This document shows, piece by piece, positions 1-64,000 of a stretch of 64,000 nucleotides of DNA (its first letter is position 1; each line of letters starts with the position of its first letter). The translations under genes and the position numbers were made by a program. The notes under the pieces were generated by a model. That model did not search any database, was not told where the DNA came from, and saw nothing but the letters and a program-made list of their open reading frames with translations. This stretch comes from Amyloporia xantha (lineage: Eukaryota > Basidiomycota > Agaricomycetes > Polyporales > Adustoporiaceae): contig JAYKKR010000001.1 in NCBI GenBank assembly GCA_036971615.1, positions 3,968,001-4,032,000 on the forward strand, written 5' to 3'.

Positions 1-1444
1 AGATGACATTAGCCTGCATACGGAAACTGCCACTGACTTTGACCTCTGCTATACAGTGGTTGTGTTCGACACGAGCGACAAGCATTTTTTCAACCCAAGT
101 AAGATCACAGAGTTGAGATGGAACCTCTCCAATCCAAAGACCATTGGCAGTAAAAAGAGCGCACACAGCGCATGGCAGTTCAATGAACCTATTCTTATTC
201 ATGTCTGAGTGAAATCCATTGACCACATCAGTGATAAGTTGAGCAGATGGTGCCTCTGGGGGAAAGATATTAAATGAAGTGTCTGTACCATCTTCTTCAG
301 TTTGCTTCTTAACACATATGTGATCATTCTTGATAGTAGGCTGTTGTTTTGGCTTGACAGAGTGTTCTTGTTGTCTCAACTTGTCCCGATATAATTGACA
401 TTTCTGTGCATTGGTCAAGGGATCTGTTTTCAGTGTAAATAGTGATACAAATGAAGGACAAGACACACATTTGTGTTCACCCAATGTACGTGCCATTTCA
501 TCCACCTTCATGCGTTTGTAGTGAACTGATATGCTATGCAGACCAAGTACCTTTTTCAAAGAAGCACCGGATAGACGGCTTGCCAGTGTTTTCAATGGCA
601 CATCTGCCAATATAATATCATCGTCTTCATGGTATCTATCTTTATCAAGGAGAACATAATCTGCAAATTGGTATTTACCATCAGAATTTACAGATGGTGT
701 ACCAAAACATACAAATTGTTGCAGATCTTGGAAGGACCAATACCGGCTTTTCTTGGCAGCCAACCCTCCACCCACTAAGGATGTATCTAAATGTGAAAAC
801 TTGACTTGATAGCATTTACATTGAGAATGTTTGCCAACATTACCAGAAAATAACCCAGCTGACATGCTCTTATATATCAGAATGCTTGCTGAATACACTC
901 TGAAGTCATGTCTCCTGATGTGATTGCGCATACAGTAGAGGGATACACTTTTTATCTGGGCTTTGATATCAAAAATGGGCATAAACAGAATCAAATGAAG
1001 CTTATACACCAGTTTGAGTGAGCATGAATCTGGACATGGTTTGATGACATAGCATTTGTTATTTGTATTGTGTGACTCCATATAATATATGAGAACGCGG
1101 GTGAACGCTCTGTCGCCAAGCGACACGGATTTGTATATGAAAGTGCCCGCCAACACTTTGTCGTCAAACGACACGGTATTTATTTCAAGAGTGCCCGCCA
1201 ACACTCCATTTGTATGTGATGCTGTGATATCTAGATCACACAAAGAGACAGAATGGTTATCGGCTGATAATGAGTGGGTACGCACTGCATTTTTCTCGTA
1301 GTAATACCCAGATATTGCGACAGACTCCATAAGGAGCATAGGCAATAATTCCAGAAGAAAGCATAGCCACAGCAGGGCCACCAAGGTGTGAGTTTTTGAC
1401 GATTGCAATAACATGATGTATGGTAGAAGCAATGGTCGAGTGAG
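1..1444 (-). pseudogene. Fragment of a third Helitron Rep gene, 5' part
   Basis: This stretch is nearly identical to 24430-25873 in element E3 and to the matching part of E2. It therefore holds the start of the Rep/helicase gene and its upstream region, read on the minus strand. The coding part includes the N-terminal segment that resembles the DUF6570-type domain of fungal Helitrons. It carries the same short palindromic repeats upstream (about 1100-1210). Similarity stops abruptly at 1444, where the E3 copy goes on into its own upstream DNA and this copy switches to a gene-X fragment on the other strand. The rest of the gene lies outside the window. This is a truncated copy, so expression as Rep is not expected from what is visible. 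Confidence 0.85.
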
Positions 1445-1810
1445 TCTATTCATTCCTTAACAGCTACGCTGATAAGGAGTGTCTCTCCTCTGATACAGCC
1501 TGACTTGTCGCTGCGATGGAAGGCAACTTTGACTTCGTGAAGACAAAGTCAAAGATCCAAGGTCTGGAGATGTGTTTGCTTCAGCAGCAGGCTCTGCTAG
1601 CCAACAGCCATGCTTGGATGTGGCTGGACAAGGACTGTATGGAATACTGTCGCTATGTGATGGACTTGGTGTTGAATGCGCAGGTCAGAAGTTCCACCAC
1701 TTGGCTTGACTTGCTTTGCATGGATATCCATGATGCTGTTGTGACTCGTTCTTCTGACGACAACTACTGGGTTTCTCTCTCTCCATCCACTTACTTGCCT
1801 CATCTGCCTA
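1445..1810 (+). pseudogene. Gene-X relative, left fragment split by element E0
   Basis: Translated on the plus strand, this matches the C-terminal domain of gene X (minus strand, 30479-32931). Examples are MEGNFDFVKTKSKIQGLEM against MEGDFDFVEIKSKIQGLEM, and LDKDCM followed by VMDLVLN. An in-frame TGA lies a few codons upstream of the MEGNFDF segment, so this copy is not intact. The reading stops at 1810, where E0 begins, and resumes in frame at 4590. Joining the flanks gives LPTKVKSYKFHC, which aligns without gaps to LSAKVESYKFHC in gene X. It is a diverged paralogue rather than a copy of the E2/E3 gene, because many residues differ. Confidence 0.85.
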
Positions 1811-2689
1811 CTTGGTGGGAGCGGGCCAATAAATGGCAGGACGATTCCTGAGGATTTTGAAGTGCTGTCTTCCATTATAGCCCCACAAGGTTTAGTAATG
1901 TAAGATTTTCATTACAATTGGATGACTTGCCTCTGATTACTCTTCAGATATTGACTCTACAAACTTATAGAGACAATCTGATGGCTTGGAAAACTATTAA
2001 CTTTACAAGCACATGGCAACAGTCATAGAAACAGACTGCAAAGATATTACAAAAATTGAAACTGGATCTTGATACAGGTGTATGTCAGTGAATATTGAGA
2101 ATCTCAATACAAACATTACAACATCTCCTAATAAAGTAAGTGAGTTCTGTCTGATGGAGTCTAAAAGTGATTTTTGACCCTAACCCATTAGAAACTCTTG
2201 TAGTGTCATTAGAACACTTACTTACAAAATGAACATTCTCTATCAAATGAGCCTACTATGTATTTTGACATTTTGTAATGGCATTACAAACTCACTCTAA
2301 TGAGACTACAAAGTCATCCTAATGATTACATCAGCTTGCTCTTGACCATACAAACTTGCTTTTGAGATCATACATATTCACTCTAACTGCAATGCAAACC
2401 TGCTCAGGCTATAACAATACTACTTATCCACCAAATCTTACAACAGCCATATTTCAGTAAGTATTGAGAATTCCAATACAAACATTACAACTTTTTCTAA
2501 TGAAGTAAATAAGTTCTATCTGATGGAATATAAAAGTGATTTTCCACACTAACCACATACAAACCTTTCTAATGTTGTTACAACATTTACTTATCAAGTC
2601 AATCTTGCCATTCAAATGGAACCATTATGTATTTCACCCTTTTTGTAATAACATTACAAATTTGCTCTAATTACCATTTGAAAGTCATA

Positions 2690-3540
2690 TCAGACACCTT
2701 TGCATTCAAAGTCAGTGTAATGACCATACATATTTGCTCTAATGGCACTACAACTCACTGGAATCACCACACAAACTCATCATACTAACCATACAAACTT
2801 ATCCTAATTATCATTCAAATGTATTGTATTGACCCTACAAAGTCACCATAAGTATCATACAAACCTACACTAATCACCATTCAAACTGACTCTAATGATC
2901 ATATAAAGTTACTCTAGTATCACTACAAGCTCACCCTAATCACCATAGAATCATATTGTATTGACTATACAAGTCATTCTAATGATCATATAAACTCAAT
3001 GTAATCATCATACAAACTTATTCTAATGACCATATAAACTCACTATAATTACCATACAAACTTACTCTAGTCAACATACAAACTTACTCTAATCCCCATA
3101 CAAAGTGATTGTAATGACCATACAAACTTACTCTAATAACCATACAAATCCATTCTAATCATCATACAAACTGACTCTAATTATCATAGAAAGTCATTCT
3201 AATCACCATACAAACTTGCTCTAATCACTGTACAAACTCACTCTAATCCATATACAAAGTTGCTCTAATGACCCTACAAACTAAGTCTAATTATCATACA
3301 AAGTCACTCCAATCACCATAGAAATGTATTGTACTGACACTACAAACTTGCTCTAATCACCATATAAATTCACTCTAACAATCATACAAACTCACTACAA
3401 TTATCATACAAACCTAGTTCAATCAGCATACAATGTCGCACCAATCACCATTCAAGTCATTCTAGGGGTCATACAAACCTGCTCTAAATACAGCATAAAG
3501 CTCTCTAAGGTCCTTACAAACATGCTCTAATGATATCCAC
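2690..3540. repeat. Degenerate satellite inside E0
   Basis: Imperfect units of roughly 20-40 nt are built around CATACAAACT and ACTCTAAT with variable spacing. They fill this interval and recur in the E1 right arm at about 53930-54720. Order and variants are largely shared between the two, with small deletions, so the array predates both insertions. No open frame is convincing here. Confidence 0.8.
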
Positions 3541-3821
3541 ATAGCAGGCTTACAATGAATCTATAAAGAACAGATAAAGCCGTATTTACAGGCTTGCGCT
3601 TGGAGCGCATTTTCGGGCGCCTAAAAAGTGGCTGACACTTGGAAAGGCAATGATCATTGAATAGCAGATTTATTATGGCCTCAAATCCTTAGGAATGTGA
3701 ATGAGAGATGGATACACTATAGTCCAAGGTCTGGACCAATTTTCAGCTGATTTAATTAAGAATTGAAGCCACAGCAAAGTGCGCTTTTTTCCATTTCCGG
3801 CAATTCCCGTGGGCGTCTACG

Positions 3822-3861
3822 GCGCATAGGGCGATCCACCGAAAGGGATCGCCCTATGCGC
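3822..3861. other. 16-bp-stem hairpin in E0
   Basis: GCGCATAGGGCGATCC pairs perfectly with GGATCGCCCTATGCGC across an 8-nt loop. A slightly diverged version lies at about 55020-55057 in the E1 arm. A related TAGGGCGA hairpin lies at 35749-35786 and 50779-50816 in the 22-kb elements. Conservation of the stem in both element types suggests a structural role, but the sequence shows only the dyad symmetry. Confidence 0.75.
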
Positions 3862-4589
3862 ACTTAGAATTTTCGCACTTTGGGGTCATGTGACCGCTTT
3901 TTCTCCTCTTTGGAGGCTCATTCTGGGCGCATTCTGGGCTCAAACAATGCGTGAAAATCACCTATAATAAGGGAATGTCTCTCTCCTTCATTTGGAATCC
4001 CTATCTAACATTGTTCAAATCTCACATACAGCCATATTTCCGCATTTGGGCAAGTGTATATAGGGTCTATATGCTATAGATAAATAGTAACAAATCTCAA
4101 ATAATAGGAGACAGCCTTTCGACAGCCATGGCTACCCCCTGATGTAAGCATTTTTCTTACATGGCAATATTTGAATGTGGTCAATCCCACAGTATACACA
4201 CTTCAAAGGCCAGTAGGCCGCTGATCTGTCACATGTCCAAGGATAAGCACACGTGATTAGACACATGATCTAATCATGTGACATACCATACAAGAACATA
4301 GATAAGATATGGGCTGGATCTTATCTCATCAATGTTGGGGGTTGTTTGTACAAGTTGCGTCGTGCTGGCAGGTTTGTATTGAACTTTGTAATGGGTAACA
4401 AACTTTTGTATTGAGACTACAAGTGACCTTACAACAGCGGTAACAAAAGCCTGACCCTAACCCCAGGATCTTGGGCGCTTACAATACAAATTTTGTATTG
4501 AATTGTGTTCCCACGCTTAGGGCGCAAAAGTTGGTGTCGCGACTTTTGCTCACCAGAGAAACACTTCCTTCGTACCTCAGGAATCGTAA

Positions 4590-4815
4590 CCAAAGTCAAG
4601 TCTTATAAATTCCACTGTCGCACCATCTATCAGACTTCTACTGCTATCACAGATCGGGTTTGCCAGCTTCTCAATTCTGCCCTGCGGTCATGGCTTGAAT
4701 ATTCCACCAACACTTCTCGACTTGGCACCTACTTCGTTCAACTCCTCATCTCCACTGCCCAGACTCAAGACGTCTTACTGGTCGATGGTGTTTTGTCTAC
4801 TGTCATATATCTGTC
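4590..4815 (+). pseudogene. Gene-X relative, right fragment after E0
   Basis: The frame interrupted at 1810 resumes here. Recognisable blocks shared with gene X are KSYKFHC, TAITDRVCQ, YSTNTSRLG, YFVQ and QDVLLVDGV. Similarity fades after about 4815, where the sequence becomes CCATTGT-rich low complexity. The open frame runs on to 5125 but that tail does not resemble gene X. This is a decayed partial copy of unknown function. Confidence 0.8.
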
Positions 4816-5400
4816 AAAATCTGTGCTCTGCCAGTCTCCCAGTGTCTCCTGCATCGTCTCAGTGCTCCTATGGCAGGCATGTCTCCATTGTTCTCCTTCT
4901 ATTGTATCTGTTCTAGGACTTTCTAGCTCGTTCTGGGCTTATGCCACTCACTCCATTGTATTGGTGCCACAGTGGCACAATGCACACTTTGAGTGGCAGT
5001 GGCACAATAGACCTTCTGTCCATTGTGCCACTCCCCATTGTTCCACTTCCATTGTGCCACCCTCTATTGTTCTCTATCTCTATTGTTCTCTATCATATAT
5101 ATGTAAGGCTTGCAGCGATTGCTGAAGACTCAGAAAGCAGCCAAAGGCCTAAGTCGAGCTGTGTCAAGGATTGTGTATTGAGAGAGATACTACAATACTC
5201 ACCTAAGTCGAGCTGTGTCAAGGATAGAGACCTACAGCTCGACTCAGGAGCGAAGTACATGTGCGCTTACATAAGGATAGATGTCTCACACTTATGGCGC
5301 ACTCTACAGAGTCCATTGAACGAAATAAATGAATGAAAAGAAACCGGGCAAACCACACTCAATAATATATAGGCCCTAGAGTCCTCAGCCTGGTCCCCAC
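4816..5400. other. Low-complexity stretch with direct repeats
   Basis: CCATTGT/GTGCCACT-type short repeats fill about 4850-5090. A direct repeat CTAAGTCGAGCTGTGTCAAG occurs at about 5149 and 5203, followed by an inverted partial copy (CAGCTCGACTCAGG) near 5235. The arrangement could be the edge of another mobile element, but I cannot identify one. No gene is supported. Confidence 0.5.
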
Positions 5401-6060
5401 CATGCACGGCGCGAGCGTGCAGGGCGGGGGCGGAGGGAACGCACCGGGTGGGAGCAGGACGGGCAGCGCAAGCGTGCGCGGGCAGGGCGTGCGTGCAGGG
5501 CGGGAGTGGGCATGCACGGGCAGGGGAGCAGACCGGGTCGGCGGGAGCGAGCACGGGTGGCGGGAGCGAACACGGGTGGGGCGAGCGGACAGGGTCGGAG
5601 CAAGCAGACACAGGCGGCAGGCGTATGCACGGGTGGCGTAAGGTCCACAGGCAGAAGAGCGAGCACGGGCGTAGGAAGTGAGCACAGGGGGCATGGCGAG
5701 CGGGGGGATGCAGCGGCGAGCAGCGAGGATGCAGCGGCGAGCAGCGAGGATGCAGCGGCGAGCAGCGAGGATGCAGCGGCGAGCAGCGAGGATGCAGCGG
5801 CGAGTGGCGAGGATGCAGCAGCGAGCGGCGAGTAGTGAGCAGCGAGAGGGCAGCTGGGAGGGCGAGACAGGCAGGCAGAGGATGGGCGGGCAGCGGGGGG
5901 CAGGCAAGTGGCTGACACAAGCCTGCAGCGCTGATTGCGCAAACAGATCGTATGGGGCGCGGACAGACGTGCTGCGTCGAGCCGGAGTTGGCGCAGGTCG
6001 AGGAGTGTGGAGCGGCGTGCGGGGGGGCAGGTTGTGGACTGGGCCGGGCTGCGGTTACTG
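5400..6060. repeat. GC-rich minisatellite block
   Basis: A sharp GC-rich island. At 5706-5820 a 21-bp unit (GATGCAGCGGCGAGCAGCGAG) is repeated about five times with few changes. The flanks hold looser GGGCGGGAGCGAGCACGGG-type repeats. Open frames run through all phases on both strands, which is expected of stop-poor repeat DNA, so I do not call a gene. Confidence 0.75.
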
Positions 6061-6960
6061 ACAGCGCCGTCAACCTAAGTCAGTCTGGGTGAATAGGTGT
6101 AGAAGACAACAAGAAGACAAAAACTTACCTTGTAACGCTGCTCACAGGCAGCAGCGGGACGTCGAGCAGACGACCGCTGGTGACACGTCGCCGTTGGCGC
6201 GCAGTGCGGAAACAGCCGAAAACCCGATTTGGGTATGTGGCTGAGGTTTTGCTCGCGCTGCTCAGCGAGTACGGCTATTCTGAGAACATGTTCTCGGTAT
6301 TGAACCTATGTATAGTAGTAAGAATATATAGAATAGTATATCTGTTAGTTATTTTGATTATTCCTCACTTCCTCAGAGAGATATAAACAATACATATGTA
6401 ATTTGGGTCCAGAATAGTAAAAATCCGGCATATTTGGGTGAATAACATGAGCACTAGCCTATGTATAAGTATAATGAAAGAATCCCAGTAGTATATAGTG
6501 TATAAGAATACATCATATTTACGTTTGGTGTGGATAAGTAAACCGGTGCAGCTGCAACGTTCGAAATGGCCGTGTAAGTAGGCTAGCGAATATTTCGAGC
6601 ATCGAGTCGCGCCTGGCTGAGCGCGCCACCTGATTGGCTGCGCGAAGCCTCGGCTGACTCGGGACTCTTCCTGTACATGCACTCTTTATCGTGCATCCCT
6701 CAAATTTTGTGAGCTTATTCTAATATTACTTTACTGTTCTTATATTAATTTTTAGGAGGATTGAGGCACTATTGAGAGCATAGTAATGCTCTCAATAAGC
6801 GTAAGACGAATATAAGACGTTTAAGACGCCTTCCGCCTTTGGTAAGCCGGCACTTCCCGGACTGCACATCGTGACGCGTCACCCTGGGTGTCTGCTCGAC
6901 GACAACAACAACAACAACACTGTCATCGTTGTCGTCCCGCTGCTGCCTGCGAGCAGTGTT
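6061..6960. other. Unassigned spacer
   Basis: No coding region or family is recognised. The only clear structure is a perfect 11-bp inverted repeat with a 4-nt loop at 6771-6796 (ATTGAGAGCAT / ATGCTCTCAAT). Confidence 0.5.
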
Positions 6961-7139
6961 AAATGGTGAGTTCTCCTCGTGGCTTTATAGTTTTTGGCAC
7001 CCCTGACTCCTTGTTCTCCAGCTCTGACAGCGGGGTCAGTGGGCCCCAGCCGTCGCTCGCCCCCAGTGTCAACGACCATCGACCCTGTGCTGCTCGTCAG
7101 CACCGCTCATCGGCGCCCTCCTCTCCCTACCTCACACCC

Positions 7140-8040
7140 ACGCTCGTCCCCGCTGCCTACTTGCACGCTGCTTGCCCGCTGCATGCCCGCTCCGCTCCCC
7201 GCTCCCCGCTCCCCGCTCCCCGCTCCCCGCTCCCCGCTCCCCGCTCCCCGCTCGCTCGCTCACCCGCTGCCCGGCCGTTCGCCACACTGCCCGCTCGCTT
7301 CCCCTGCCACTCTGCACCCCCGAGCGCATTTGCCCCGCCCATCGTCGTTTGCCCCGCCCGAGTCCTTTCGGCCCGCCCATCTTCGTTTGCCCCGCCCGTG
7401 TGTGTTCCCCCGCCCGTGTTCGTTCGCTCCGCCCGTGCTCGTTCGCCCCGCCCGAGTCCTTTCGGCCCACCCATCTTCATTTGCCCCACCCGAGTTCTTT
7501 CGCCCCGCCCGCGTGTGTTCGCCCCTCTCGTGCTCGTTTGCCCCGCTCGATTCCTTTGGCCTCGCCCAAGCGCATTCGCCCCGCCCGAGTCCTTTTGCCC
7601 TGCCCGAGTCCTTTTGCCCTGCCCGTTGCCGCCCACGTGTGTTCGCCCCTCCCGTGCTTGTTTGCCCCGCTCGATTCCTTTTGTGTTCGTCCCTCCCGTG
7701 CTCGTTTGCCCCACCCGATTCCTTTCGCCCCGCCCGTGCTCGTTCTCCCCGCCCGTGTGTGTTCGCCCCGCCCGAGTCCTTTTGCCCCGCCCATGTGTTC
7801 GCCCCTCCCATGCTCGTTCGCCTCGCCCGATTCCTTTTGCCTCGCCCGAGCGCATTCGCCCCCCCTGTGTGCGTTCGCCCGCACGTGTCCTTTTGCCCCG
7901 CCCATGTCTGCTCGCCCGCCCGTGCCTGCTCGCTCGCCCGCTGCCCACCCGCTGGCGTACCCCGCTCGCTGGCCCACTGGCCGCGCTGCCGGCTGCTCCC
8001 ACCCGCCATTTGGTGCCCACTCGCAGGCCCCGCTCAGACC
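7140..8040. repeat. GC-rich minisatellite, CGTTCGCCCCGCCC family
   Basis: This begins with a 7-bp CCCGCTC array (about 7194-7256). It continues as degenerate 20-30 nt units around CGTTCGCCCCGCCCGAGTCC, separated by ATTCCTTT-type segments, to about 7920. Long open frames on both strands (Pro/Arg-rich one way, Gly/Arg-rich the other) are a by-product of the repeat and show no domain. It lies directly downstream of the gag-like region. Confidence 0.75.
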
Positions 8041-8078
8041 TACGTAAAATACTACAGCTTTCATAGAGTATCCTGTAG

Positions 8079-9210
8079 CTAGCAAAAATGAAATTCTATT
8101 TTTAATAACATTTTGTGTGTTTTATTGGTACTAAATGAGTATTCATGCCTGAAAAGGATATTGTACCATGTATTACATGACCCTAGGCTCACAAAATAGA
8201 TGCCTACCCTATATAGTAATAAGCCGAAATGCCGGGAGGGCCCTACGGCGAAAGTTAGGAGGCTCCGGAGGGTCCAGAGATACCCCAGGAAGTGATGCAC
8301 CAGCAGCCAGACAGAAGCGCTGCCTGGTGCATAAGCGTCCGTAGGCCTATCCGTCAGTTGGTGCACCAGGTATACATAAGTTGGTGCTCCATCAAAGACT
8401 TCTGGTTCTTTGAAGAGTTTTGACATGTCGTTGTCTGGGTCTGGTTCGGTGAGAGTAACTGGGTCTTCAGGATCTTCCGGATCGGATGGAGGTACGTCAG
8501 GTTCTCTTTCCTGATGTTCTTCGTCTAAACCAAATCCGCTAGGGCTAGGTTCTGCCGGAAGATTCGCTCTTTCTCTTCGAGAAGTAGAAGACAAAGCGGG
8601 CTTTGTTTTGTCTCTGGTAGAGGTGGGTTGTTCTGAACTGGGAATGGCAACGGAGGAGTGGAGGACGATGCATTGTCGATCTTCTGGAGAAAAACCGGAG
8701 ACAATGTCACTGAGCTGCTCTGGCCTAGTGAGGGTGTTATCGTCATCGGCCGGAAGGGGATCCGGGTTGTATCGATATGCGCAAGGTTGTCGAGGGCAAG
8801 TTCGCCAGCAATTGTACTTTTGATCAAAGTACTGGTCCTGAACGAAGTTGGTATGATACCGATGAGGCGATGTGTAACACTTTCTCGAAGCAGTGATATC
8901 GTCGAAAAGGTCAAAGTCGTTGGGGACTACTCCGTATTGTGCGTTGTCTGGAGTAGCACAATGGTTGCGGACAATGACGTAGTTGGACTGGTTGGGGACT
9001 TGAGCGAGCTGGTTGTTTTTACAGGGTGGGAAAACCTCCTGTTAGGACAAGGTTGTATGTTACAGCTGCGATAAGTTCCGGTACCGACAGAGGTGATGTC
9101 TCGTTTGTCTTGGGGGTCGAAGAAATGAAGGAGTTGGTAGCAACCCGCAGGGGCAGTGATGTAGCTTCTAGTAGCCACGGTTCGCAGGGTAGGCTAGAGT
9201 CTTTCGCTAG
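8079..9210 (-). pseudogene. Gag-like region of an LTR retrotransposon
   Basis: A long open frame on the minus strand runs through most of this interval. It includes segments such as NDFDLFDD, KCYTSPHRYH, RRERANLP and then a Pro/Asp/Glu-rich stretch (PPSDPEDPEDP) ahead of FKEPEVFDG. The last part resembles the region before the capsid-like core of basidiomycete Ty3/gypsy Gag. The frame has no good early ATG, and the similarity ends near 8380, well short of a complete Gag or any Pol. It follows directly on a probable LTR (9211-9561), which is the expected order. I read it as the truncated 5' part of a gypsy-like element. The assignment rests on composition and order, not on a catalytic motif. 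Confidence 0.5.
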
Positions 9211-9561
9211 TGTTAGGAGCACAGTTGGGACGAAGGTAGCCTACGGTGTGACGTAGAGCGAGAGCGATGTTATTCAGAGTAGTGCTGTAAGACAGTAGTT
9301 ATACAAGAGCGAAAGACTAAGGGATAGAGCGAGTAAGTAGGGGTTTTTATAGCTAGTCATGGTTGAGCATGAGTAATGCGAAGTAGGAGTCAGGTGATAG
9401 CTGAGTAAGGGATGAGTCATGGTTGCGCATGACGATGAGGCAGTGTGGAATGGAGGAGGAGTCATAGCGGTTGCGCGCTAAGTATAGTACAGTGAGTCAT
9501 GGTTGGGCATGACAACAAAGCAAGTGAACAGTAAGACGAAATAATCAAGGAAATCGTAACA
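9211..9561 (-). mobile_element. Probable LTR, 351 bp
   Basis: Read on the minus strand it starts TGTTACG and ends CTAACA, giving the TG…CA ends and a short terminal inverted repeat usual for LTRs. It has a TATAAAAA box near 9345 and CATGACTC/ATGACTCA-type tandem motifs upstream of it. The sequence before its start is purine-rich (GCGGGGAAG). That could be a polypurine tract, which would make this a 3' LTR, or simply gene-X exon sequence into which it inserted. No second LTR copy is in the window. Confidence 0.55.
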
Positions 9562-9775
9562 CTTCCCCGCTGTCTTGCATACGACCTATAAGCAAGTTAA
9601 CATCTGAATAAACAATGATGAATTTAATGACATACTGGTCTGGTATGTATCGAACGCAGAGCCTATCACATCTGACTCGAAGTCAATGGGCATGTCTTCA
9701 TTTATGTTGTCAGAGACTACATCAAGAAATGGATACATCAATCCATGTTTATCTATCTATCTACTCAGAGCCTAC
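9562..9775 (-). pseudogene. Exon piece of the gene-X relative split by E1
   Basis: On the minus strand an intron-like stretch (with AGTAGATAGATAGAT as in intron 2 of gene X) is followed by VSDNINEDMPIDFESD…GSAFDTYQTS. This aligns with gene-X exon 3, which reads VSDNAEEGLPMDAQSGNTFDAFEEF. A GTATGT donor then leads to CTTATAG and a short next exon that is cut by the LTR at 9561. Its upstream neighbour is the fragment at 55757-56656, across the 46-kb E1/E2/E3 nest. About 20 residues found in gene X are missing at the junction, so a small deletion or a different exon length is possible. Confidence 0.65.
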
Positions 9776-10712
9776 TTGGTGGGAGCGGGCCAATAAATGG
9801 CAGGACGATTCCTGAGGATTTTGAAGTGCTGTCTTCTATTATAGCCCCACAAGGTTTAGTAATGTAAGATTTGCATTACAATTGGATGACTTGCCTCTGA
9901 TTACTCTTCAGATATTGACTCTACAAACTTATAGAGACAATCTGATGGCTGTGAAAACTAATCCCAATAAGTGTAGCAATCTACTATATTAACTTTGCAA
10001 GCACATGGCAACAGTCATAGAAACAGACTGCAAAGATATTACAAAAATTGAAACTGGATCTTGATACAGGTGTATGTCAGTGAATATTGAGAATCTCAAT
10101 ACAAACATTACAACATTTCCTAATGAAGTAAGTGAGTTCTGTCTGATGGAGTGTAAAAGTGATTTTGACCCTAACCCATTAGAAACTCTTGTAGTGTCAT
10201 TACAACATTTACTTACAAAGTGAACATTCTCTATCAAATGAGCCTACTATGTATTTTTCACATTTTGTAATGACATTACAAACTCACTCTAATGAGAGTA
10301 TGAAGTCATCCTCATGATTACATCAGCTTGCTCTTGACCATACAAACCTGCTTTTGAGATCATACATATTCACTTTAACTGCAATGCAAACCTGCTCAGG
10401 CTATAACAATGCTATTTATCAACCAAATCTTACAACAGCCATATCTCAGTAAGTATTGAGAATTCCAATACAAACATTACAACTTTTCCTAATGAAGTAA
10501 GTAGGTTCTATCTGATGGAATATAAAAGTGATTTTCCACACTAACCACATACAAACCTTTCTAATGTCATTACAACATTTACTTATCAAGTCAATCTTGC
10601 CTTTCAAATGGGACCATTATGTATTTCACCCATTTTGTAATGACATTACAAATTTGCTCTAATTAACATTTCAAAGCCATATCAGTCACCTTACTGGCCC
10701 GCTCCCACCAAG
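9776..10712. repeat. 3'-terminal module of E2 with inverted end copy
   Basis: The 3' end of the element (+ strand left end) is followed about 0.9 kb inside by an inverted near-copy of its terminal 22 nt (TTACTGGCCCGCTCCCACCAAG, 10691-10712; one mismatch). The interior matches the first 0.88 kb of E0. The module looks like a TIR transposon. However, the same left end in E0 has no inverted partner at this distance, so I treat it as an internal rearrangement carried by E2 and E3. The second copy is at 16600-17538. Confidence 0.75.
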
Positions 10713-11361
10713 TTTGAACGGTTGAGGCTGTAAGTCGCACTCCTTCACGATTTCCTCATTCATTCTGATTGCATACACTCCATTGATGTCTTCATTTTCA
10801 TTTTCTGATCATGGTATGATCTTACTTACATTCAATGTTTAGTTGGCCACCAGGCGGCCAGCTGCCCTAAGACTGGCACACCTACATGGTAAGTGCTTCG
10901 CCTACACCTACCACCCCATGTTTACATCCCCCTACACCTACCACCCCATGTTTACATCCCAACATCTCATGTAGCTATAATTGTGGACACCAGGCAGCCA
11001 GCTGCCCTAAGACGGGCACACCTACATGGTAAGTGCTTCGCCTACACCTACCACCCCATGTTTACATCCCAACATCTCATGTAGCTATAACTGTAAGTGA
11101 GTGAAAATTGTAAGATGCTGGGACTTACATTATTTCAATCAGGTTGCCTTGAGGGCCACATCTCCCACAATTGCAACCAAGAGGCCAAGGCAAAGACTTG
11201 CTACAGGTGTCTTCTTTGAAGTCCTGGGTCCTGCCTTTCATCAGTCCTTCCCTCCTCTTTCATTGATATATACAGCACATTACTAATCAAAAGGTATATT
11301 ATATACTCTCATCACACAGTATTCCAAATCAGATCTTTATGTAAATAGCCACAGAGCTGTG
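10713..11361. repeat. Spacer downstream of Rep-helicase in E2
   Basis: Non-coding. It contains two copies of a unit of about 115 bp (CAGCTGCCCTAAGAC…CATGTAGCTATAA) with a nested 29-bp repeat (CCTACACCTACCACCCCATG…) present twice in the first copy. E3 has three nested copies at the matching place (17718-17820), a simple tandem-repeat length difference. Confidence 0.75.
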
Positions 11362-14300
11362 TCACCCTTGAATCTTTTGGAGAGTACCAGAATCCACAAT
11401 CTTCATGTTTGAGTCCAAGGTTGACTTGGTACCTCCATCATTGAACCATATCTGCCCATCTGGCATAACTGCACGTGCAGTAAAGTGGAATTGTCCAAAG
11501 TATATGATGCCACACAGCCTGTATTGACTTTCACCCTGTCCTATGTGGAATATGGAATCAAAGTCTATCTGGAGACCATTTGTGACAAACACCATAAAGT
11601 TGGGTGCTTCAGAGATGGTGTACTGCATCTTGAGCTTCTTTGGACATCTGGGGCACTTGTGTTGAGTCTTGCGCATACACAGGGCATGTAGCCACTCTGA
11701 TATTTTGCGGTTCTTGGAAGATCCTAGCTTAAATGCACACTCCTTCCATAATGGCTTTGTACAGTCCCAGAGCACAGGATTGTCTGTGTCACCCTCAAGC
11801 TCAGTGTGGCAGTGATTGCAGATCAGAGTCTTGGTCACATAATCCTCTGGAATGGCAAGCATGGTTGCACACAGCTTGTATATATCAGTGCCCTCCTTTC
11901 CTTCAACTGGAAATGCCTCTGAGTCAAGTTTGTGAAGCTCAGCTCGGAGTTCATCTCTGGCCTCTTCCATGGACAACATGTGTGTATCCACCTTCTGGAA
12001 TGTCTGAGTGAATCTGGTGAGCATGGCATTTTGACTGGAGATATTTGCTATCCAATGGTCATGACTTTGTCTATACACAGTGTATAGAATGAAGAAAAGA
12101 GAGTCATATGCACAGCTATAGCTCCCACCATCCCACTTGAATCCAGGAGGACCACTCTTCTCCAGTATGTCAGATGCCTTGGACTTTTTATCTGGCGCTC
12201 ACTCTGCTCAGCCATGTCAATCTCTCTTTTGCGCTTGGTCCCTCTGTTCCTTTGCACCTTGTCATTGCTGACTGTCTCCAATACCTTGGTTCCCTTTGCA
12301 GGCACATACTTGGCCAACTGAAGCAGCTGCTTGACCTTGAATTCCTGGGCCTTTTTGCTGTTGTCTTTGTGCTTTTTGTCTGGTCTTCCCAGATCCTGCC
12401 ATGCTGCATCCTCAGTTGGCTCTTCCAGTTCAAACACATCTGTCTTGGACCATTTGAGTGCAGAATGCACGGTCTTTGGCACATACAGTGTTCCCTTTGC
12501 CTTGCAATATGAATAAATCAGTGCGTTTCTAGTTGAAGCCTCCACCTTTTTGGGCAGATGACATTCATAGCGTAATCGGGTTATCTCATCCAGGATCTCC
12601 AGCTCACGGAACTCCTGCCGCAGAGAGCCTGATATTCCACCTGTCATCTTGTTGGAGTCAAATCCTTGCACAATAATAGTGCCTTCATATGTGGATCCTC
12701 TGGAAAGACATGTGTATATAGACTGATGGTTTTTGCAGTTCTGCAGATCACACACATTGTCATGTCGTGTTCGCCCCTGGGATCCAAAGTCAGTCATGGC
12801 AAAGTTGGGAATAACAGCCACTTGGTCTCGCAGAATGGTCAGGGTCTTGTCATTGGGCATCTTGCATGTGATCTTCAGGGGCTGGTGTGACATTGGAATG
12901 ACATTCTCTGGAAGACCCTCCAGCTTGATTGGAGTGGGTGGACATGTCAGTTTCACAAACAAGGTGTCCAAAGCCATCTTGTTATCATCAATGGGTCTGG
13001 CTGTCCACCCTGCAACCACACCCTCTGCACCATTTGTTACACAGCACTCTGTTGCCTCGTTGGTCTTGATCATCACAGGCATTCCTTGGCACAGTGACAG
13101 CTTACCTGGATGGTTGTCTGTACACTCATGTGGCAGATCCCACAGCACTCGCTGGATATCTGGTTGGATGACATTGCTGGATCGTCTTGGATCAAGAGTG
13201 GTTGTCTTGCGCTTTGCTTTTTCTTGCCCTCATTGTCAGATCTCCACTTGTCATCAGAGTAGAATGTGACCAATTGCTGGCCTGTTTCTCTAGCAAAGCG
13301 TGCACAGCCCAGCTCATTGATTTTGTCACAATATGCATTCCAAGCAGTAATCACAGAGACATTGCGAAACCTGGGCTGATTTAGTTTGGGTTTGCCCACA
13401 CCACGTCCTGCAATACGCGCCCTGTAGATGTTTGATGTCAGCTTGTGTACATGACTTGTATCGCATGTTCTCGAGAGCCTTTCTCATTTTTGCATCATTT
13501 GGAGTTTGCAGTCTTTGCCTCATGTTTTCACGCAGTATGACCACTGTGGTAACCTGATGCCAGAGAGCCTTGCCCACAGATGCCTCTTGCTCCCGGTGAC
13601 TGTGAGTGGTGTGTACAACTGTGCCTACTTTGTGGGAGTACAGTGGATATGAAGCTCCAGCAGGTGGCAGTTGGGCAAAATCACCAGCAAAGATCATGTT
13701 TACTCCTCCAAAGGGATCACCTTCATTCCGTAGAGCAGCACACATCTTGGCACATATCATGTACAGACTGTGACAGTCCACCATGGATATCTCATCTATG
13801 AATATGTAGTCTACATTCTGTAGCCGTGCTCGCACTTGCATGAGTGCAGTGATGGAATCAGCCCCAAATTTGCTAAATCCCAGCATGGAATGATAGGTAG
13901 ATCCTGCAATCAGAGCTGCAGCTGCACCAGTGGGAGCCATGCACATGAATCTGTAGCCCTCATTGCGCTCTCCAAAGAAATGGATCAAGGCTTTGATCAC
14001 TTGAGACTTGCCAGTGCCAGCCATACCACCCAGATACATTTTGAGTTGTTCACCAGGAGGATCTGTGGCATGATTGGCCACTATGCGAAATGCACGCTCC
14101 TGCTCTTTGTTAAGACTGAATTTGGCCACAGTGCTGTTGATCAGAGTCTGGTCAGCCTCGCACTTGGCCTTGAAGTTTTTGTCTAGATAAGACTGGTCAA
14201 TCACTTTGACTACATTCACATATTTGTCCTCTGGCATCCCTCCATTAGTGCTTGCATTTGGATTCTTAGCAACTGCTTGCTCTTCACGTGCCCTGAGAAT

Positions 14301-16599
14301 CTCTTGGCGCTTCTCAGTCAGCAGATTACGCCACTCTGATGCTTTCATATGGTCTCCCCTGATCATAGGCTCTTTCAAGGTAGCAACAGCATCTTTGTGC
14401 TCTGCAGGAAGACTGTCTAGCCAGCCAGAGGTATGCATAATGTTTTCAGCCTGCATCATATGTGCCAGACGTAGTTGAGCTCTGCTTCCCAGTTGTTCCC
14501 ACTCACTGGCTTCCCTATCAAGTCTTCATCAGGACTCAGGCCATCTAATCCTTGATTTGCATAATGCTGGTCATCTAGCTCATCAAGTGTCTTCATGTCT
14601 GCTGCAAAGGATGGAGCATTGCCATCCAAGCCTGCTCTGCGTGCCTTGGAAAAGTCATCTCTGGCATCATTGCACTCATAGCGAAGATGGAAAAACTTCA
14701 TGACATCTCTCTGTCTGTCAGTAAAACTGTGGTTCTCAAATGCATCATGCCACAGAGTATCTTTGTCCTGCTTCAAGTCTGCTCCAGAACACCATGGTTT
14801 GAAGAGAGTGAGCATGGTCAGACAGTATTCTTCTCTGTTTCCAGCATCTTTGCGTGGTAGAGCTCCACCAATAAAGTTAGGAACAAGACTCTCCTCTTCT
14901 GCGACCAGTCTGGCTTGTCGAGATCCATAGCGTGGATGGTTTTTCAGGAATCGTTCAGGCTGCAATTCATTCATCTCAGCCTGGACATTTTGCTCACTGA
15001 CTAGTGTTTTTGCATTTGCAGTGGTCAGAAGCAGCTCATCCTCAGATTCTTCTTCCTCTTCTTTTATAGGAGTCAGCTCGGGTAGGCCATCTGGTATCTC
15101 ATCAACTGTGCTATCATCAACTTTATTTAGTCTTGTGTTCTCAAACTCATCCTCCGCAGAGATGCCTAATCCCTCATCTATATGATAGTCATTCTCAAAA
15201 TCTGAATCTCCACTCTCAGCATCAAGGGAATTTTCCACCGTATCAAATGATTTAGAGTTCAAGTTGTTTTTTTGGGTCTTTCGATTAATGGGCTCCACTC
15301 TGGCTCGCCTTATCCAATCATACAGGCAAATATGCTCATACTTGGTTGGTCTGTATACATAGTCATCAGTGGAGGAAAGAGCCACAAATTTGCCCTGGAT
15401 ATTGCCCAACATCACCTTATCAGGGCCTTCTGGATCAGTAAATATCACTTTTGGTGCTTCTGACAAGTCATCTTCCCATGCATGTCGAACTGCACTGACA
15501 TATGTTCTCCAGAAGCAAATTCTAAACTTGTGACTGGTGTAGTGATCATTGTGGTTCAGCAGATACATGGCAGCCATGGGTCCACCAATCTCTGAGCTTG
15601 CTGTAAGTGTGTTGACAATTTTGGTAAGTATGGATCTTGCCTTTTGTTTACAATCAGAGCTGTCACTCAGCAGCATTTCAGAGTTTTTGTCAAACACTCT
15701 TCGAATGGCATCAAACATGGTGTGCGTCTTCAGGGGAGTTTTTGTAATATAGTCTGTGACATAGGAGATAACTGACTTGATGGCTGTTCCAGAGAGCAGG
15801 CTGGTTACATCAGAGTTGCATCGGAGAAGATAGCTGAGTACTGGAGTATATGTGTTTAGCCAAGCCTCACCTTTCTTCATATTGAGAGCTCCAGTCTCAG
15901 GATCCACAGTGGTGTGGGGAAATGTCTGACGAGGAAAGCGTGCCTTGCATGTTCCAGTCTTGACAAACCCACATCCCTCGTTATGACCATGTATGTTGGA
16001 TCTAAACACAATATTGTTGACCTCATCTGTATACTCTTTTATCCATGTGTCATGTTGCATACAAGACTCACAGTCTACCATATGATCACTGCCATGTTTG
16101 GTACAAGGTGGGGCTGCTGGACGAGACACAATCATGGTGGGATTAACATATAAGGGGTCTTCTTCTTCCTTCTAAGTGAGTTTTTGATCCAGATAAGCAT
16201 GTGTAAGTGAAGAGTGAGACGTCCTTGCTGCTCTACTGTGCCGTAGTAGGCTGCAGTATCACCATAGACCCCTCTGTGATCAACTCCAACACCTAAGACA
16301 TGTTTAAGAAACAATTCAACCATGACTTTGAAGAAGCGTGCACCTGAAACTGGATTATTGGCAATCAGTCTTTTACGTAGATCAGGGTGAAGAATGTGTG
16401 GGTGGAACATCTCTTGGGTGTCTGCAAAGTACAATGCAAGAGGATGGGATACATCAGAAGGAGCAAATGTTATAAACCATGATGGAGCACCCAGAGATGC
16501 CGTCAGAGCCCATATTTCATTACGCATTCGTTTCCGGTTTGTGGAGGAGCCTTGAACTTTGTGAGCAACATGGTCTAGATCATTGATAATTGTAAAACA
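11362..16599 (-). pseudogene. Helitron Rep-helicase-peptidase of E2, 3' two-thirds
   Basis: This is the minus-strand continuation of the E2 Rep gene after the E3 insertion. In order it encodes the Rep core with the HUH motif LHLHMLIW (near 16200) and YVTDYITK (near 15750), then the PIF1-type helicase (GMAGTGKSQ, IFIDEISM, GDFAQLPP, YTCLSRGS), then the USP-like peptidase (11362-12150). Breaks relative to E3 are a deletion of about 135 bp in Rep near 16170 that removes the segment after the HUH motif, and one-base changes near 14515, 13420 and 13217. At the 15730 homopolymer E2 keeps the open frame that E3 lacks. The gene cannot make a full protein here. Confidence 0.85.
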
Positions 16600-17538
16600 C
16601 TTGGTGGGAGCGGGCCAATAAATGGCAGGACGATTCCTGAGGATTTTGAAGTGCTGTCTTCTATTATAGCCTGACAAGGTTTAGTAATGTAAGATTTTCA
16701 TTACAATTGGATGACTTGCCTCTGATTATTCTTCAGATATTGACTCTACAAACTTATAGAGACAATCTGATGGCTGTGAAAACTAATCCCAATAAGTGTA
16801 GCAATCTACTATATTAACTTTGCAAGCACATGGCAACAGTCATAGAAACAGACTGCAAAGATATTACAAAAATTGAAACTGGATCTTGATACAGGTGTAT
16901 GTCAGTGAATATTGAGAATCTCAATACAAACATTACAACATTTCCTAATGAAGTAAGTGAGTTCTGTCTGATGGAGTGTAAAAGTGATTTTGACCCTAAC
17001 CCATTAGAAACTCTTGTAGTGTCATTACAACATTTACTTACAAAGTGAACATTCTCTATCAAATGAGCCTACTATGTATTTTTCACATTTTGTAATGACA
17101 TTACAAACTCACTCTAATGAGAGTATGAAGTCATCCTCATGATTACATCAGCTTGCTCTTGACCATACAAACCTGCTTTTGAGATCATACATATTCACTT
17201 TAACTGCAATGCAAACCTGCTCAGGCTATAACAATGCTATTTATCAACCAAATCTTACAACAGCCATATCTCAGTAAGTATTGAGAATTCCAATACAAAC
17301 ATTACAACTTTTCCTAATGAAGTAAGTAGGTTCTATCTGATGGAATATAAAAGTGATTTTCCACACTAACCACATACAAACCTTTCTAATGTCATTACAA
17401 CATTTACTTATCAAGTCAATCTTGCCTTTCAAATGGGACCATTATGTATTTCACCCATTTTGTAATGACATTACAAATTTGCTCTAATTAACATTTCAAA
17501 GCCATATCAGTCACCTTACTGGCCCGCTCCCACCAAGT
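16600..17538. repeat. 3'-terminal module of E3
   Basis: Second copy of the module described at 9776-10712. It begins with the element 3' end and is closed by the inverted 22-nt near-copy at 17517-17538. A GCCA/TGGC hairpin lies about 14 nt from the terminus, the position usual for a Helitron 3' hairpin. No coding sequence is seen. Confidence 0.75.
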
Positions 17539-18216
17539 TTGAACGGTTGAGGCTGTAAGTCACACTCCTTCACGATTTCCTCATTCATTCTGATTGCATA
17601 CACTCCATTGATGTCTTCATTTTCATTTTCTGATCATGGTATGATCTTACTTACATTCAATGTTTAGTTGGCCACCAGGCGGCCAGCTGCCCTAAGACTG
17701 GCACACCTACATGGTAAGTGCTTCGCCTACACCTACCACCCCATGTTTACATCCCCCTACACCTACCACCCCATGTTTACATCCCCCTACACCTACCACC
17801 CCATGTTTACATCCCAACATCTCATGTAGCTATAATTGTGGACACCAGGCAGCCAGCTGCCCTAAGACGGGCACACCTACATGGTAAGTGCTTCGCCTAC
17901 ACCTACCACCCCATGTTTACATCCCAACATCTCATGTAGCTATAACTGTAAGTGAGTGAAAATTGTAAGATGCTGGGACTTACATTATTTCAATCAGGTT
18001 GCCTTGAGGGCCACATCTCCCACAATTGCAACCAAGAGGCCAAGGCAAAGACTTGCTACAGGTGTCTTCTTTGAAGTCCTGGGTCCTGCCTTTCATCAGT
18101 CCTTCCCTCCTCTTTCATTGATATATACAGCACATTACTAATCAAAAGGTATATTATATACTCTCATCACACAGTATTCCAAATCAGATCTTTATGTAAA
18201 TAGCCACAGAGCTGTG
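17539..18216. repeat. Spacer downstream of Rep-helicase in E3
   Basis: Counterpart of 10713-11361 with one more 29-bp unit of CCTACACCTACCACCCCATG. It is otherwise almost identical and non-coding. Confidence 0.7.
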
Positions 18217-19040
18217 TCACCCTTGAATCTTTTGGAGAGTACCAGAATCCACAATCTTCATGTTTGAGTCCAAGGTTGACTTGGTACCTCCATCATTGAA
18301 CCATATCTGCCCATCTGGCATAACTGCACGTGCAGTAAAGTGGAATTGTCCAAAGTATATGATGCCACACAGCCTGTATTGACTTTCACCCTGTCCTATG
18401 TGGAATATGGAATCAAAGTCTATCTGGAGACCATTTGTGACAAACACCATAAAGTTGGGTGCTTCAGAGATGGTGTACTGCATCTTGAGCTTCTTTGGAC
18501 ATCTGGGGCACTTGTGTTGAGTCTTGCGCATACACAGGGCATGTAGCCACTCTGATATTTTGCGGTTCTTGGAAGATCCTAGCTTAAATGCACACTCCTT
18601 CCATAATGGCTTTGTACAGTCCCAGAGCACAGGATTGTCTGTGTCACCCTCAAGCTCAGTGTGGCAGTGATTGCAGATCAGAGTCTTGGTCACATAATCC
18701 TCTGGAATGGCAAGCATGGTTGCACACAGCTTGTATATATCAGTGCCCTCCTTTCCTTCAACTGGAAATGCCTCTGAGTCAAGTTTGTGAAGCTCAGCTC
18801 GGAGTTCATCTCTGGCCTCTTCCATGGACAACATGTGTGTATCCACCTTCTGGAATGTCTGAGTGAATCTGGTGAGCATGGCATTTTGACTGGAGATATT
18901 TGCTATCCAATGGTCATGACTTTGTCTATACACAGTGTATAGAATGAAGAAAAGAGAGTCATATGCACAGCTATAGCTCCCACCATCCCACTTGAATCCA
19001 GGAGGACCACTCTTCTCCAGTATGTCAGATGCCTTGGACT
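18217..19040 (-). pseudogene. USP-like cysteine peptidase module at the end of Rep-helicase (E3)
   Basis: The frame downstream of the helicase contains a Cys box (GGSYSCAYDSLFFIL, near 18965), two CxxC/CPxC pairs (CNHCH, CPRCP) and a His box (YRLCGIIYFGQFHFTARA) followed by WFNDGG. Order and spacing match a ubiquitin-specific-protease-type (C19) fold, in which Cys and His form the active site. Some Helitron-like elements carry OTU or other cysteine peptidases, so a peptidase here fits. The largest open piece starts only at 18933, after the Cys box. It is separated from the helicase frame by a shift near 19040 that E2 and E3 share. Either both are decayed or the module is expressed separately. 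Ubiquitin as substrate is inferred only. Confidence 0.65.
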
Positions 19041-19042
19041 TT

Positions 19043-22000
19043 TTATCTGGCGCTCACTCTGCTCAGCCATGTCAATCTCTCTTTGCGCTTGGTCCCTCTG
19101 TTCCTTTGCACCTTGTCATTGCTGACTGTCTCCAATACCTTGGTTCCCTTTGCAGGCACATACTTGGCCAACTGAAGCAGCTGCTTGACCTTGAATTCCT
19201 GGGCCTTTTTGCTGTTGTCTTTGTGCTTTTTGTCTGGTCTTCCCAGATCCTGCCATGCTGCATCCTCAGTTGGCTCTTCCAGTTCAAACACATCTGTCTT
19301 GGACCATTTGAGTGCAGAATGCACGGTCTTTGGCACATACAGTGTTCCCTTTGCCTTGCAATATGAATAAATCAGTGCGTTTCTAGTTGAAGCCTCCACC
19401 TTTTTGGGCAGATGACATTCATAGCGTAATCGGGTTATCTCATCCAGGATCTCCAGCTCACGGAACTCCTGCCGCAGAGAGCCTGATATTCCACCTGTCA
19501 TCTTGTTGGAGTCAAATCCTTGCACAATAATAGTGCCTTCATATGTGGATCCTCTGGAAAGACATGTGTATATAGACTGATGGTTTTTGCAGTTCTGCAG
19601 ATCACACACATTGTCATGTCGTGTTCGCCCCTGGGATCCAAAGTCAGTCATGGCAAAGTTGGGAATAACAGCCACTTGGTCTCGCAGAATGGTCAGGGTC
19701 TTGTCATTGGGCATCTTGCATGTGATCTTCAGGGGCTGGTGTGACATTGGAATGACATTCTCTGGAAGACCCTCCAGCTTGATTGGAGTGGGTGGACATG
19801 TCAGTTTCACAAACAAGGTGTCCAAAGCCATCTTGTTATCATCAATGGGTCTGGCTGTCCACCCTGCAACCACACCCTCTGCACCATTTGTTACACAGCA
19901 CTCTGTTGCCTCGTTGGTCTTGATCATCACAGGCATTCCTTGGCACAGTGACAGCTTACCTGGATGGTTGTCTGTACACTCATGTGGCAGATCCCACAGC
20001 ACTCGCTGGATATCTGGTTGGATGACATTGCTGGATCGTCTTGGATCAAGAGTGGTTGTCTTGCGCTTTTGCTTTTTCTTGCCCTCATTGTCAGATCTCC
20101 ACTTGTCATCAGAGTAGAATGTGACCAATTGCTGGCCTGTTTCTCTAGCAAAGCGTGCACAGCCCAGCTCATTGATTTTGTCACAATATGCATTCCAAGC
20201 AGTAATCACAGAGACATTGCGAAACCTGGGCTGATTTAGTTTGGGTTTGCCCACACCACGTCCTGCAATACGCCCCTGTAGATGTTTGATGTCAGCTTGT
20301 GTACATGACTTGTATCGCATGTTCTCGAGAGCCTTTCTCATTTTTGCATCATTTGGAGTTTGCAGTCTTTGCCTCATGTTTTCACGCAGTATGACCACTG
20401 TGGTAACCTGATGCCAGAGAGCCTTGCCCACAGATGCCTCTTGCTCCCGGTGACTGTGAGTGGTGTGTACAACTGTGCCTACTTTGTGGGAGTACAGTGG
20501 ATATGAAGCTCCAGCAGGTGGCAGTTGGGCAAAATCACCAGCAAAGATCATGTTTACTCCTCCAAAGGGATCACCTTCATTCCGTAGAGCAGCACACATC
20601 TTGGCACATATCATGTACAGACTGTGACAGTCCACCATGGATATCTCATCTATGAATATGTAGTCTACATTCTGTAGCCGTGCTCGCACTTGCATGAGTG
20701 CAGTGATGGAATCAGCCCCAAATTTGCTAAATCCCAGCATGGAATGATAGGTAGATCCTGCAATCAGAGCTGCAGCTGCACCAGTGGGAGCCATGCACAT
20801 GAATCTGTAGCCCTCATTGCGCTCTCCAAAGAAATGGATCAAGGCTTTGATCACTTGAGACTTGCCAGTGCCAGCCATACCACCCAGATACATTTTGAGT
20901 TGTTCACCAGGAGGATCTGTGGCATGATTGGCCACTATGCGAAATGCACGCTCCTGCTCTTTGTTAAGACTGAATTTGGCCACAGTGCTGTTGATCAGAG
21001 TCTGGTCAGCCTCGCACTTGGCCTTGAAGTTTTTGTCTAGATAAGACTGGTCAATCACTTTGACTACATTCACATATTTGTCCTCTGGCATCCCTCCATT
21101 AGTGCTTGCATTTGGATTCTTAGCAACTGCTTGCTCTTCACGTGCCCTGAGAATCTCTTGGCGCTTCTCAGTCAGCAGATTACGCCACTCTGATGCTTTC
21201 ATATGGTCTCCCCTGATCATAGGCTCTTTCAAGGTAGCAACAGCATCTTTGTGCTCTGCAGGAAGACTGTCTAGCCAGCCAGAGGTATGCATAATGTTTT
21301 CAGCCTGCATCATATGTGCCAGACGTAGTTGAGCTCTGCTTCCCAGTTGTTCCCACTCACTGGCTTCCCCTATCAAGTCTTCATCAGGACTCAGGCCATC
21401 TAATCCTTGATTTGCATAATGCTGGTCATCTAGCTCATCAAGTGTCTTCATGTCTGCTGCAAAGGATGGAGCATTGCCATCCAAGCCTGCTCTGCGTGCC
21501 TTGGAAAAGTCATCTCTGGCATCATTGCACTCATAGCGAAGATGGAAAAACTTCATGACATCTCTCTGTCTGTCAGTAAAACTGTGGTTCTCAAATGCAT
21601 CATGCCACAGAGTATCTTTGTCCTGCTTCAAGTCTGCTCCAGAACACCATGGTTTGAAGAGAGTGAGCATGGTCAGACAGTATTCTTCTCTGTTTCCAGC
21701 ATCTTTGCGTGGTAGAGCTCCACCAATAAAGTTAGGAACAAGACTCTCCTCTTCTGCGACCAGTCTGGCTTGTCGAGATCCATAGCGTGGATGGTTTTTC
21801 AGGAATCGTTCAGGCTGCAATTCATTCATCTCAGCCTGGACATTTTGCTCACTGACTAGTGTTTTTGCATTTGCAGTGGTCAGAAGCAGCTCATCCTCAG
21901 ATTCTTCTTCCTCTTCTTTTATAGGAGTCAGCTCGGGTAGGCCATCTGGTATCTCATCAACTGTGCTATCATCAACTTTATTTAGTCTTGTGTTCTCAAA

Positions 22001-22573
22001 CTCATCCTCCGCAGAGATGCCTAATCCCTCATCTATATGATAGTCATTCTCAAAATCTGAATCTCCACTCTCAGCATCAAGGGAATTTTCCACCGTATCA
22101 AATGATTTAGAGTTCAAGTTGTTTTTTTGGGTCTTTCGATTAATGGGCTCCACTCTGGCTCGCCTTATCCAATCATACAGGCAAATATGCTCATACTTGG
22201 TTGGTCTGTATACATAGTCATCAGTGGAGGAAAGAGCCACAAATTTGCCCTGGATATTGCCCAACATCACCTTATCAGGGCCTTCTGGATCAGTAAATAT
22301 CACTTTTGGTGCTTCTGACAAGTCATCTTCCCATGCATGTCGAACTGCACTGACATATGTTCTCCAGAAGCAAATTCTAAACTTGTGACTGGTGTAGTGA
22401 TCATTGTGGTTCAGCAGATACATGGCAGCCATGGGTCCACCAATCTCTGAGCTTGCTGTAAGTGTGTTGACAATTTTGGTAAGTATGGATCTTGCCTTTT
22501 GTTTACAATCAGAGCTGTCACTCAGCAGCATTTCAGAGTTTTTGTCAAACACTCTTCGAATGGCATCAAACAT
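19043..22573 (-). CDS. PIF1-type helicase part of Helitron protein (E3)
   Basis: A 1176-codon open frame continues Rep and carries the SF1B PIF1-like helicase of Helitrons. Motifs in order are GMAGTGKSQ (Walker A), APTGAAAALIAGSTYHS, IFIDEISMVD (Walker B), GDFAQLPP, LRENMRQ, then the C-terminal TNGAEG and YTCLSRGSTYEG motifs. In rolling-circle transposition this domain unwinds the strand displaced after Rep nicking. The first roughly 420 residues link Rep to the helicase and include an acidic Glu/Asp stretch. The ATG at the start is internal to the real protein: a one-base loss near 22585 (GGG where E2 has GGGG) splits it from Rep. A second one-base loss near 19083 changes the last residues. 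The protein would be continuous with Rep if both were corrected. Confidence 0.9.
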   Translation of the reverse strand: MFDAIRRVFDKNSEMLLSDSSDCKQKARSILTKIVNTLTASSEIGGPMAAMYLLNHNDHYTSHKFRICFWRTYVSAVRHAWEDDLSEAPKVIFTDPEGPDKVMLGNIQGKFVALSSTDDYVYRPTKYEHICLYDWIRRARVEPINRKTQKNNLNSKSFDTVENSLDAESGDSDFENDYHIDEGLGISAEDEFENTRLNKVDDSTVDEIPDGLPELTPIKEEEEESEDELLLTTANAKTLVSEQNVQAEMNELQPERFLKNHPRYGSRQARLVAEEESLVPNFIGGALPRKDAGNREEYCLTMLTLFKPWCSGADLKQDKDTLWHDAFENHSFTDRQRDVMKFFHLRYECNDARDDFSKARRAGLDGNAPSFAADMKTLDELDDQHYANQGLDGLSPDEDLIGEASEWEQLGSRAQLRLAHMMQAENIMHTSGWLDSLPAEHKDAVATLKEPMIRGDHMKASEWRNLLTEKRQEILRAREEQAVAKNPNASTNGGMPEDKYVNVVKVIDQSYLDKNFKAKCEADQTLINSTVAKFSLNKEQERAFRIVANHATDPPGEQLKMYLGGMAGTGKSQVIKALIHFFGERNEGYRFMCMAPTGAAAALIAGSTYHSMLGFSKFGADSITALMQVRARLQNVDYIFIDEISMVDCHSLYMICAKMCAALRNEGDPFGGVNMIFAGDFAQLPPAGASYPLYSHKVGTVVHTTHSHREQEASVGKALWHQVTTVVILRENMRQRLQTPNDAKMRKALENMRYKSCTQADIKHLQGRIAGRGVGKPKLNQPRFRNVSVITAWNAYCDKINELGCARFARETGQQLVTFYSDDKWRSDNEGKKKQKRKTTTLDPRRSSNVIQPDIQRVLWDLPHECTDNHPGKLSLCQGMPVMIKTNEATECCVTNGAEGVVAGWTARPIDDNKMALDTLFVKLTCPPTPIKLEGLPENVIPMSHQPLKITCKMPNDKTLTILRDQVAVIPNFAMTDFGSQGRTRHDNVCDLQNCKNHQSIYTCLSRGSTYEGTIIVQGFDSNKMTGGISGSLRQEFRELEILDEITRLRYECHLPKKVEASTRNALIYSYCKAKGTLYVPKTVHSALKWSKTDVFELEEPTEDAAWQDLGRPDKKHKDNSKKAQEFKVKQLLQLAKYVPAKGTKVLETVSNDKVQRNRGTKRKERLTWLSRVSAR

Positions 22574-22584
22574 GGTGTGCGTCT

Positions 22585-23910
22585 TCAGGGAGTTTTTGTA
22601 ATATAGTCTGTGACATAGGAGATAACTGACTTGATGGCTGTTCCAGAGAGCAGGCTGGTTACATCAGAGTTGCATCGGAGAAGATAGCTGAGTACTGGAG
22701 TATATGTGTTTAGCCAAGCCTCACCTTTCTTCATATTGAGAGCTCCAGTCTCAGGATCCACAGTGGTGTGGGGAAATGTCTGACGAGGAAAGCGTGCCTT
22801 GCATGTTCCAGTCTTGACAAACCCACATCCCTCGTTATGACCATGTATGTTGGATCTAAACACAATATTGTTGACCTCATCTGTATACTCTTTTATCCAT
22901 GTGTCATGTTGCATACAAGACTCACAGTCTACCATATGATCACTGCCATGTTTGGTACAAGGTGGGGCTGCTGGACGAGACATAATCATGGTGGGATTAA
23001 CATATGAGGGGTCTTCTTCTTCCTTCTTCTTTACTTTTTCACTCACATCAACCATTGTACCATTCAAAAACTCACCCACATGCACACTCTCCAAGTACTC
23101 CACCATTCGCTGCTGGAAGTCTGAATTGGGATCCATGATACGATCTCGAATCTCCTGGGGTGTAAGTGAGTTTTTGATCCAGATAAGCATGTGTAAGTGA
23201 AGAGTGAGACGTCCTTGTTGCTCTACTGTGCCGTAGTAGGCTGCAGTATCACCATAGACCCCTCTGTGATCAACTCCAACACCTAAGACATGTTTAAGAA
23301 ACAATTCAACCATGACTTTGAAGAAGCGTGCACCTGAAACTGGATTGTTGGCAATCAGTCTTTTACGTAGATCAGGGTGAAGAATGTGTGGGTGGAACAT
23401 CTCTTGGGTGTCTGCAAAGTACAATGCAAGAGGATGGGATACATCAGAAGGAGCAAATGTTATAAACCATGATGGAGCACCCAGAGATGCCGTCAGAGCC
23501 CATATTTCATTACGCATTTGTTTCCGGTTTGTGGAGGAGCCTTGAACTTTGTGAGCAACATGGTCTAGATCATTGATAATTGTAAAACATGCCTTCTCTT
23601 CTTCACTCTCAGGCTTCACAGGTCCTTGGCTCAATCGCTTGATCAGATCTTCTAGTGTGGTCATGGGGACATTTAGTATGCGGTTAGTAATGTCAGCAAA
23701 GTTCTTACGGTTGGTAAGTAAATACCCACCTGTTGTGGAGTTCTTTATCTGCTCATGATTAAATGCAACCAGTGGAAAGTAGCGGTCAAGTTGAAATCGT
23801 TTGTCATGATACATAAGTAGCTGCTGCTTACGCTTTGTCTCAGAGACGGTAGTCACACCTTTGATATTGTTCAATCCACCAAAGCCATAAGGAAAAAGCC
23901 ACGGAAACAT
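22585..23910 (-). CDS. Rep endonuclease part of Helitron protein (E3)
   Basis: A 441-codon frame begins in the Helitron-like N segment (FPWLFPYGFGG). It contains the HUH metal-binding motif in GRLTLHLHMLIW, then Cys pairs of a zinc-binding type (CTKHG, CESC). It ends with YVTDYITK, the YxxxYxxK signature of Helitron Rep whose tyrosines cut and join DNA. E3 keeps the whole region, whereas E2 has lost about 135 bp after the HUH motif. The frame ends immediately after YVTDYITKTP because of the 22585 homopolymer difference. Upstream, the true reading is LYHNPQLYPQ before FPWLF, in a frame one base off from the preceding N-terminal frame. That shift is present in E2 as well. Confidence 0.9.
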   Translation of the reverse strand: MFPWLFPYGFGGLNNIKGVTTVSETKRKQQLLMYHDKRFQLDRYFPLVAFNHEQIKNSTTGGYLLTNRKNFADITNRILNVPMTTLEDLIKRLSQGPVKPESEEEKACFTIINDLDHVAHKVQGSSTNRKQMRNEIWALTASLGAPSWFITFAPSDVSHPLALYFADTQEMFHPHILHPDLRKRLIANNPVSGARFFKVMVELFLKHVLGVGVDHRGVYGDTAAYYGTVEQQGRLTLHLHMLIWIKNSLTPQEIRDRIMDPNSDFQQRMVEYLESVHVGEFLNGTMVDVSEKVKKKEEEDPSYVNPTMIMSRPAAPPCTKHGSDHMVDCESCMQHDTWIKEYTDEVNNIVFRSNIHGHNEGCGFVKTGTCKARFPRQTFPHTTVDPETGALNMKKGEAWLNTYTPVLSYLLRCNSDVTSLLSGTAIKSVISYVTDYITKTP

Positions 23911-23929
23911 CTGTGGATAGAGCTGTGGG

Positions 23930-25508
23930 TTATGATAAAGACTCTGGGTTCTTTGCCTGCCCTATGCCCAGCACTTTTCCAGTCTTGAATTGATGGATTG
24001 CCTTGGCAATGACTGCTCTGGGATTCTCTGCCATCATATGCATCAACTGATCACCAGTTAGACCTTGCACTGCAAAAGGTACAGGCCCCTCCGTTGTTCC
24101 CTTGCCTTCACCAGGTCCATTGACTGCAGTTGCTTCAGGATCTTGATCCCAGTATGCCTGATGATAGTCAATAATCACTGGAGGCACATCCTCTGGATAC
24201 TCATTGAGATTTTTGTATGAGATGGACAGATCTGCATAGTCCTCATGATTCAGTTTGAGCCATTCCAATGCCTTTGCAACCTTGTCACGTCTCACCAGAA
24301 AGGGAGTCCGCTTGTGGTCCTTCTCTGTTGGTCTGTTAGGCCCAATGTATAAGAATGCAAATACTTCATCAAGCTGTGCTCTGCTTGGTGGAAGTTCAGC
24401 ATAAACCTCAGGCATTGGAACTGAGTGACAGATGACATTAGCCTGCATACGGAAACTGCCACTGACTTTGACCTCTGCTATACAGTGGTTGTGTTTGACA
24501 CGAGCGACAAGCATTTTTTCAACCCAAGTAAGATCACAGAGTTGAGATGGAACCTCTCCAATCCAAAGACCATTGGCAGTAAAAAGAGCGCACACAGCGC
24601 ATGGCAGTTCAATGAACCTATTCTTATTCATGTCTGAGTGAAATCCATTGACCACATCAGTGATAAGTTGAGCAGATGGTGCCTCTGGGGGAAAGATATT
24701 AAATGAAGTGTCTGTACCATCTTCTTCAGTTTGCTTCTTAACACATATGTGATCATTCTTGATAGTAGGCTGTTGTTTTGGCTTGACAGAGTGTTCTTGT
24801 TGTCTCAACTTGTCCCGATATAATTGACATTTCTGTGCATTGGTCAAGGGATCTGTTTTCAGTGTAAATAGTGATACAAATGAAGGACAAGACACACATT
24901 TGTGTTCACCCAATGTACGTGCCATTTCATCCACCTTCATGCGTTTGTAGTGAACTGATATGCTATGCAGACCAAGTACCTTTTTCAAAGAAGCACCGGA
25001 TAGACGGCTTGCCAGTGTTTTCAATGGCACATCTGCCAATATAATATCATCGTCTTCATGGTATCTATCTTTATCAAGGAGAACATAATCTGCAAATTGG
25101 TATTTACCATCAGAATTTACAGATGGTGTACCAAAACATACAAATTGTTGCAGATCTTGGAAGGACCAATACCGGCTTTTCTTGGCAGCCAACCCTCCAC
25201 CCACTAAGGATGTATCTAAATGTGAAAACTTGACTTGATAGCATTTACATTGAGAATGTTTGCCAACATTACCAGAAAATAACCCAGCTGACATGCTCTT
25301 ATATATCAGAATGCTTGCTGAATACACTCTGAAGTCATGTCTCCTGATGTGATTGCGCATACAGTAGAGGGATACACTTTTTATCTGGGCTTTGATATCA
25401 AAAATGGGCATAAACAGAATCAAATGAAGCTTATACACCAGTTTGAGTGAGCATGAATCTGGACATGGTTTGATGACATAGCATTTGTTATTTGTATTGT
25501 GTGACTCC
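23930..25508 (-). CDS. N-terminal region of Helitron protein (E3)
   Basis: This region resembles the N-terminal domain of fungal Helitron proteins (DUF6570-like). It has a Cys-containing segment (CAVCALFTANGLWIGEVP), then LTWVEKMLVARVKHN, LPPSRAQLDEV and TPFLVRRDKVAKALEWLKLNH. These last blocks are typical of the stretch ahead of the Rep core. The open frame extends upstream to 25900, but that part is non-coding in character (it contains the palindromic repeats), so I prefer the ATG at 25508 (MESHNTNN). The frame closes at 23930, 1 nt out of phase with LYHNPQLYPQMFPWLF. E2 shares this shift and has an additional one-base loss near 39547. Confidence 0.75.
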
Positions 25509-25515
25509 ATATAAT

Positions 25516-25735
25516 ATATGAGAACGCGGGTGAACGCTCTGTCGCCAAGCGACACGGATTTGTATATGAAAGTGCCCGCCAACACTTTGTCGTCAAACGA
25601 CACGGTATTTATTTCAAGAGTGCCCGCCAACACTCCATTTGTATGTGATGCTGTGATATCTAGATCACATAAAGAGACAGAATGGTTATCGGCTGATAAT
25701 GAGTGGGTACGCACTGCATTTTTCTCGTAGTAATA
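25516..25735. repeat. Short palindromic tandem repeats upstream of Rep (E3)
   Basis: Imperfect units of about 45 bp each contain a short dyad (GTCGCCAAGCGAC, then GTCGTCAAACGAC) and the shared text GTGCCCGCCAACAC. The same block is at about 1100-1210 and 40560-40670. Its position just upstream of the likely Rep start makes a regulatory role possible, but this is inference from location. Confidence 0.6.
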
Positions 25736-26102
25736 CCCAGATATTGCGACAGACTCCATAAGGAGTATAGGCAATAATTTCAGAAGAAAGCATAGCCACA
25801 GCAGGGCCACCAAGGTGTGAGTTTTTGACGATTGCAATAACATGATGTATGGTAGAAGCAATGGTCGAGTGAGAGATGTGGAACAGAAAGCATTTGCCAC
25901 GTCATCACCATTCCCAAAGTCACATGATCAGATCACAGTCATGTGACAAGGTTCAGATCACATGACATGACCCATAACCGCCCTCAAAATCAAATCAAAG
26001 ACTCTTTCTATTATTCTGGTGCAAGTTGAATATACGCAATTGAATTGAACATGTCATTGAATAAGCAGAAGTACGCAAGATACATGAGAGACACAGCTGA
26101 CA

Positions 26103-28452
26103 TCAATCATTGCTAGTACGGGCAAGTAACATAACAGCCATGATATTGGTGGAAAGTGTGTCGCCTGAACCCTTGTTGAACTTTCCAACCGTATGCAACA
26201 CACCGACAAGCGATGCCTCTGGAATCTCACCTTCAAAGACTGGACATTTGGTCGCAATGTCTTTGAAGTTGAACTCCAGATTCTTGCTGCGCTTGCCTTG
26301 GAAGTATGCAGAGCAGTCCCGTACAGGAACTATGGAGCATCAGTAATAATACATATACAAGTCAAGAACTTTCTTACTGTGGTCCCAAGGTTCAAGAACA
26401 TGCGTCCTGGTAGGGTACCATACACCTCCCTGGTGGTTGACGTTGGAGGATCTGTTGCTTCCTTTGACCGCATTCTTGAGTCTGTCTGTGTATGATCCAG
26501 ACGCTATATTATGGTTGAGAGTGTGATACAGATAGCTCATATAAGTGCGCACTTACAGGATGTTGGATTGACAGGTGCTTTGGTGTTGTGTCGTGTTCCA
26601 ATACCTAAGCCATTGCCAAATGAACGAATATTAAGAGGATTGGCATAGACATGACCATAGAAGCCACATGCGAGCTGCCACTCCTGCATCAGCGGATGAA
26701 TGAGAATGTCCTTGACGTATTTTCCACCAGCTTCTCGTGGCACAAAAAGCTGAGATCTTATGACAGATCCATACGTGACGCATATGACAGGTTCAAACGA
26801 CACATCCAGGCTGAGAGTGGCCTTGGCAGTTGCATTGAAGTTGTTGTCAATGTCGCTGACACGTGCTGGGTTCACAACACGCGTATCAAACTGAGGTGTG
26901 GTTATCAGTTTGACCAAAGCTCTGTGGTGTTGTATTTCATTAGATGCACCGATGAGGAGCACATGAGATTCACATACCTCGTGTTGATGGGCTGTGGAGT
27001 AAATATGTCGAGTGCCAAAGACAGCAGGATAGGCATAACATCAGACACAAGTTCAACAGCACTAATTGTTCATTGAGTCTCCACAATATAGGTGTCTAGG
27101 ACAATGGATATACATACTCATAAGGCGGAACATCCTGGTAAAAGTCCTCCAAAAGAGGATCCCACAGCTCTCTGCTCAGCATTCCAGCTATCTTGGGAGA
27201 GTCCTTGCCCTTTCCCTTCCTATATGAGAAGTGAGCAGGCATATATCACAGTCGAATTGACCATACATACCTGGGTGAGGCCATCTTGTTCTTGTCAGAC
27301 ACGTTGATGTTGCTGACTTCATTGTCTGAAGATGCTTCATCCGCAATGAGCTCACACCGCTTGTTGGGAGAGTTTGTCTTGGATTTCCTTGGCGGAGTGT
27401 CAGCCAAAGTTGGGAACATTGTAAGATTGACATACCTGCCAGGAGTAGTATGAGCCATATCATCATCGCTGTCAACATTGCTCGCCAACCAGGTATTCTT
27501 GACAGGACTAGGCCTGTATCTGTGAACATATAAGCAAAAACCATAAGCGCAATATAGCTGCACCTACTCCATTCCGTCTTCCGAGGATGACATGCTACCC
27601 GTGAACGCAGGAGCTAAAATCTTTTTGGAGGAGGGGCTCGGGAAGATTGTGCTTTTGCCCTTCTTGACAGGAGACGAAGATGCAGATTCCCTAGGGCAAT
27701 ACAGTCAACACAAGATTGACCTTATAAGACGACAAAGCAATACTCACTTCTTGGGTGTCGCCATCTCAATCTCAGCAAGCTTTCCCTGCAGAGTGTGAAG
27801 TTCTCCTTGCAACAACTTGAACTTCTTCCACTCCCGGCGACTCACTACAAACACACGATGGATTGCCAGCATCGTCTTCAGATGGCATGTCTACATCCTC
27901 CTCAACCCTATGCAAAATCAGTGATTGTGATGTGAACAACAAGATAATAATTACTTTTGACTTGCACGCCCTTTCGCAGCAAGCACTTGACTAGAATGCG
28001 CTATAAGCATATATATCAAAGCGGCAAAACCAAACATACCTTGTGCCAAACACATCGCTATTGCAATACCATTATCAGCACAAAATAAGGACAATAGATT
28101 TCAACATGCATACTCATCGTCCTTTTTGATCCTATGTAACATATAATGAGAAACAAGATAACAACAATCCAAGTCCTTCTTACCTTTTGATACGGTCAGA
28201 TGTGTATTCCCTGTGACGTACAGTATTAGAGCAAGCATACAATGCCAATAACAAATAGGATCACTTACTCGGCATCACTGTCAGATATACTCCCAGCTGA
28301 GATTGCTTTGCGACCACGACCACGACCACGACCTCTGAAACAAGAGACATGGTCAGGACATGGACCAGATGTTCAGATAGAACAGAGTCATACTGGCCAG
28401 GCGTCCCGCGGTTTGAGGTTCCACGGCCACAAGCTCGAGCGCGTGGTGCCAT
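26103..28452 (-). CDS. Acidic multi-exon cargo protein, function unknown (E3)
   Basis: I can follow about 14 exons from ATG 28452 to TGA 26103. The N-terminus has a Gly-Arg run (GRGRGRGRK) and many tiny exons. The middle is Ser/Asp/Lys-rich with nuclear-localisation-like basic patches. The C-terminal half is more globular, with VSFEPVICVTYGSVIRSQLF, HPLMQEWQLACGFYGHVY and FEGEIPEASLVGVLHTVG. Proteins with this C-terminal pattern (a short 'PVxD' segment, then 'IPxxSxVxVxHTV') recur in mushroom genomes near transposons, as far as I know without a known role. The E3 copy has one extra C in a run near 27833 that shifts the frame; E2 does not. It ends about 0.6 kb upstream of the Rep start on the same strand. 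Confidence 0.7.
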
Positions 28453-29060
28453 CTGGGAGAGGAAGAATGATAGAGAGCGGATGGACGTCTCTGGAGAAGA
28501 TGGGCTTGCGACGGGGTGGCTTTTATCTGGGTTTGACTCGGAAGAGATAGGAATCCAGACACCGGAGAGTTACGGTGGAAAGGCACTGGGGTCATGTACG
28601 TTCATGTGCTGGACCAATGATATCTTTCTACGTGACAAACATTTCTTTGGGGTGAGATGTAAGAGGATCGGTGGTCACAATTCCGATGCCCGATGCATAG
28701 ATCTCAGTTCTATCGTATGGTGGATCTACAATCCAGGTGAATTCTCATCAGAATGTCTCGAGCTGTATCACCGAGCATACCCACTTTCCCTTGACCTCCC
28801 ACATCGCATTCATCTCCATTAGATGAATGAAATGGGTCTGTAGAATGAGACAATTTAGATGCAGAAAGTGTCGAGGATGTATCAGTACTAGACATGCATG
28901 TTTTGTCCAATTGCATCTGTTGCGAGTGCACGGCAATATTACCATAACCGGGGTAGATCGGAAACACCATCTGCGCTCAGCCACAGTCATCTAGATGTGA
29001 GCAAGACATCTGACCCGCTTTCAACGCCCACCTAGTCGACTTGTCTGTTCCACCTGCAAG
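28453..29060. other. Intergenic region between divergent cargo genes (E3)
   Basis: This is the shared upstream region of the acidic gene (minus) and the 308-aa gene (plus), so a bidirectional promoter is possible. A minus-strand open frame of 86 codons (28710-28970) exists in E3, but a one-base difference near 43980 removes its start in E2. I do not call it a gene. Confidence 0.5.
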
Positions 29061-30261
29061 ATGGCACTTGCAATTCTGTATGACGACAAGGACAAGTATC
29101 GTAAGTCTATGTGATGCTCTGTGAGTTTCAGCCTTATACTTACAACAAAACAGAACAGATGCTGAGCGAGGTTCTTGTCACACGCGAAAAGGATTTTGGT
29201 CGTGCACATCTGGAACACTTTGCAGCCGTACGTCATCTCAATGTAACTGTACCTTCTGCTCACTGTCGTTTAGCCTGATGTTGCATTCCAAATGCTCGAT
29301 CCTTTTCCATCTGAGTTGCCTGTGGGCAAGAGACGTCAAAAATGTGAGCTGGTATGGCGTGGTGAGGGATTGAGCACAAGTGCACCGGAGGAAGCGGTGT
29401 TGTCGCTGCTGGGATATGTATATGAGAAGAACCTGCCTCCTATCCTTAATGGTAGCCAGTGCGTCAGTATGGACTTTGTTCTTAATCGACAACTGACCTA
29501 TCTCATAGACTTCCACGACACCTGGGGAACGCAGAGCAGTCCATCACCCTGACAGGCCTGGGTGTGGACTGTTTTGAGCGGTATGTGCGAGGTGTCTTGG
29601 CTATCCACGGCGTCTTGGCTAGTCATCTTGCTGGACACGCATTGGGCCCTTGGAAGCCGACTCACCTCAACGATGATCTGGTTCTCAAATTCTCTAGCCA
29701 ATACTTTGCTCATCCCCGAGAGGCAAAGGGACGCATCTCTCAGCCTTTGGGTAAAGATGTGGACCCTTCTGGAGTGATGGCCAAGCGTATTACGACTGAA
29801 GTACATCTGGAGGAGAACCAAGTGGAGTACTATCAGTGTGTCAGCCGCGAGTAAGTGGTCATTCAGTCTAAGACGTGCTGTTGCTCACCAAACGGAAAGT
29901 CCTTTGAAGATGAAGCGTCTCAAGCCGTCCAACATACATGTGGGCAATCTGGTTGAGATACAGGTTGTTTTTGGCACCGTTCCCACCTTTGACGGCAGCC
30001 ATCTGTTCTTATGCAAACTGAAGTCAGTATGCGTCATGGACCGCACGGTGCAAGAGGTAAGCACACACCAAAGTTGGATGATTCAAGGTTTGATGAATTT
30101 GCCAGGTCGTGCAACAGCAGCGTATAGACAAGCTTCTGAAGTGTGAGCTTTCCCCAGTGAAGCAGATCAAGCGACGAGTGGGATACAGAGTAGATGATAG
30201 CAGTGAAGATGAAGATGGGTCGCATTCTCTGAAGCGCATGCACTTGTCAGAAGATGTCTGA
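29061..30261 (+). CDS. 308-aa cargo protein of a recurrent fungal transposon family (E3)
   Basis: The predicted exons are 29061-29100, 29154-29227, 29274-29462, 29540-29850, 29900-30056 and 30106-30261, which sum to 309 codons with no frame break. The key segment is VHLEENQVEYYQCVSR, then PSNIHVGNLVEIQVVFGTVP and LKSVCVMDRTVQE. An 'EENxVxYxxR … VGDIVExQxSFxxxP … LxSIxLLD' pattern is very common in Agaricomycete genomes next to transposon genes, and I know of no established function. The C-terminus is acidic then basic (DDSSEDEDG…KR). It is divergent from the acidic gene and convergent with gene X. The splice sites of intron 3 are the least certain. The copy in E2 is intact. Confidence 0.75.
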
Positions 30262-30478
30262 GGATCGGCAATATGACTGAACCGATTATAAAACTCTATT
30301 CGATAATAGATGGTTGTTGCTCGCTAATGAGAGACGAATCAAACAAGAATAGCTATACGTACCTTCAGTTTGAGAAAAGCCCACTTGCTGGACACCCAGA
30401 GGGGCTACAAGAAATAGCAATCGATTGAATACGCAATTTGAAAGATACAAATGATGAAGTTTCATTAAAGTCATTCAA

Positions 30479-32931
30479 TCACTGTTTCCCTGCGCCCCTC
30501 TTCCCCTTCCCCTTCCCGTTTCTTTTTCCTTTTTCCTTCCCTCTCCCCTTCCCCTTCCCTTTTCCCTTCCCATAAATCCTATAGAACTTACAGAGCAGAT
30601 GCTCCATCATAATGGGATCAAAAACAATCTGAGCGCGAAGATGAAAGGAAATATTACGCTCAAGATACTGGAAGACGTCCACAAATGCCTTGGAGACCAC
30701 CTCCTCATCCTTGCAATCAACAGGAACCAACTGCATAAACTCCAGCGCGTGCAACGCACCCTTTCCAATGATGAGAACTTGCTGACCCATCTCCACAGCA
30801 GAAGGCGCTGTGACCTTGCCTGCATAGACAAGATCACAAGTGAGCAATGTAGCGATCAACTCACCCATCTGCTGCGCACGCTGCTTGATAAACTTATAGC
30901 AAGTTTTGAATGGAAGAGGGCCTCCTTCATGCTTGCCCAACAAAAGCTTCCACTGGTTCTCCAGTGAAAAGTAGGAGCTAGCCAACCGGGGGTTGCGTCC
31001 AGACATGCAAGCACCATATGCAGAGAGATTGCAGAGATAAGTGTCGTCCTTGCCCTCTGCCCACTGCTTCCACATGTGAAGACTGGTCCAGTAGTTGGGC
31101 CCCTCCAGCACAGACTGCGTGCCAAAGGTGATACCACGCCAGATACAAGCACTGGCAAAACCACCAGGTTGGTCAATGTGGTCAGGATGGAAGGGTCCAG
31201 ATGCATCCAAAACGCGAAGTCGAGAAGGGGCATGCTCACAAAAGGGAAGCTTCTTGTCAGCGTCGCGATAGACCTGCTCAACAAGCTTGCTACAGTCAGC
31301 AGGGAGTTGGTTTGGAAAGGGAACAAGGGGCAGAAGTTCTTCAACAAAGTGAAGAATGTCCTTGTAGGAGTTAGGTGCGAACAAATATGGATCAAGATGG
31401 GGAATGTGCTCAGTTGGAGGTGATGCGATGGTGGAGAGACGATGAGAAAGAAGGATGCACTCATGAGTGACAGAAGAGATATCAGTGAGCAACTTCCTCT
31501 CTGGCGAGTTGTCATCTGCCAGAGCGCTGTTCAAAAGAACATTGTAGAAGTCTTCAAGATGAGAAAGATGGAGCGAGGAATGTCTGAGCTTAGTCTGCAA
31601 GACAGTTTGTTTCAGATGTAAGGCAGCAAGCCAAACACCGTCGACGAGCAAGACATCTTGAGAACGAGTAGTGGAGATGAGGAATTGGACAAAGTAGGCA
31701 CCAAGGCGAGAAGTGTTGGTGGAATATCCAAGCCAGAAGCGAAGGACTTCATTGAGAATCTGACAAACACGATCGGTGATAGCGGTGGGAGTCTGAAAGA
31801 TACCGCGACAGTGGAATTTGTAAGACTCCACCTTGGCAGACAACGCAGGAAGATAAGTGTGAGGAAGAAGAGAGACCCAGTAGTCGTTGTCGCGAGACCG
31901 AGCCAAGACAGCATCATAGATGTCCATAGAGAGTCTCTCCAGCCAGGTTGACGTACTTCTGATCTGCACATTCAACACCAAGTCCATCACACAGCGACAG
32001 TGATCCATACAGTCTTTGTCCAGCCACATCCAAGCATAGCTGTTGGCTAGCAGAGCCTGCTGACGAAGCAAACGCATCTCCAGACCTTGGATCTTTGACT
32101 TTATCTCCACAAAGTCAAAGTCGCCTTCCATACCAGCAACTGTAGAGGCCATGTCAGGAGAGAGACGCTCCTTACTAGTGTAGCCTTTCAGGAAGCAATA
32201 AAGACGGGTGTGGAAAGCTTGCTCATGCTGGAGAAACTGAGGAGTTGACAGCATGGACTGGTGGATCTGAGTCAAGTTGTCCAACGTCTTCTGAAGATTG
32301 TCACATGAGAAGCACTCAAAGACGTCAGCAATATCTAGAGAATAATTTATAAGACACTGATGCTATGAAGATAGCAAAGATGCATACCATGTGACAACAC
32401 TTCAGACTTAGAATTTCCTCCATCTGTGCTCGCGTTCTTGTCTTCTTCAAACTCCTGTTCTATATGGAAATTAGAATGTAAAGGAACTGTGACATTCTGC
32501 AAGACGTACCACTCATAAACTCCTCAAAAGCATCAAAAGTATTACCCGACTGCGCGTCCATGGGCAAGCCTTCTTCTGCATTATCCGAAACGCCTCCAAC
32601 TAACACATACATCAATTTGTGCATATCTATCTATCTACTTAGACATACCAGCTTTCAGGCGCTTGCTAGAGCGTGTAGCAGAGCCAGATGCCTGCTGCTG
32701 CATCTGCTCAAACAGTGCTTGAGAGCGCAACCTCATGGCAGAGGCAATATTATCCAAGCTAGTATCTGTGCAACAAGTTAGACAAGTCAAAAAGAAATAA
32801 AGCGAATGCTTACTAGCTCTCAATATGGAATGCAAATTTGCTTCTTCTTCTTCTTCTTCCTCAGCTTCTTCATGCTGACGCTTCTGACCCCTCTGTTTCT
32901 CAGAGTTGTTGCCTGGAAATTGTGAAACCAT
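30479..32931 (-). CDS. Gene X, 750-aa cargo protein (E3)
   Basis: Five exons (32931-32814, 32765-32649, 32599-32510, 32459-32388, 32334-30479) give 751 codons in frame. The first 130 residues are low complexity and acidic, with an E-rich tract and a Gln-rich stretch. The remaining 600 are helical and globular, with recognisable blocks MWLDKDCM, YSTNTSRLGAYFVQ, LVDGVWLAALHL, ASACIWRGITFG, YGACMSGRNPRLA and SFENQWK-like YFSLENQWKLLL. The tail is a Lys/Gly repeat (GKGKGKGRGKEKGK) likely to bind nucleic acid. I recognise no catalytic motif. It follows the dioxygenase on the same strand by only about 10 nt. The same order (dioxygenase then gene-X relative) is seen at 55.7-59.1 kb. A partner of the dioxygenase is therefore plausible. 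Confidence 0.8.
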
Positions 32932-32942
32932 GTTAGAATAAA

Positions 32943-35463
32943 TTATGTATAGTGGCAGAAACACTTATGTCTGTAGGTATGAGAGGCTGGAATTAAATAA
33001 AATGAGTCAGAAATAAAAACAAAAGGCAAAGAAAAAAATGCAAAGACAACTTACAACGAATACGACCACGCACACGCTGAACATCGTCCACATCCTCCTC
33101 TGCCTCCCCAATACTCTCCATATACTTCTTGAATGGCTGATAGGAGTTGCCAAGAACCACATGAGGAATTGCACCGCCACGATGAAGACGCATCTTCTTC
33201 CAGAGCTTACCCTGAGCAGCACACTTCTCTTTCTCTGAAGGCGGCATGCTCCAGGCAGAAGGATGAATAACTTCACCTTCCTCGTTCTTGAACGTAATAC
33301 AGTTCATGAAGGCATCAGTGTCGACGGTAGGCTGATAGCAAGCAGGAATTTGATCAAGGCGAGAGGACAAAGCAAGATGAAAACCTCTGGCAACAGCTTC
33401 CAAAAGACCCTGTGCATTGGTCATAGCCATGCCATCAGTGAGAATATTGCCATGATTGACAATAGGAACATTGGGATGAGAAACACTAGAAGAAAAGATA
33501 AGTCGAAGCTTAAGGAAAAAATAAAATCAAGAAGATAGAGTACACACCCATGAAGACTGAGATGAGGAGGAATCTCCTCCAATTCTCCATTCTCCCCACT
33601 GCAAAAACCAACATGCGCCAGCCCCTCCAGAGTGCTGTCGTTAGGATAGTTGATGAGAGTAAAGCGGTAGGAAGTGTTATTGGGTGTGGTGTTGGTGAGC
33701 GCAACAGGCGGAGTTCCACCATGAGGATACAGTCCATTGAAACAGACAGACATAACCTCTTGTGGATCCTCTGGATCATACAGATAGGGCATGGAGATGA
33801 ACACACCAAAGGCAGGAAAGATGAAGACACCAGGATCAACATTCTGGTCCAGTTGAGAGAAGACAGTCATGCAAGACATGGCAACCCAACTGTCATAGCT
33901 ATCCACATGGATACCAGCAAAAGGGCCCAGTTCTGCCTTGAACAAAGCACCTAGAAAATAAATTGTCAGAAAATGTGAAAAAAGCGCAATAAATAGAGGC
34001 AAAAATGCGAAGGGGAGGAGAGAAATTGGATGGAAAGATGGAGGGAGCACCCCCAGTGGGTGTGGGAATTTATTTGAAAAGAATAGAGGGCAAGAAGAAT
34101 AAATAAAGAGCAGAAAGAGGAAATAAAATCGAAATAATAGGGAAAAAGCGAAATAAATAAAGGGAAATATGCGAAGGGAGATCAGGAATTGGATGGAAAT
34201 ATAGAAGAAGCACCCCCAGTGAGTGTGGGAATTTATTTGAAAAGAATAGAGGGCAAGAAGAATAAATAAAGAGCAGAAAGGGGAAATAAAAGCGAAATAA
34301 TAGGGAAAAAGCGAAATAAATAAAGGGAAATATGTAAAGGAGAGATCAGGAATTGGATGGAAATATAGAAGAAGCACCCCAGCGGATATGGGAATTTATT
34401 GGAAAGAATAGATGGCAAGAAGAATAAATAAAGGGCAGAAAGGAGCAAACATATGCAATAGATATTAATCAGATAATCAACTACTTACCTAGCGCCTGGG
34501 CCTGTTGCTTGGTTTTGGTGGAAGCAATGTTCAGCTGAACATTGGTGAAGGCATAATTGCCCTCAAAGCCAATTGGAAACTTAGCAGTGAGCTCAGCTTG
34601 AGCTTTGAGCAAATTGACCAAGTCAGAGTCTCCGCGCTCCAGAGCATTGATGGCGATGCGAGATCCAACCTGATAAATCAGTTAGTGTCTGTACTAATAC
34701 TGGACATGATTACTTGCCTCCACCAGCTCCTTCCGCAACTTGCCATGCTCAGTCAAACTTTCCTCGTAAACTTTGGAAAGTCTTCCTGGAGCGATAAGCT
34801 TTCTCACGCGTTCATAAGACTGGGCCAAATTATAGGCACGAGTGTCACGTCCAACAGATTCAGAAGAGGAACTTCTCTCCCACCAGACCCCACCCTGATA
34901 CTCATCCTCCGAACCGCACTGCTGTGCCTTTGTTCTGGTACACTCGTCCTCAGGACCAATGAGTTGAGAGCGAATAGCTAACAACTTGGCAACAAGGTCG
35001 GAGGGAAGAAGACTAAATAACATGTGAGATGGGAGAGAGAAAAAGAAAAGATATAAGTAACACACCGCTGAGGAACCATGTAGAGAAGGAGGATATCTTC
35101 GGATCCATCCGAAGGGCTTCCAATCTTCCTTCCAATCAAGCGATCGTAAGGTTTCAGATGTAAGAAACCTTGGGCGCGTAAGCGCTCAGATCACATGGAA
35201 AGACGTCATCACTCACCCATAGTCCTGAGCTCATTCGCATTTGCACTGTGCACTTCAAGACTACTTGCCTGACTTTGCATTCTCTCCATCCCTTCCTCGG
35301 TTGAATCTATCATCACCAGATAGGCCTTTCCTCTAGGATCATCAGGACCCAACGGATGACCAACAACCTCCCTAATCTCCACCATCGATGTAGGACGCTC
35401 AGGGATGTCCAGGGGAACACCTAGCAGCTTTTGGAGCTGCTCAGGGCTTGGAGATCGGGACAT
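32943..35463 (-). CDS. 2-oxoglutarate/Fe(II) dioxygenase, 567 aa (E3)
   Basis: Seven exons (35463-35217, 35168-35066, 35012-34718, 34669-34489, 33950-33548, 33485-33055, 32986-32943) sum to 568 codons. The core is a double-stranded beta-helix: GIHVDSYDSW supplies the HxD pair (H290, D292), the distal His is in LYPHGGTPP (H352), and the 2OG-binding Arg is in SYRFTLINYP (R371). This spacing and the HGGTPP motif match a dioxygenase family frequent in mushroom genomes and related in layout to TET/JBP enzymes. Those oxidise methyl groups on pyrimidines in DNA, so a nucleic-acid substrate is likely but not shown. Intron 3 uses a GC donor (GCAAGT). Intron 4 is over 500 bp and holds a minisatellite. 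The E2 copy has the same exons intact. Confidence 0.85.
33960..34480. repeat. Minisatellite within a dioxygenase intron (E3)
   Basis: About three tandem units of roughly 170 bp (GAATTGGATGGAAATATAGAAG…AAATAAAGGGAAATATG) fill intron 4. All other introns of this gene are short. The matching array is at about 48986-49510 in E2. It is AT-rich and purine-biased on the plus strand. Confidence 0.85.
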
Positions 35464-36502
35464 GGCTAGGTATATGGCAAAGAAAAAGTCAGTTGGGTCT
35501 CAATAAGCTAGGGAGAAAAGACCTGCTCACTGTCTGTGTTCGAAAACCAGGTCTGGATGTAGCAGGGTCTTCTACTGGGCTTAAAGGCTGTTCAACAGGC
35601 TTAGGTGAGTTTATAACAACATATAAAGCATAATAGAATGTGAATACTCACATTTATGCTGTAAAATTGGATGGATGGCACGAGGGAGGCAAGCGAGGAG
35701 GAGCGCGCGCGGATGTGGCAAAAGGCAAGAGGAAAAATCTGCTAAGTCCGCGTAGGGCGATCCGCTGCAGTGCGTCGCCCTACGCGCCCTAGACGCCCGC
35801 CGGAAAGTGCCGGAAAGCGTTTTTGCGTGACCTACAGAAGGGTCAAATGTTAATTATATTGCACCAAATTTTGCACGGGCATTCTAATCATGCATTAGAA
35901 TGCCCCTGAAAATTTGGGGTGATTTGAGCCCATATTCCCAACGTTATTAATGGAATACGGACTTTCGCAAAACGAGCGCCCTTTAGGCGCCCGTCGAGCG
36001 CGCCGTTCTCGCGCGGTTTCCTGGTGCTCAGTGTGCCTCCTCCTCCTCCTCCATGTCCTCCTGCTCCTCGAGCTCCTCCTCCTCCTGCTGCTTCCACAAC
36101 AACAAGGCTGTGAGCCTTCTACAAGACCACTGGAGTGTGCAGTAGAAGTAGCAGAAGGGTTACAGGCAGAGGCAAGGGAGCAGGTAAGTATCTTCTCCTC
36201 CTTTTCTGACTGACTTTTTCTTTCAAGCACAGAGCCCTGCATGCACCGCTGCACTGCTCCCCGCCAACGCCACGCCACTCCCCGTCGACAGCAAACACGC
36301 CGCGCCGCTCCTCAGCGCAAACACCCCGCCGCACTGCACACGCCGCGCCGCGCCGTTCCCCGCTGCTGCAGAAGACAAACACCACGCCGTCGAACGCGCC
36401 TCAACCGTGCTGCCCTGAACATGCCACGCCGCCCCGGTGCCCGCTGGTGCAACCCGCCGATCCTCACTACAAGCAAGGTGAGTTTGGCCAGCGCTGCCCT
36501 AC
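35464..36502. other. Spacer with a 12-bp-stem hairpin (E3)
   Basis: No gene is supported. At 35749-35786 CGCGTAGGGCGA pairs with TCGCCCTACGCG over a 14-nt loop, a relative of the E0/E1 hairpin. A second dyad (GGGCATTCTAATCATGCATTAGAATGCCC, 35877-35905) follows. From about 36030 to 36130 there are CTCCTC triplet runs, then GC-rich CGCCGC-rich sequence. Confidence 0.6.
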
Positions 36503-36956
36503 GCCCGCTGTCCAAGTGGACAGCGGGCGCGTTCCTCTTTGCTCACCACAGCCGGCGCTGCCAGCGCCGCCCCATGCCCGCTGTCCTCATGGACAGCGGG
36601 CGCGCTGCGCTCCACCCCGCCCCTCGAGTTCATTGCCCACGGCAACAAATTCGGGGGCTTCGCTACCAGCGCCGCTCGACGCCCGCTGTCCAAGCGGACA
36701 GCGGGTGCGCTTGCGTTCCACCCCGCCCCCCGAACGTGTTGCCAAGAGCAACGCGTTTGGGGAGCTCTCTTAGCTCCCCGCGGGTGGTGCTGCCAGCGCC
36801 GCCCCATGCCCGCTGTCCTCTTGGACAGCGGGCGCGCTGTGCTCCACCCCGCCCCTAGAGCTCGTTGCCCACAGCAACGGGTCGGGAGTTTCATGGCCCT
36901 CTGCGGACGCTGCTACTGGCGCCGCTCCACGCCCGCTGTCCTCTTGGCCAGTGGGC
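36503..36956. repeat. Array of five GCCCGCTGTCC hairpins (E3)
   Basis: The dyad GCCCGCTGTCC-NNNN-GGACAGCGGGC occurs at 36503-36528, 36576-36601, 36681-36705, 36808-36833 and, with two mismatches in one arm, at 36931-36956. Loops are AAGT, TCAT, AAGC, TCTT and TCTT. The spacers carry GCCAGCGCCGC and GAACGTGTTGCCAAGAGCAA-type repeats. Arms stay complementary while loops vary, which suggests selection or conversion acting on the structure. Open frames here are by-products of the repeats. Confidence 0.8.
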
Positions 36957-37556
36957 GCACTTGCTTGTATCCCCGCCCTCTCGAACGTGTTGCCAAGAGC
37001 AATGTGTTTGGGGAGTACTCTTCACTTCCTACGGGTGGTGCTGCCAGCGCCACGGGATGCCGCAGGCACCCAACCTCTGCCCTCCAAGTATAGCTGACTT
37101 GTTCTATTACATCCTTCCCCTCTTCCCGGAATGCGTTACCATTTACAAGGTATATACTATTATCATAGTCCATTAATTAAGGTATTTTCACTCCGGTACC
37201 GCGATTGGGGCCAGTCGGAGTACCTTTGTCATAGCTTCCTTATCTGGATATCGGAAGAGAGGTTCGGTTCGGAGCTCTCCGTATAGACTTCCTTCTCGAC
37301 AGTCATGAGCACCACCATCTACCGCTCTCTACGCCTCCATACCAGGACGAAGCAACACAAAAGTGAGCTTACATTAAATTTATATCGATTCGGCAGCTTG
37401 CACTTTTGCATACGTCGGAGAACTTGGATCTTTTGCGACTAGGGATTAGATAATAGGTGCCGATACCCAATCTCAACACCTGTGGCGATGTCTATATTGA
37501 TAAGAACAAGAAAATTCAGAGGCATGCGCTCTCTCCATATCGCGATATGATCAAGA

Positions 37557-37564
37557 TATAAAAT
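37557..37564 (+). promoter_or_regulatory. TATA-like box upstream of the RPA3-like gene (E3)
   Basis: TATAAAAT lies 49 nt upstream of the ATG at 37613 and is followed by a pyrimidine-rich stretch (CTTCACCGCTTCATTCTCC), as is common at fungal transcription starts. The same sequence precedes the E2 copy. Confidence 0.5.
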
Positions 37565-37612
37565 AGCCTTCACCGCTTCATTCTCCACATCCACTCTCTT
37601 CCTTCATCCATC

Positions 37613-38162
37613 ATGAGCACTCTTTCTCCCTATCCCACGTATGACTGTACCCATGGTCGGGTCAATGGCCGGATTCTTCAGGACAAGTTTGGTCAGTTTG
37701 ACGGATACGTGACAAGGTTGTGGTGCCAGATCTTGGCTGTACGTCATGATCATATGATTGAAATCCACAAAATGACTCACCCGTACCCAGGTCTATCCCA
37801 CTGAGCATTATCTTGAGGTCAAGTCCTCCGACGAAGTGCAGATCAAAGTGGTCCTCGTGAACTTGGACACTGTCAAGCTCGACAAGGTATATTGTAACAT
37901 CTGCGTGTTATATGTCAATGCTCACATGCAACAGATCAACGAGTTCAAGGTAAACACTTTTGTTGAGGTCATTGGCAAAGTCAGGACTCCCACTGAGCTC
38001 CATGCGGATTGTGCCCAGATCATCCAGTTTGGCGATGACTTTGGTGAGCTCACCTTGGACTCCATTGGTCTGCTGCTAACAATAAACACAGACATGAAGC
38101 TTGCCAATGACGTTATCGAGCTTTGGCATGATCCTCGCTTTGCTAAGATGGTCCAACAGTGA
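37613..38162 (+). CDS. RFA3: RPA3 (RPA14)-like single-strand-DNA-binding subunit (E3)
   Basis: Four exons (37613-37738, 37791-37886, 37935-38043, 38092-38162) give 133 aa in frame, close to the usual RPA3 size of about 110-125. The OB-fold features of the smallest replication protein A subunit are visible: an N-terminal RVNGRILQDKFGQFDGYVTR strand region, alternating hydrophobics in VQIKVVLVN, FVEVIGKVRTP, and the C-terminal FDMKLANDVIELWHD helix used for trimer contact. In cells RPA coats exposed single strands during replication. Here a transposon-borne copy could coat the strand displaced during rolling-circle movement. Plant and animal Helitrons are known to carry RPA70-like genes; a small-subunit gene is unexpected. 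It is the gene nearest the element 5' end. I judge homology from pattern only. Confidence 0.75.
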
Positions 38163-38622
38163 TAGTACAACGTAGTCGAGTCAATACGAGAGGTGATGTT
38201 CAGCGATGCACTGAGATCGGTACACAGATAAGACACAACGGCAGCAACATAATCTAACAACTGCACGTGACTAATCTATATAGGGTAACTGATAAGATAT
38301 GGGGTGCACGTGATTAGCCTATATAGGGTAACTGATAAGATATAGGCTCGATCTTATCTCATCAGTGTTGGGGGTTGTTTGTACAAGTCGCGTCGTGCTG
38401 GCAGTTTTGTATTGAACTTTGTAATGGGTAACAAACTTTTGTATTGAGACTACAAGCCACCTTACAACAGCGTTAACAAAAGCCTGACCCTAACCCCAGG
38501 ATCTTGGGCGCTTACAATACAAATTTTGTATTGAATTGGGTTCCCACGCTTAGGGCGCAAAAGTTGGTGTCGCGACTTTTGCTCACCAGAGAAACGCTTC
38601 CTTCGTACCTCAGGAATCGTAA
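38163..38622. repeat. 5'-terminal region of E3
   Basis: Non-coding. It contains two direct copies of GCACGTGATTAGCC/GTGACTAATC…TATATAGGGTAACTGATAAG, then a block shared with E0 and E1. That block includes TTTGTATTGA, CTGACCCTAACCCC and GGCGCAAAAGTTGGTGTCGCGACTTTTGC, where AAAAGT and ACTTTT form a dyad around GTCGCGAC. It ends in CCTCAGGAATCGTAA. Conservation only at the termini across autonomous and non-coding elements points to the Rep recognition and cleavage end. Confidence 0.75.
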
Positions 38623-40540
38623 TGCCTTCTCTTCTTCACTCTCAGGCTTCACAGGTCCTTGGCTCAATCGCTTGATCAGATCTTCTAGTGTGGTCATGGG
38701 GACATTTAGTATGCGGTTAGTAATGTCAGCAAAGTTCTTACGGTTGGTAAGTAAATACCCACCTGTTGTGGAGTTCTTTATCTGCTCATGATTAAATGCA
38801 ACCAGTGGAAAGTAGCGGTCAAGTTGAAATCGTTTGTCATGATACATAAGTAGCTGCTGCTTACGCTTTGTCTCAGAGACGGTAGTCACACCTTTGATAT
38901 TGTTCAATCCACCAAAGCCATAAGGAAAAAGCCACGGAAACATCTGTGGATAGAGCTGTGGGTTATGATAAAGACTCTGGGTTCTTTGCCTGCCCTATGC
39001 CCAGCACTTTTCCAGTCTTGAATTGATGGATTGCCTTGGCAATGACTGCTCTGGGATTCTCTGCCATCATATGCATCAACTGATCACCAGTTAGACCTTG
39101 CACTGCAAAAGGTACAGGCCCCTCCGTTGTTCCCTTGCCTTCACCAGGTCCATTGACTGCAGTTGCTTCAGGATCTTGATCCCAGTATGCCTGATGATAG
39201 TCAATAATCACTGGAGGCACATCCTCTGGATACTCATTGAGATTTTTGTATGAGATGGACAGATCTGCATAGTCCTCATGATTCAGTTTGAGCCATTCCA
39301 ATGCCTTTGCAACCTTGTCACGTCTCACCAGAAAGGGAGTCCGCTTGTGGTCCTTCTCTGTTGGTCTGTTAGGCCCAATGTATAAGAATGCAAATACTTC
39401 ATCAAGCTGTGCTCTGCTTGGTGGAAGTTCAGCATAAACCTCAGGCATTGGAACTGAGTGACAGATGACATTAGCCTGCATACGGAAACTGCCACTGACT
39501 TTGACCTCTGCTATACAGTGGTTGTGTTTGACACGAGCGACAAGCATTTTTCAACCCAAGTAAGATCACAGAGTTGAGATGGAACCTCTCCAATCCAAAG
39601 ACCATTGGCAGTAAAAAGAGCGCACACAGCGCATGGCAGTTCAATGAACCTATTCTTATTCATGTCTGAGTGAAATCCATTGACCACATCAGTGATAAGT
39701 TGAGCAGATGGTGCCTCTGGGGGAAAGATATTAAATGAAGTGTCTGTACCATCTTCTTCAGTTTGCTTCTTAACACATATGTGATCATTCTTGATAGTAG
39801 GCTGTTGTTTTGGCTTGACAGAGTGTTCTTGTTGTCTCAACTTGTCCCGATATAATTGACATTTCTGTGCATTGGTCAAGGGATCTGTTTTCAGTGTAAA
39901 TAGTGATACAAATGAAGGACAAGACACACATTTGTGTTCACCCAATGTACGTGCCATTTCATCCACCTTCATGCGTTTGTAGTGAACTGATATGCTATGC
40001 AGACCAAGTACCTTTTTCAAAGAAGCACCGGATAGACGGCTTGCCAGTGTTTTCAATGGCACATCTGCCAATATAATATCATCGTCTTCATGGTATCTAT
40101 CTTTATCAAGGAGAACATAATCTGCAAATTGGTATTTACCATCAGAATTTACAGATGGTGTACCAAAACATACAAATTGTTGCAGATCTTGGAAGGACCA
40201 ATACCGGCTTTTCTTGGCAGCCAACCCTCCACCCACTAAGGATGTATCTAAATGTGAAAACTTGACTTGATAGCATTTACATTGAGAATGTTTGCCAACA
40301 TTACCAGAAAATAACCCAGCTGACATGCTCTTATATATCAGAATGCTTGCTGAATACACTCTGAAGTCATGTCTCCTGATGTGATTGCGCATACAGTAGA
40401 GGGATACACTTTTTATCTGGGCTTTGATATCAAAAATGGGCATAAACAGAATCAAATGAAGCTTATACACCAGTTTGAGTGAGCATGAATCTGGACATGG
40501 TTTGATGACATAGCATTTGTTATTTGTATTGTGTGACTCC
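38623..40540 (-). pseudogene. Helitron Rep gene of E2, 5' part
   Basis: This is the upstream third of the E2 Rep gene, matching 23590-25508 of E3. It includes the N-terminal region (38963 to 40540) and the FPWLFPYGFGG segment (to 38623), where E3 cuts the gene. A one-base loss in a T run near 39547 splits the N-terminal frame. The shift before FPWLF is shared with E3. The rest of the gene is at 11362-16599. The upstream palindromic repeats are at about 40560-40670. Confidence 0.85.
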
Positions 40541-41134
40541 ATATAATATATGAGAACGCGGGTGAACGCTCTGTCGCCAAGCGACACGGATTTGTATATG
40601 AAAGTGCCCGCCAACACTTTGTCGTCAAACGACACGGTATTTATTTCAAGAGTGCCCGCCAACACTCCATTTGTATGTGATGCTGTGATATCTAGATCAC
40701 ATAAAGAGACAGAATGGTTATCGGCTGATAATGAGTGGGTACGCACTGCATTTTTCTCGTAGTAATACCCAGATATTGCGACAGACTCCATAAGGAGTAT
40801 AGGCAATAATTCCAGAAGAAAGCATAGCCACAGCAGGGCCACCAAGGTGTGAGTTTTTGACGATTGCAATAACATGATGTATGGTAGAAGCAATGGTCGA
40901 GTGAGAGATGTGGAACAGAAAGCATTTGCCACGTCATCACCATTCCCAAAGTCACATGATCAGATCACAGTCATGTGACAAGGTTCAGATCACATGACAT
41001 GACCCATAACCGCCCTCAAAATCAAATCAAAGACTCTTTCTATTATTCTGGTGCAAGTTGAATATACGCAATTGAATTGAACATGTCATTGAATAAGCAG
41101 AAGTACGCAAGATACATGAGAGACACAGCTGACA

Positions 41135-43483
41135 TCAATCATTGCTAGTACGGGCAAGTAACATAACAGCCATGATATTGGTGGAAAGTGTGTCGCCTGA
41201 ACCCTTGTTGAACTTTCCAACCGTATGCAACACACCGACAAGCGATGCCTCTGGAATCTCACCTTCAAAGACTGGACATTTGGTCGCAATGTCTTTGAAG
41301 TTGAACTCCAGATTCTTGCTGCGCTTGCCTTGGAAGTATGCAGAGCAGTCCCGTACAGGAACTATGGAGCATCAGTAATAATACATATACAAGTCAAGAA
41401 CTTTCTTACTGTGGTCCCAAGGTTCAAGAACATGCGTCCTGGTAGGGTACCATACACCTCCCTGGTGGTTGACGTTGGAGGATCTGTTGCTTCCTTTGAC
41501 CGCATTCTTGAGTCTGTCTGTGTATGATCCAGACGCTATATTATGGTTGAGAGTGTGATACAGATAGCTCATATAAGTGCGCACTTACAGGATGTTGGAT
41601 TGACAGGTGCTTTGGTGTTGTGTCGTGTTCCAATACCTAAGCCATTGCCAAATGAACGAATATTAAGAGGATTGGCATAGACATGACCATAGAAGCCACA
41701 TGCGAGCTGCCACTCCTGCATCAGCGGATGAATGAGAATGTCCTTGACGTATTTTCCACCAGCTTCTCGTGGCACAAAAAGCTGAGATCTTATGACAGAT
41801 CCATACGTGACGCATATGACAGGTTCAAACGACACATCCAGGCTGAGAGTGGCCTTGGCAGTTGCATTGAAGTTGTTGTCAATGTCGCTGACACGTGCTG
41901 GGTTCACAACACGCGTATCAAACTGAGGTGTGGTTATCAGTTTGACCAAAGCTCTGTGGTGTTGTATTTCATTAGATGCACCGATGAGGAGCACATGAGA
42001 TTCACATACCTCGTGTTGATGGGCTGTGGAGTAAATATGTCGAGTGCCAAAGACAGCAGGATAGGCATAACATCAGACACAAGTTCAACAGCACTAATTG
42101 TTCATTGAGTCTCCACAATATAGGTGTCTAGGACAATGGATATACATACTCATAAGGCGGAACATCCTGGTAAAAGTCCTCCAAAAGAGGATCCCACAGC
42201 TCTCTGCTCAGCATTCCAGCTATCTTGGGAGAGTCCTTGCCCTTTCCCTTCCTATATGAGAAGTGAGCAGGCATATATCACAGTCGAATTGACCATACAT
42301 ACCTGGGTGAGGCCATCTTGTTCTTGTCAGACACGTTGATGTTGCTGACTTCATTGTCTGAAGATGCTTCATCCGCAATGAGCTCACACCGCTTGTTGGG
42401 AGAGTTTGTCTTGGATTTCCTTGGCGGAGTGTCAGCCAAAGTTGGGAACATTGTAAGATTGACATACCTGCCAGGAGTAGTATGAGCCATATCATCATCG
42501 CTGTCAACATTGCTCGCCAACCAGGTATTCTTGACAGGACTAGGCCTGTATCTGTGAACATATAAGCAAAAACCATAAGCGCAATATAGCTGCACCTACT
42601 CCATTCCGTCTTCCGAGGATGACATGCTACCCGTGAACGCAGGAGCTAAAATCTTTTTGGAGGAGGGGCTCGGGAAGATTGTGCTTTTGCCCTTCTTGAC
42701 AGGAGACGAAGATGCAGATTCCCTAGGGCAATACAGTCAACACAAGATTGACCTTATAAGACGACAAAGCAATACTCACTTCTTGGGTGTCGCCATCTCA
42801 ATCTCAGCAAGCTTTCCCTGCAGAGTGTGAAGTTCTCCTTGCAACAACTTGAACTTCTTCCACTCCGGCGACTCACTACAAACACACGATGGATTGCCAG
42901 CATCGTCTTCAGATGGCATGTCTACATCCTCCTCAACCCTATGCAAAATCAGTGATTGTGATGTGAACAACAAGATAATAATTACTTTTGACTTGCACGC
43001 CCTTTCGCAGCAAGCACTTGACTAGAATGCGCTATAAGCATATATATCAAAGCGGCAAAACCAAACATACCTTGTGCCAAACACATCGCTATTGCAATAC
43101 CATTATCAGCACAAAATAAGGACAATAGATTTCAACATGCATACTCATCGTCCTTTTTGATCCTATGTAACATATAATGAGAAACAAGATAACAACAATC
43201 CAAGTCCTTCTTACCTTTTGATACGGTCAGATGTGTATTCCCTGTGACGTACAGTATTAGAGCAAGCATACAATGCCAATAACAAATAGGATCACTTACT
43301 CGGCATCACTGTCAGATATACTCCCAGCTGAGATTGCTTTGCGACCACGACCACGACCACGACCTCTGAAACAAGAGACATGGTCAGGACATGGACCAGA
43401 TGTTCAGATAGAACAGAGTCATACTGGCCAGGCGTCCCGCGGTTTGAGGTTCCACGGCCACAAGCTCGAGCGCGTGGTGCCAT
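41135..43483 (-). CDS. Acidic multi-exon cargo protein (E2)
   Basis: Copy of 26103-28452 with the same predicted exons. The exon near 42776-42950 (DMPSEDDAGNPSCVC…EWKKFKLLQGELHTLQGKL) is open here, whereas E3 has one extra C. This is therefore the better reference copy. The short coiled-coil-like LLQGELHTLQGKLAEIE segment could mediate self-association. Function unknown. Confidence 0.7.
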
Positions 43484-44090
43484 CTGGGAGAGGAAGAATG
43501 ATAGAGAGCGGATGGACGTCTCTGGAGAAGATGGGCTTGCGACGGGGTGGCTTTTATCTGGGTTTGACTCGGAAGAGATAGGAATCCAGACACCGGAGAG
43601 TTACGGTGGAAAGGCACTGGGGTCATGTACGTTCATGTGCTGGACCAATGATATCTTTCTACGTGACAAACATTTCTTTGGGGTGAGATGTAAGAGGATC
43701 GGTGGTCACAATTCCGATGCCCGATGCATAGATCTCAGTTCTATCGTATGGTGGATCTACAATCCAGGTGAATTCTCATCAGAATGTCTCGAGCTGTATC
43801 ACCGAGCATACCCACTTTCCCTTGACCTCCCACATCGCATTCATCTCCATTAGATGAATGAAATGGGTCTGTAGAATGAGACAATTTAGATGCAGAAAGT
43901 GTCGAGGATGTATCAGTACTAGACATGCATGTTTTGTCCAATTGCATCTGTTGCGAGTGCACGGCAATATTACCATAACCGGGTAGATCGGAAACACCAT
44001 CTGCGCTCAGCCACAGTCATCTAGATGTGAGCAAGACATCTGACCCGCTTTCAACGCCCACCTAGTCGACTTGTCTGTTCCACCTGCAAG

Positions 44091-45291
44091 ATGGCACTTG
44101 CAATTCTGTATGACGACAAGGACAAGTATCGTAAGTCTATGTGATGCTCTGTGAGTTTCAGCCTTATACTTACAACAAAACAGAACAGATGCTGAGCGAG
44201 GTTCTTGTCACACGCGAAAAGGATTTTGGTCGTGCACATCTGGAACACTTTGCAGCCGTACGTCATCTCAATGTAACTGTACCTTCTGCTCACTGTCGTT
44301 TAGCCTGATGTTGCATTCCAAATGCTCGATCCTTTTCCATCTGAGTTGCCTGTGGGCAAGAGACGTCAAAAATGTGAGCTGGTATGGCGTGGTGAGGGAT
44401 TGAGCACAAGTGCACCGGAGGAAGCGGTGTTGTCGCTGCTGGGATATGTATATGAGAAGAACCTGCCTCCTATCCTTAATGGTAGCCAGTGCGTCAGTAT
44501 GGACTTTGTTCTTAATCGACAACTGACCTATCTCATAGACTTCCACGACACCTGGGGAACGCAGAGCAGTCCATCACCCTGACAGGCCTGGGTGTGGACT
44601 GTTTTGAGCGGTATGTGCGAGGTGTCTTGGCTATCCACGGCGTCTTGGCTAGTCATCTTGCTGGACACGCATTGGGCCCTTGGAAGCCGACTCACCTCAA
44701 CGATGATCTGGTTCTCAAATTCTCTAGCCAATACTTTGCTCATCCCCGAGAGGCAAAGGGACGCATCTCTCAGCCTTTGGGTAAAGATGTGGACCCTTCT
44801 GGAGTGATGGCCAAGCGTATTACGACTGAAGTACATCTGGAGGAGAACCAAGTGGAGTACTATCAGTGTGTCAGCCGCGAGTAAGTGGTCATTCAGTCTA
44901 AGACGTGCTGTTGCTCACCAAACGGAAAGTCCTTTGAAGATGAAGCGTCTCAAGCCGTCCAACATACATGTGGGCAATCTGGTTGAGATACAGGTTGTTT
45001 TTGGCACCGTTCCCACCTTTGACGGCAGCCATCTGTTCTTATGCAAACTGAAGTCAGTATGCGTCATGGACCGCACGGTGCAAGAGGTAAGCACACACCA
45101 AAGTTGGATGATTCAAGGTTTGATGAATTTGCCAGGTCGTGCAACAGCAGCGTATAGACAAGCTTCTGAAGTGTGAGCTTTCCCCAGTGAAGCAGATCAA
45201 GCGACGAGTGGGATACAGAGTAGATGATAGCAGTGAAGATGAAGATGGGTCGCATTCTCTGAAGCGCATGCACTTGTCAGAAGATGTCTGA
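44091..45291 (+). CDS. 308-aa recurrent transposon-family protein (E2)
   Basis: Copy of 29061-30261 at an offset of 15030, with the same exon structure and the EENQVEYY and VGNLVEIQVVFGTVP segments. No frame difference from E3 was noticed. Confidence 0.75.
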
Positions 45292-45508
45292 GGATCGGCA
45301 ATATGACTGAACCGATTATAAAACTCTATTCGATAATAGATGGTTGTTGCTCGCTAATGAGAGACGAATCAAACAAGAATAGCTATACGTACCTTCAGTT
45401 TGAGAAAAGCCCACTTGCTGGACACCCAGAGGGGCTACAAGAAATAGCAATCGATTGAATACGCAATTTGAAAGATACAAATGATGAAGTTTCATTAAAG
45501 TCATTCAA

Positions 45509-47958
45509 TCACTGTTTCCCTGCGCCCCTCTTCCCCTTCCCCTTCCCGTTTCTTTTTCCTTTTTCCTTCCCTCTCCCCTTCCCCTTCCCTTTTCCCTTCC
45601 CATAAATCCTATAGAACTTACAGAGCAGATGCTCCATCATAATGGGATCAAAAACAATCTGAGCGCGAAGATGAAAGGAAATATTACGCTCAAGATACTG
45701 GAAGACGTCCACAAATGCCTTGGAGACCACCTCCTCATCCTTGCAATCAACAGGAACCAACTGCATAAACTCCAGCGCGTGCAACGCACCCTTTCCAATG
45801 ATGAGAACTTGCTGACCCATCTCCACAGCAGAAGGCGCTGTGACCTTGCCTGCATAGACAAGATCACAAGTGAGCAATGTAGCGATCAACTCACCCATCT
45901 GCTGCGCACGCTGCTTGATAAACTTATAGCAAGTTTTGAATGGAAGAGGGCCTCCTTCATGCTTGCCCAACAAAAGCTTCCACTGGTTCTCCAGTGAAAA
46001 GTAGGAGCTAGCCAACCGGGGTTGCGTCCAGACATGCAAGCACCATATGCAGAGAGATTGCAGAGATAAGTGTCGCCCTTGCCCTCTGCCCACTGCTTCC
46101 ACATGTGAAGACTGGTCCAGTAGTTGGGCCCTCCAGCACAGACTGCGTGCCAAAGGTGATACCACGCCAGATACAAGCACTGGCAAAACCACCAGGTTGG
46201 TCAATGTGGTCAGGATGGAAGGGTCCAGATGCATCCAAAACGCGAAGTCGAGAAGGGGCATGCTCACAAAAGGGAAGCTTCTTGTCAGCGTCGCGATAGA
46301 CCTGCTCAACAAGCTTGCTACAGTCAGCAGGGAGTTGGTTTGGAAAGGGAACAAGGGGCAGAAGTTCTTCAACAAAGTGAAGAATGTCCTTGTAGGAGTT
46401 AGGTGCGAACAAATATGGATCAAGATGGAAATGTGCTCAGTTGGAGGTGATGCGATGGTGGAGAGACGATGAGAAAGAAGGATGCACTCATGAGTGACAG
46501 AAGAGATATCAGTGAGCAACTTCCTCTCTGGCGAGTTGTCATCTGCCAGAGCGCTGTTCAAAAGAACATTGTAGAAGTCTTCAAGATGAGAAAGATGGAG
46601 CGAGGAATGTCTGAGCTTAGTCTGCAAGACAGTTTGTTTCAGATGTAAGGCAGCAAGCCAAACACCGTCGACGAGCAAGACATCTTGAGAACGAGTAGTG
46701 GAGATGAGGAATTGGACAAAGTAGGCACCAAGGCGAGAAGTGTTGGTGGAATATCCAAGCCAGAAGCGAAGGACTTCATTGAGAATCTGACAAACACGAT
46801 CGGTGATAGCGGTGGGAGTCTGAAAGATACCGCGACAGTGGAATTTGTAAGACTCCACCTTGGCAGACAACGCAGGAAGATAAGTGTGAGGAAGAAGAGA
46901 GACCCAGTAGTCGTTGTCGCGAGACCGAGCCAAGACAGCATCATAGATGTCCATAGAGAGTCTCTCCAGCCAGGTTGACGTACTTCTGATCTGCACATTC
47001 AACACCAAGTCCATCACACAGCGACAGTGATCCATACAGTCTTTGTCCAGCCACATCCAAGCATAGCTGTTGGCTAGCAGAGCCTGCTGACGAAGCAAAC
47101 GCATCTCCAGACCTTGGATCTTTGACTTTATCTCCACAAAGTCAAAGTCGCCTTCCATACCAGCAACTGTAGAGGCCATGTCAGGAGAGAGACGCTCCTT
47201 ACTAGTGTAGCCTTTCAGGAAGCAATAAAGACGGGTGTGGAAAGCTTGCTCATGCTGGAGAAACTGAGGAGTTGACAGCATGGACTGGTGGATCTGAGTC
47301 AAGTTGTCCAACGTCTTCTGAAGATTGTCACATGAGAAGCACTCAAAGACGTCAGCAATATCTAGAGAATAATTTATAAGACACTGATGCTATGAAGATA
47401 GCAAAGATGCATACCATGTGACAACACTTCAGACTTAGAATTTCCTCCATCTGTGCTCGCGTTCTTGTCTTCTTCAAACTCCTGTTCTATATGGAAATTA
47501 GAATGTAAAGGAACTGTGACATTCTGCAAGACGTACCACTCATAAACTCCTCAAAAGCATCAAAAGTATTACCCGACTGCGCGTCCATGGGCAAGCCTTC
47601 TTCTGCATTATCCGAAACGCCTCCAACTAACACATACATCAATTTGTGCATATCTATCTATCTACTTAGACATACCAGCTTTCAGGCGCTTGCTAGAGCG
47701 TGTAGCAGAGCCAGATGCCTGCTGCTGCATCTGCTCAAACAGTGCTTGAGAGCGCAACCTCATGGCAGAGGCAATATTATCCAAGCTAGTATCTGTGCAA
47801 CAAGTTAGACAAGTCAAAAAGAAATAAAGCGAATGCTTACTAGCTCTCAATATGGAATGCAAATTTGCTTCTTCTTCTTCTTCTTCCTCAGCTTCTTCAT
47901 GCTGACGCTTCTGACCCCTCTGTTTCTCAGAGTTGTTGCCTGGAAATTGTGAAACCAT
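45509..47958 (-). pseudogene. Gene X of E2, frameshifted in the middle
   Basis: Copy of 30479-32931. Three one-base losses, all in G or C runs (near 46428, 46131 and 46019), throw roughly 130 residues between ASPPTEHI and RLASSYFSLENQW out of frame before the reading returns. The net length change is one codon. The open frame hides this because no stop falls in the shifted stretch. The regions before and after remain identical to E3. Either this copy is damaged or the runs are sequencing errors; raw reads would tell. Confidence 0.75.
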
Positions 47959-47969
47959 GTTAGAATAAA

Positions 47970-50491
47970 TTATGTATAGTGGCAGAAACACTTATGTCTG
48001 TAGGTATGAGAGGCTGGAATTAAATAAAATGAGTCAGAAATAAAAACAAAAGGCAAAGAAAAAAATGCAAAGACAACTTACAACGAATACGACCACGCAC
48101 ACGCTGAACATCGTCCACATCCTCCTCTGCCTCCCCAATACTCTCCATATACTTCTTGAATGGCTGATAGGAGTTGCCAAGAACCACATGAGGAATTGCA
48201 CCGCCACGATGAAGACGCATCTTCTTCCAGAGCTTACCCTGAGCAGCACACTTCTCTTTCTCTGAAGGCGGCATGCTCCAGGCAGAAGGATGAATAACTT
48301 CACCTTCCTCGTTCTTGAACGTAATACAGTTCATGAAGGCATCAGTGTCGACGGTAGGCTGATAGCAAGCAGGAATTTGATCAAGGCGAGAGGACAAAGC
48401 AAGATGAAAACCTCTGGCAACAGCTTCCAAAAGACCCTGTGCATTGGTCATAGCCATGCCATCAGTGAGAATATTGCCATGATTGACAATAGGAACATTG
48501 GGATGAGAAACACTAGAAGAAAAGATAAGTCGAAGCTTAAGGAAAAATAAAATCAAGAAGATAGAGTACACACCCATGAAGACTGAGATGAGGAGGAATC
48601 TCCTCCAATTCTCCATTCTCCCCACTGCAAAAACCAACATGCGCCAGCCCCTCCAGAGTGCTGTCGTTAGGATAGTTGATGAGAGTAAAGCGGTAGGAAG
48701 TGTTATTGGGTGTGGTGTTGGTGAGCGCAACAGGCGGAGTTCCACCATGAGGATACAGTCCATTGAAACAGACAGACATAACCTCTTGTGGATCCTCTGG
48801 ATCATACAGATAGGGCATGGAGATGAACACACCAAAGGCAGGAAAGATGAAGACACCAGGATCAACATTCTGGTCCAGTTGAGAGAAGACAGTCATGCAA
48901 GACATGGCAACCCAACTGTCATAGCTATCCACATGGATACCAGCAAAAGGGCCCAGTTCTGCCTTGAACAAAGCACCTAGAAAATAAATTGTCAGAAAAT
49001 GTGAAAAAAGCGCAATAAATAGAGGCAAAAATGCGAAGGGGAGGAGAGAAATTGGATGGAAAGATGGAGGGAGCACCCCCAGTGGGTGTGGGAATTTATT
49101 TGAAAAGAATAGAGGGCAAGAAGAATAAATAAAGAGCAGAAAGAGGAAATAAAATCGAAATAATAGGGAAAAAGCGAAATAAATAAAGGGAAATATGCGA
49201 AGGGGAGATCAGGAATTGGATGGAAATATAGAAGAAGCACCCCCAGTGAGTGTGGGAATTTATTTGAAAAGAATAGAGGGCAAGAAGAATAAATAAAGAG
49301 CAGAAAGGGGAAATAAAAGCGAAATAATAGGGAAAAAGCGAAATAAATAAAGGGAAATATGTAAAGGAGAGATCAGGAATTGGATGGAAATATAGAAGAA
49401 GCACCCCCAGCGGATATGGGAATTTATTGGAAAGAATAGATGGCAAGAAGAATAAATAAAGGGCAGAAAGGAGCAAACATATGCAATAGATATTAATCAG
49501 ATAATCAACTACTTACCTAGCGCCTGGGCCTGTTGCTTGGTTTTGGTGGAAGCAATGTTCAGCTGAACATTGGTGAAGGCATAATTGCCCTCAAAGCCAA
49601 TTGGAAACTTAGCAGTGAGCTCAGCTTGAGCTTTGAGCAAATTGACCAAGTCAGAGTCTCCGCGCTCCAGAGCATTGATGGCGATGCGAGATCCAACCTG
49701 ATAAATCAGTTAGTGTCTGTACTAATACTGGACATGATTACTTGCCTCCACCAGCTCCTTCCGCAACTTGCCATGCTCAGTCAAACTTTCCTCGTAAACT
49801 TTGGAAAGTCTTCCTGGAGCGATAAGCTTTCTCACGCGTTCATAAGACTGGGCCAAATTATAGGCACGAGTGTCACGTCCAACAGATTCAGAAGAGGAAC
49901 TTCTCTCCCACCAGACCCCACCCTGATACTCATCCTCCGAACCGCACTGCTGTGCCTTTGTTCTGGTACACTCGTCCTCAGGACCAATGAGTTGAGAGCG
50001 AATAGCTAACAACTTGGCAACAAGGTCGGAGGGAAGAAGACTAAATAACATGTGAGATGGGAGAGAGAAAAAGAAAAGATATAAGTAACACACCGCTGAG
50101 GAACCATGTAGAGAAGGAGGATATCTTCGGATCCATCCGAAGGGCTTCCAATCTTCCTTCCAATCAAGCGATCGTAAGGTTTCAGATGTAAGAAACCTTG
50201 GGCGCGTAAGCGCTCAGATCACATGGAAAGACGTCATCACTCACCCATAGTCCTGAGCTCATTCGCATTTGCACTGTGCACTTCAAGACTACTTGCCTGA
50301 CTTTGCATTCTCTCCATCCCTTCCTCGGTTGAATCTATCATCACCAGATAGGCCTTTCCTCTAGGATCATCAGGACCCAACGGATGACCAACAACCTCCC
50401 TAATCTCCACCATCGATGTAGGACGCTCAGGGATGTCCAGGGGAACACCTAGCAGCTTTTGGAGCTGCTCAGGGCTTGGAGATCGGGACAT
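47970..50491 (-). CDS. 2-oxoglutarate/Fe(II) dioxygenase (E2)
   Basis: Copy of 32943-35463. Predicted exons are 50491-50245, 50196-50094, 50040-49746, 49697-49517, 48976-48574, 48512-48082 and 48013-47970. HVD, HGGTPP and YRFTLINYP are all present, so this copy appears as functional as that of E3. The intron minisatellite is at about 48986-49510. A one-base difference in the intron before exon 6 is neutral. Confidence 0.85.
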
Positions 50492-51534
50492 GGCTAGGTA
50501 TATGGCAAAGAAAAAGTCAGTTGGGTCTCAATAAGCTAGGGAGAAAAGACCTGCTCACTGTCTGTGTTCGAAAACCAGGTCTGGATGTAGCAGGGTCTTC
50601 TACTGGGCTTAAAGGCTGTTCAACAGGCTTAGGTGAGTTTATAACAACATATAAAGCATAATAGAATGTGAATACTCACATTTATGCTGTAAAATTGGAT
50701 GGATGGCACGAGGGAGGCAAGCGAGGAGGAGCGCGCGCGCGGATGTGGCAAAAGGCAAGAGGAAAAATCTGCTAAGTCCGCGTAGGGCGATCCGCTGCAG
50801 TGCGTCGCCCTACGCGCCCTAGACGCCCGCCGGAAAGTGCCGGAAAGCGTTTTTGCGTGACCTACAGAAGGGTCAAATGTTAATTATATTGCACCAAATT
50901 TTGCACGGGCATTCTAATCATGCATTAGAATGCCCCTGAAAAATTTGGGGTGATTTGAGCCCATATTCCCAACGTTATTAATGGAATACGGACTTTCGCA
51001 AAACGAGCGCCCTTTAGGCGCCCGTCGAGCGCGCGCCGTTCTCGCGCGGTTTCCTGGTGCTCAGTGTGCCTCCTCCTCCTCCTCCATGTCCTCCTGCTCC
51101 TCGAGCTCCTCCTCCTCCTGCTGCTTCCACAACAACAAGGCTGTGAGCCTTCTACAAGACCACTGGAGTGTGCAGTAGAAGTAGCAGAAGGGTTACAGGC
51201 AGAGGCAAGGGAGCAGGTAAGTATCTTCTCCTCCTTTTCTGACTGACTTTTTCTTTCAAGCACAGAGCCCTGCATGCACCGCTGCACTGCTCCCGCCAAC
51301 GCCACGCCACTCCCCGTCGACAGCAAACACGCCGCGCCGCTCCTCAGCGCAAACACCCCGCCGCACTGCACACGCCGCGCCGCGCCGTTCCCCGCTGCTG
51401 CAGAAGACAAACACCACGCCGTCGAACGCGCCTCAACCGTGCTGCCCTGAACATGCCACGCCGCCCCGGTGCCCGCTGCTGCAACCCGCCAATCCTCACT
51501 ACAAGTAAGGTGAGTTTGGCCAGCGCTGCCCTAC
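50492..51534. other. Spacer with hairpin (E2)
   Basis: Counterpart of 35464-36502. The TAGGGCGA hairpin is at 50779-50816. No gene seen. Confidence 0.6.
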
Positions 51535-51994
51535 GCCCGCTGTCCAAGTGGACAGCGGGCGCGTTCCTCTTTGCTCACCACAGCCGGCGCTGCCAGCGCC
51601 GCCCCATGCCCGCTGTCCTCATGGACAGCGGGCGCGCTTGCGCTCCACCCCGCCCCTCGAGTTCATTGCCCACGGCAACAAATTCGGGGGGCTTCGCTAC
51701 CAGCGCCGCTCGACGCCCGCTGTCCAAGCGGACAGCGGGTGCGCTTGCGTTCCACCCCGCCCCCCGAACGTGTTGCCAAGAGCAACGCGTTTGGGGAGCT
51801 CTCTTAGCTCCCCGCGGGTGGTGCTGCCAGCGCCGCCCCATGCCCGCTGTCCTCTTGGACAGCGGGCGCGCTTGTGCTCCACCCCGCCCCTAGAGCTCGT
51901 TGCCCACAGCAACGAATTCGGGGGAGTTTCATGGCCCTCTGCGGACGCTGCTACTGGCGCCGCTCCACGCCCGCTGTCCTCTTGGCCAGTGGGC
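51535..51994. repeat. Array of five GCCCGCTGTCC hairpins (E2)
   Basis: Same five dyads as 36503-36956, from 51535-51560 to the imperfect 51969-51994. The stems are unchanged, while the spacers differ by several small insertions or deletions (for example one added T after several GGGCGCGC runs and a GAATTC where E3 has GG near 36876). Confidence 0.8.
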
Positions 51995-52651
51995 GCACTT
52001 GCTTGTATCCCCGCCCTCTCGAACGTGTTGCCAAGAGCAATGTGTTTGGGGAGTACTCTTCACTTCCTACGGGTGGTGCTGCCAGCGCCACGGGATGCCG
52101 CAGGCACCCAACCTCTGCCCTCCAAGTATAGCTGACTTGTTCTATTACATCCTTCCCCCTCTTCCCGGAATGCGTTACCATTTACAAGGTATATACTATT
52201 ATCATAGTCCATTAATTAAGGTATTTTCACTCCGGTACCGCGATTGGGGCCAGTCGGAGTACCTTTGTCATAGCTTCCTTATCTGGATATCGGAAGAGAG
52301 GTTCGGTTCGGAGCTCTCCGTATAGACTTCCTTCTCGACAGTCATGAGCACCACCATCTACCGCTCTCTACGCCTCCATACCAGGACGAAGCAACACAAA
52401 AGTGAGCTTACATTAAATTTATATCGATTCGGCAGCTTGCACTTTTGCATACGTCGGAGAACTTGGATCTTTTGCGACTAGGGATTAGATAATAGGTGCC
52501 GATACCCAATCTCAACACCTGTGGCGATGTCTATATTGATAAGAACAAGAAAATTCAGAGGCATGCGCTCTCTCCATATCGCGATATGATCAAGATATAA
52601 AATAGCCTTCACCGCTTCATTCTCCACATCCACTCTCTTCCTTCATCCATC

Positions 52652-53201
52652 ATGAGCACTCTTTCTCCCTATCCCACGTATGACTGTACCCATGGTCGGG
52701 TCAATGGCCGGATTCTTCAGGACAAGTTTGGTCAGTTTGACGGATACGTGACAAGGTTGTGGTGCCAGATCTTGGCTGTACGTCATGATCATATGATTGA
52801 AATCCACAAAATGACTCACCCGTACCCAGGTCTATCCCACTGAGCATTATCTTGAGGTCAAGTCCTCCGACGAAGTGCAGATCAAAGTGGTCCTCGTGAA
52901 CTTGGACACTGCCAAGCTCGACAAGGTATATTGTAACATCTGCGTGTTATATGTCAATGCTCACATGCAACAGATCAACGAGTTCAAGGTAAACACTTTT
53001 GTTGAGGTCATTGGCAAAGTCAGGACTCCCACTGAGCTCCATGCGGATTGTGCCCAGATCATCCAGTTTGGCGATGACTTTGGTGAGCTCACCTTGGACT
53101 CCATTGGTCTGCTGCTAACAATAAACACAGACATGAAGCTTGCCAATGACGTTATCGAGCTTTGGCATGATCCTCGCTTTGCTAAGATGGTCCAACAGTG
53201 A
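52652..53201 (+). CDS. RFA3: RPA3-like protein (E2)
   Basis: Copy of 37613-38162 at an offset of 15039 with identical exon structure. One substitution changes NLDTVKL to NLDTAKL. It is intact in frame, and the TATA-like box is also conserved. Confidence 0.75.
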
Positions 53202-53661
53202 TAGTACAACGTAGTCGAGTCAATACGAGAGGTGATGTTCAGCGATGCACTGAGATCGGTACACAGATAAGACACAACGGCAGCAACATAATCTAACAAC
53301 TGCACGTGACTAATCTATATAGGGTAACTGATAAGATATGGGGTGCACGTGATTAGCCTATATAGGGTAACTGATAAGATATAGGCTCGATCTTATCTCA
53401 TCAGTGTTGGGGGTTGTTTGTACAAGTCGCGTCGTGCTGGCAGTTTTGTATTGAACTTTGTAATGGGTAACAAACTTTTGTATTGAGACTACAAGCCACC
53501 TTACAACAGCGGTAACAAAAGCCTGACCCTAACCCCAGGATCTTGGGTGCTTACAATACAAATTTTGTATTGAATTGGGTTCCCACGCTTAGGCGCAAAA
53601 GTTGGTGTCGCGACTTTTGCTCACCAAAAGAAACGCTTCCTTCGTACCTCAGGAATCGTAA
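53202..53661. repeat. 5'-terminal region of E2
   Basis: Counterpart of 38163-38622. It ends AGGAATCGTA at 53660/53661. Small differences include GAG to AAA near 53627 and loss of one G in the TTAGGGCGC run. Confidence 0.7.
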
Positions 53662-55756
53662 TCAACCAAATCTTACAACAGCCATATCTCAGTAAGTATT
53701 GAGAATTCCAATACAAACATTACAACTTTTCCTAATGAAGTAAATAAGTTCTATCTGATGGAATATAAAAGTGATTTTCCACACTAACCACATACAAACC
53801 TTTCTAATGTCGTTACAACATTTACTTATCAAGTCAATCTTGCCATTCAAATGGAACCATTATGTATTTCACCCTTTTTGTAATAACATTACAAATTTGC
53901 TCTAATTACCATTTGAAAGTCATATCAGAGACCTTTGCATTCAAAGTCAGTGTAATGACCATACATATTTGCTCTAATGGCACTACAAACTCACTGGAAT
54001 CACCACACAAACTCATCATACTAACCATACAAACTTATCCTAATTATCATTCAAATGTATTGTATTGACCCTACAAAGTCACCATAAGTATCATACAAAC
54101 CTACACTAATCACCATTGAATCTGACTCTAATGATCATATTAAGTTACTCTAGTTCACCCTAATCACCATAGAATCATATTGTATTGACTATACAAGTCA
54201 TTCTAATGATCATATAAACTCAATGTAATCATCATACAAACTTATTCTAATGACCATATAAACTCACTATAATTACCATACAAACTTACTCTAATCCCCA
54301 TACAAAGTGATTGTAATGACCATACAAACTTACTCTAATAACCATACAAATCCATTCTAATCATCATACAAACTGACTCTAATTATCATAGAAAGTCATT
54401 CTAATCACCATACAAACTTGCTCTAATCACTGTACAAACTCACTCTAATCCATATACAAAGTTGCTCTAATGACCCTACAAACTAAGTCTAATTATCATA
54501 CAAACTCACTCACCCTAGAAACACATTGTATTGACATGACCAACTTGCTCTAATCACCATACAAATCTACTCTAATGATCATACAAACTCACTACAATTA
54601 CCATACAAACCTAGTTCAATCAGCATACAATGTCGCACTGATCACCATTCAAGTTATTCTAGGGGCATACTAACCTGCTGTGTATACAGCACAAAGCTCT
54701 CTAAGGTCCTTACAAACATGATCTAATGATATCTATATAGCAGGCTTACAATGAAGTCTATAAAGAACAGATAAAGCCGTGTTTACAGGCTTGCGCTTGG
54801 AGCGCATTTTAGGGCGCCTAAAAAGTGGCTGACACTCGGAAAGGCAATGATCATTGAATAGCAGATTTGTTATGGCCTCAAATCCTTAGGAACCTGAATG
54901 GGAGATGGATACACAATAGTCCAAGGTCTGTACCAATTTTCAGCCAATTTAATTAAGAATTGAAGCCACAGGAAAGTGCGCTTTTTTCCATTTCCGGCAA
55001 TTCCCATGGGCGTCTACGGCGCGTAGGGCGATCCACTGAAAGGGATCGCCCTATGCACACTTAGAATTTTCGCTCTTTGGGGTCATGTGACCGCTTTTTC
55101 TGCTCTTGGGAGGCTCATTCTGGGCTCATTCTGGGCTCATAAAAGGTGCAAAAATCACCTAAAATAAGGGAATGTCTCTCTCCTTCATTTGGAATCCCTA
55201 TCTGACATTTTTCGCATCTCACATACAGCCATATTTCTGCATTTGGGCAAGTGTATATGGGGTCTATATGCTATAGATAAATAGTAACAAATCTCAAATA
55301 ATAGGAGACAGCCTTTCGACAGCCATGGCTACCCCCTGATGTAAGCATTTCCTTATATGGCAATATTTGAATGTGGTCAATCCAACAGTATACCCACTTC
55401 AAAGGCCAGTAGGCCGCTGATCTGTCACATGTCCAAGGATAAGCACATGTGATTAGACACATGATCTAATCATGTGACATACCATACAAGGACATAGATA
55501 AGATATGGGCTGGATCTTATCTCATCAATGTTGGGGCTTGTTTGTACAAACTTTGTAATGGGTAACAAACTTTTGTATTGAGACTACAAGTGACCTTACA
55601 ACAGCGGTAACAAAAGCCTGACCCTAACCCCAGGATCTTGGGCGCTTACAATACAAAATTTGTATTGAATTGGGTTCCCACGCTTAGGGCGCAAAAGTTC
55701 GTGTCGCAACTTTTGCTCACCAGAGAAACGCTTCCTTCGTACCTCAGGAATCGTAA
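53662..55756 (-). mobile_element. E1 right arm, non-coding element
   Basis: This matches E0 from about 2427 to 4589. The satellite runs from about 53930 to 54720, the GCGTAGGGCGATCC hairpin is near 55020-55057, and the terminal 0.2 kb ends CCTCAGGAATCGTAA at 55756. Compared with E0 it has scattered substitutions and several 10-60 nt deletions, so it is an older relative, not a recent copy. It starts at TCAACC, the point where E2 inserted. No coding sequence is supported. Confidence 0.85.
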
Positions 55757-56698
55757 TAGCGATGGCCTCACGCATACAAGCCTTGGCCAAATTGGCCAGG
55801 CTACGTATGTCAGAAGGAAAGTCTGTCAATACCACTTTACTGCTACCACGGGGCGTGGCAGTAGGAGAGGAGGCCCTAGAAGATGCCATAGAGGAAGCAC
55901 GAGATGTGACAGAATGAGAACACCTTCCACCTCTAGACTTGTCTTGTTTGGGATCTCGAACTTGAACCTATTGACAGGTGTTGATAATGTTGTAAGTGCA
56001 AAAGAGTGAGTACATACCCCATTGTCGTCATCAAAGGCTAAGTTGTTTGGGTGGTCAGGATCGTCTTCCCCGTAAGGCTCTATTTTTATCTCATCTTTCT
56101 CCTTCTCCTCACTGCTCTGTCTTGCATTATCGGCATCTGAGCCCTCTGTGTATAGTTGAAGTTTCATTGGCAATAATATATGGATGACAGGACACATCAC
56201 CTTTGTCCGAGCTGTCTTGATTACCCAGGCTAGCAGCAAGCTGACGTTCTTCATCATCCAACCTTGCGGCGACTTGCGTCTTCTGCTTCTTCTTTGCCTG
56301 TGACCCATTTTCATTGTCATCGTCAGTATTTTCAGCCTCTAGAATGGCAGCATTGCGCTTGCAGATGTCTATGAGGACGTCAGCCAATGATTCTCCCATG
56401 GCAACAACACCGACATACCTTCATCTTGCGCCTTTAACAACGCAGCAGCTGCTCCATTGCTTTTGGCTTGAAGCTTCTTCAAGAGGGCCTTCTCCTTTGC
56501 CGTAAAGTTGGCTGTCAGATCTGAAAATACTTCTGGAGCTGTCACTTCTTGGACAGTTTTGCTACTGCTGCTGCTGCTTTGACTCTGAGAAGCTCGTGAT
56601 TTAGAAGAAGCAGAAGCAGAAGGATTGGGACTAGGAGTAGCAGGAGGATCTTTATCCTGTGTACCGTTTTTATGAGAGGATCAACGTGTGGCAGTCAT
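55757..56698 (-). pseudogene. Gene-X relative next to the TET-like gene, cut by E1
   Basis: The minus-strand exons are about 56656-56419, 56392-56203, 56146-56018 and 55975-55757. They encode a Ser-rich N-terminus, a Lys/Asp/Glu-rich middle (KKKQKTQ, EEKEKDEIKIEP) and LANLAKACMREAIA. The last segment resembles LDNIASAMRLRSQAL in exon 2 of gene X. The reading stops at the E1 end. The next recognisable exon is at 9562-9775. An ATG at 56698 is followed after four codons by TGA unless a very short intron is used, so the true start is unclear. Like gene X, it directly follows a dioxygenase gene on the same strand. Confidence 0.6.
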
Positions 56699-56772
56699 TG
56701 TGACAGACAGGGTGAGAAGTGTCGCCAACAAGCGCCATGACATTCCATTTGTTTGTGCGCACAAACAAATCA

Positions 56773-59098
56773 CTACAAATTCGACAAACACCAACTCAAA
56801 TGTAAAGACAACCTTATATCCTTATGCTCCATCCAACCACCCATGTTCTCACTGTACTTGACTCCAGCACCATCTGAGTGAAGAACCATGGACACCCTAG
56901 AGCCTTTGAAATGCAGATTGAAGTGAGTGAGACGCTTTGAGAGAAATACCACCAAATCGCCATTCTGCAAAGGCAGAACAAGACCAGCTTCCACAAAACA
57001 GAGCTCGCCGCCTTCAAAATCACCAATGGGAAGTACCAGGCAGGCCTCTAGATCTTTGACATCTCTGTGAGCATGAGTCGCCACATTGATGTTGAGCACA
57101 AATCCGCTGAAAGGATGGCATGGGGAAACCTCGCGCCCTGGCAGATAGTCGACAAATGCTTCCAAGGACTTCTCAAGCTAACACCAATAGGTAAGTGCTC
57201 CTGATGATACAACAGTGAAAGAAACACGTACCTTCACTCTTATCCAATCAAAGAATTCTTGAAAAGAGTTGCAAAGATTGTCGTACTCAACCTGATGTTG
57301 CAGCAGCTCTTTGGAAATGTAAGCACCAAATTGTTGATGATTGGTGTGAGAGGCATTGGCGCGACACAGATACAAGGGATGTATATCTTTTGGAGCGTCA
57401 TCTCCCTGTGAATGCAGCAACAATAATTGATTAGGCAATATGGAGTATATGATACACTATCTTACCCTTGTAACATTGCGCGCATACCAGGAGAAATGGA
57501 TGCAAGGGAAGCATCTCTCTGCACCTCCATCTTGCACCGAGCTGTCCATGTCATGAAGAGAATAACCCTCAGGCGTACCAACCGCGAGGGCTGTCTGAAT
57601 ATTTGACACCAAACTTTCACGCATGTCTTTGGGCATGTTGCAAGCTATGAAAGCCAAAAGTTTGTCATTCGTGTCACGAATGTCGATCTCTTGCCTAACC
57701 AAACAGTAAGATAAGCAATGAGAAAGCTCAAACCACTTACCCATCCATGGTCTAAATGCATGTAGTCTCCAGCATACGCCTTGACACCATCTGAGGTATA
57801 AAGCTCATTCATCTAGGAAGTGTAAAAAATACAAGTCGCTTACCTTTCTGAGGAAATCTGAGTGCAGCGCAAATGGCTTGGATGACATCATTGTGTTTTC
57901 GCCCCATGTCACGTTGCAGACCTCTAGCAGCCATGATCATGAGGAAATAAATTGATCCTGGAAAAGAGCTTCAATCATTGCCACTAATACATAGGAGATT
58001 GGAAACATACCTGCGCTGGCCAAAGCAGCATACTTGTAGCCCAAGGATATCCATGCAGTAAATGTCCCCAGTGTCGGTGCGCCTGGATTGCCTTTAATCT
58101 TGGAATTGAACAAACACCTGGTCTTCATCTTAGGATCATGGGCCCCAATGCTGGGAGAATATAAGAGGTCATGCGATAAATGCATGATAGATAGAAATTA
58201 GAAACTCACCTGTGCACCTTTGCCGCAAGCTCTATCTTGGAAACAGTTGCCAAGAATGAGAGCCCAGTATTCATGCCCTGAAAGTAATTGATGTGTTTGA
58301 CCAAGGAGAACAGGTCATTGGTCACATAGGCACAGCTGCCCTCGTCCAGTCCACGACAACCCTCCACCATGTTCTTCAGGCTCGACATCCACTGAAGACA
58401 ATCTGCACTCTCCAGATTGCTCATGGAGCCCAGAGCGAGGCGCAACATGAGCCTCGCAGCCTCCCGACCCACCTCCCCTCCTGGAACAGCAGGCTCTGTG
58501 TCTGCACGCCAAAGTAGGTGGCTGTCCCATACCACAGCATCCTCGTTGTCGTTTTCTGGGACATCTAAGGGGTCCACTGGGTTCACTGGAGGCAGTGGTG
58601 TCCCCCCTCGTGTGGCACAATTGGACTTACGAGGTTTGTGCCTCTTCATAGGAGGCTCGTCTGGATTGCCTGCCTCACGAGTGCACGTGTGGCAAGTACG
58701 CATGCCAGCATGCACTTCATCTGGGGCTTCTACTAGGAGTGGAGGCCCCGGAGCCTAGTAGCATAAAGTAGGAATGTAGTCAGTTGATTTGAGGTGGAAT
58801 TGGCTGTATGACTTACGACAGTCAGAGTCCCCCTATTCTCCTCTATCTGATTCCCACCATTCTTCTCTAACGGATCAGGGCACAGGCTAGGGCCACGGGA
58901 TGATGCAGGAGTCAGGTAAGCATGGCTGATTGACAAAGCAGACACAGAAGCAGAGGTAGAGGTTGCAGCATCAAGATGGTCGAGCACAGCAAGCACTGAG
59001 GGCGGCAGAGTGTGGTGAGGCTGACTCCGTGCAAAGGTAACCAGAGCTGCAATCTCTGAGTCGGACAACTCGAAGGAATGCAGGCAGGTGCTAACCAT
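56773..59098 (-). CDS. TET/JBP-like 2OG-Fe(II) dioxygenase, 645 aa
   Basis: Eight exons (59098-58817, 58754-58210, 58150-58011, 57957-57844, 57790-57741, 57694-57466, 57405-57232, 57177-56773) sum to about 646 codons in one frame. The C-terminal domain has THAHRD (H548, D550), DFEGGELC, GLVLPLQNGDLVVF, then THFN (H596) and KGSRVSMVLH (R605). This is the complete Fe/2OG set in the arrangement of fungal TET/JBP enzymes, which oxidise 5-methylcytosine or thymine in DNA. Expansions of this family occur in basidiomycetes together with KDZ DNA transposons. The upstream half (FTAWISLGYKYAALA, CIHFSWYARNVTR) is also typical of the family. I chose ATG 59098 because the longer frame would read through the palindrome at 59181. 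No break was seen. Confidence 0.88.
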
Positions 59099-59180
59099 CC
59101 TACTAGCTAGAATGCAATGACGATGGCAGAGGTGAATGAGCGCGACGACCACGGAGTGGTTGAATGAACACGACGCGATT

Positions 59181-59238
59181 GCCTTCTGAAAACGGGTGTG
59201 AGTCTGTCGCGACAGACTCACACCCGTTTTTGGAAGGC
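59181..59238. repeat. 58-bp near-perfect palindrome
   Basis: The central 42 bp (59189-59230) are perfectly self-complementary around TCGCGA. After a 2-nt mismatch, GCCTTC and GAAGGC extend the arms. It lies 83 nt upstream of the TET-like start. A diverged single arm (GCAGACTGACACCTGTTTTGG) is at about 62514-62534. The simplest reading is two terminal inverted repeats meeting end to end, one closing the TET-gene X element. Confidence 0.75.
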
Positions 59239-61540
59239 ACCTGTCTCCTCTACAATGCTCGTCCACTTCTGCTGCCCCGCCGCTCTCTTCGCTATCTTGC
59301 CTCACCTATAGCCACCCAGATTGTATTACAATTGCCCAGGTACCTGGGATTGTGCTTGTGCACAACCAGGCCAGGTGTTGTACAATCCACAATGGTGGCC
59401 AGGCTTGTACAACAAAGGCCTATTTTGTAAATCCACATTTTTGACAATTTCAGTTAAATACTGGGCAAGCTTGTGATAAATATAATCATATGTTTCTGCT
59501 GTATAGGTCAGTTATTATCATATATCATTAAAATCCGCTTATTTCTGCCAATCCAAATATGGTAGTATCCAATACAGGGTTGTTATATATCATTAGAATC
59601 TGCTTGAATGGGCCATTCCAAATATGGTAATAGCCAGTATATACACCATTAGAATTCATTTGAATGGGCCATTCCAAATATGCTAATATTCAATATAGGA
59701 TTGTTATATATCATTGGGATCCATTTGAATGGGGCAATACAAATATGCAATAAAATGTAGGGGTATTATATACCATTAGAAAGCACTTGAATGGATCATT
59801 CCCAATATGGTAATGGTCCATTTGGGGCTGGCACATCAATAATGATGATTTCGGGGGTGGTTAGATTTTCATATCGTCGCGTTTGAATCAGTATTTTGCA
59901 TTTTCTGGCTTAATTGGGCAAGCTAGGGGTCTGGAAAAATTTATCTGGGATCCTTGGATGATGCTCTACGACTTTCATTTATACCATATATGGCAATATT
60001 TCCTTTTTTGGAAAGTGTCAGTAGTGCTCACAGGGCTGTACAGCAGTAGTCTTCATCAGTTGGCCACCGGGAATAGGCCTTCGGCTTTACGAATCACGTG
60101 GGTGACCAAGCCTGCGCAAATAATGTGTCTCTCTGAGTACGCGACAATGCGATTCCATTCATGTTCACCGTGTACCTGTTCCTATCATGATTGGAAAGGC
60201 CTCAAGAATGAATATTTGAGTAGCAAATTCATTTTATTGTGAAGTATGAACACCTCAAGCTACTCTACAGCAATAGCCGGGACGTCTGAGAGGCAGTCAG
60301 TATGTGTGTCTCCTTCCAAATTGGGCATAAGGTCAAAGGCCTACTGGGCGACACGACTTGATGCAGACTATTACTGAAATGGATCGATTGTCATCCATTT
60401 CTGATTAGTCAGCAATGGAGACTAGTACAGCAGGGGAATATCAGATTAAGACTCATGTAAGACTCATGTCAGACACATGTTACAGACTTATCTAGACATA
60501 GTTTGATGACTATTACACCCTCTGTATGTCTGCTTTATGTATCTATACATTCCCTGGACCTGAAACAAGATTTCCAAAAGTGAAAATTACCATATATGGT
60601 ATGAATGAAAGTCGTAGACAATCACTGCAGTGAAATGGGAAAATTTGTTTGAGCACCATAGCTTGCTTACTCAAGTCAGAAAACACAAAATATGTTTTCA
60701 GACGCGGTGCATATGAAAATTATTTTGGCTGAGAATGGTTATACAGCATCTGTATTGCTCCATGTTGGTTGGGTGATCAGCAAAAAGGCTTACAAGCCCA
60801 GGATTACAACCATACAAGCATACAAGGCCAATATGTGAAATCCACATTTGCCTGTACCTGTCAATCCCATTTTGTGAATTAACCCATTTTTTGGCATTTT
60901 ATTGATATATAACAAGTATACATCCAATACAATATTTCATTAGCCTGGACCAATAGAATTTTCATTACAATATTTGATTAGCCCCATTTATAAGCTTTCT
61001 AATGGTATATAACAGTGGCATTCAATACAAGCTTCTATCAGCCTGAATGAATACAACTTTCATTACAATATTTGAATAGCCCCATTTGTAAGCATTCTAA
61101 TGGTATACAATAGTAATATGTTTCATTAGAATCCATTATAAGCAGCAGATTCTAATAGCCACCATTACAAGCATCCAAATGAGCCTATACATGCCCACCT
61201 TCCTTATTTGGATGCTTACATACTGGCTGAGTTTGAATTATACACATTTGTTATAGAATTAATGTGCATTTCCACTTTTGGCCTGCTTTGTAAGCCATAC
61301 GACACCAGCCACCACATCAGGAAAAACCCTATTAGTCCCAGGCTGCTCTAAGAGCATCCTAGAGTATCTGGGAGACCTCAGAGCATTCAGACTACTCAGA
61401 GTAGCCAGAGTGCTCTCAGACTACGTCGACATGAGATTTCTTTCTAAGGTTAACCCAGAGTGACCTCAGAGTTCTCTGAGAGCACTCTGACATGAGCCTG
61501 AGTGGTCTTTTGTCGTCTCTCAAACTTCTTGTTTATTTGT
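59239..61540. other. AT-rich repeat debris, no gene
   Basis: Loose tandem units of about 65-75 bp (TATATATCATTAGAATCCGCTTGAATGGGCCATTCCAAATATGG) run from about 59510 to 59820. A second set (ATTACAATATTTGATTAGCCCCATTTATAAGC) runs from 60900 to 61160. A cluster of CTCAGAG motifs lies at 61335-61500. The only long frame (59883-60242, plus) lacks any recognisable domain. Confidence 0.6.
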
Positions 61541-61576
61541 ATTCAAGCACTCTTAAAGTCATATTATTTGTAATGA

Positions 61577-61690
61577 GAAACAGCCATATATTCATAGATA
61601 ATATACACAAAAAAGAATCTAGTACTAGCAGCCATATATTCATAGATAATATACACAAAAAAGAATCTAGTACTAGCAGCCATAATAGCG
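61577..61690. repeat. Tandem duplication of about 50 bp
   Basis: CAGCCATATATTCATAGATA followed by ATATACACAAAAAAGAATCTAGTACTAG occurs twice in immediate succession with no differences, so the duplication is recent. Confidence 0.85.
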
Positions 61691-64000
61691 ACCTGCAGTG
61701 AGGCATACAAATAATAACTGTCAGAAAATCCTAATAGCATGTTCAGTATACACCAATAAGAAAAGTAGAGCTAAGACGTACACAAGATTGACAGAGATAA
61801 TCTGCTCATTTTGGACAAAATGTAAGGGAATCTGATAAATGGATTCAGACAGAAGCGAACGACTTACATGACATAACTGTAATCAGAATCACAATTCACC
61901 ATTACCCATGTCTGTAGATACAGTCATGAATTTAGTCCAGCTAAGATATGAAGAAGCAAATGGACGACTTACAGGCCAGGAGTATTCTCACTGATATACA
62001 TAACTCACCAATAATTGCAAGTCGTAAGGAAACATAGATTCACACTGAGTGCATGCTATATCTGAAATATATTGGGCATGTCAGCCTGCAAGAGCAAGAC
62101 AAATAGAACTTACATTGTTTCACTGTCATACGACGACAGCCAACAGTCAACAGCCAACATTCATAGATGGTTATTTCAATGCTAATATTACCAGTGGATA
62201 GAAAGAGTGTCAGTTATTCATAAATTCAAATGGAAGAAAGAAGATATGGACTTACCTGTGTCTGCAATAACCAACTTACGACCCATGCGCTCTGCCAGCG
62301 CATCACCATATCCTGAGACAGAACCAGTCAGAGTCCAAGAAATACAGCAACAAGCTACATGTACACCAGAGAGCAGAAGAACAGTGGATATGAAAGCTGA
62401 AGCAAACAGAAATAGTGAAGTGGCAAGGAAGGAGACGAAGCAGAGTGGTCGTTGAGGAAGAAGAGAAGGAATGACTGTGGCTGCTTAATTTGGTCAGAGT
62501 TTGACGCGGCAGACTGACACCTGTTTTGGGAACCCAGGTTTAGGGTTAGCAGGGACTTGGGCGCATTTGCCCTTCAAGTTCTCCTCAGCTGTTCCTCCTA
62601 GCTGCTACTGCTTGATATCTATTAACTGTACTATCTTGGATCTAAAATACTGTGACTAGGGACTCTATCTTAGTACCTGTGGCTTTGGGGTTTGTCTAGT
62701 TCACTGGGACTTGACTGAGCTTAGACGGTTGTTCTGTCCCTGCTCTGCACTATCTGGTAACTCATGTGAGTCCTCCTTCTCTCTTCCTTATTCTCCACTC
62801 TTGGAGAAGAGTCTCAGGGCTGTCCCATCCTATTCTGTGAAGGTATGAAGGAGTTCTGGGAGATATTGAAGGATCTTGGATGGAATGGGCGCTTTTTTGC
62901 GATTTTGATTGGGAGATATCTGGGCATCCAATGTGAGTTATCCCTTCGCTTTTACACCATTCTATTTGCATTGTCAAGCCCTTCCAGACGAGCCCTTGCT
63001 CATCCAAATCCATCCACTCCTTCCTCCTCTATTTCTCTTTTTCATCAAAAACCTCATCTTGTCCATATCTCAGGAACCCATGGACGGTTTTCTTTGATTG
63101 TTGGATAGAATGAAAGCCCTAATTGCAGGCTTTCCTACGATATATACATTGGTGGGTCCGCATCCAGTGGTTTTCGTTCTATGGTTGCATGTTGAACGAC
63201 CTCCTCCTCATGCTCCCATTCCTCATGTGTGTCCTTCTCTATCTATTCCTGCACTGATATATCACATTATTCAACTATCTAACACTCCTTTATCTCCCCA
63301 TTTATCTAGTTACAGTCTCTTTCATTGGCAAGAGTCCAGATTCTCAATTCTGAGATGCGTCTTACTCTGTTTGACCTTTTACCTTTGACCTCTGACTTTT
63401 GACTGTTAACCGTCAGTGAAAGGAAGACCTTGTGGATGTATGGAGTGAATATGAATGAAGGAGAGGAGATGACTGTAGCTGCACAGAGGTGAGTACACAT
63501 ATTATATCCCTACTTTTGCTCCTTTCTGATACAAGTATGCTCTTTCTTCTTTCTCTCACCACTATATTCCTGCTATTCAGCAGCTCTTTGTGCTAATTCT
63601 GTATGAATGTACATTTCTTATTTCAGTATCTCCATTTTAGCCAGTACGACAGATCGCCTTCACATGTATTTAACTTAAATCATTCTAATAAAACCTATAA
63701 AGTGAATAGAATGATAGTAAGTAGTAGGATACTATAGCTATTTCATAGCCAGTATAAAATATAGCTCAAATAATGCATATCAGAGATGCCAGCAATTTAT
63801 TATGCAAACAAGTGAGAAAACAATCTATTTGCATATTATACTGTTCAGAAATAATGTATTATAGCTTTATAAATATACTACTGTCCCACAAAGAAACACA
63901 AGCTAGCCTAGGATGCTCTGAGAAATCTAAAATATCTCAGAGAAACTCAGGTTTACCTGAGATGCTCTGAGATAACCTGAGCTACTCTGGGAAATCTCAT
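61691..64000. other. No supported gene
   Basis: Short open frames are present (for example 62207-62455 plus and 62845-63108 plus) without domain, codon or splice support. Near 62506-62534 there is a diverged copy of one arm of the 59.2-kb palindrome. CTCAGAG/CTCTGAG motifs cluster again at 63900-64000, as at 61.4 kb. Confidence 0.5.

Follow-up and report, generated by a model that had tools for sequence, protein, structure and literature searches.

The window, by which we mean the whole 64,000-nucleotide stretch of DNA analysed here, contains a nested set of related transposons (Table 1). One of these, E3, has its 5′ end at 38622 and its 3′ end at 16600 in the orientation of its Rep sequence and interrupts a second element, E2. 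We place E3 inside E2 because, in a self-comparison of the window, positions 9774-16173 match 16599-23027 and positions 23589-38623 match 38622-53662 at 99.3-99.75% identity. Searches of the whole window gave no Rfam match at the gathering threshold and no tRNA.

Table 1. Features of the window, with positions counted from its first nucleotide.
Feature	Position	Strand	Remarks
RepHel part of a further copy	1..1444	-	99.7% to 24430-25873
Short non-autonomous element, 2,779 bp	1811..4589	-	family ends; inside a gene X relative; self-comparison, end reading
E2, left part (3′ side)	9775..16599	-	interrupted by E3; self-comparison
E3, Helitron2-type element, 22,023 bp	16600..38622	-	both ends present
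3′ terminal region, terminus CCACCAAG	16600..16640	-	short TTGG...CCAA stem (4 bp); folding, weak
3′ asymmetric terminal inverted repeat (ATIR), 13 bp	16630..16642	-	30 nt inside the 3′ end; exact complement of 38608-38620
RepHel	18217..25927	-	split over four frames in E3
Spot in E3's own RepHel matching the E3 insertion point in E2	23589..23590	.	self-comparison
Gene X, 627-aa frame	30479..32362	-	database relatives at 33 and 36% identity
Dioxygenase-like gene, 338 aa	33056..34669	-	three GT-AG exons (34669-34489, 33950-33548, 33485-33056); HVD...H...R in the middle exon
Possible upstream exons of the dioxygenase-like gene	34808..35463	-	start MSRSPSP; gene finder made for this analysis
RPA3-like gene, two exons, 165 aa	37613..38162	+	Pfam Rep_fac-A_3
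5′ terminus TTACG..., predicted hairpin using the 5′ ATIR	38594..38622	-	folding
5′ ATIR, 13 bp	38608..38620	-	2 nt inside the 5′ end; read from the sequence
E2, right part (5′ side)	38623..53661	-	own RPA3-like gene and gene X; self-comparison
Short element without its left ~617 bp	53662..55756	-	abuts the E2 right end; self-comparison

RepHel combines DUF6570, Helitron_like_N, a PIF1 helicase and a C-terminal cysteine-protease-like part, with Pfam matches of 1.3e-37, 1.9e-35 and 1.7e-22 for the first three, which bears out the Rep and PIF1-like helicase proposed in a first-pass annotation. In E3 we located HLH (23185-23199), YVTDY (22603-22617) and Walker A (20858-20881) motifs, and we take the first two, by motif definition, to be those of an HUH/Y2 Rep. 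The pairing of such a Rep with a PIF1-like helicase, as judged from motifs and Pfam, is that of the Helitron superfamily. The C-terminal part had no usable Pfam or PDB match; its Cys, His and Asp motifs (18289-18972), judged by eye, are presumably cysteine-protease-like. A Pfam scan of RepHel frames gave no hit to an AP endonuclease, which would mark a Helentron. The helicase relatives that carry a name, a minority of the 120 matches listed, are, we assume, agaricomycetes, which suggests a host of this class. E3 had been described as complete, and this is true of its two ends and not of RepHel, which lies in four frames and is without 210 bp. Because RepHel is broken in E2 too, neither element is shown to be autonomous, and E3 is probably not autonomous now. 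The only one of seven copies with RepHel in a single frame (2,655 aa, stop-to-stop) is C48a.

The termini of the family, TTAC...CAAG in Rep orientation, are sharply defined: end bases are identical at the 45 left and 41 right junctions that we read with their flanks, in keeping with the exact ends first proposed for 16600-38622. That the same ends bound E2 also holds (9775 and 53661); for E0, named alongside it in the first-pass annotation, we traced no bounded copy. The 13-bp ATIRs of E3 lie 2 bp inside its 5′ end and 30 bp inside its 3′ end. This agrees with the definition of Helitron2 by Bao and Jurka 2013 (PMC3627910), in which the ATIRs measure 8-15 bp and sit 0-2 bp away from the 5′ terminus and some 20-30 bp away from the 3′ one. 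Helitron2 elements also have a hairpin at each end, with the ATIR forming part of the 5′ hairpin. The 5′ hairpin has a predicted energy of -6.6 kcal/mol over 50 nt, with 18 of 200 shuffles folding equally well or better, and the 4-bp 3′ stem is equalled or beaten by 15 of 200 shuffles (30 of 200 for a 61-nt stretch). E3 might instead be a canonical Helitron (Helitron1) inserted strictly between A and T. The last base of the left flank is indeed A in 40 of 40 distinct flanks and the first base on the right is T in 27 of 40; however, C takes its place in 11 flanks and A in 2, so that the A side of the 'between A and T' rule holds throughout and the T side for most flanks but not strictly. Together with termini other than TC...CTRR and the presence of the 13-bp ATIR and a predicted 5′ hairpin, these flanks make a Helitron1 very unlikely. 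We conclude with considerable confidence that E3 is a very large, cargo-carrying rolling-circle transposon in an agaricomycete-like fungus, and we assign it to the Helitron2 type by its termini and ATIRs.

Removal of E3 had been said to restore the Rep sequence of E2, and it does: when the 100 bases on either side are joined, 200 of 200 are identical, ungapped, to the uninterrupted copies C48a and C48b. A 400-base join is letter-perfect in four of six copies tested (C48a, C48b, C13in and C13out; not C51 or E3) and a 600-base join in none of the six, as expected since the copies differ by about 0.1-1.3%. Across the family, 11 of 24 joined flank pairs, representing 10 distinct sites, span another family copy, and all of these align ungapped through the 20 bases to either side of the junction; for the remaining 13 a comparable site was absent among the family sequences compared. 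These data confirm the proposed insertion without target site duplication, a property of the Helitron superfamily. The arrangement could in principle reflect an assembly artefact or segmental duplication rather than insertion. The flanks of E2 itself, when joined, span no site in any of 8 family sequences used for comparison, and another copy, at C1:3956811, 21 kb away, has the same left flank, so E2 has been rearranged or duplicated; moreover, among the 45 left flanks 5 are repeats of others, and duplication has therefore occurred within these clusters. Yet the family ends occur beside 40 different left flanks and on 16 contigs, and exact sites are also restored at other, independent nested insertions; of the alternatives considered here this is the one to which we give least credence.

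Besides the 10 distinct empty sites above, we read seven copies in all with both ends, 21.9-25.9 kb long (two rejoined around nested inserts), and map coordinates imply three more. The seven are collinear, which answers the check on gene order proposed in the first-pass annotation, with alignment blocks 95.2-99.9% identical. CpG sites show transitions ~11-26 times as often as other sites do in all but one of the 21 copy pairs, the exception being E2/E3 with ~5 times. The right end of the copy that contains window positions 1-1444 was not found. Short elements of 2.8-3.7 kb with family ends were presumably moved in trans.

Among the cargo genes is the RPA3-like one, whose proposed identity is upheld by Pfam Rep_fac-A_3 (9.4e-10, 39.2 bits against a curated cut-off of 23.5); a PDB search by sequence gave no match. 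Two of 15 spliced copies contain a stop, and mean pN and pS among copies are 0.029 and 0.052, which is weak evidence that the gene is under selection. The dioxygenase-like protein contains an HxD...H...R pattern that we take to be that of 2OG-Fe(II) oxygenases, in which it sits in a double-stranded beta-helix, and this pattern is kept in a 75%-identical relative. The claim of a dioxygenase cargo is thus sustained by motif and not by family, as the protein has no match in Pfam, PDB or the protein database. Membership of the TET/JBP family was considered and finds no support: none of 128 Tet_JBP matches in the genome falls on this gene, and hhalign against ten of the genome's TET/JBP copies found no likeness, in a comparison of low power with a shallow query of three sequences, one out of frame at its end. 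Structure models of the core exon and of gene X were of low confidence, with pLDDT values of 36 and 38, respectively. Gene X has no Pfam match. The possible upstream exons of the dioxygenase-like gene are repeated in C51 and only partly in C48a, and the dioxygenase, an acidic part and gene X may form one multi-exon gene. Of the cargo originally envisaged, the RPA3-like gene stands, as does the presence of more cargo that other copies carry in an identical order; these last three may not be separate genes.

It could be argued that E3 is an ordinary Helitron2, consisting of RepHel and ends, that captured an unrelated block of host DNA, and that its cargo is a functionless passenger. Capture of gene fragments is known for Helitrons (PMC6431247, in the part consulted), and the gene X frame is broken in three of seven copies (C13in, C13out and C48a). 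We find this improbable in light of the coding sequences themselves. The dioxygenase-like core exon differs from its 75%-identical relative by dN 0.18 and dS 1.30 (dN/dS ~0.14, from one pair with near-saturated dS) and so looks to be under purifying selection in this diverged pair, and all 18 full-length genome matches to the exon are free of stops. Of 17 full-length genome matches to the second exon of the RPA3-like gene, 16 have no stop, and the gene X relatives at 33-36% identity have many invariant residues in common. In addition, all 21 matches to the dioxygenase-like exon sit in or beside family clusters, outside which an RPA3 search of the genome gave only a 26-aa piece. With seven end-to-end copies, empty sites that match exactly and signs of selection on at least one cargo gene, this 22-26-kb family points to a Helitron acting as a multi-gene element with accessory functions.

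Our comparison with published Helitrons draws on parts of the papers cited. E3 resembles the Helitron2 elements of Bao and Jurka 2013 (PMC3627910) in its ATIRs, with the 3′ one about 20-30 bp from the end, its predicted 5′ hairpin and 5′-terminal T, and it follows the Helitron-1N1_CRe rule of insertion without target duplication; it differs in the size of its family, 22-26 kb, and its cargo genes, and in a target of A^T or A^C on the + strand rather than the TTTT^T/C described for one Chlamydomonas family. FoHeli of Fusarium oxysporum (PMC5148889) is likewise a fungal Helitron2 with ATIRs, non-autonomous copies and one nested non-autonomous copy, but is about 5-11 kb long, has other termini and targets and, in the text compared, yielded its authors no RPA-like genes. 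HELPO1 and HELPO2 of Pleurotus ostreatus (PMC4289320) are agaricomycete RepHel Helitrons with some captured genes and some clustering; they differ in length (1.5 to 13.7 kb, the longest also given as 15 kb), in ends (T[C/G]...CTRR or CTTG, unlike TTAC...CAAG) and in that RPA is absent from the RepHel ORF according to the relevant section. Published fungal Helitrons in this comparison, where a size is given, reach about 14-15 kb. An agaricomycete Helitron2 with a dioxygenase gene, of the TET/JBP type, is known from Agaricus bisporus (Kojima 2025, PMC12730594), although its PE-type enzymes have HxE whereas the E3 protein has HxD and shows no resemblance to TET/JBP that we could detect. An RPA-related gene is carried by Helitrons of plants, cnidarians and fish (PMC6431247), the E3 match being to RPA3, the small subunit, and maize Helitrons of up to 39 kb are similarly very large but contain captured gene fragments (PMC6431247). 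The novelty first claimed for the size and gene set therefore needs narrowing: a dioxygenase-bearing Helitron2 and 39-kb Helitrons have precedents, and what we did not meet in the published accounts compared is an element of this size that has both an RPA3-like gene and gene X.

We infer the enzymatic steps and cargo roles as follows. RepHel, as an HUH nuclease with a YxxxY motif and a PIF1 helicase, would introduce a nick at the 5′ end (38622), unwind one strand from there and come to a stop near the putative 3′ hairpin at 16600. The copy would be joined beside an A of the + strand, usually at A^T or A^C, leaving the target unduplicated. The RPA3-like single-strand-binding subunit perhaps helps handle the long single strand, and its presence on the element makes the role of such proteins in Helitron transposition testable. 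The 2OG-dioxygenase-like gene perhaps counters silencing by DNA methylation.

Within the genome, the 80 best-scoring family ends form 16 clusters, one per contig on 16 contigs, compared with 53 clusters on 30 contigs for a comparison set of 80 reverse-transcriptase matches. Same-family sequence adjoins 38 of 86 flanks. We considered self-insertion as an extra targeting rule and set it aside, because 73% of the 264 kb of cluster sequence analysed (in regions picked around full copies) belongs to the family and clustering alone suffices to explain these flanks. A search of the genome assembly for the telomere repeat (TTAGGG)x5 found none. One speculative and rather unlikely model is that the lineage lives only in a single large repeat block on each chromosome, possibly the centromere, that it builds this block by inserting into itself, and that it survives there through its own RPA subunit, for the handling of single strands, and a new kind of DNA dioxygenase directed against methylation silencing. 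With one cluster per contig, the distribution ties a rolling-circle transposon to the architecture of fungal chromosomes in a way that can be tested.

The first-pass annotation held that removing E3, a Helitron-like element, restores the Rep sequence of E2, the copy that it interrupts, and described Helitrons as inserting without target duplication; our results for E3 support both points. When the flanks of E3 are joined, they form a 200-base stretch of uninterrupted RepHel (the Rep nuclease plus PIF1-like helicase) that is identical in two other copies of the family, making the restoration exact at the junction. A 400-base join is matched letter for letter in four of the six copies tested and a 600-base join in none of the six. 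For the flanks of E2, no continuous site was found among the family sequences compared, and the left flank (window 9775) equals that of a copy at C1:3956811, 21 kb away. The history of E2 is therefore more complicated, and the left flank common to two copies suggests that parts of the cluster on this contig were duplicated or exchanged unequally.

Features of the window (C1:3968001-4032000) within the 46.8-Mb, 60-contig assembly
Feature	Position	Length	Remark
E3	16600-38622	22,023 bp	inside E2, by self-comparison of the window
E2	9775-16599 and 38623-53661	21,864 bp	interrupted by E3, by self-comparison
Perfect inverted repeat of E3	38608-38620 and 16630-16642	13 bp	5' copy 2 bp and 3' copy 30 bp inside the respective ends
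G+C-rich repeats near 5' ends	36535-37051 (E3) and 51567-52089 (E2)		spacing 105-127 bp
Tandem repeats inside short elements	2687-3469 and 53879-54665		22-bp unit
TET/JBP match	56881-57117 (-)		weak fragment below cut-off

The first-pass annotation proposed to check whether other copies keep the same order, and they do: the seven that have an end on each side (E3, E2, C13in, C13out, C48a, C48b and C51, the last five named after their contigs; 21,864-25,851 bp) align collinearly along E3 in blocks 95.2-99.9% identical that cover 21,810-21,923 of its 22,023 bases. Three more copies, two on C34 and one on C12, are implied by end coordinates alone, and by coordinates the ends of E3 also bound short elements of 2.8-3.7 kb. 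E2 and E3 are a close pair, as are C13in and C13out, since few substitutions separate them (22 over 21.9 kb aligned and 19 over 23.1 kb, respectively). The stretch holding the G+C-rich repeats differs in length among copies.

RepHel contains DUF6570, Helitron_like_N and PIF1 domains with HLH and YxxxY motifs, and its C-terminal part carries Cys/His/Asp motifs that, judged by eye, are reminiscent of a cysteine protease. A 210-bp piece of RepHel present in the other five copies is missing from E3 and E2. In E3 the gene is spread over four frames, and these breaks may be genuine or may stem from indels in the assembly; in C48a it is one stop-to-stop frame of 2,655 aa, and two C34 copies have a helicase-spanning frame of 2,655-2,657 aa, with a TGA in one.

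By its ends, E3 would be a Helitron2. The 5' end folds as a hairpin using the inverted repeat, and such repeats at these spacings together with a 5' hairpin are Helitron2 features according to PMC3627910. The hairpins are not exceptional against shuffled sequence (at the 5' end 18 of 200 shuffles fold as well or better, and at the 3' end, folded at two lengths, 15 and 30 of 200 do). The TC...CTRR ends of Helitron1 are absent from E3, and the RepHel frames scanned include no AP endonuclease of the Helentron kind.

End matches across the genome comprised the best 40 of 90 left and the best 40 of 92 right candidates (plus-strand sense); flanks were read for 45 left ends and 41 right ends, including ends that lay inside larger regions. 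An A precedes CTTGG at all 45 left ends; every one of the 41 right ends terminates in TAA, and the next base is T at 27 of them, C at 12 and A at 2. The proposed insertion between A and T stands on the left, with A at 40/40 distinct flanks, but on the right T follows at only 27 of 40 (C at 11, A at 2). In Rep orientation the element starts with TTACG, ends with CCAAG and lies between R (mostly A) and T; since the plus strand of the element itself finishes in A, its ends could be shifted by one base. Of 25 flank pairs, one (C25) lacked a recognised right end and was left out. Among the 24 that were joined, 11 read as an unbroken site in another family copy, none with a gap less than 20 bases from the junction; E1 and C1s3948, both among the 11, represent one duplicated site that matches its relative at only 77.5%.

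Grouped at a gap limit of 200 kb, the 80 best-scoring ends give 16 clusters, a single one each on C1, C5, C8, C12, C13, C18, C19, C23, C25, C34, C40, C48, C51, C55, C58 and C59; because only best-scoring ends were used, diverged ends elsewhere may be missed. Reverse-transcriptase matches, unlike Helitron ends, are scattered: the best 80 of 150 form 53 clusters on 30 contigs, with 5 of the 80 inside Helitron clusters, which with margins occupy 3.2% of the genome. The Helitron clusters are candidate centromeres, and in Agaricus bisporus each chromosome has just one large repeat cluster, taken as the likely centromere (PMC7473861). Some lie well inside long contigs (C1, 3.93-4.02 of 4.69 Mb; C12, 1.05-1.12 of 4.14 Mb) and others nearer a contig end (C55, 1.96-1.97 of 2.05 Mb; C34, 0.17-0.31 of 2.44 Mb). 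Several contigs above 1.1 Mb (C2, C3, C4, C45 and C60) carry none of these ends, which counts against the centromere reading; such contigs may be chromosome arms. Distant RepHel helicases (29-48% identical) occur away from the clusters, at C3:1239370-1242045, C23:885552-887417, C1:417072-418586 and other sites.

The first-pass annotation also suggested that no such fungal Helitron had been described. Among fungal Helitrons, FoHeli elements measure about 5-11 kb and their authors found no RPA-like genes (PMC5148889), HELPO elements measure 1.5-13.7 kb, or 15 kb for the longest, with RepHel lacking RPA (PMC4289320), and A. bisporus has a Helitron2 bearing TET/JBP (PMC12730594). Size alone is not unprecedented, since maize Helitrons reach 39 kb (PMC6431247). 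The suggestion survives for the gene set, of which we found no description in the searchable Helitron literature, mostly titles, with Repbase Reports and most subscription papers outside it.

The RPA3-like cargo gene, of two exons, is upheld by Pfam (9.4e-10). Its second exon has 20 genome matches, 17 of them full-length (16 open), and none of the 17 lies more than about 25 kb away from a mapped element end. Both exons occur in 15 of 17 copies examined, and in 13 of those 15 no stop interrupts them; over the 25 most diverged pairs, mean pN is 0.029 and pS 0.052.

The dioxygenase-like gene consists of three exons with in-frame read-through. In favour of a dioxygenase is the pattern HVD...LYPHGG...YRF, which is kept in a 75%-identical relative of the exon in a Helitron cluster (C5:436033-436422, L099) that may represent another family within this lineage; against it, the protein has no match in Pfam, PDB or the protein database. 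None of 128 Tet_JBP (PF12851) genome matches falls on the gene, and hhalign, run with a shallow query, saw no likeness to TET/JBP. Judged by these matches, the TET/JBP set is expanded in the genome. The core exon has 21 genome matches, and the 18 full-length ones are free of stops. Against the C5 relative, dN is 0.18 and dS 1.30, which indicates purifying selection, in a single pair with dS near saturation.

Gene X, a 627-aa frame, has three protein-database relatives (99%, 33% and 36%) and a dN/dS of about 0.36-0.39 against a decayed relative beside the short element at 1811-4589. The dioxygenase-like exons and gene X may be a single gene: our gene finder, which has no model of gene boundaries, joins them in E3 and C51 (about 1,250 aa) and splits them otherwise in C48a.

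Taking as CpG any site that is CpG in either copy of a pair, per-site transitions at CpG exceed those at other sites about 11-26-fold in 20 of 21 copy pairs and about fivefold in E2/E3; between C51 and E3, such sites make up 6.3% of the total and hold 95 of the 173 transitions. CpG methylation usually leaves an excess of this kind, which fits a putative anti-silencing role of the dioxygenase-like gene.
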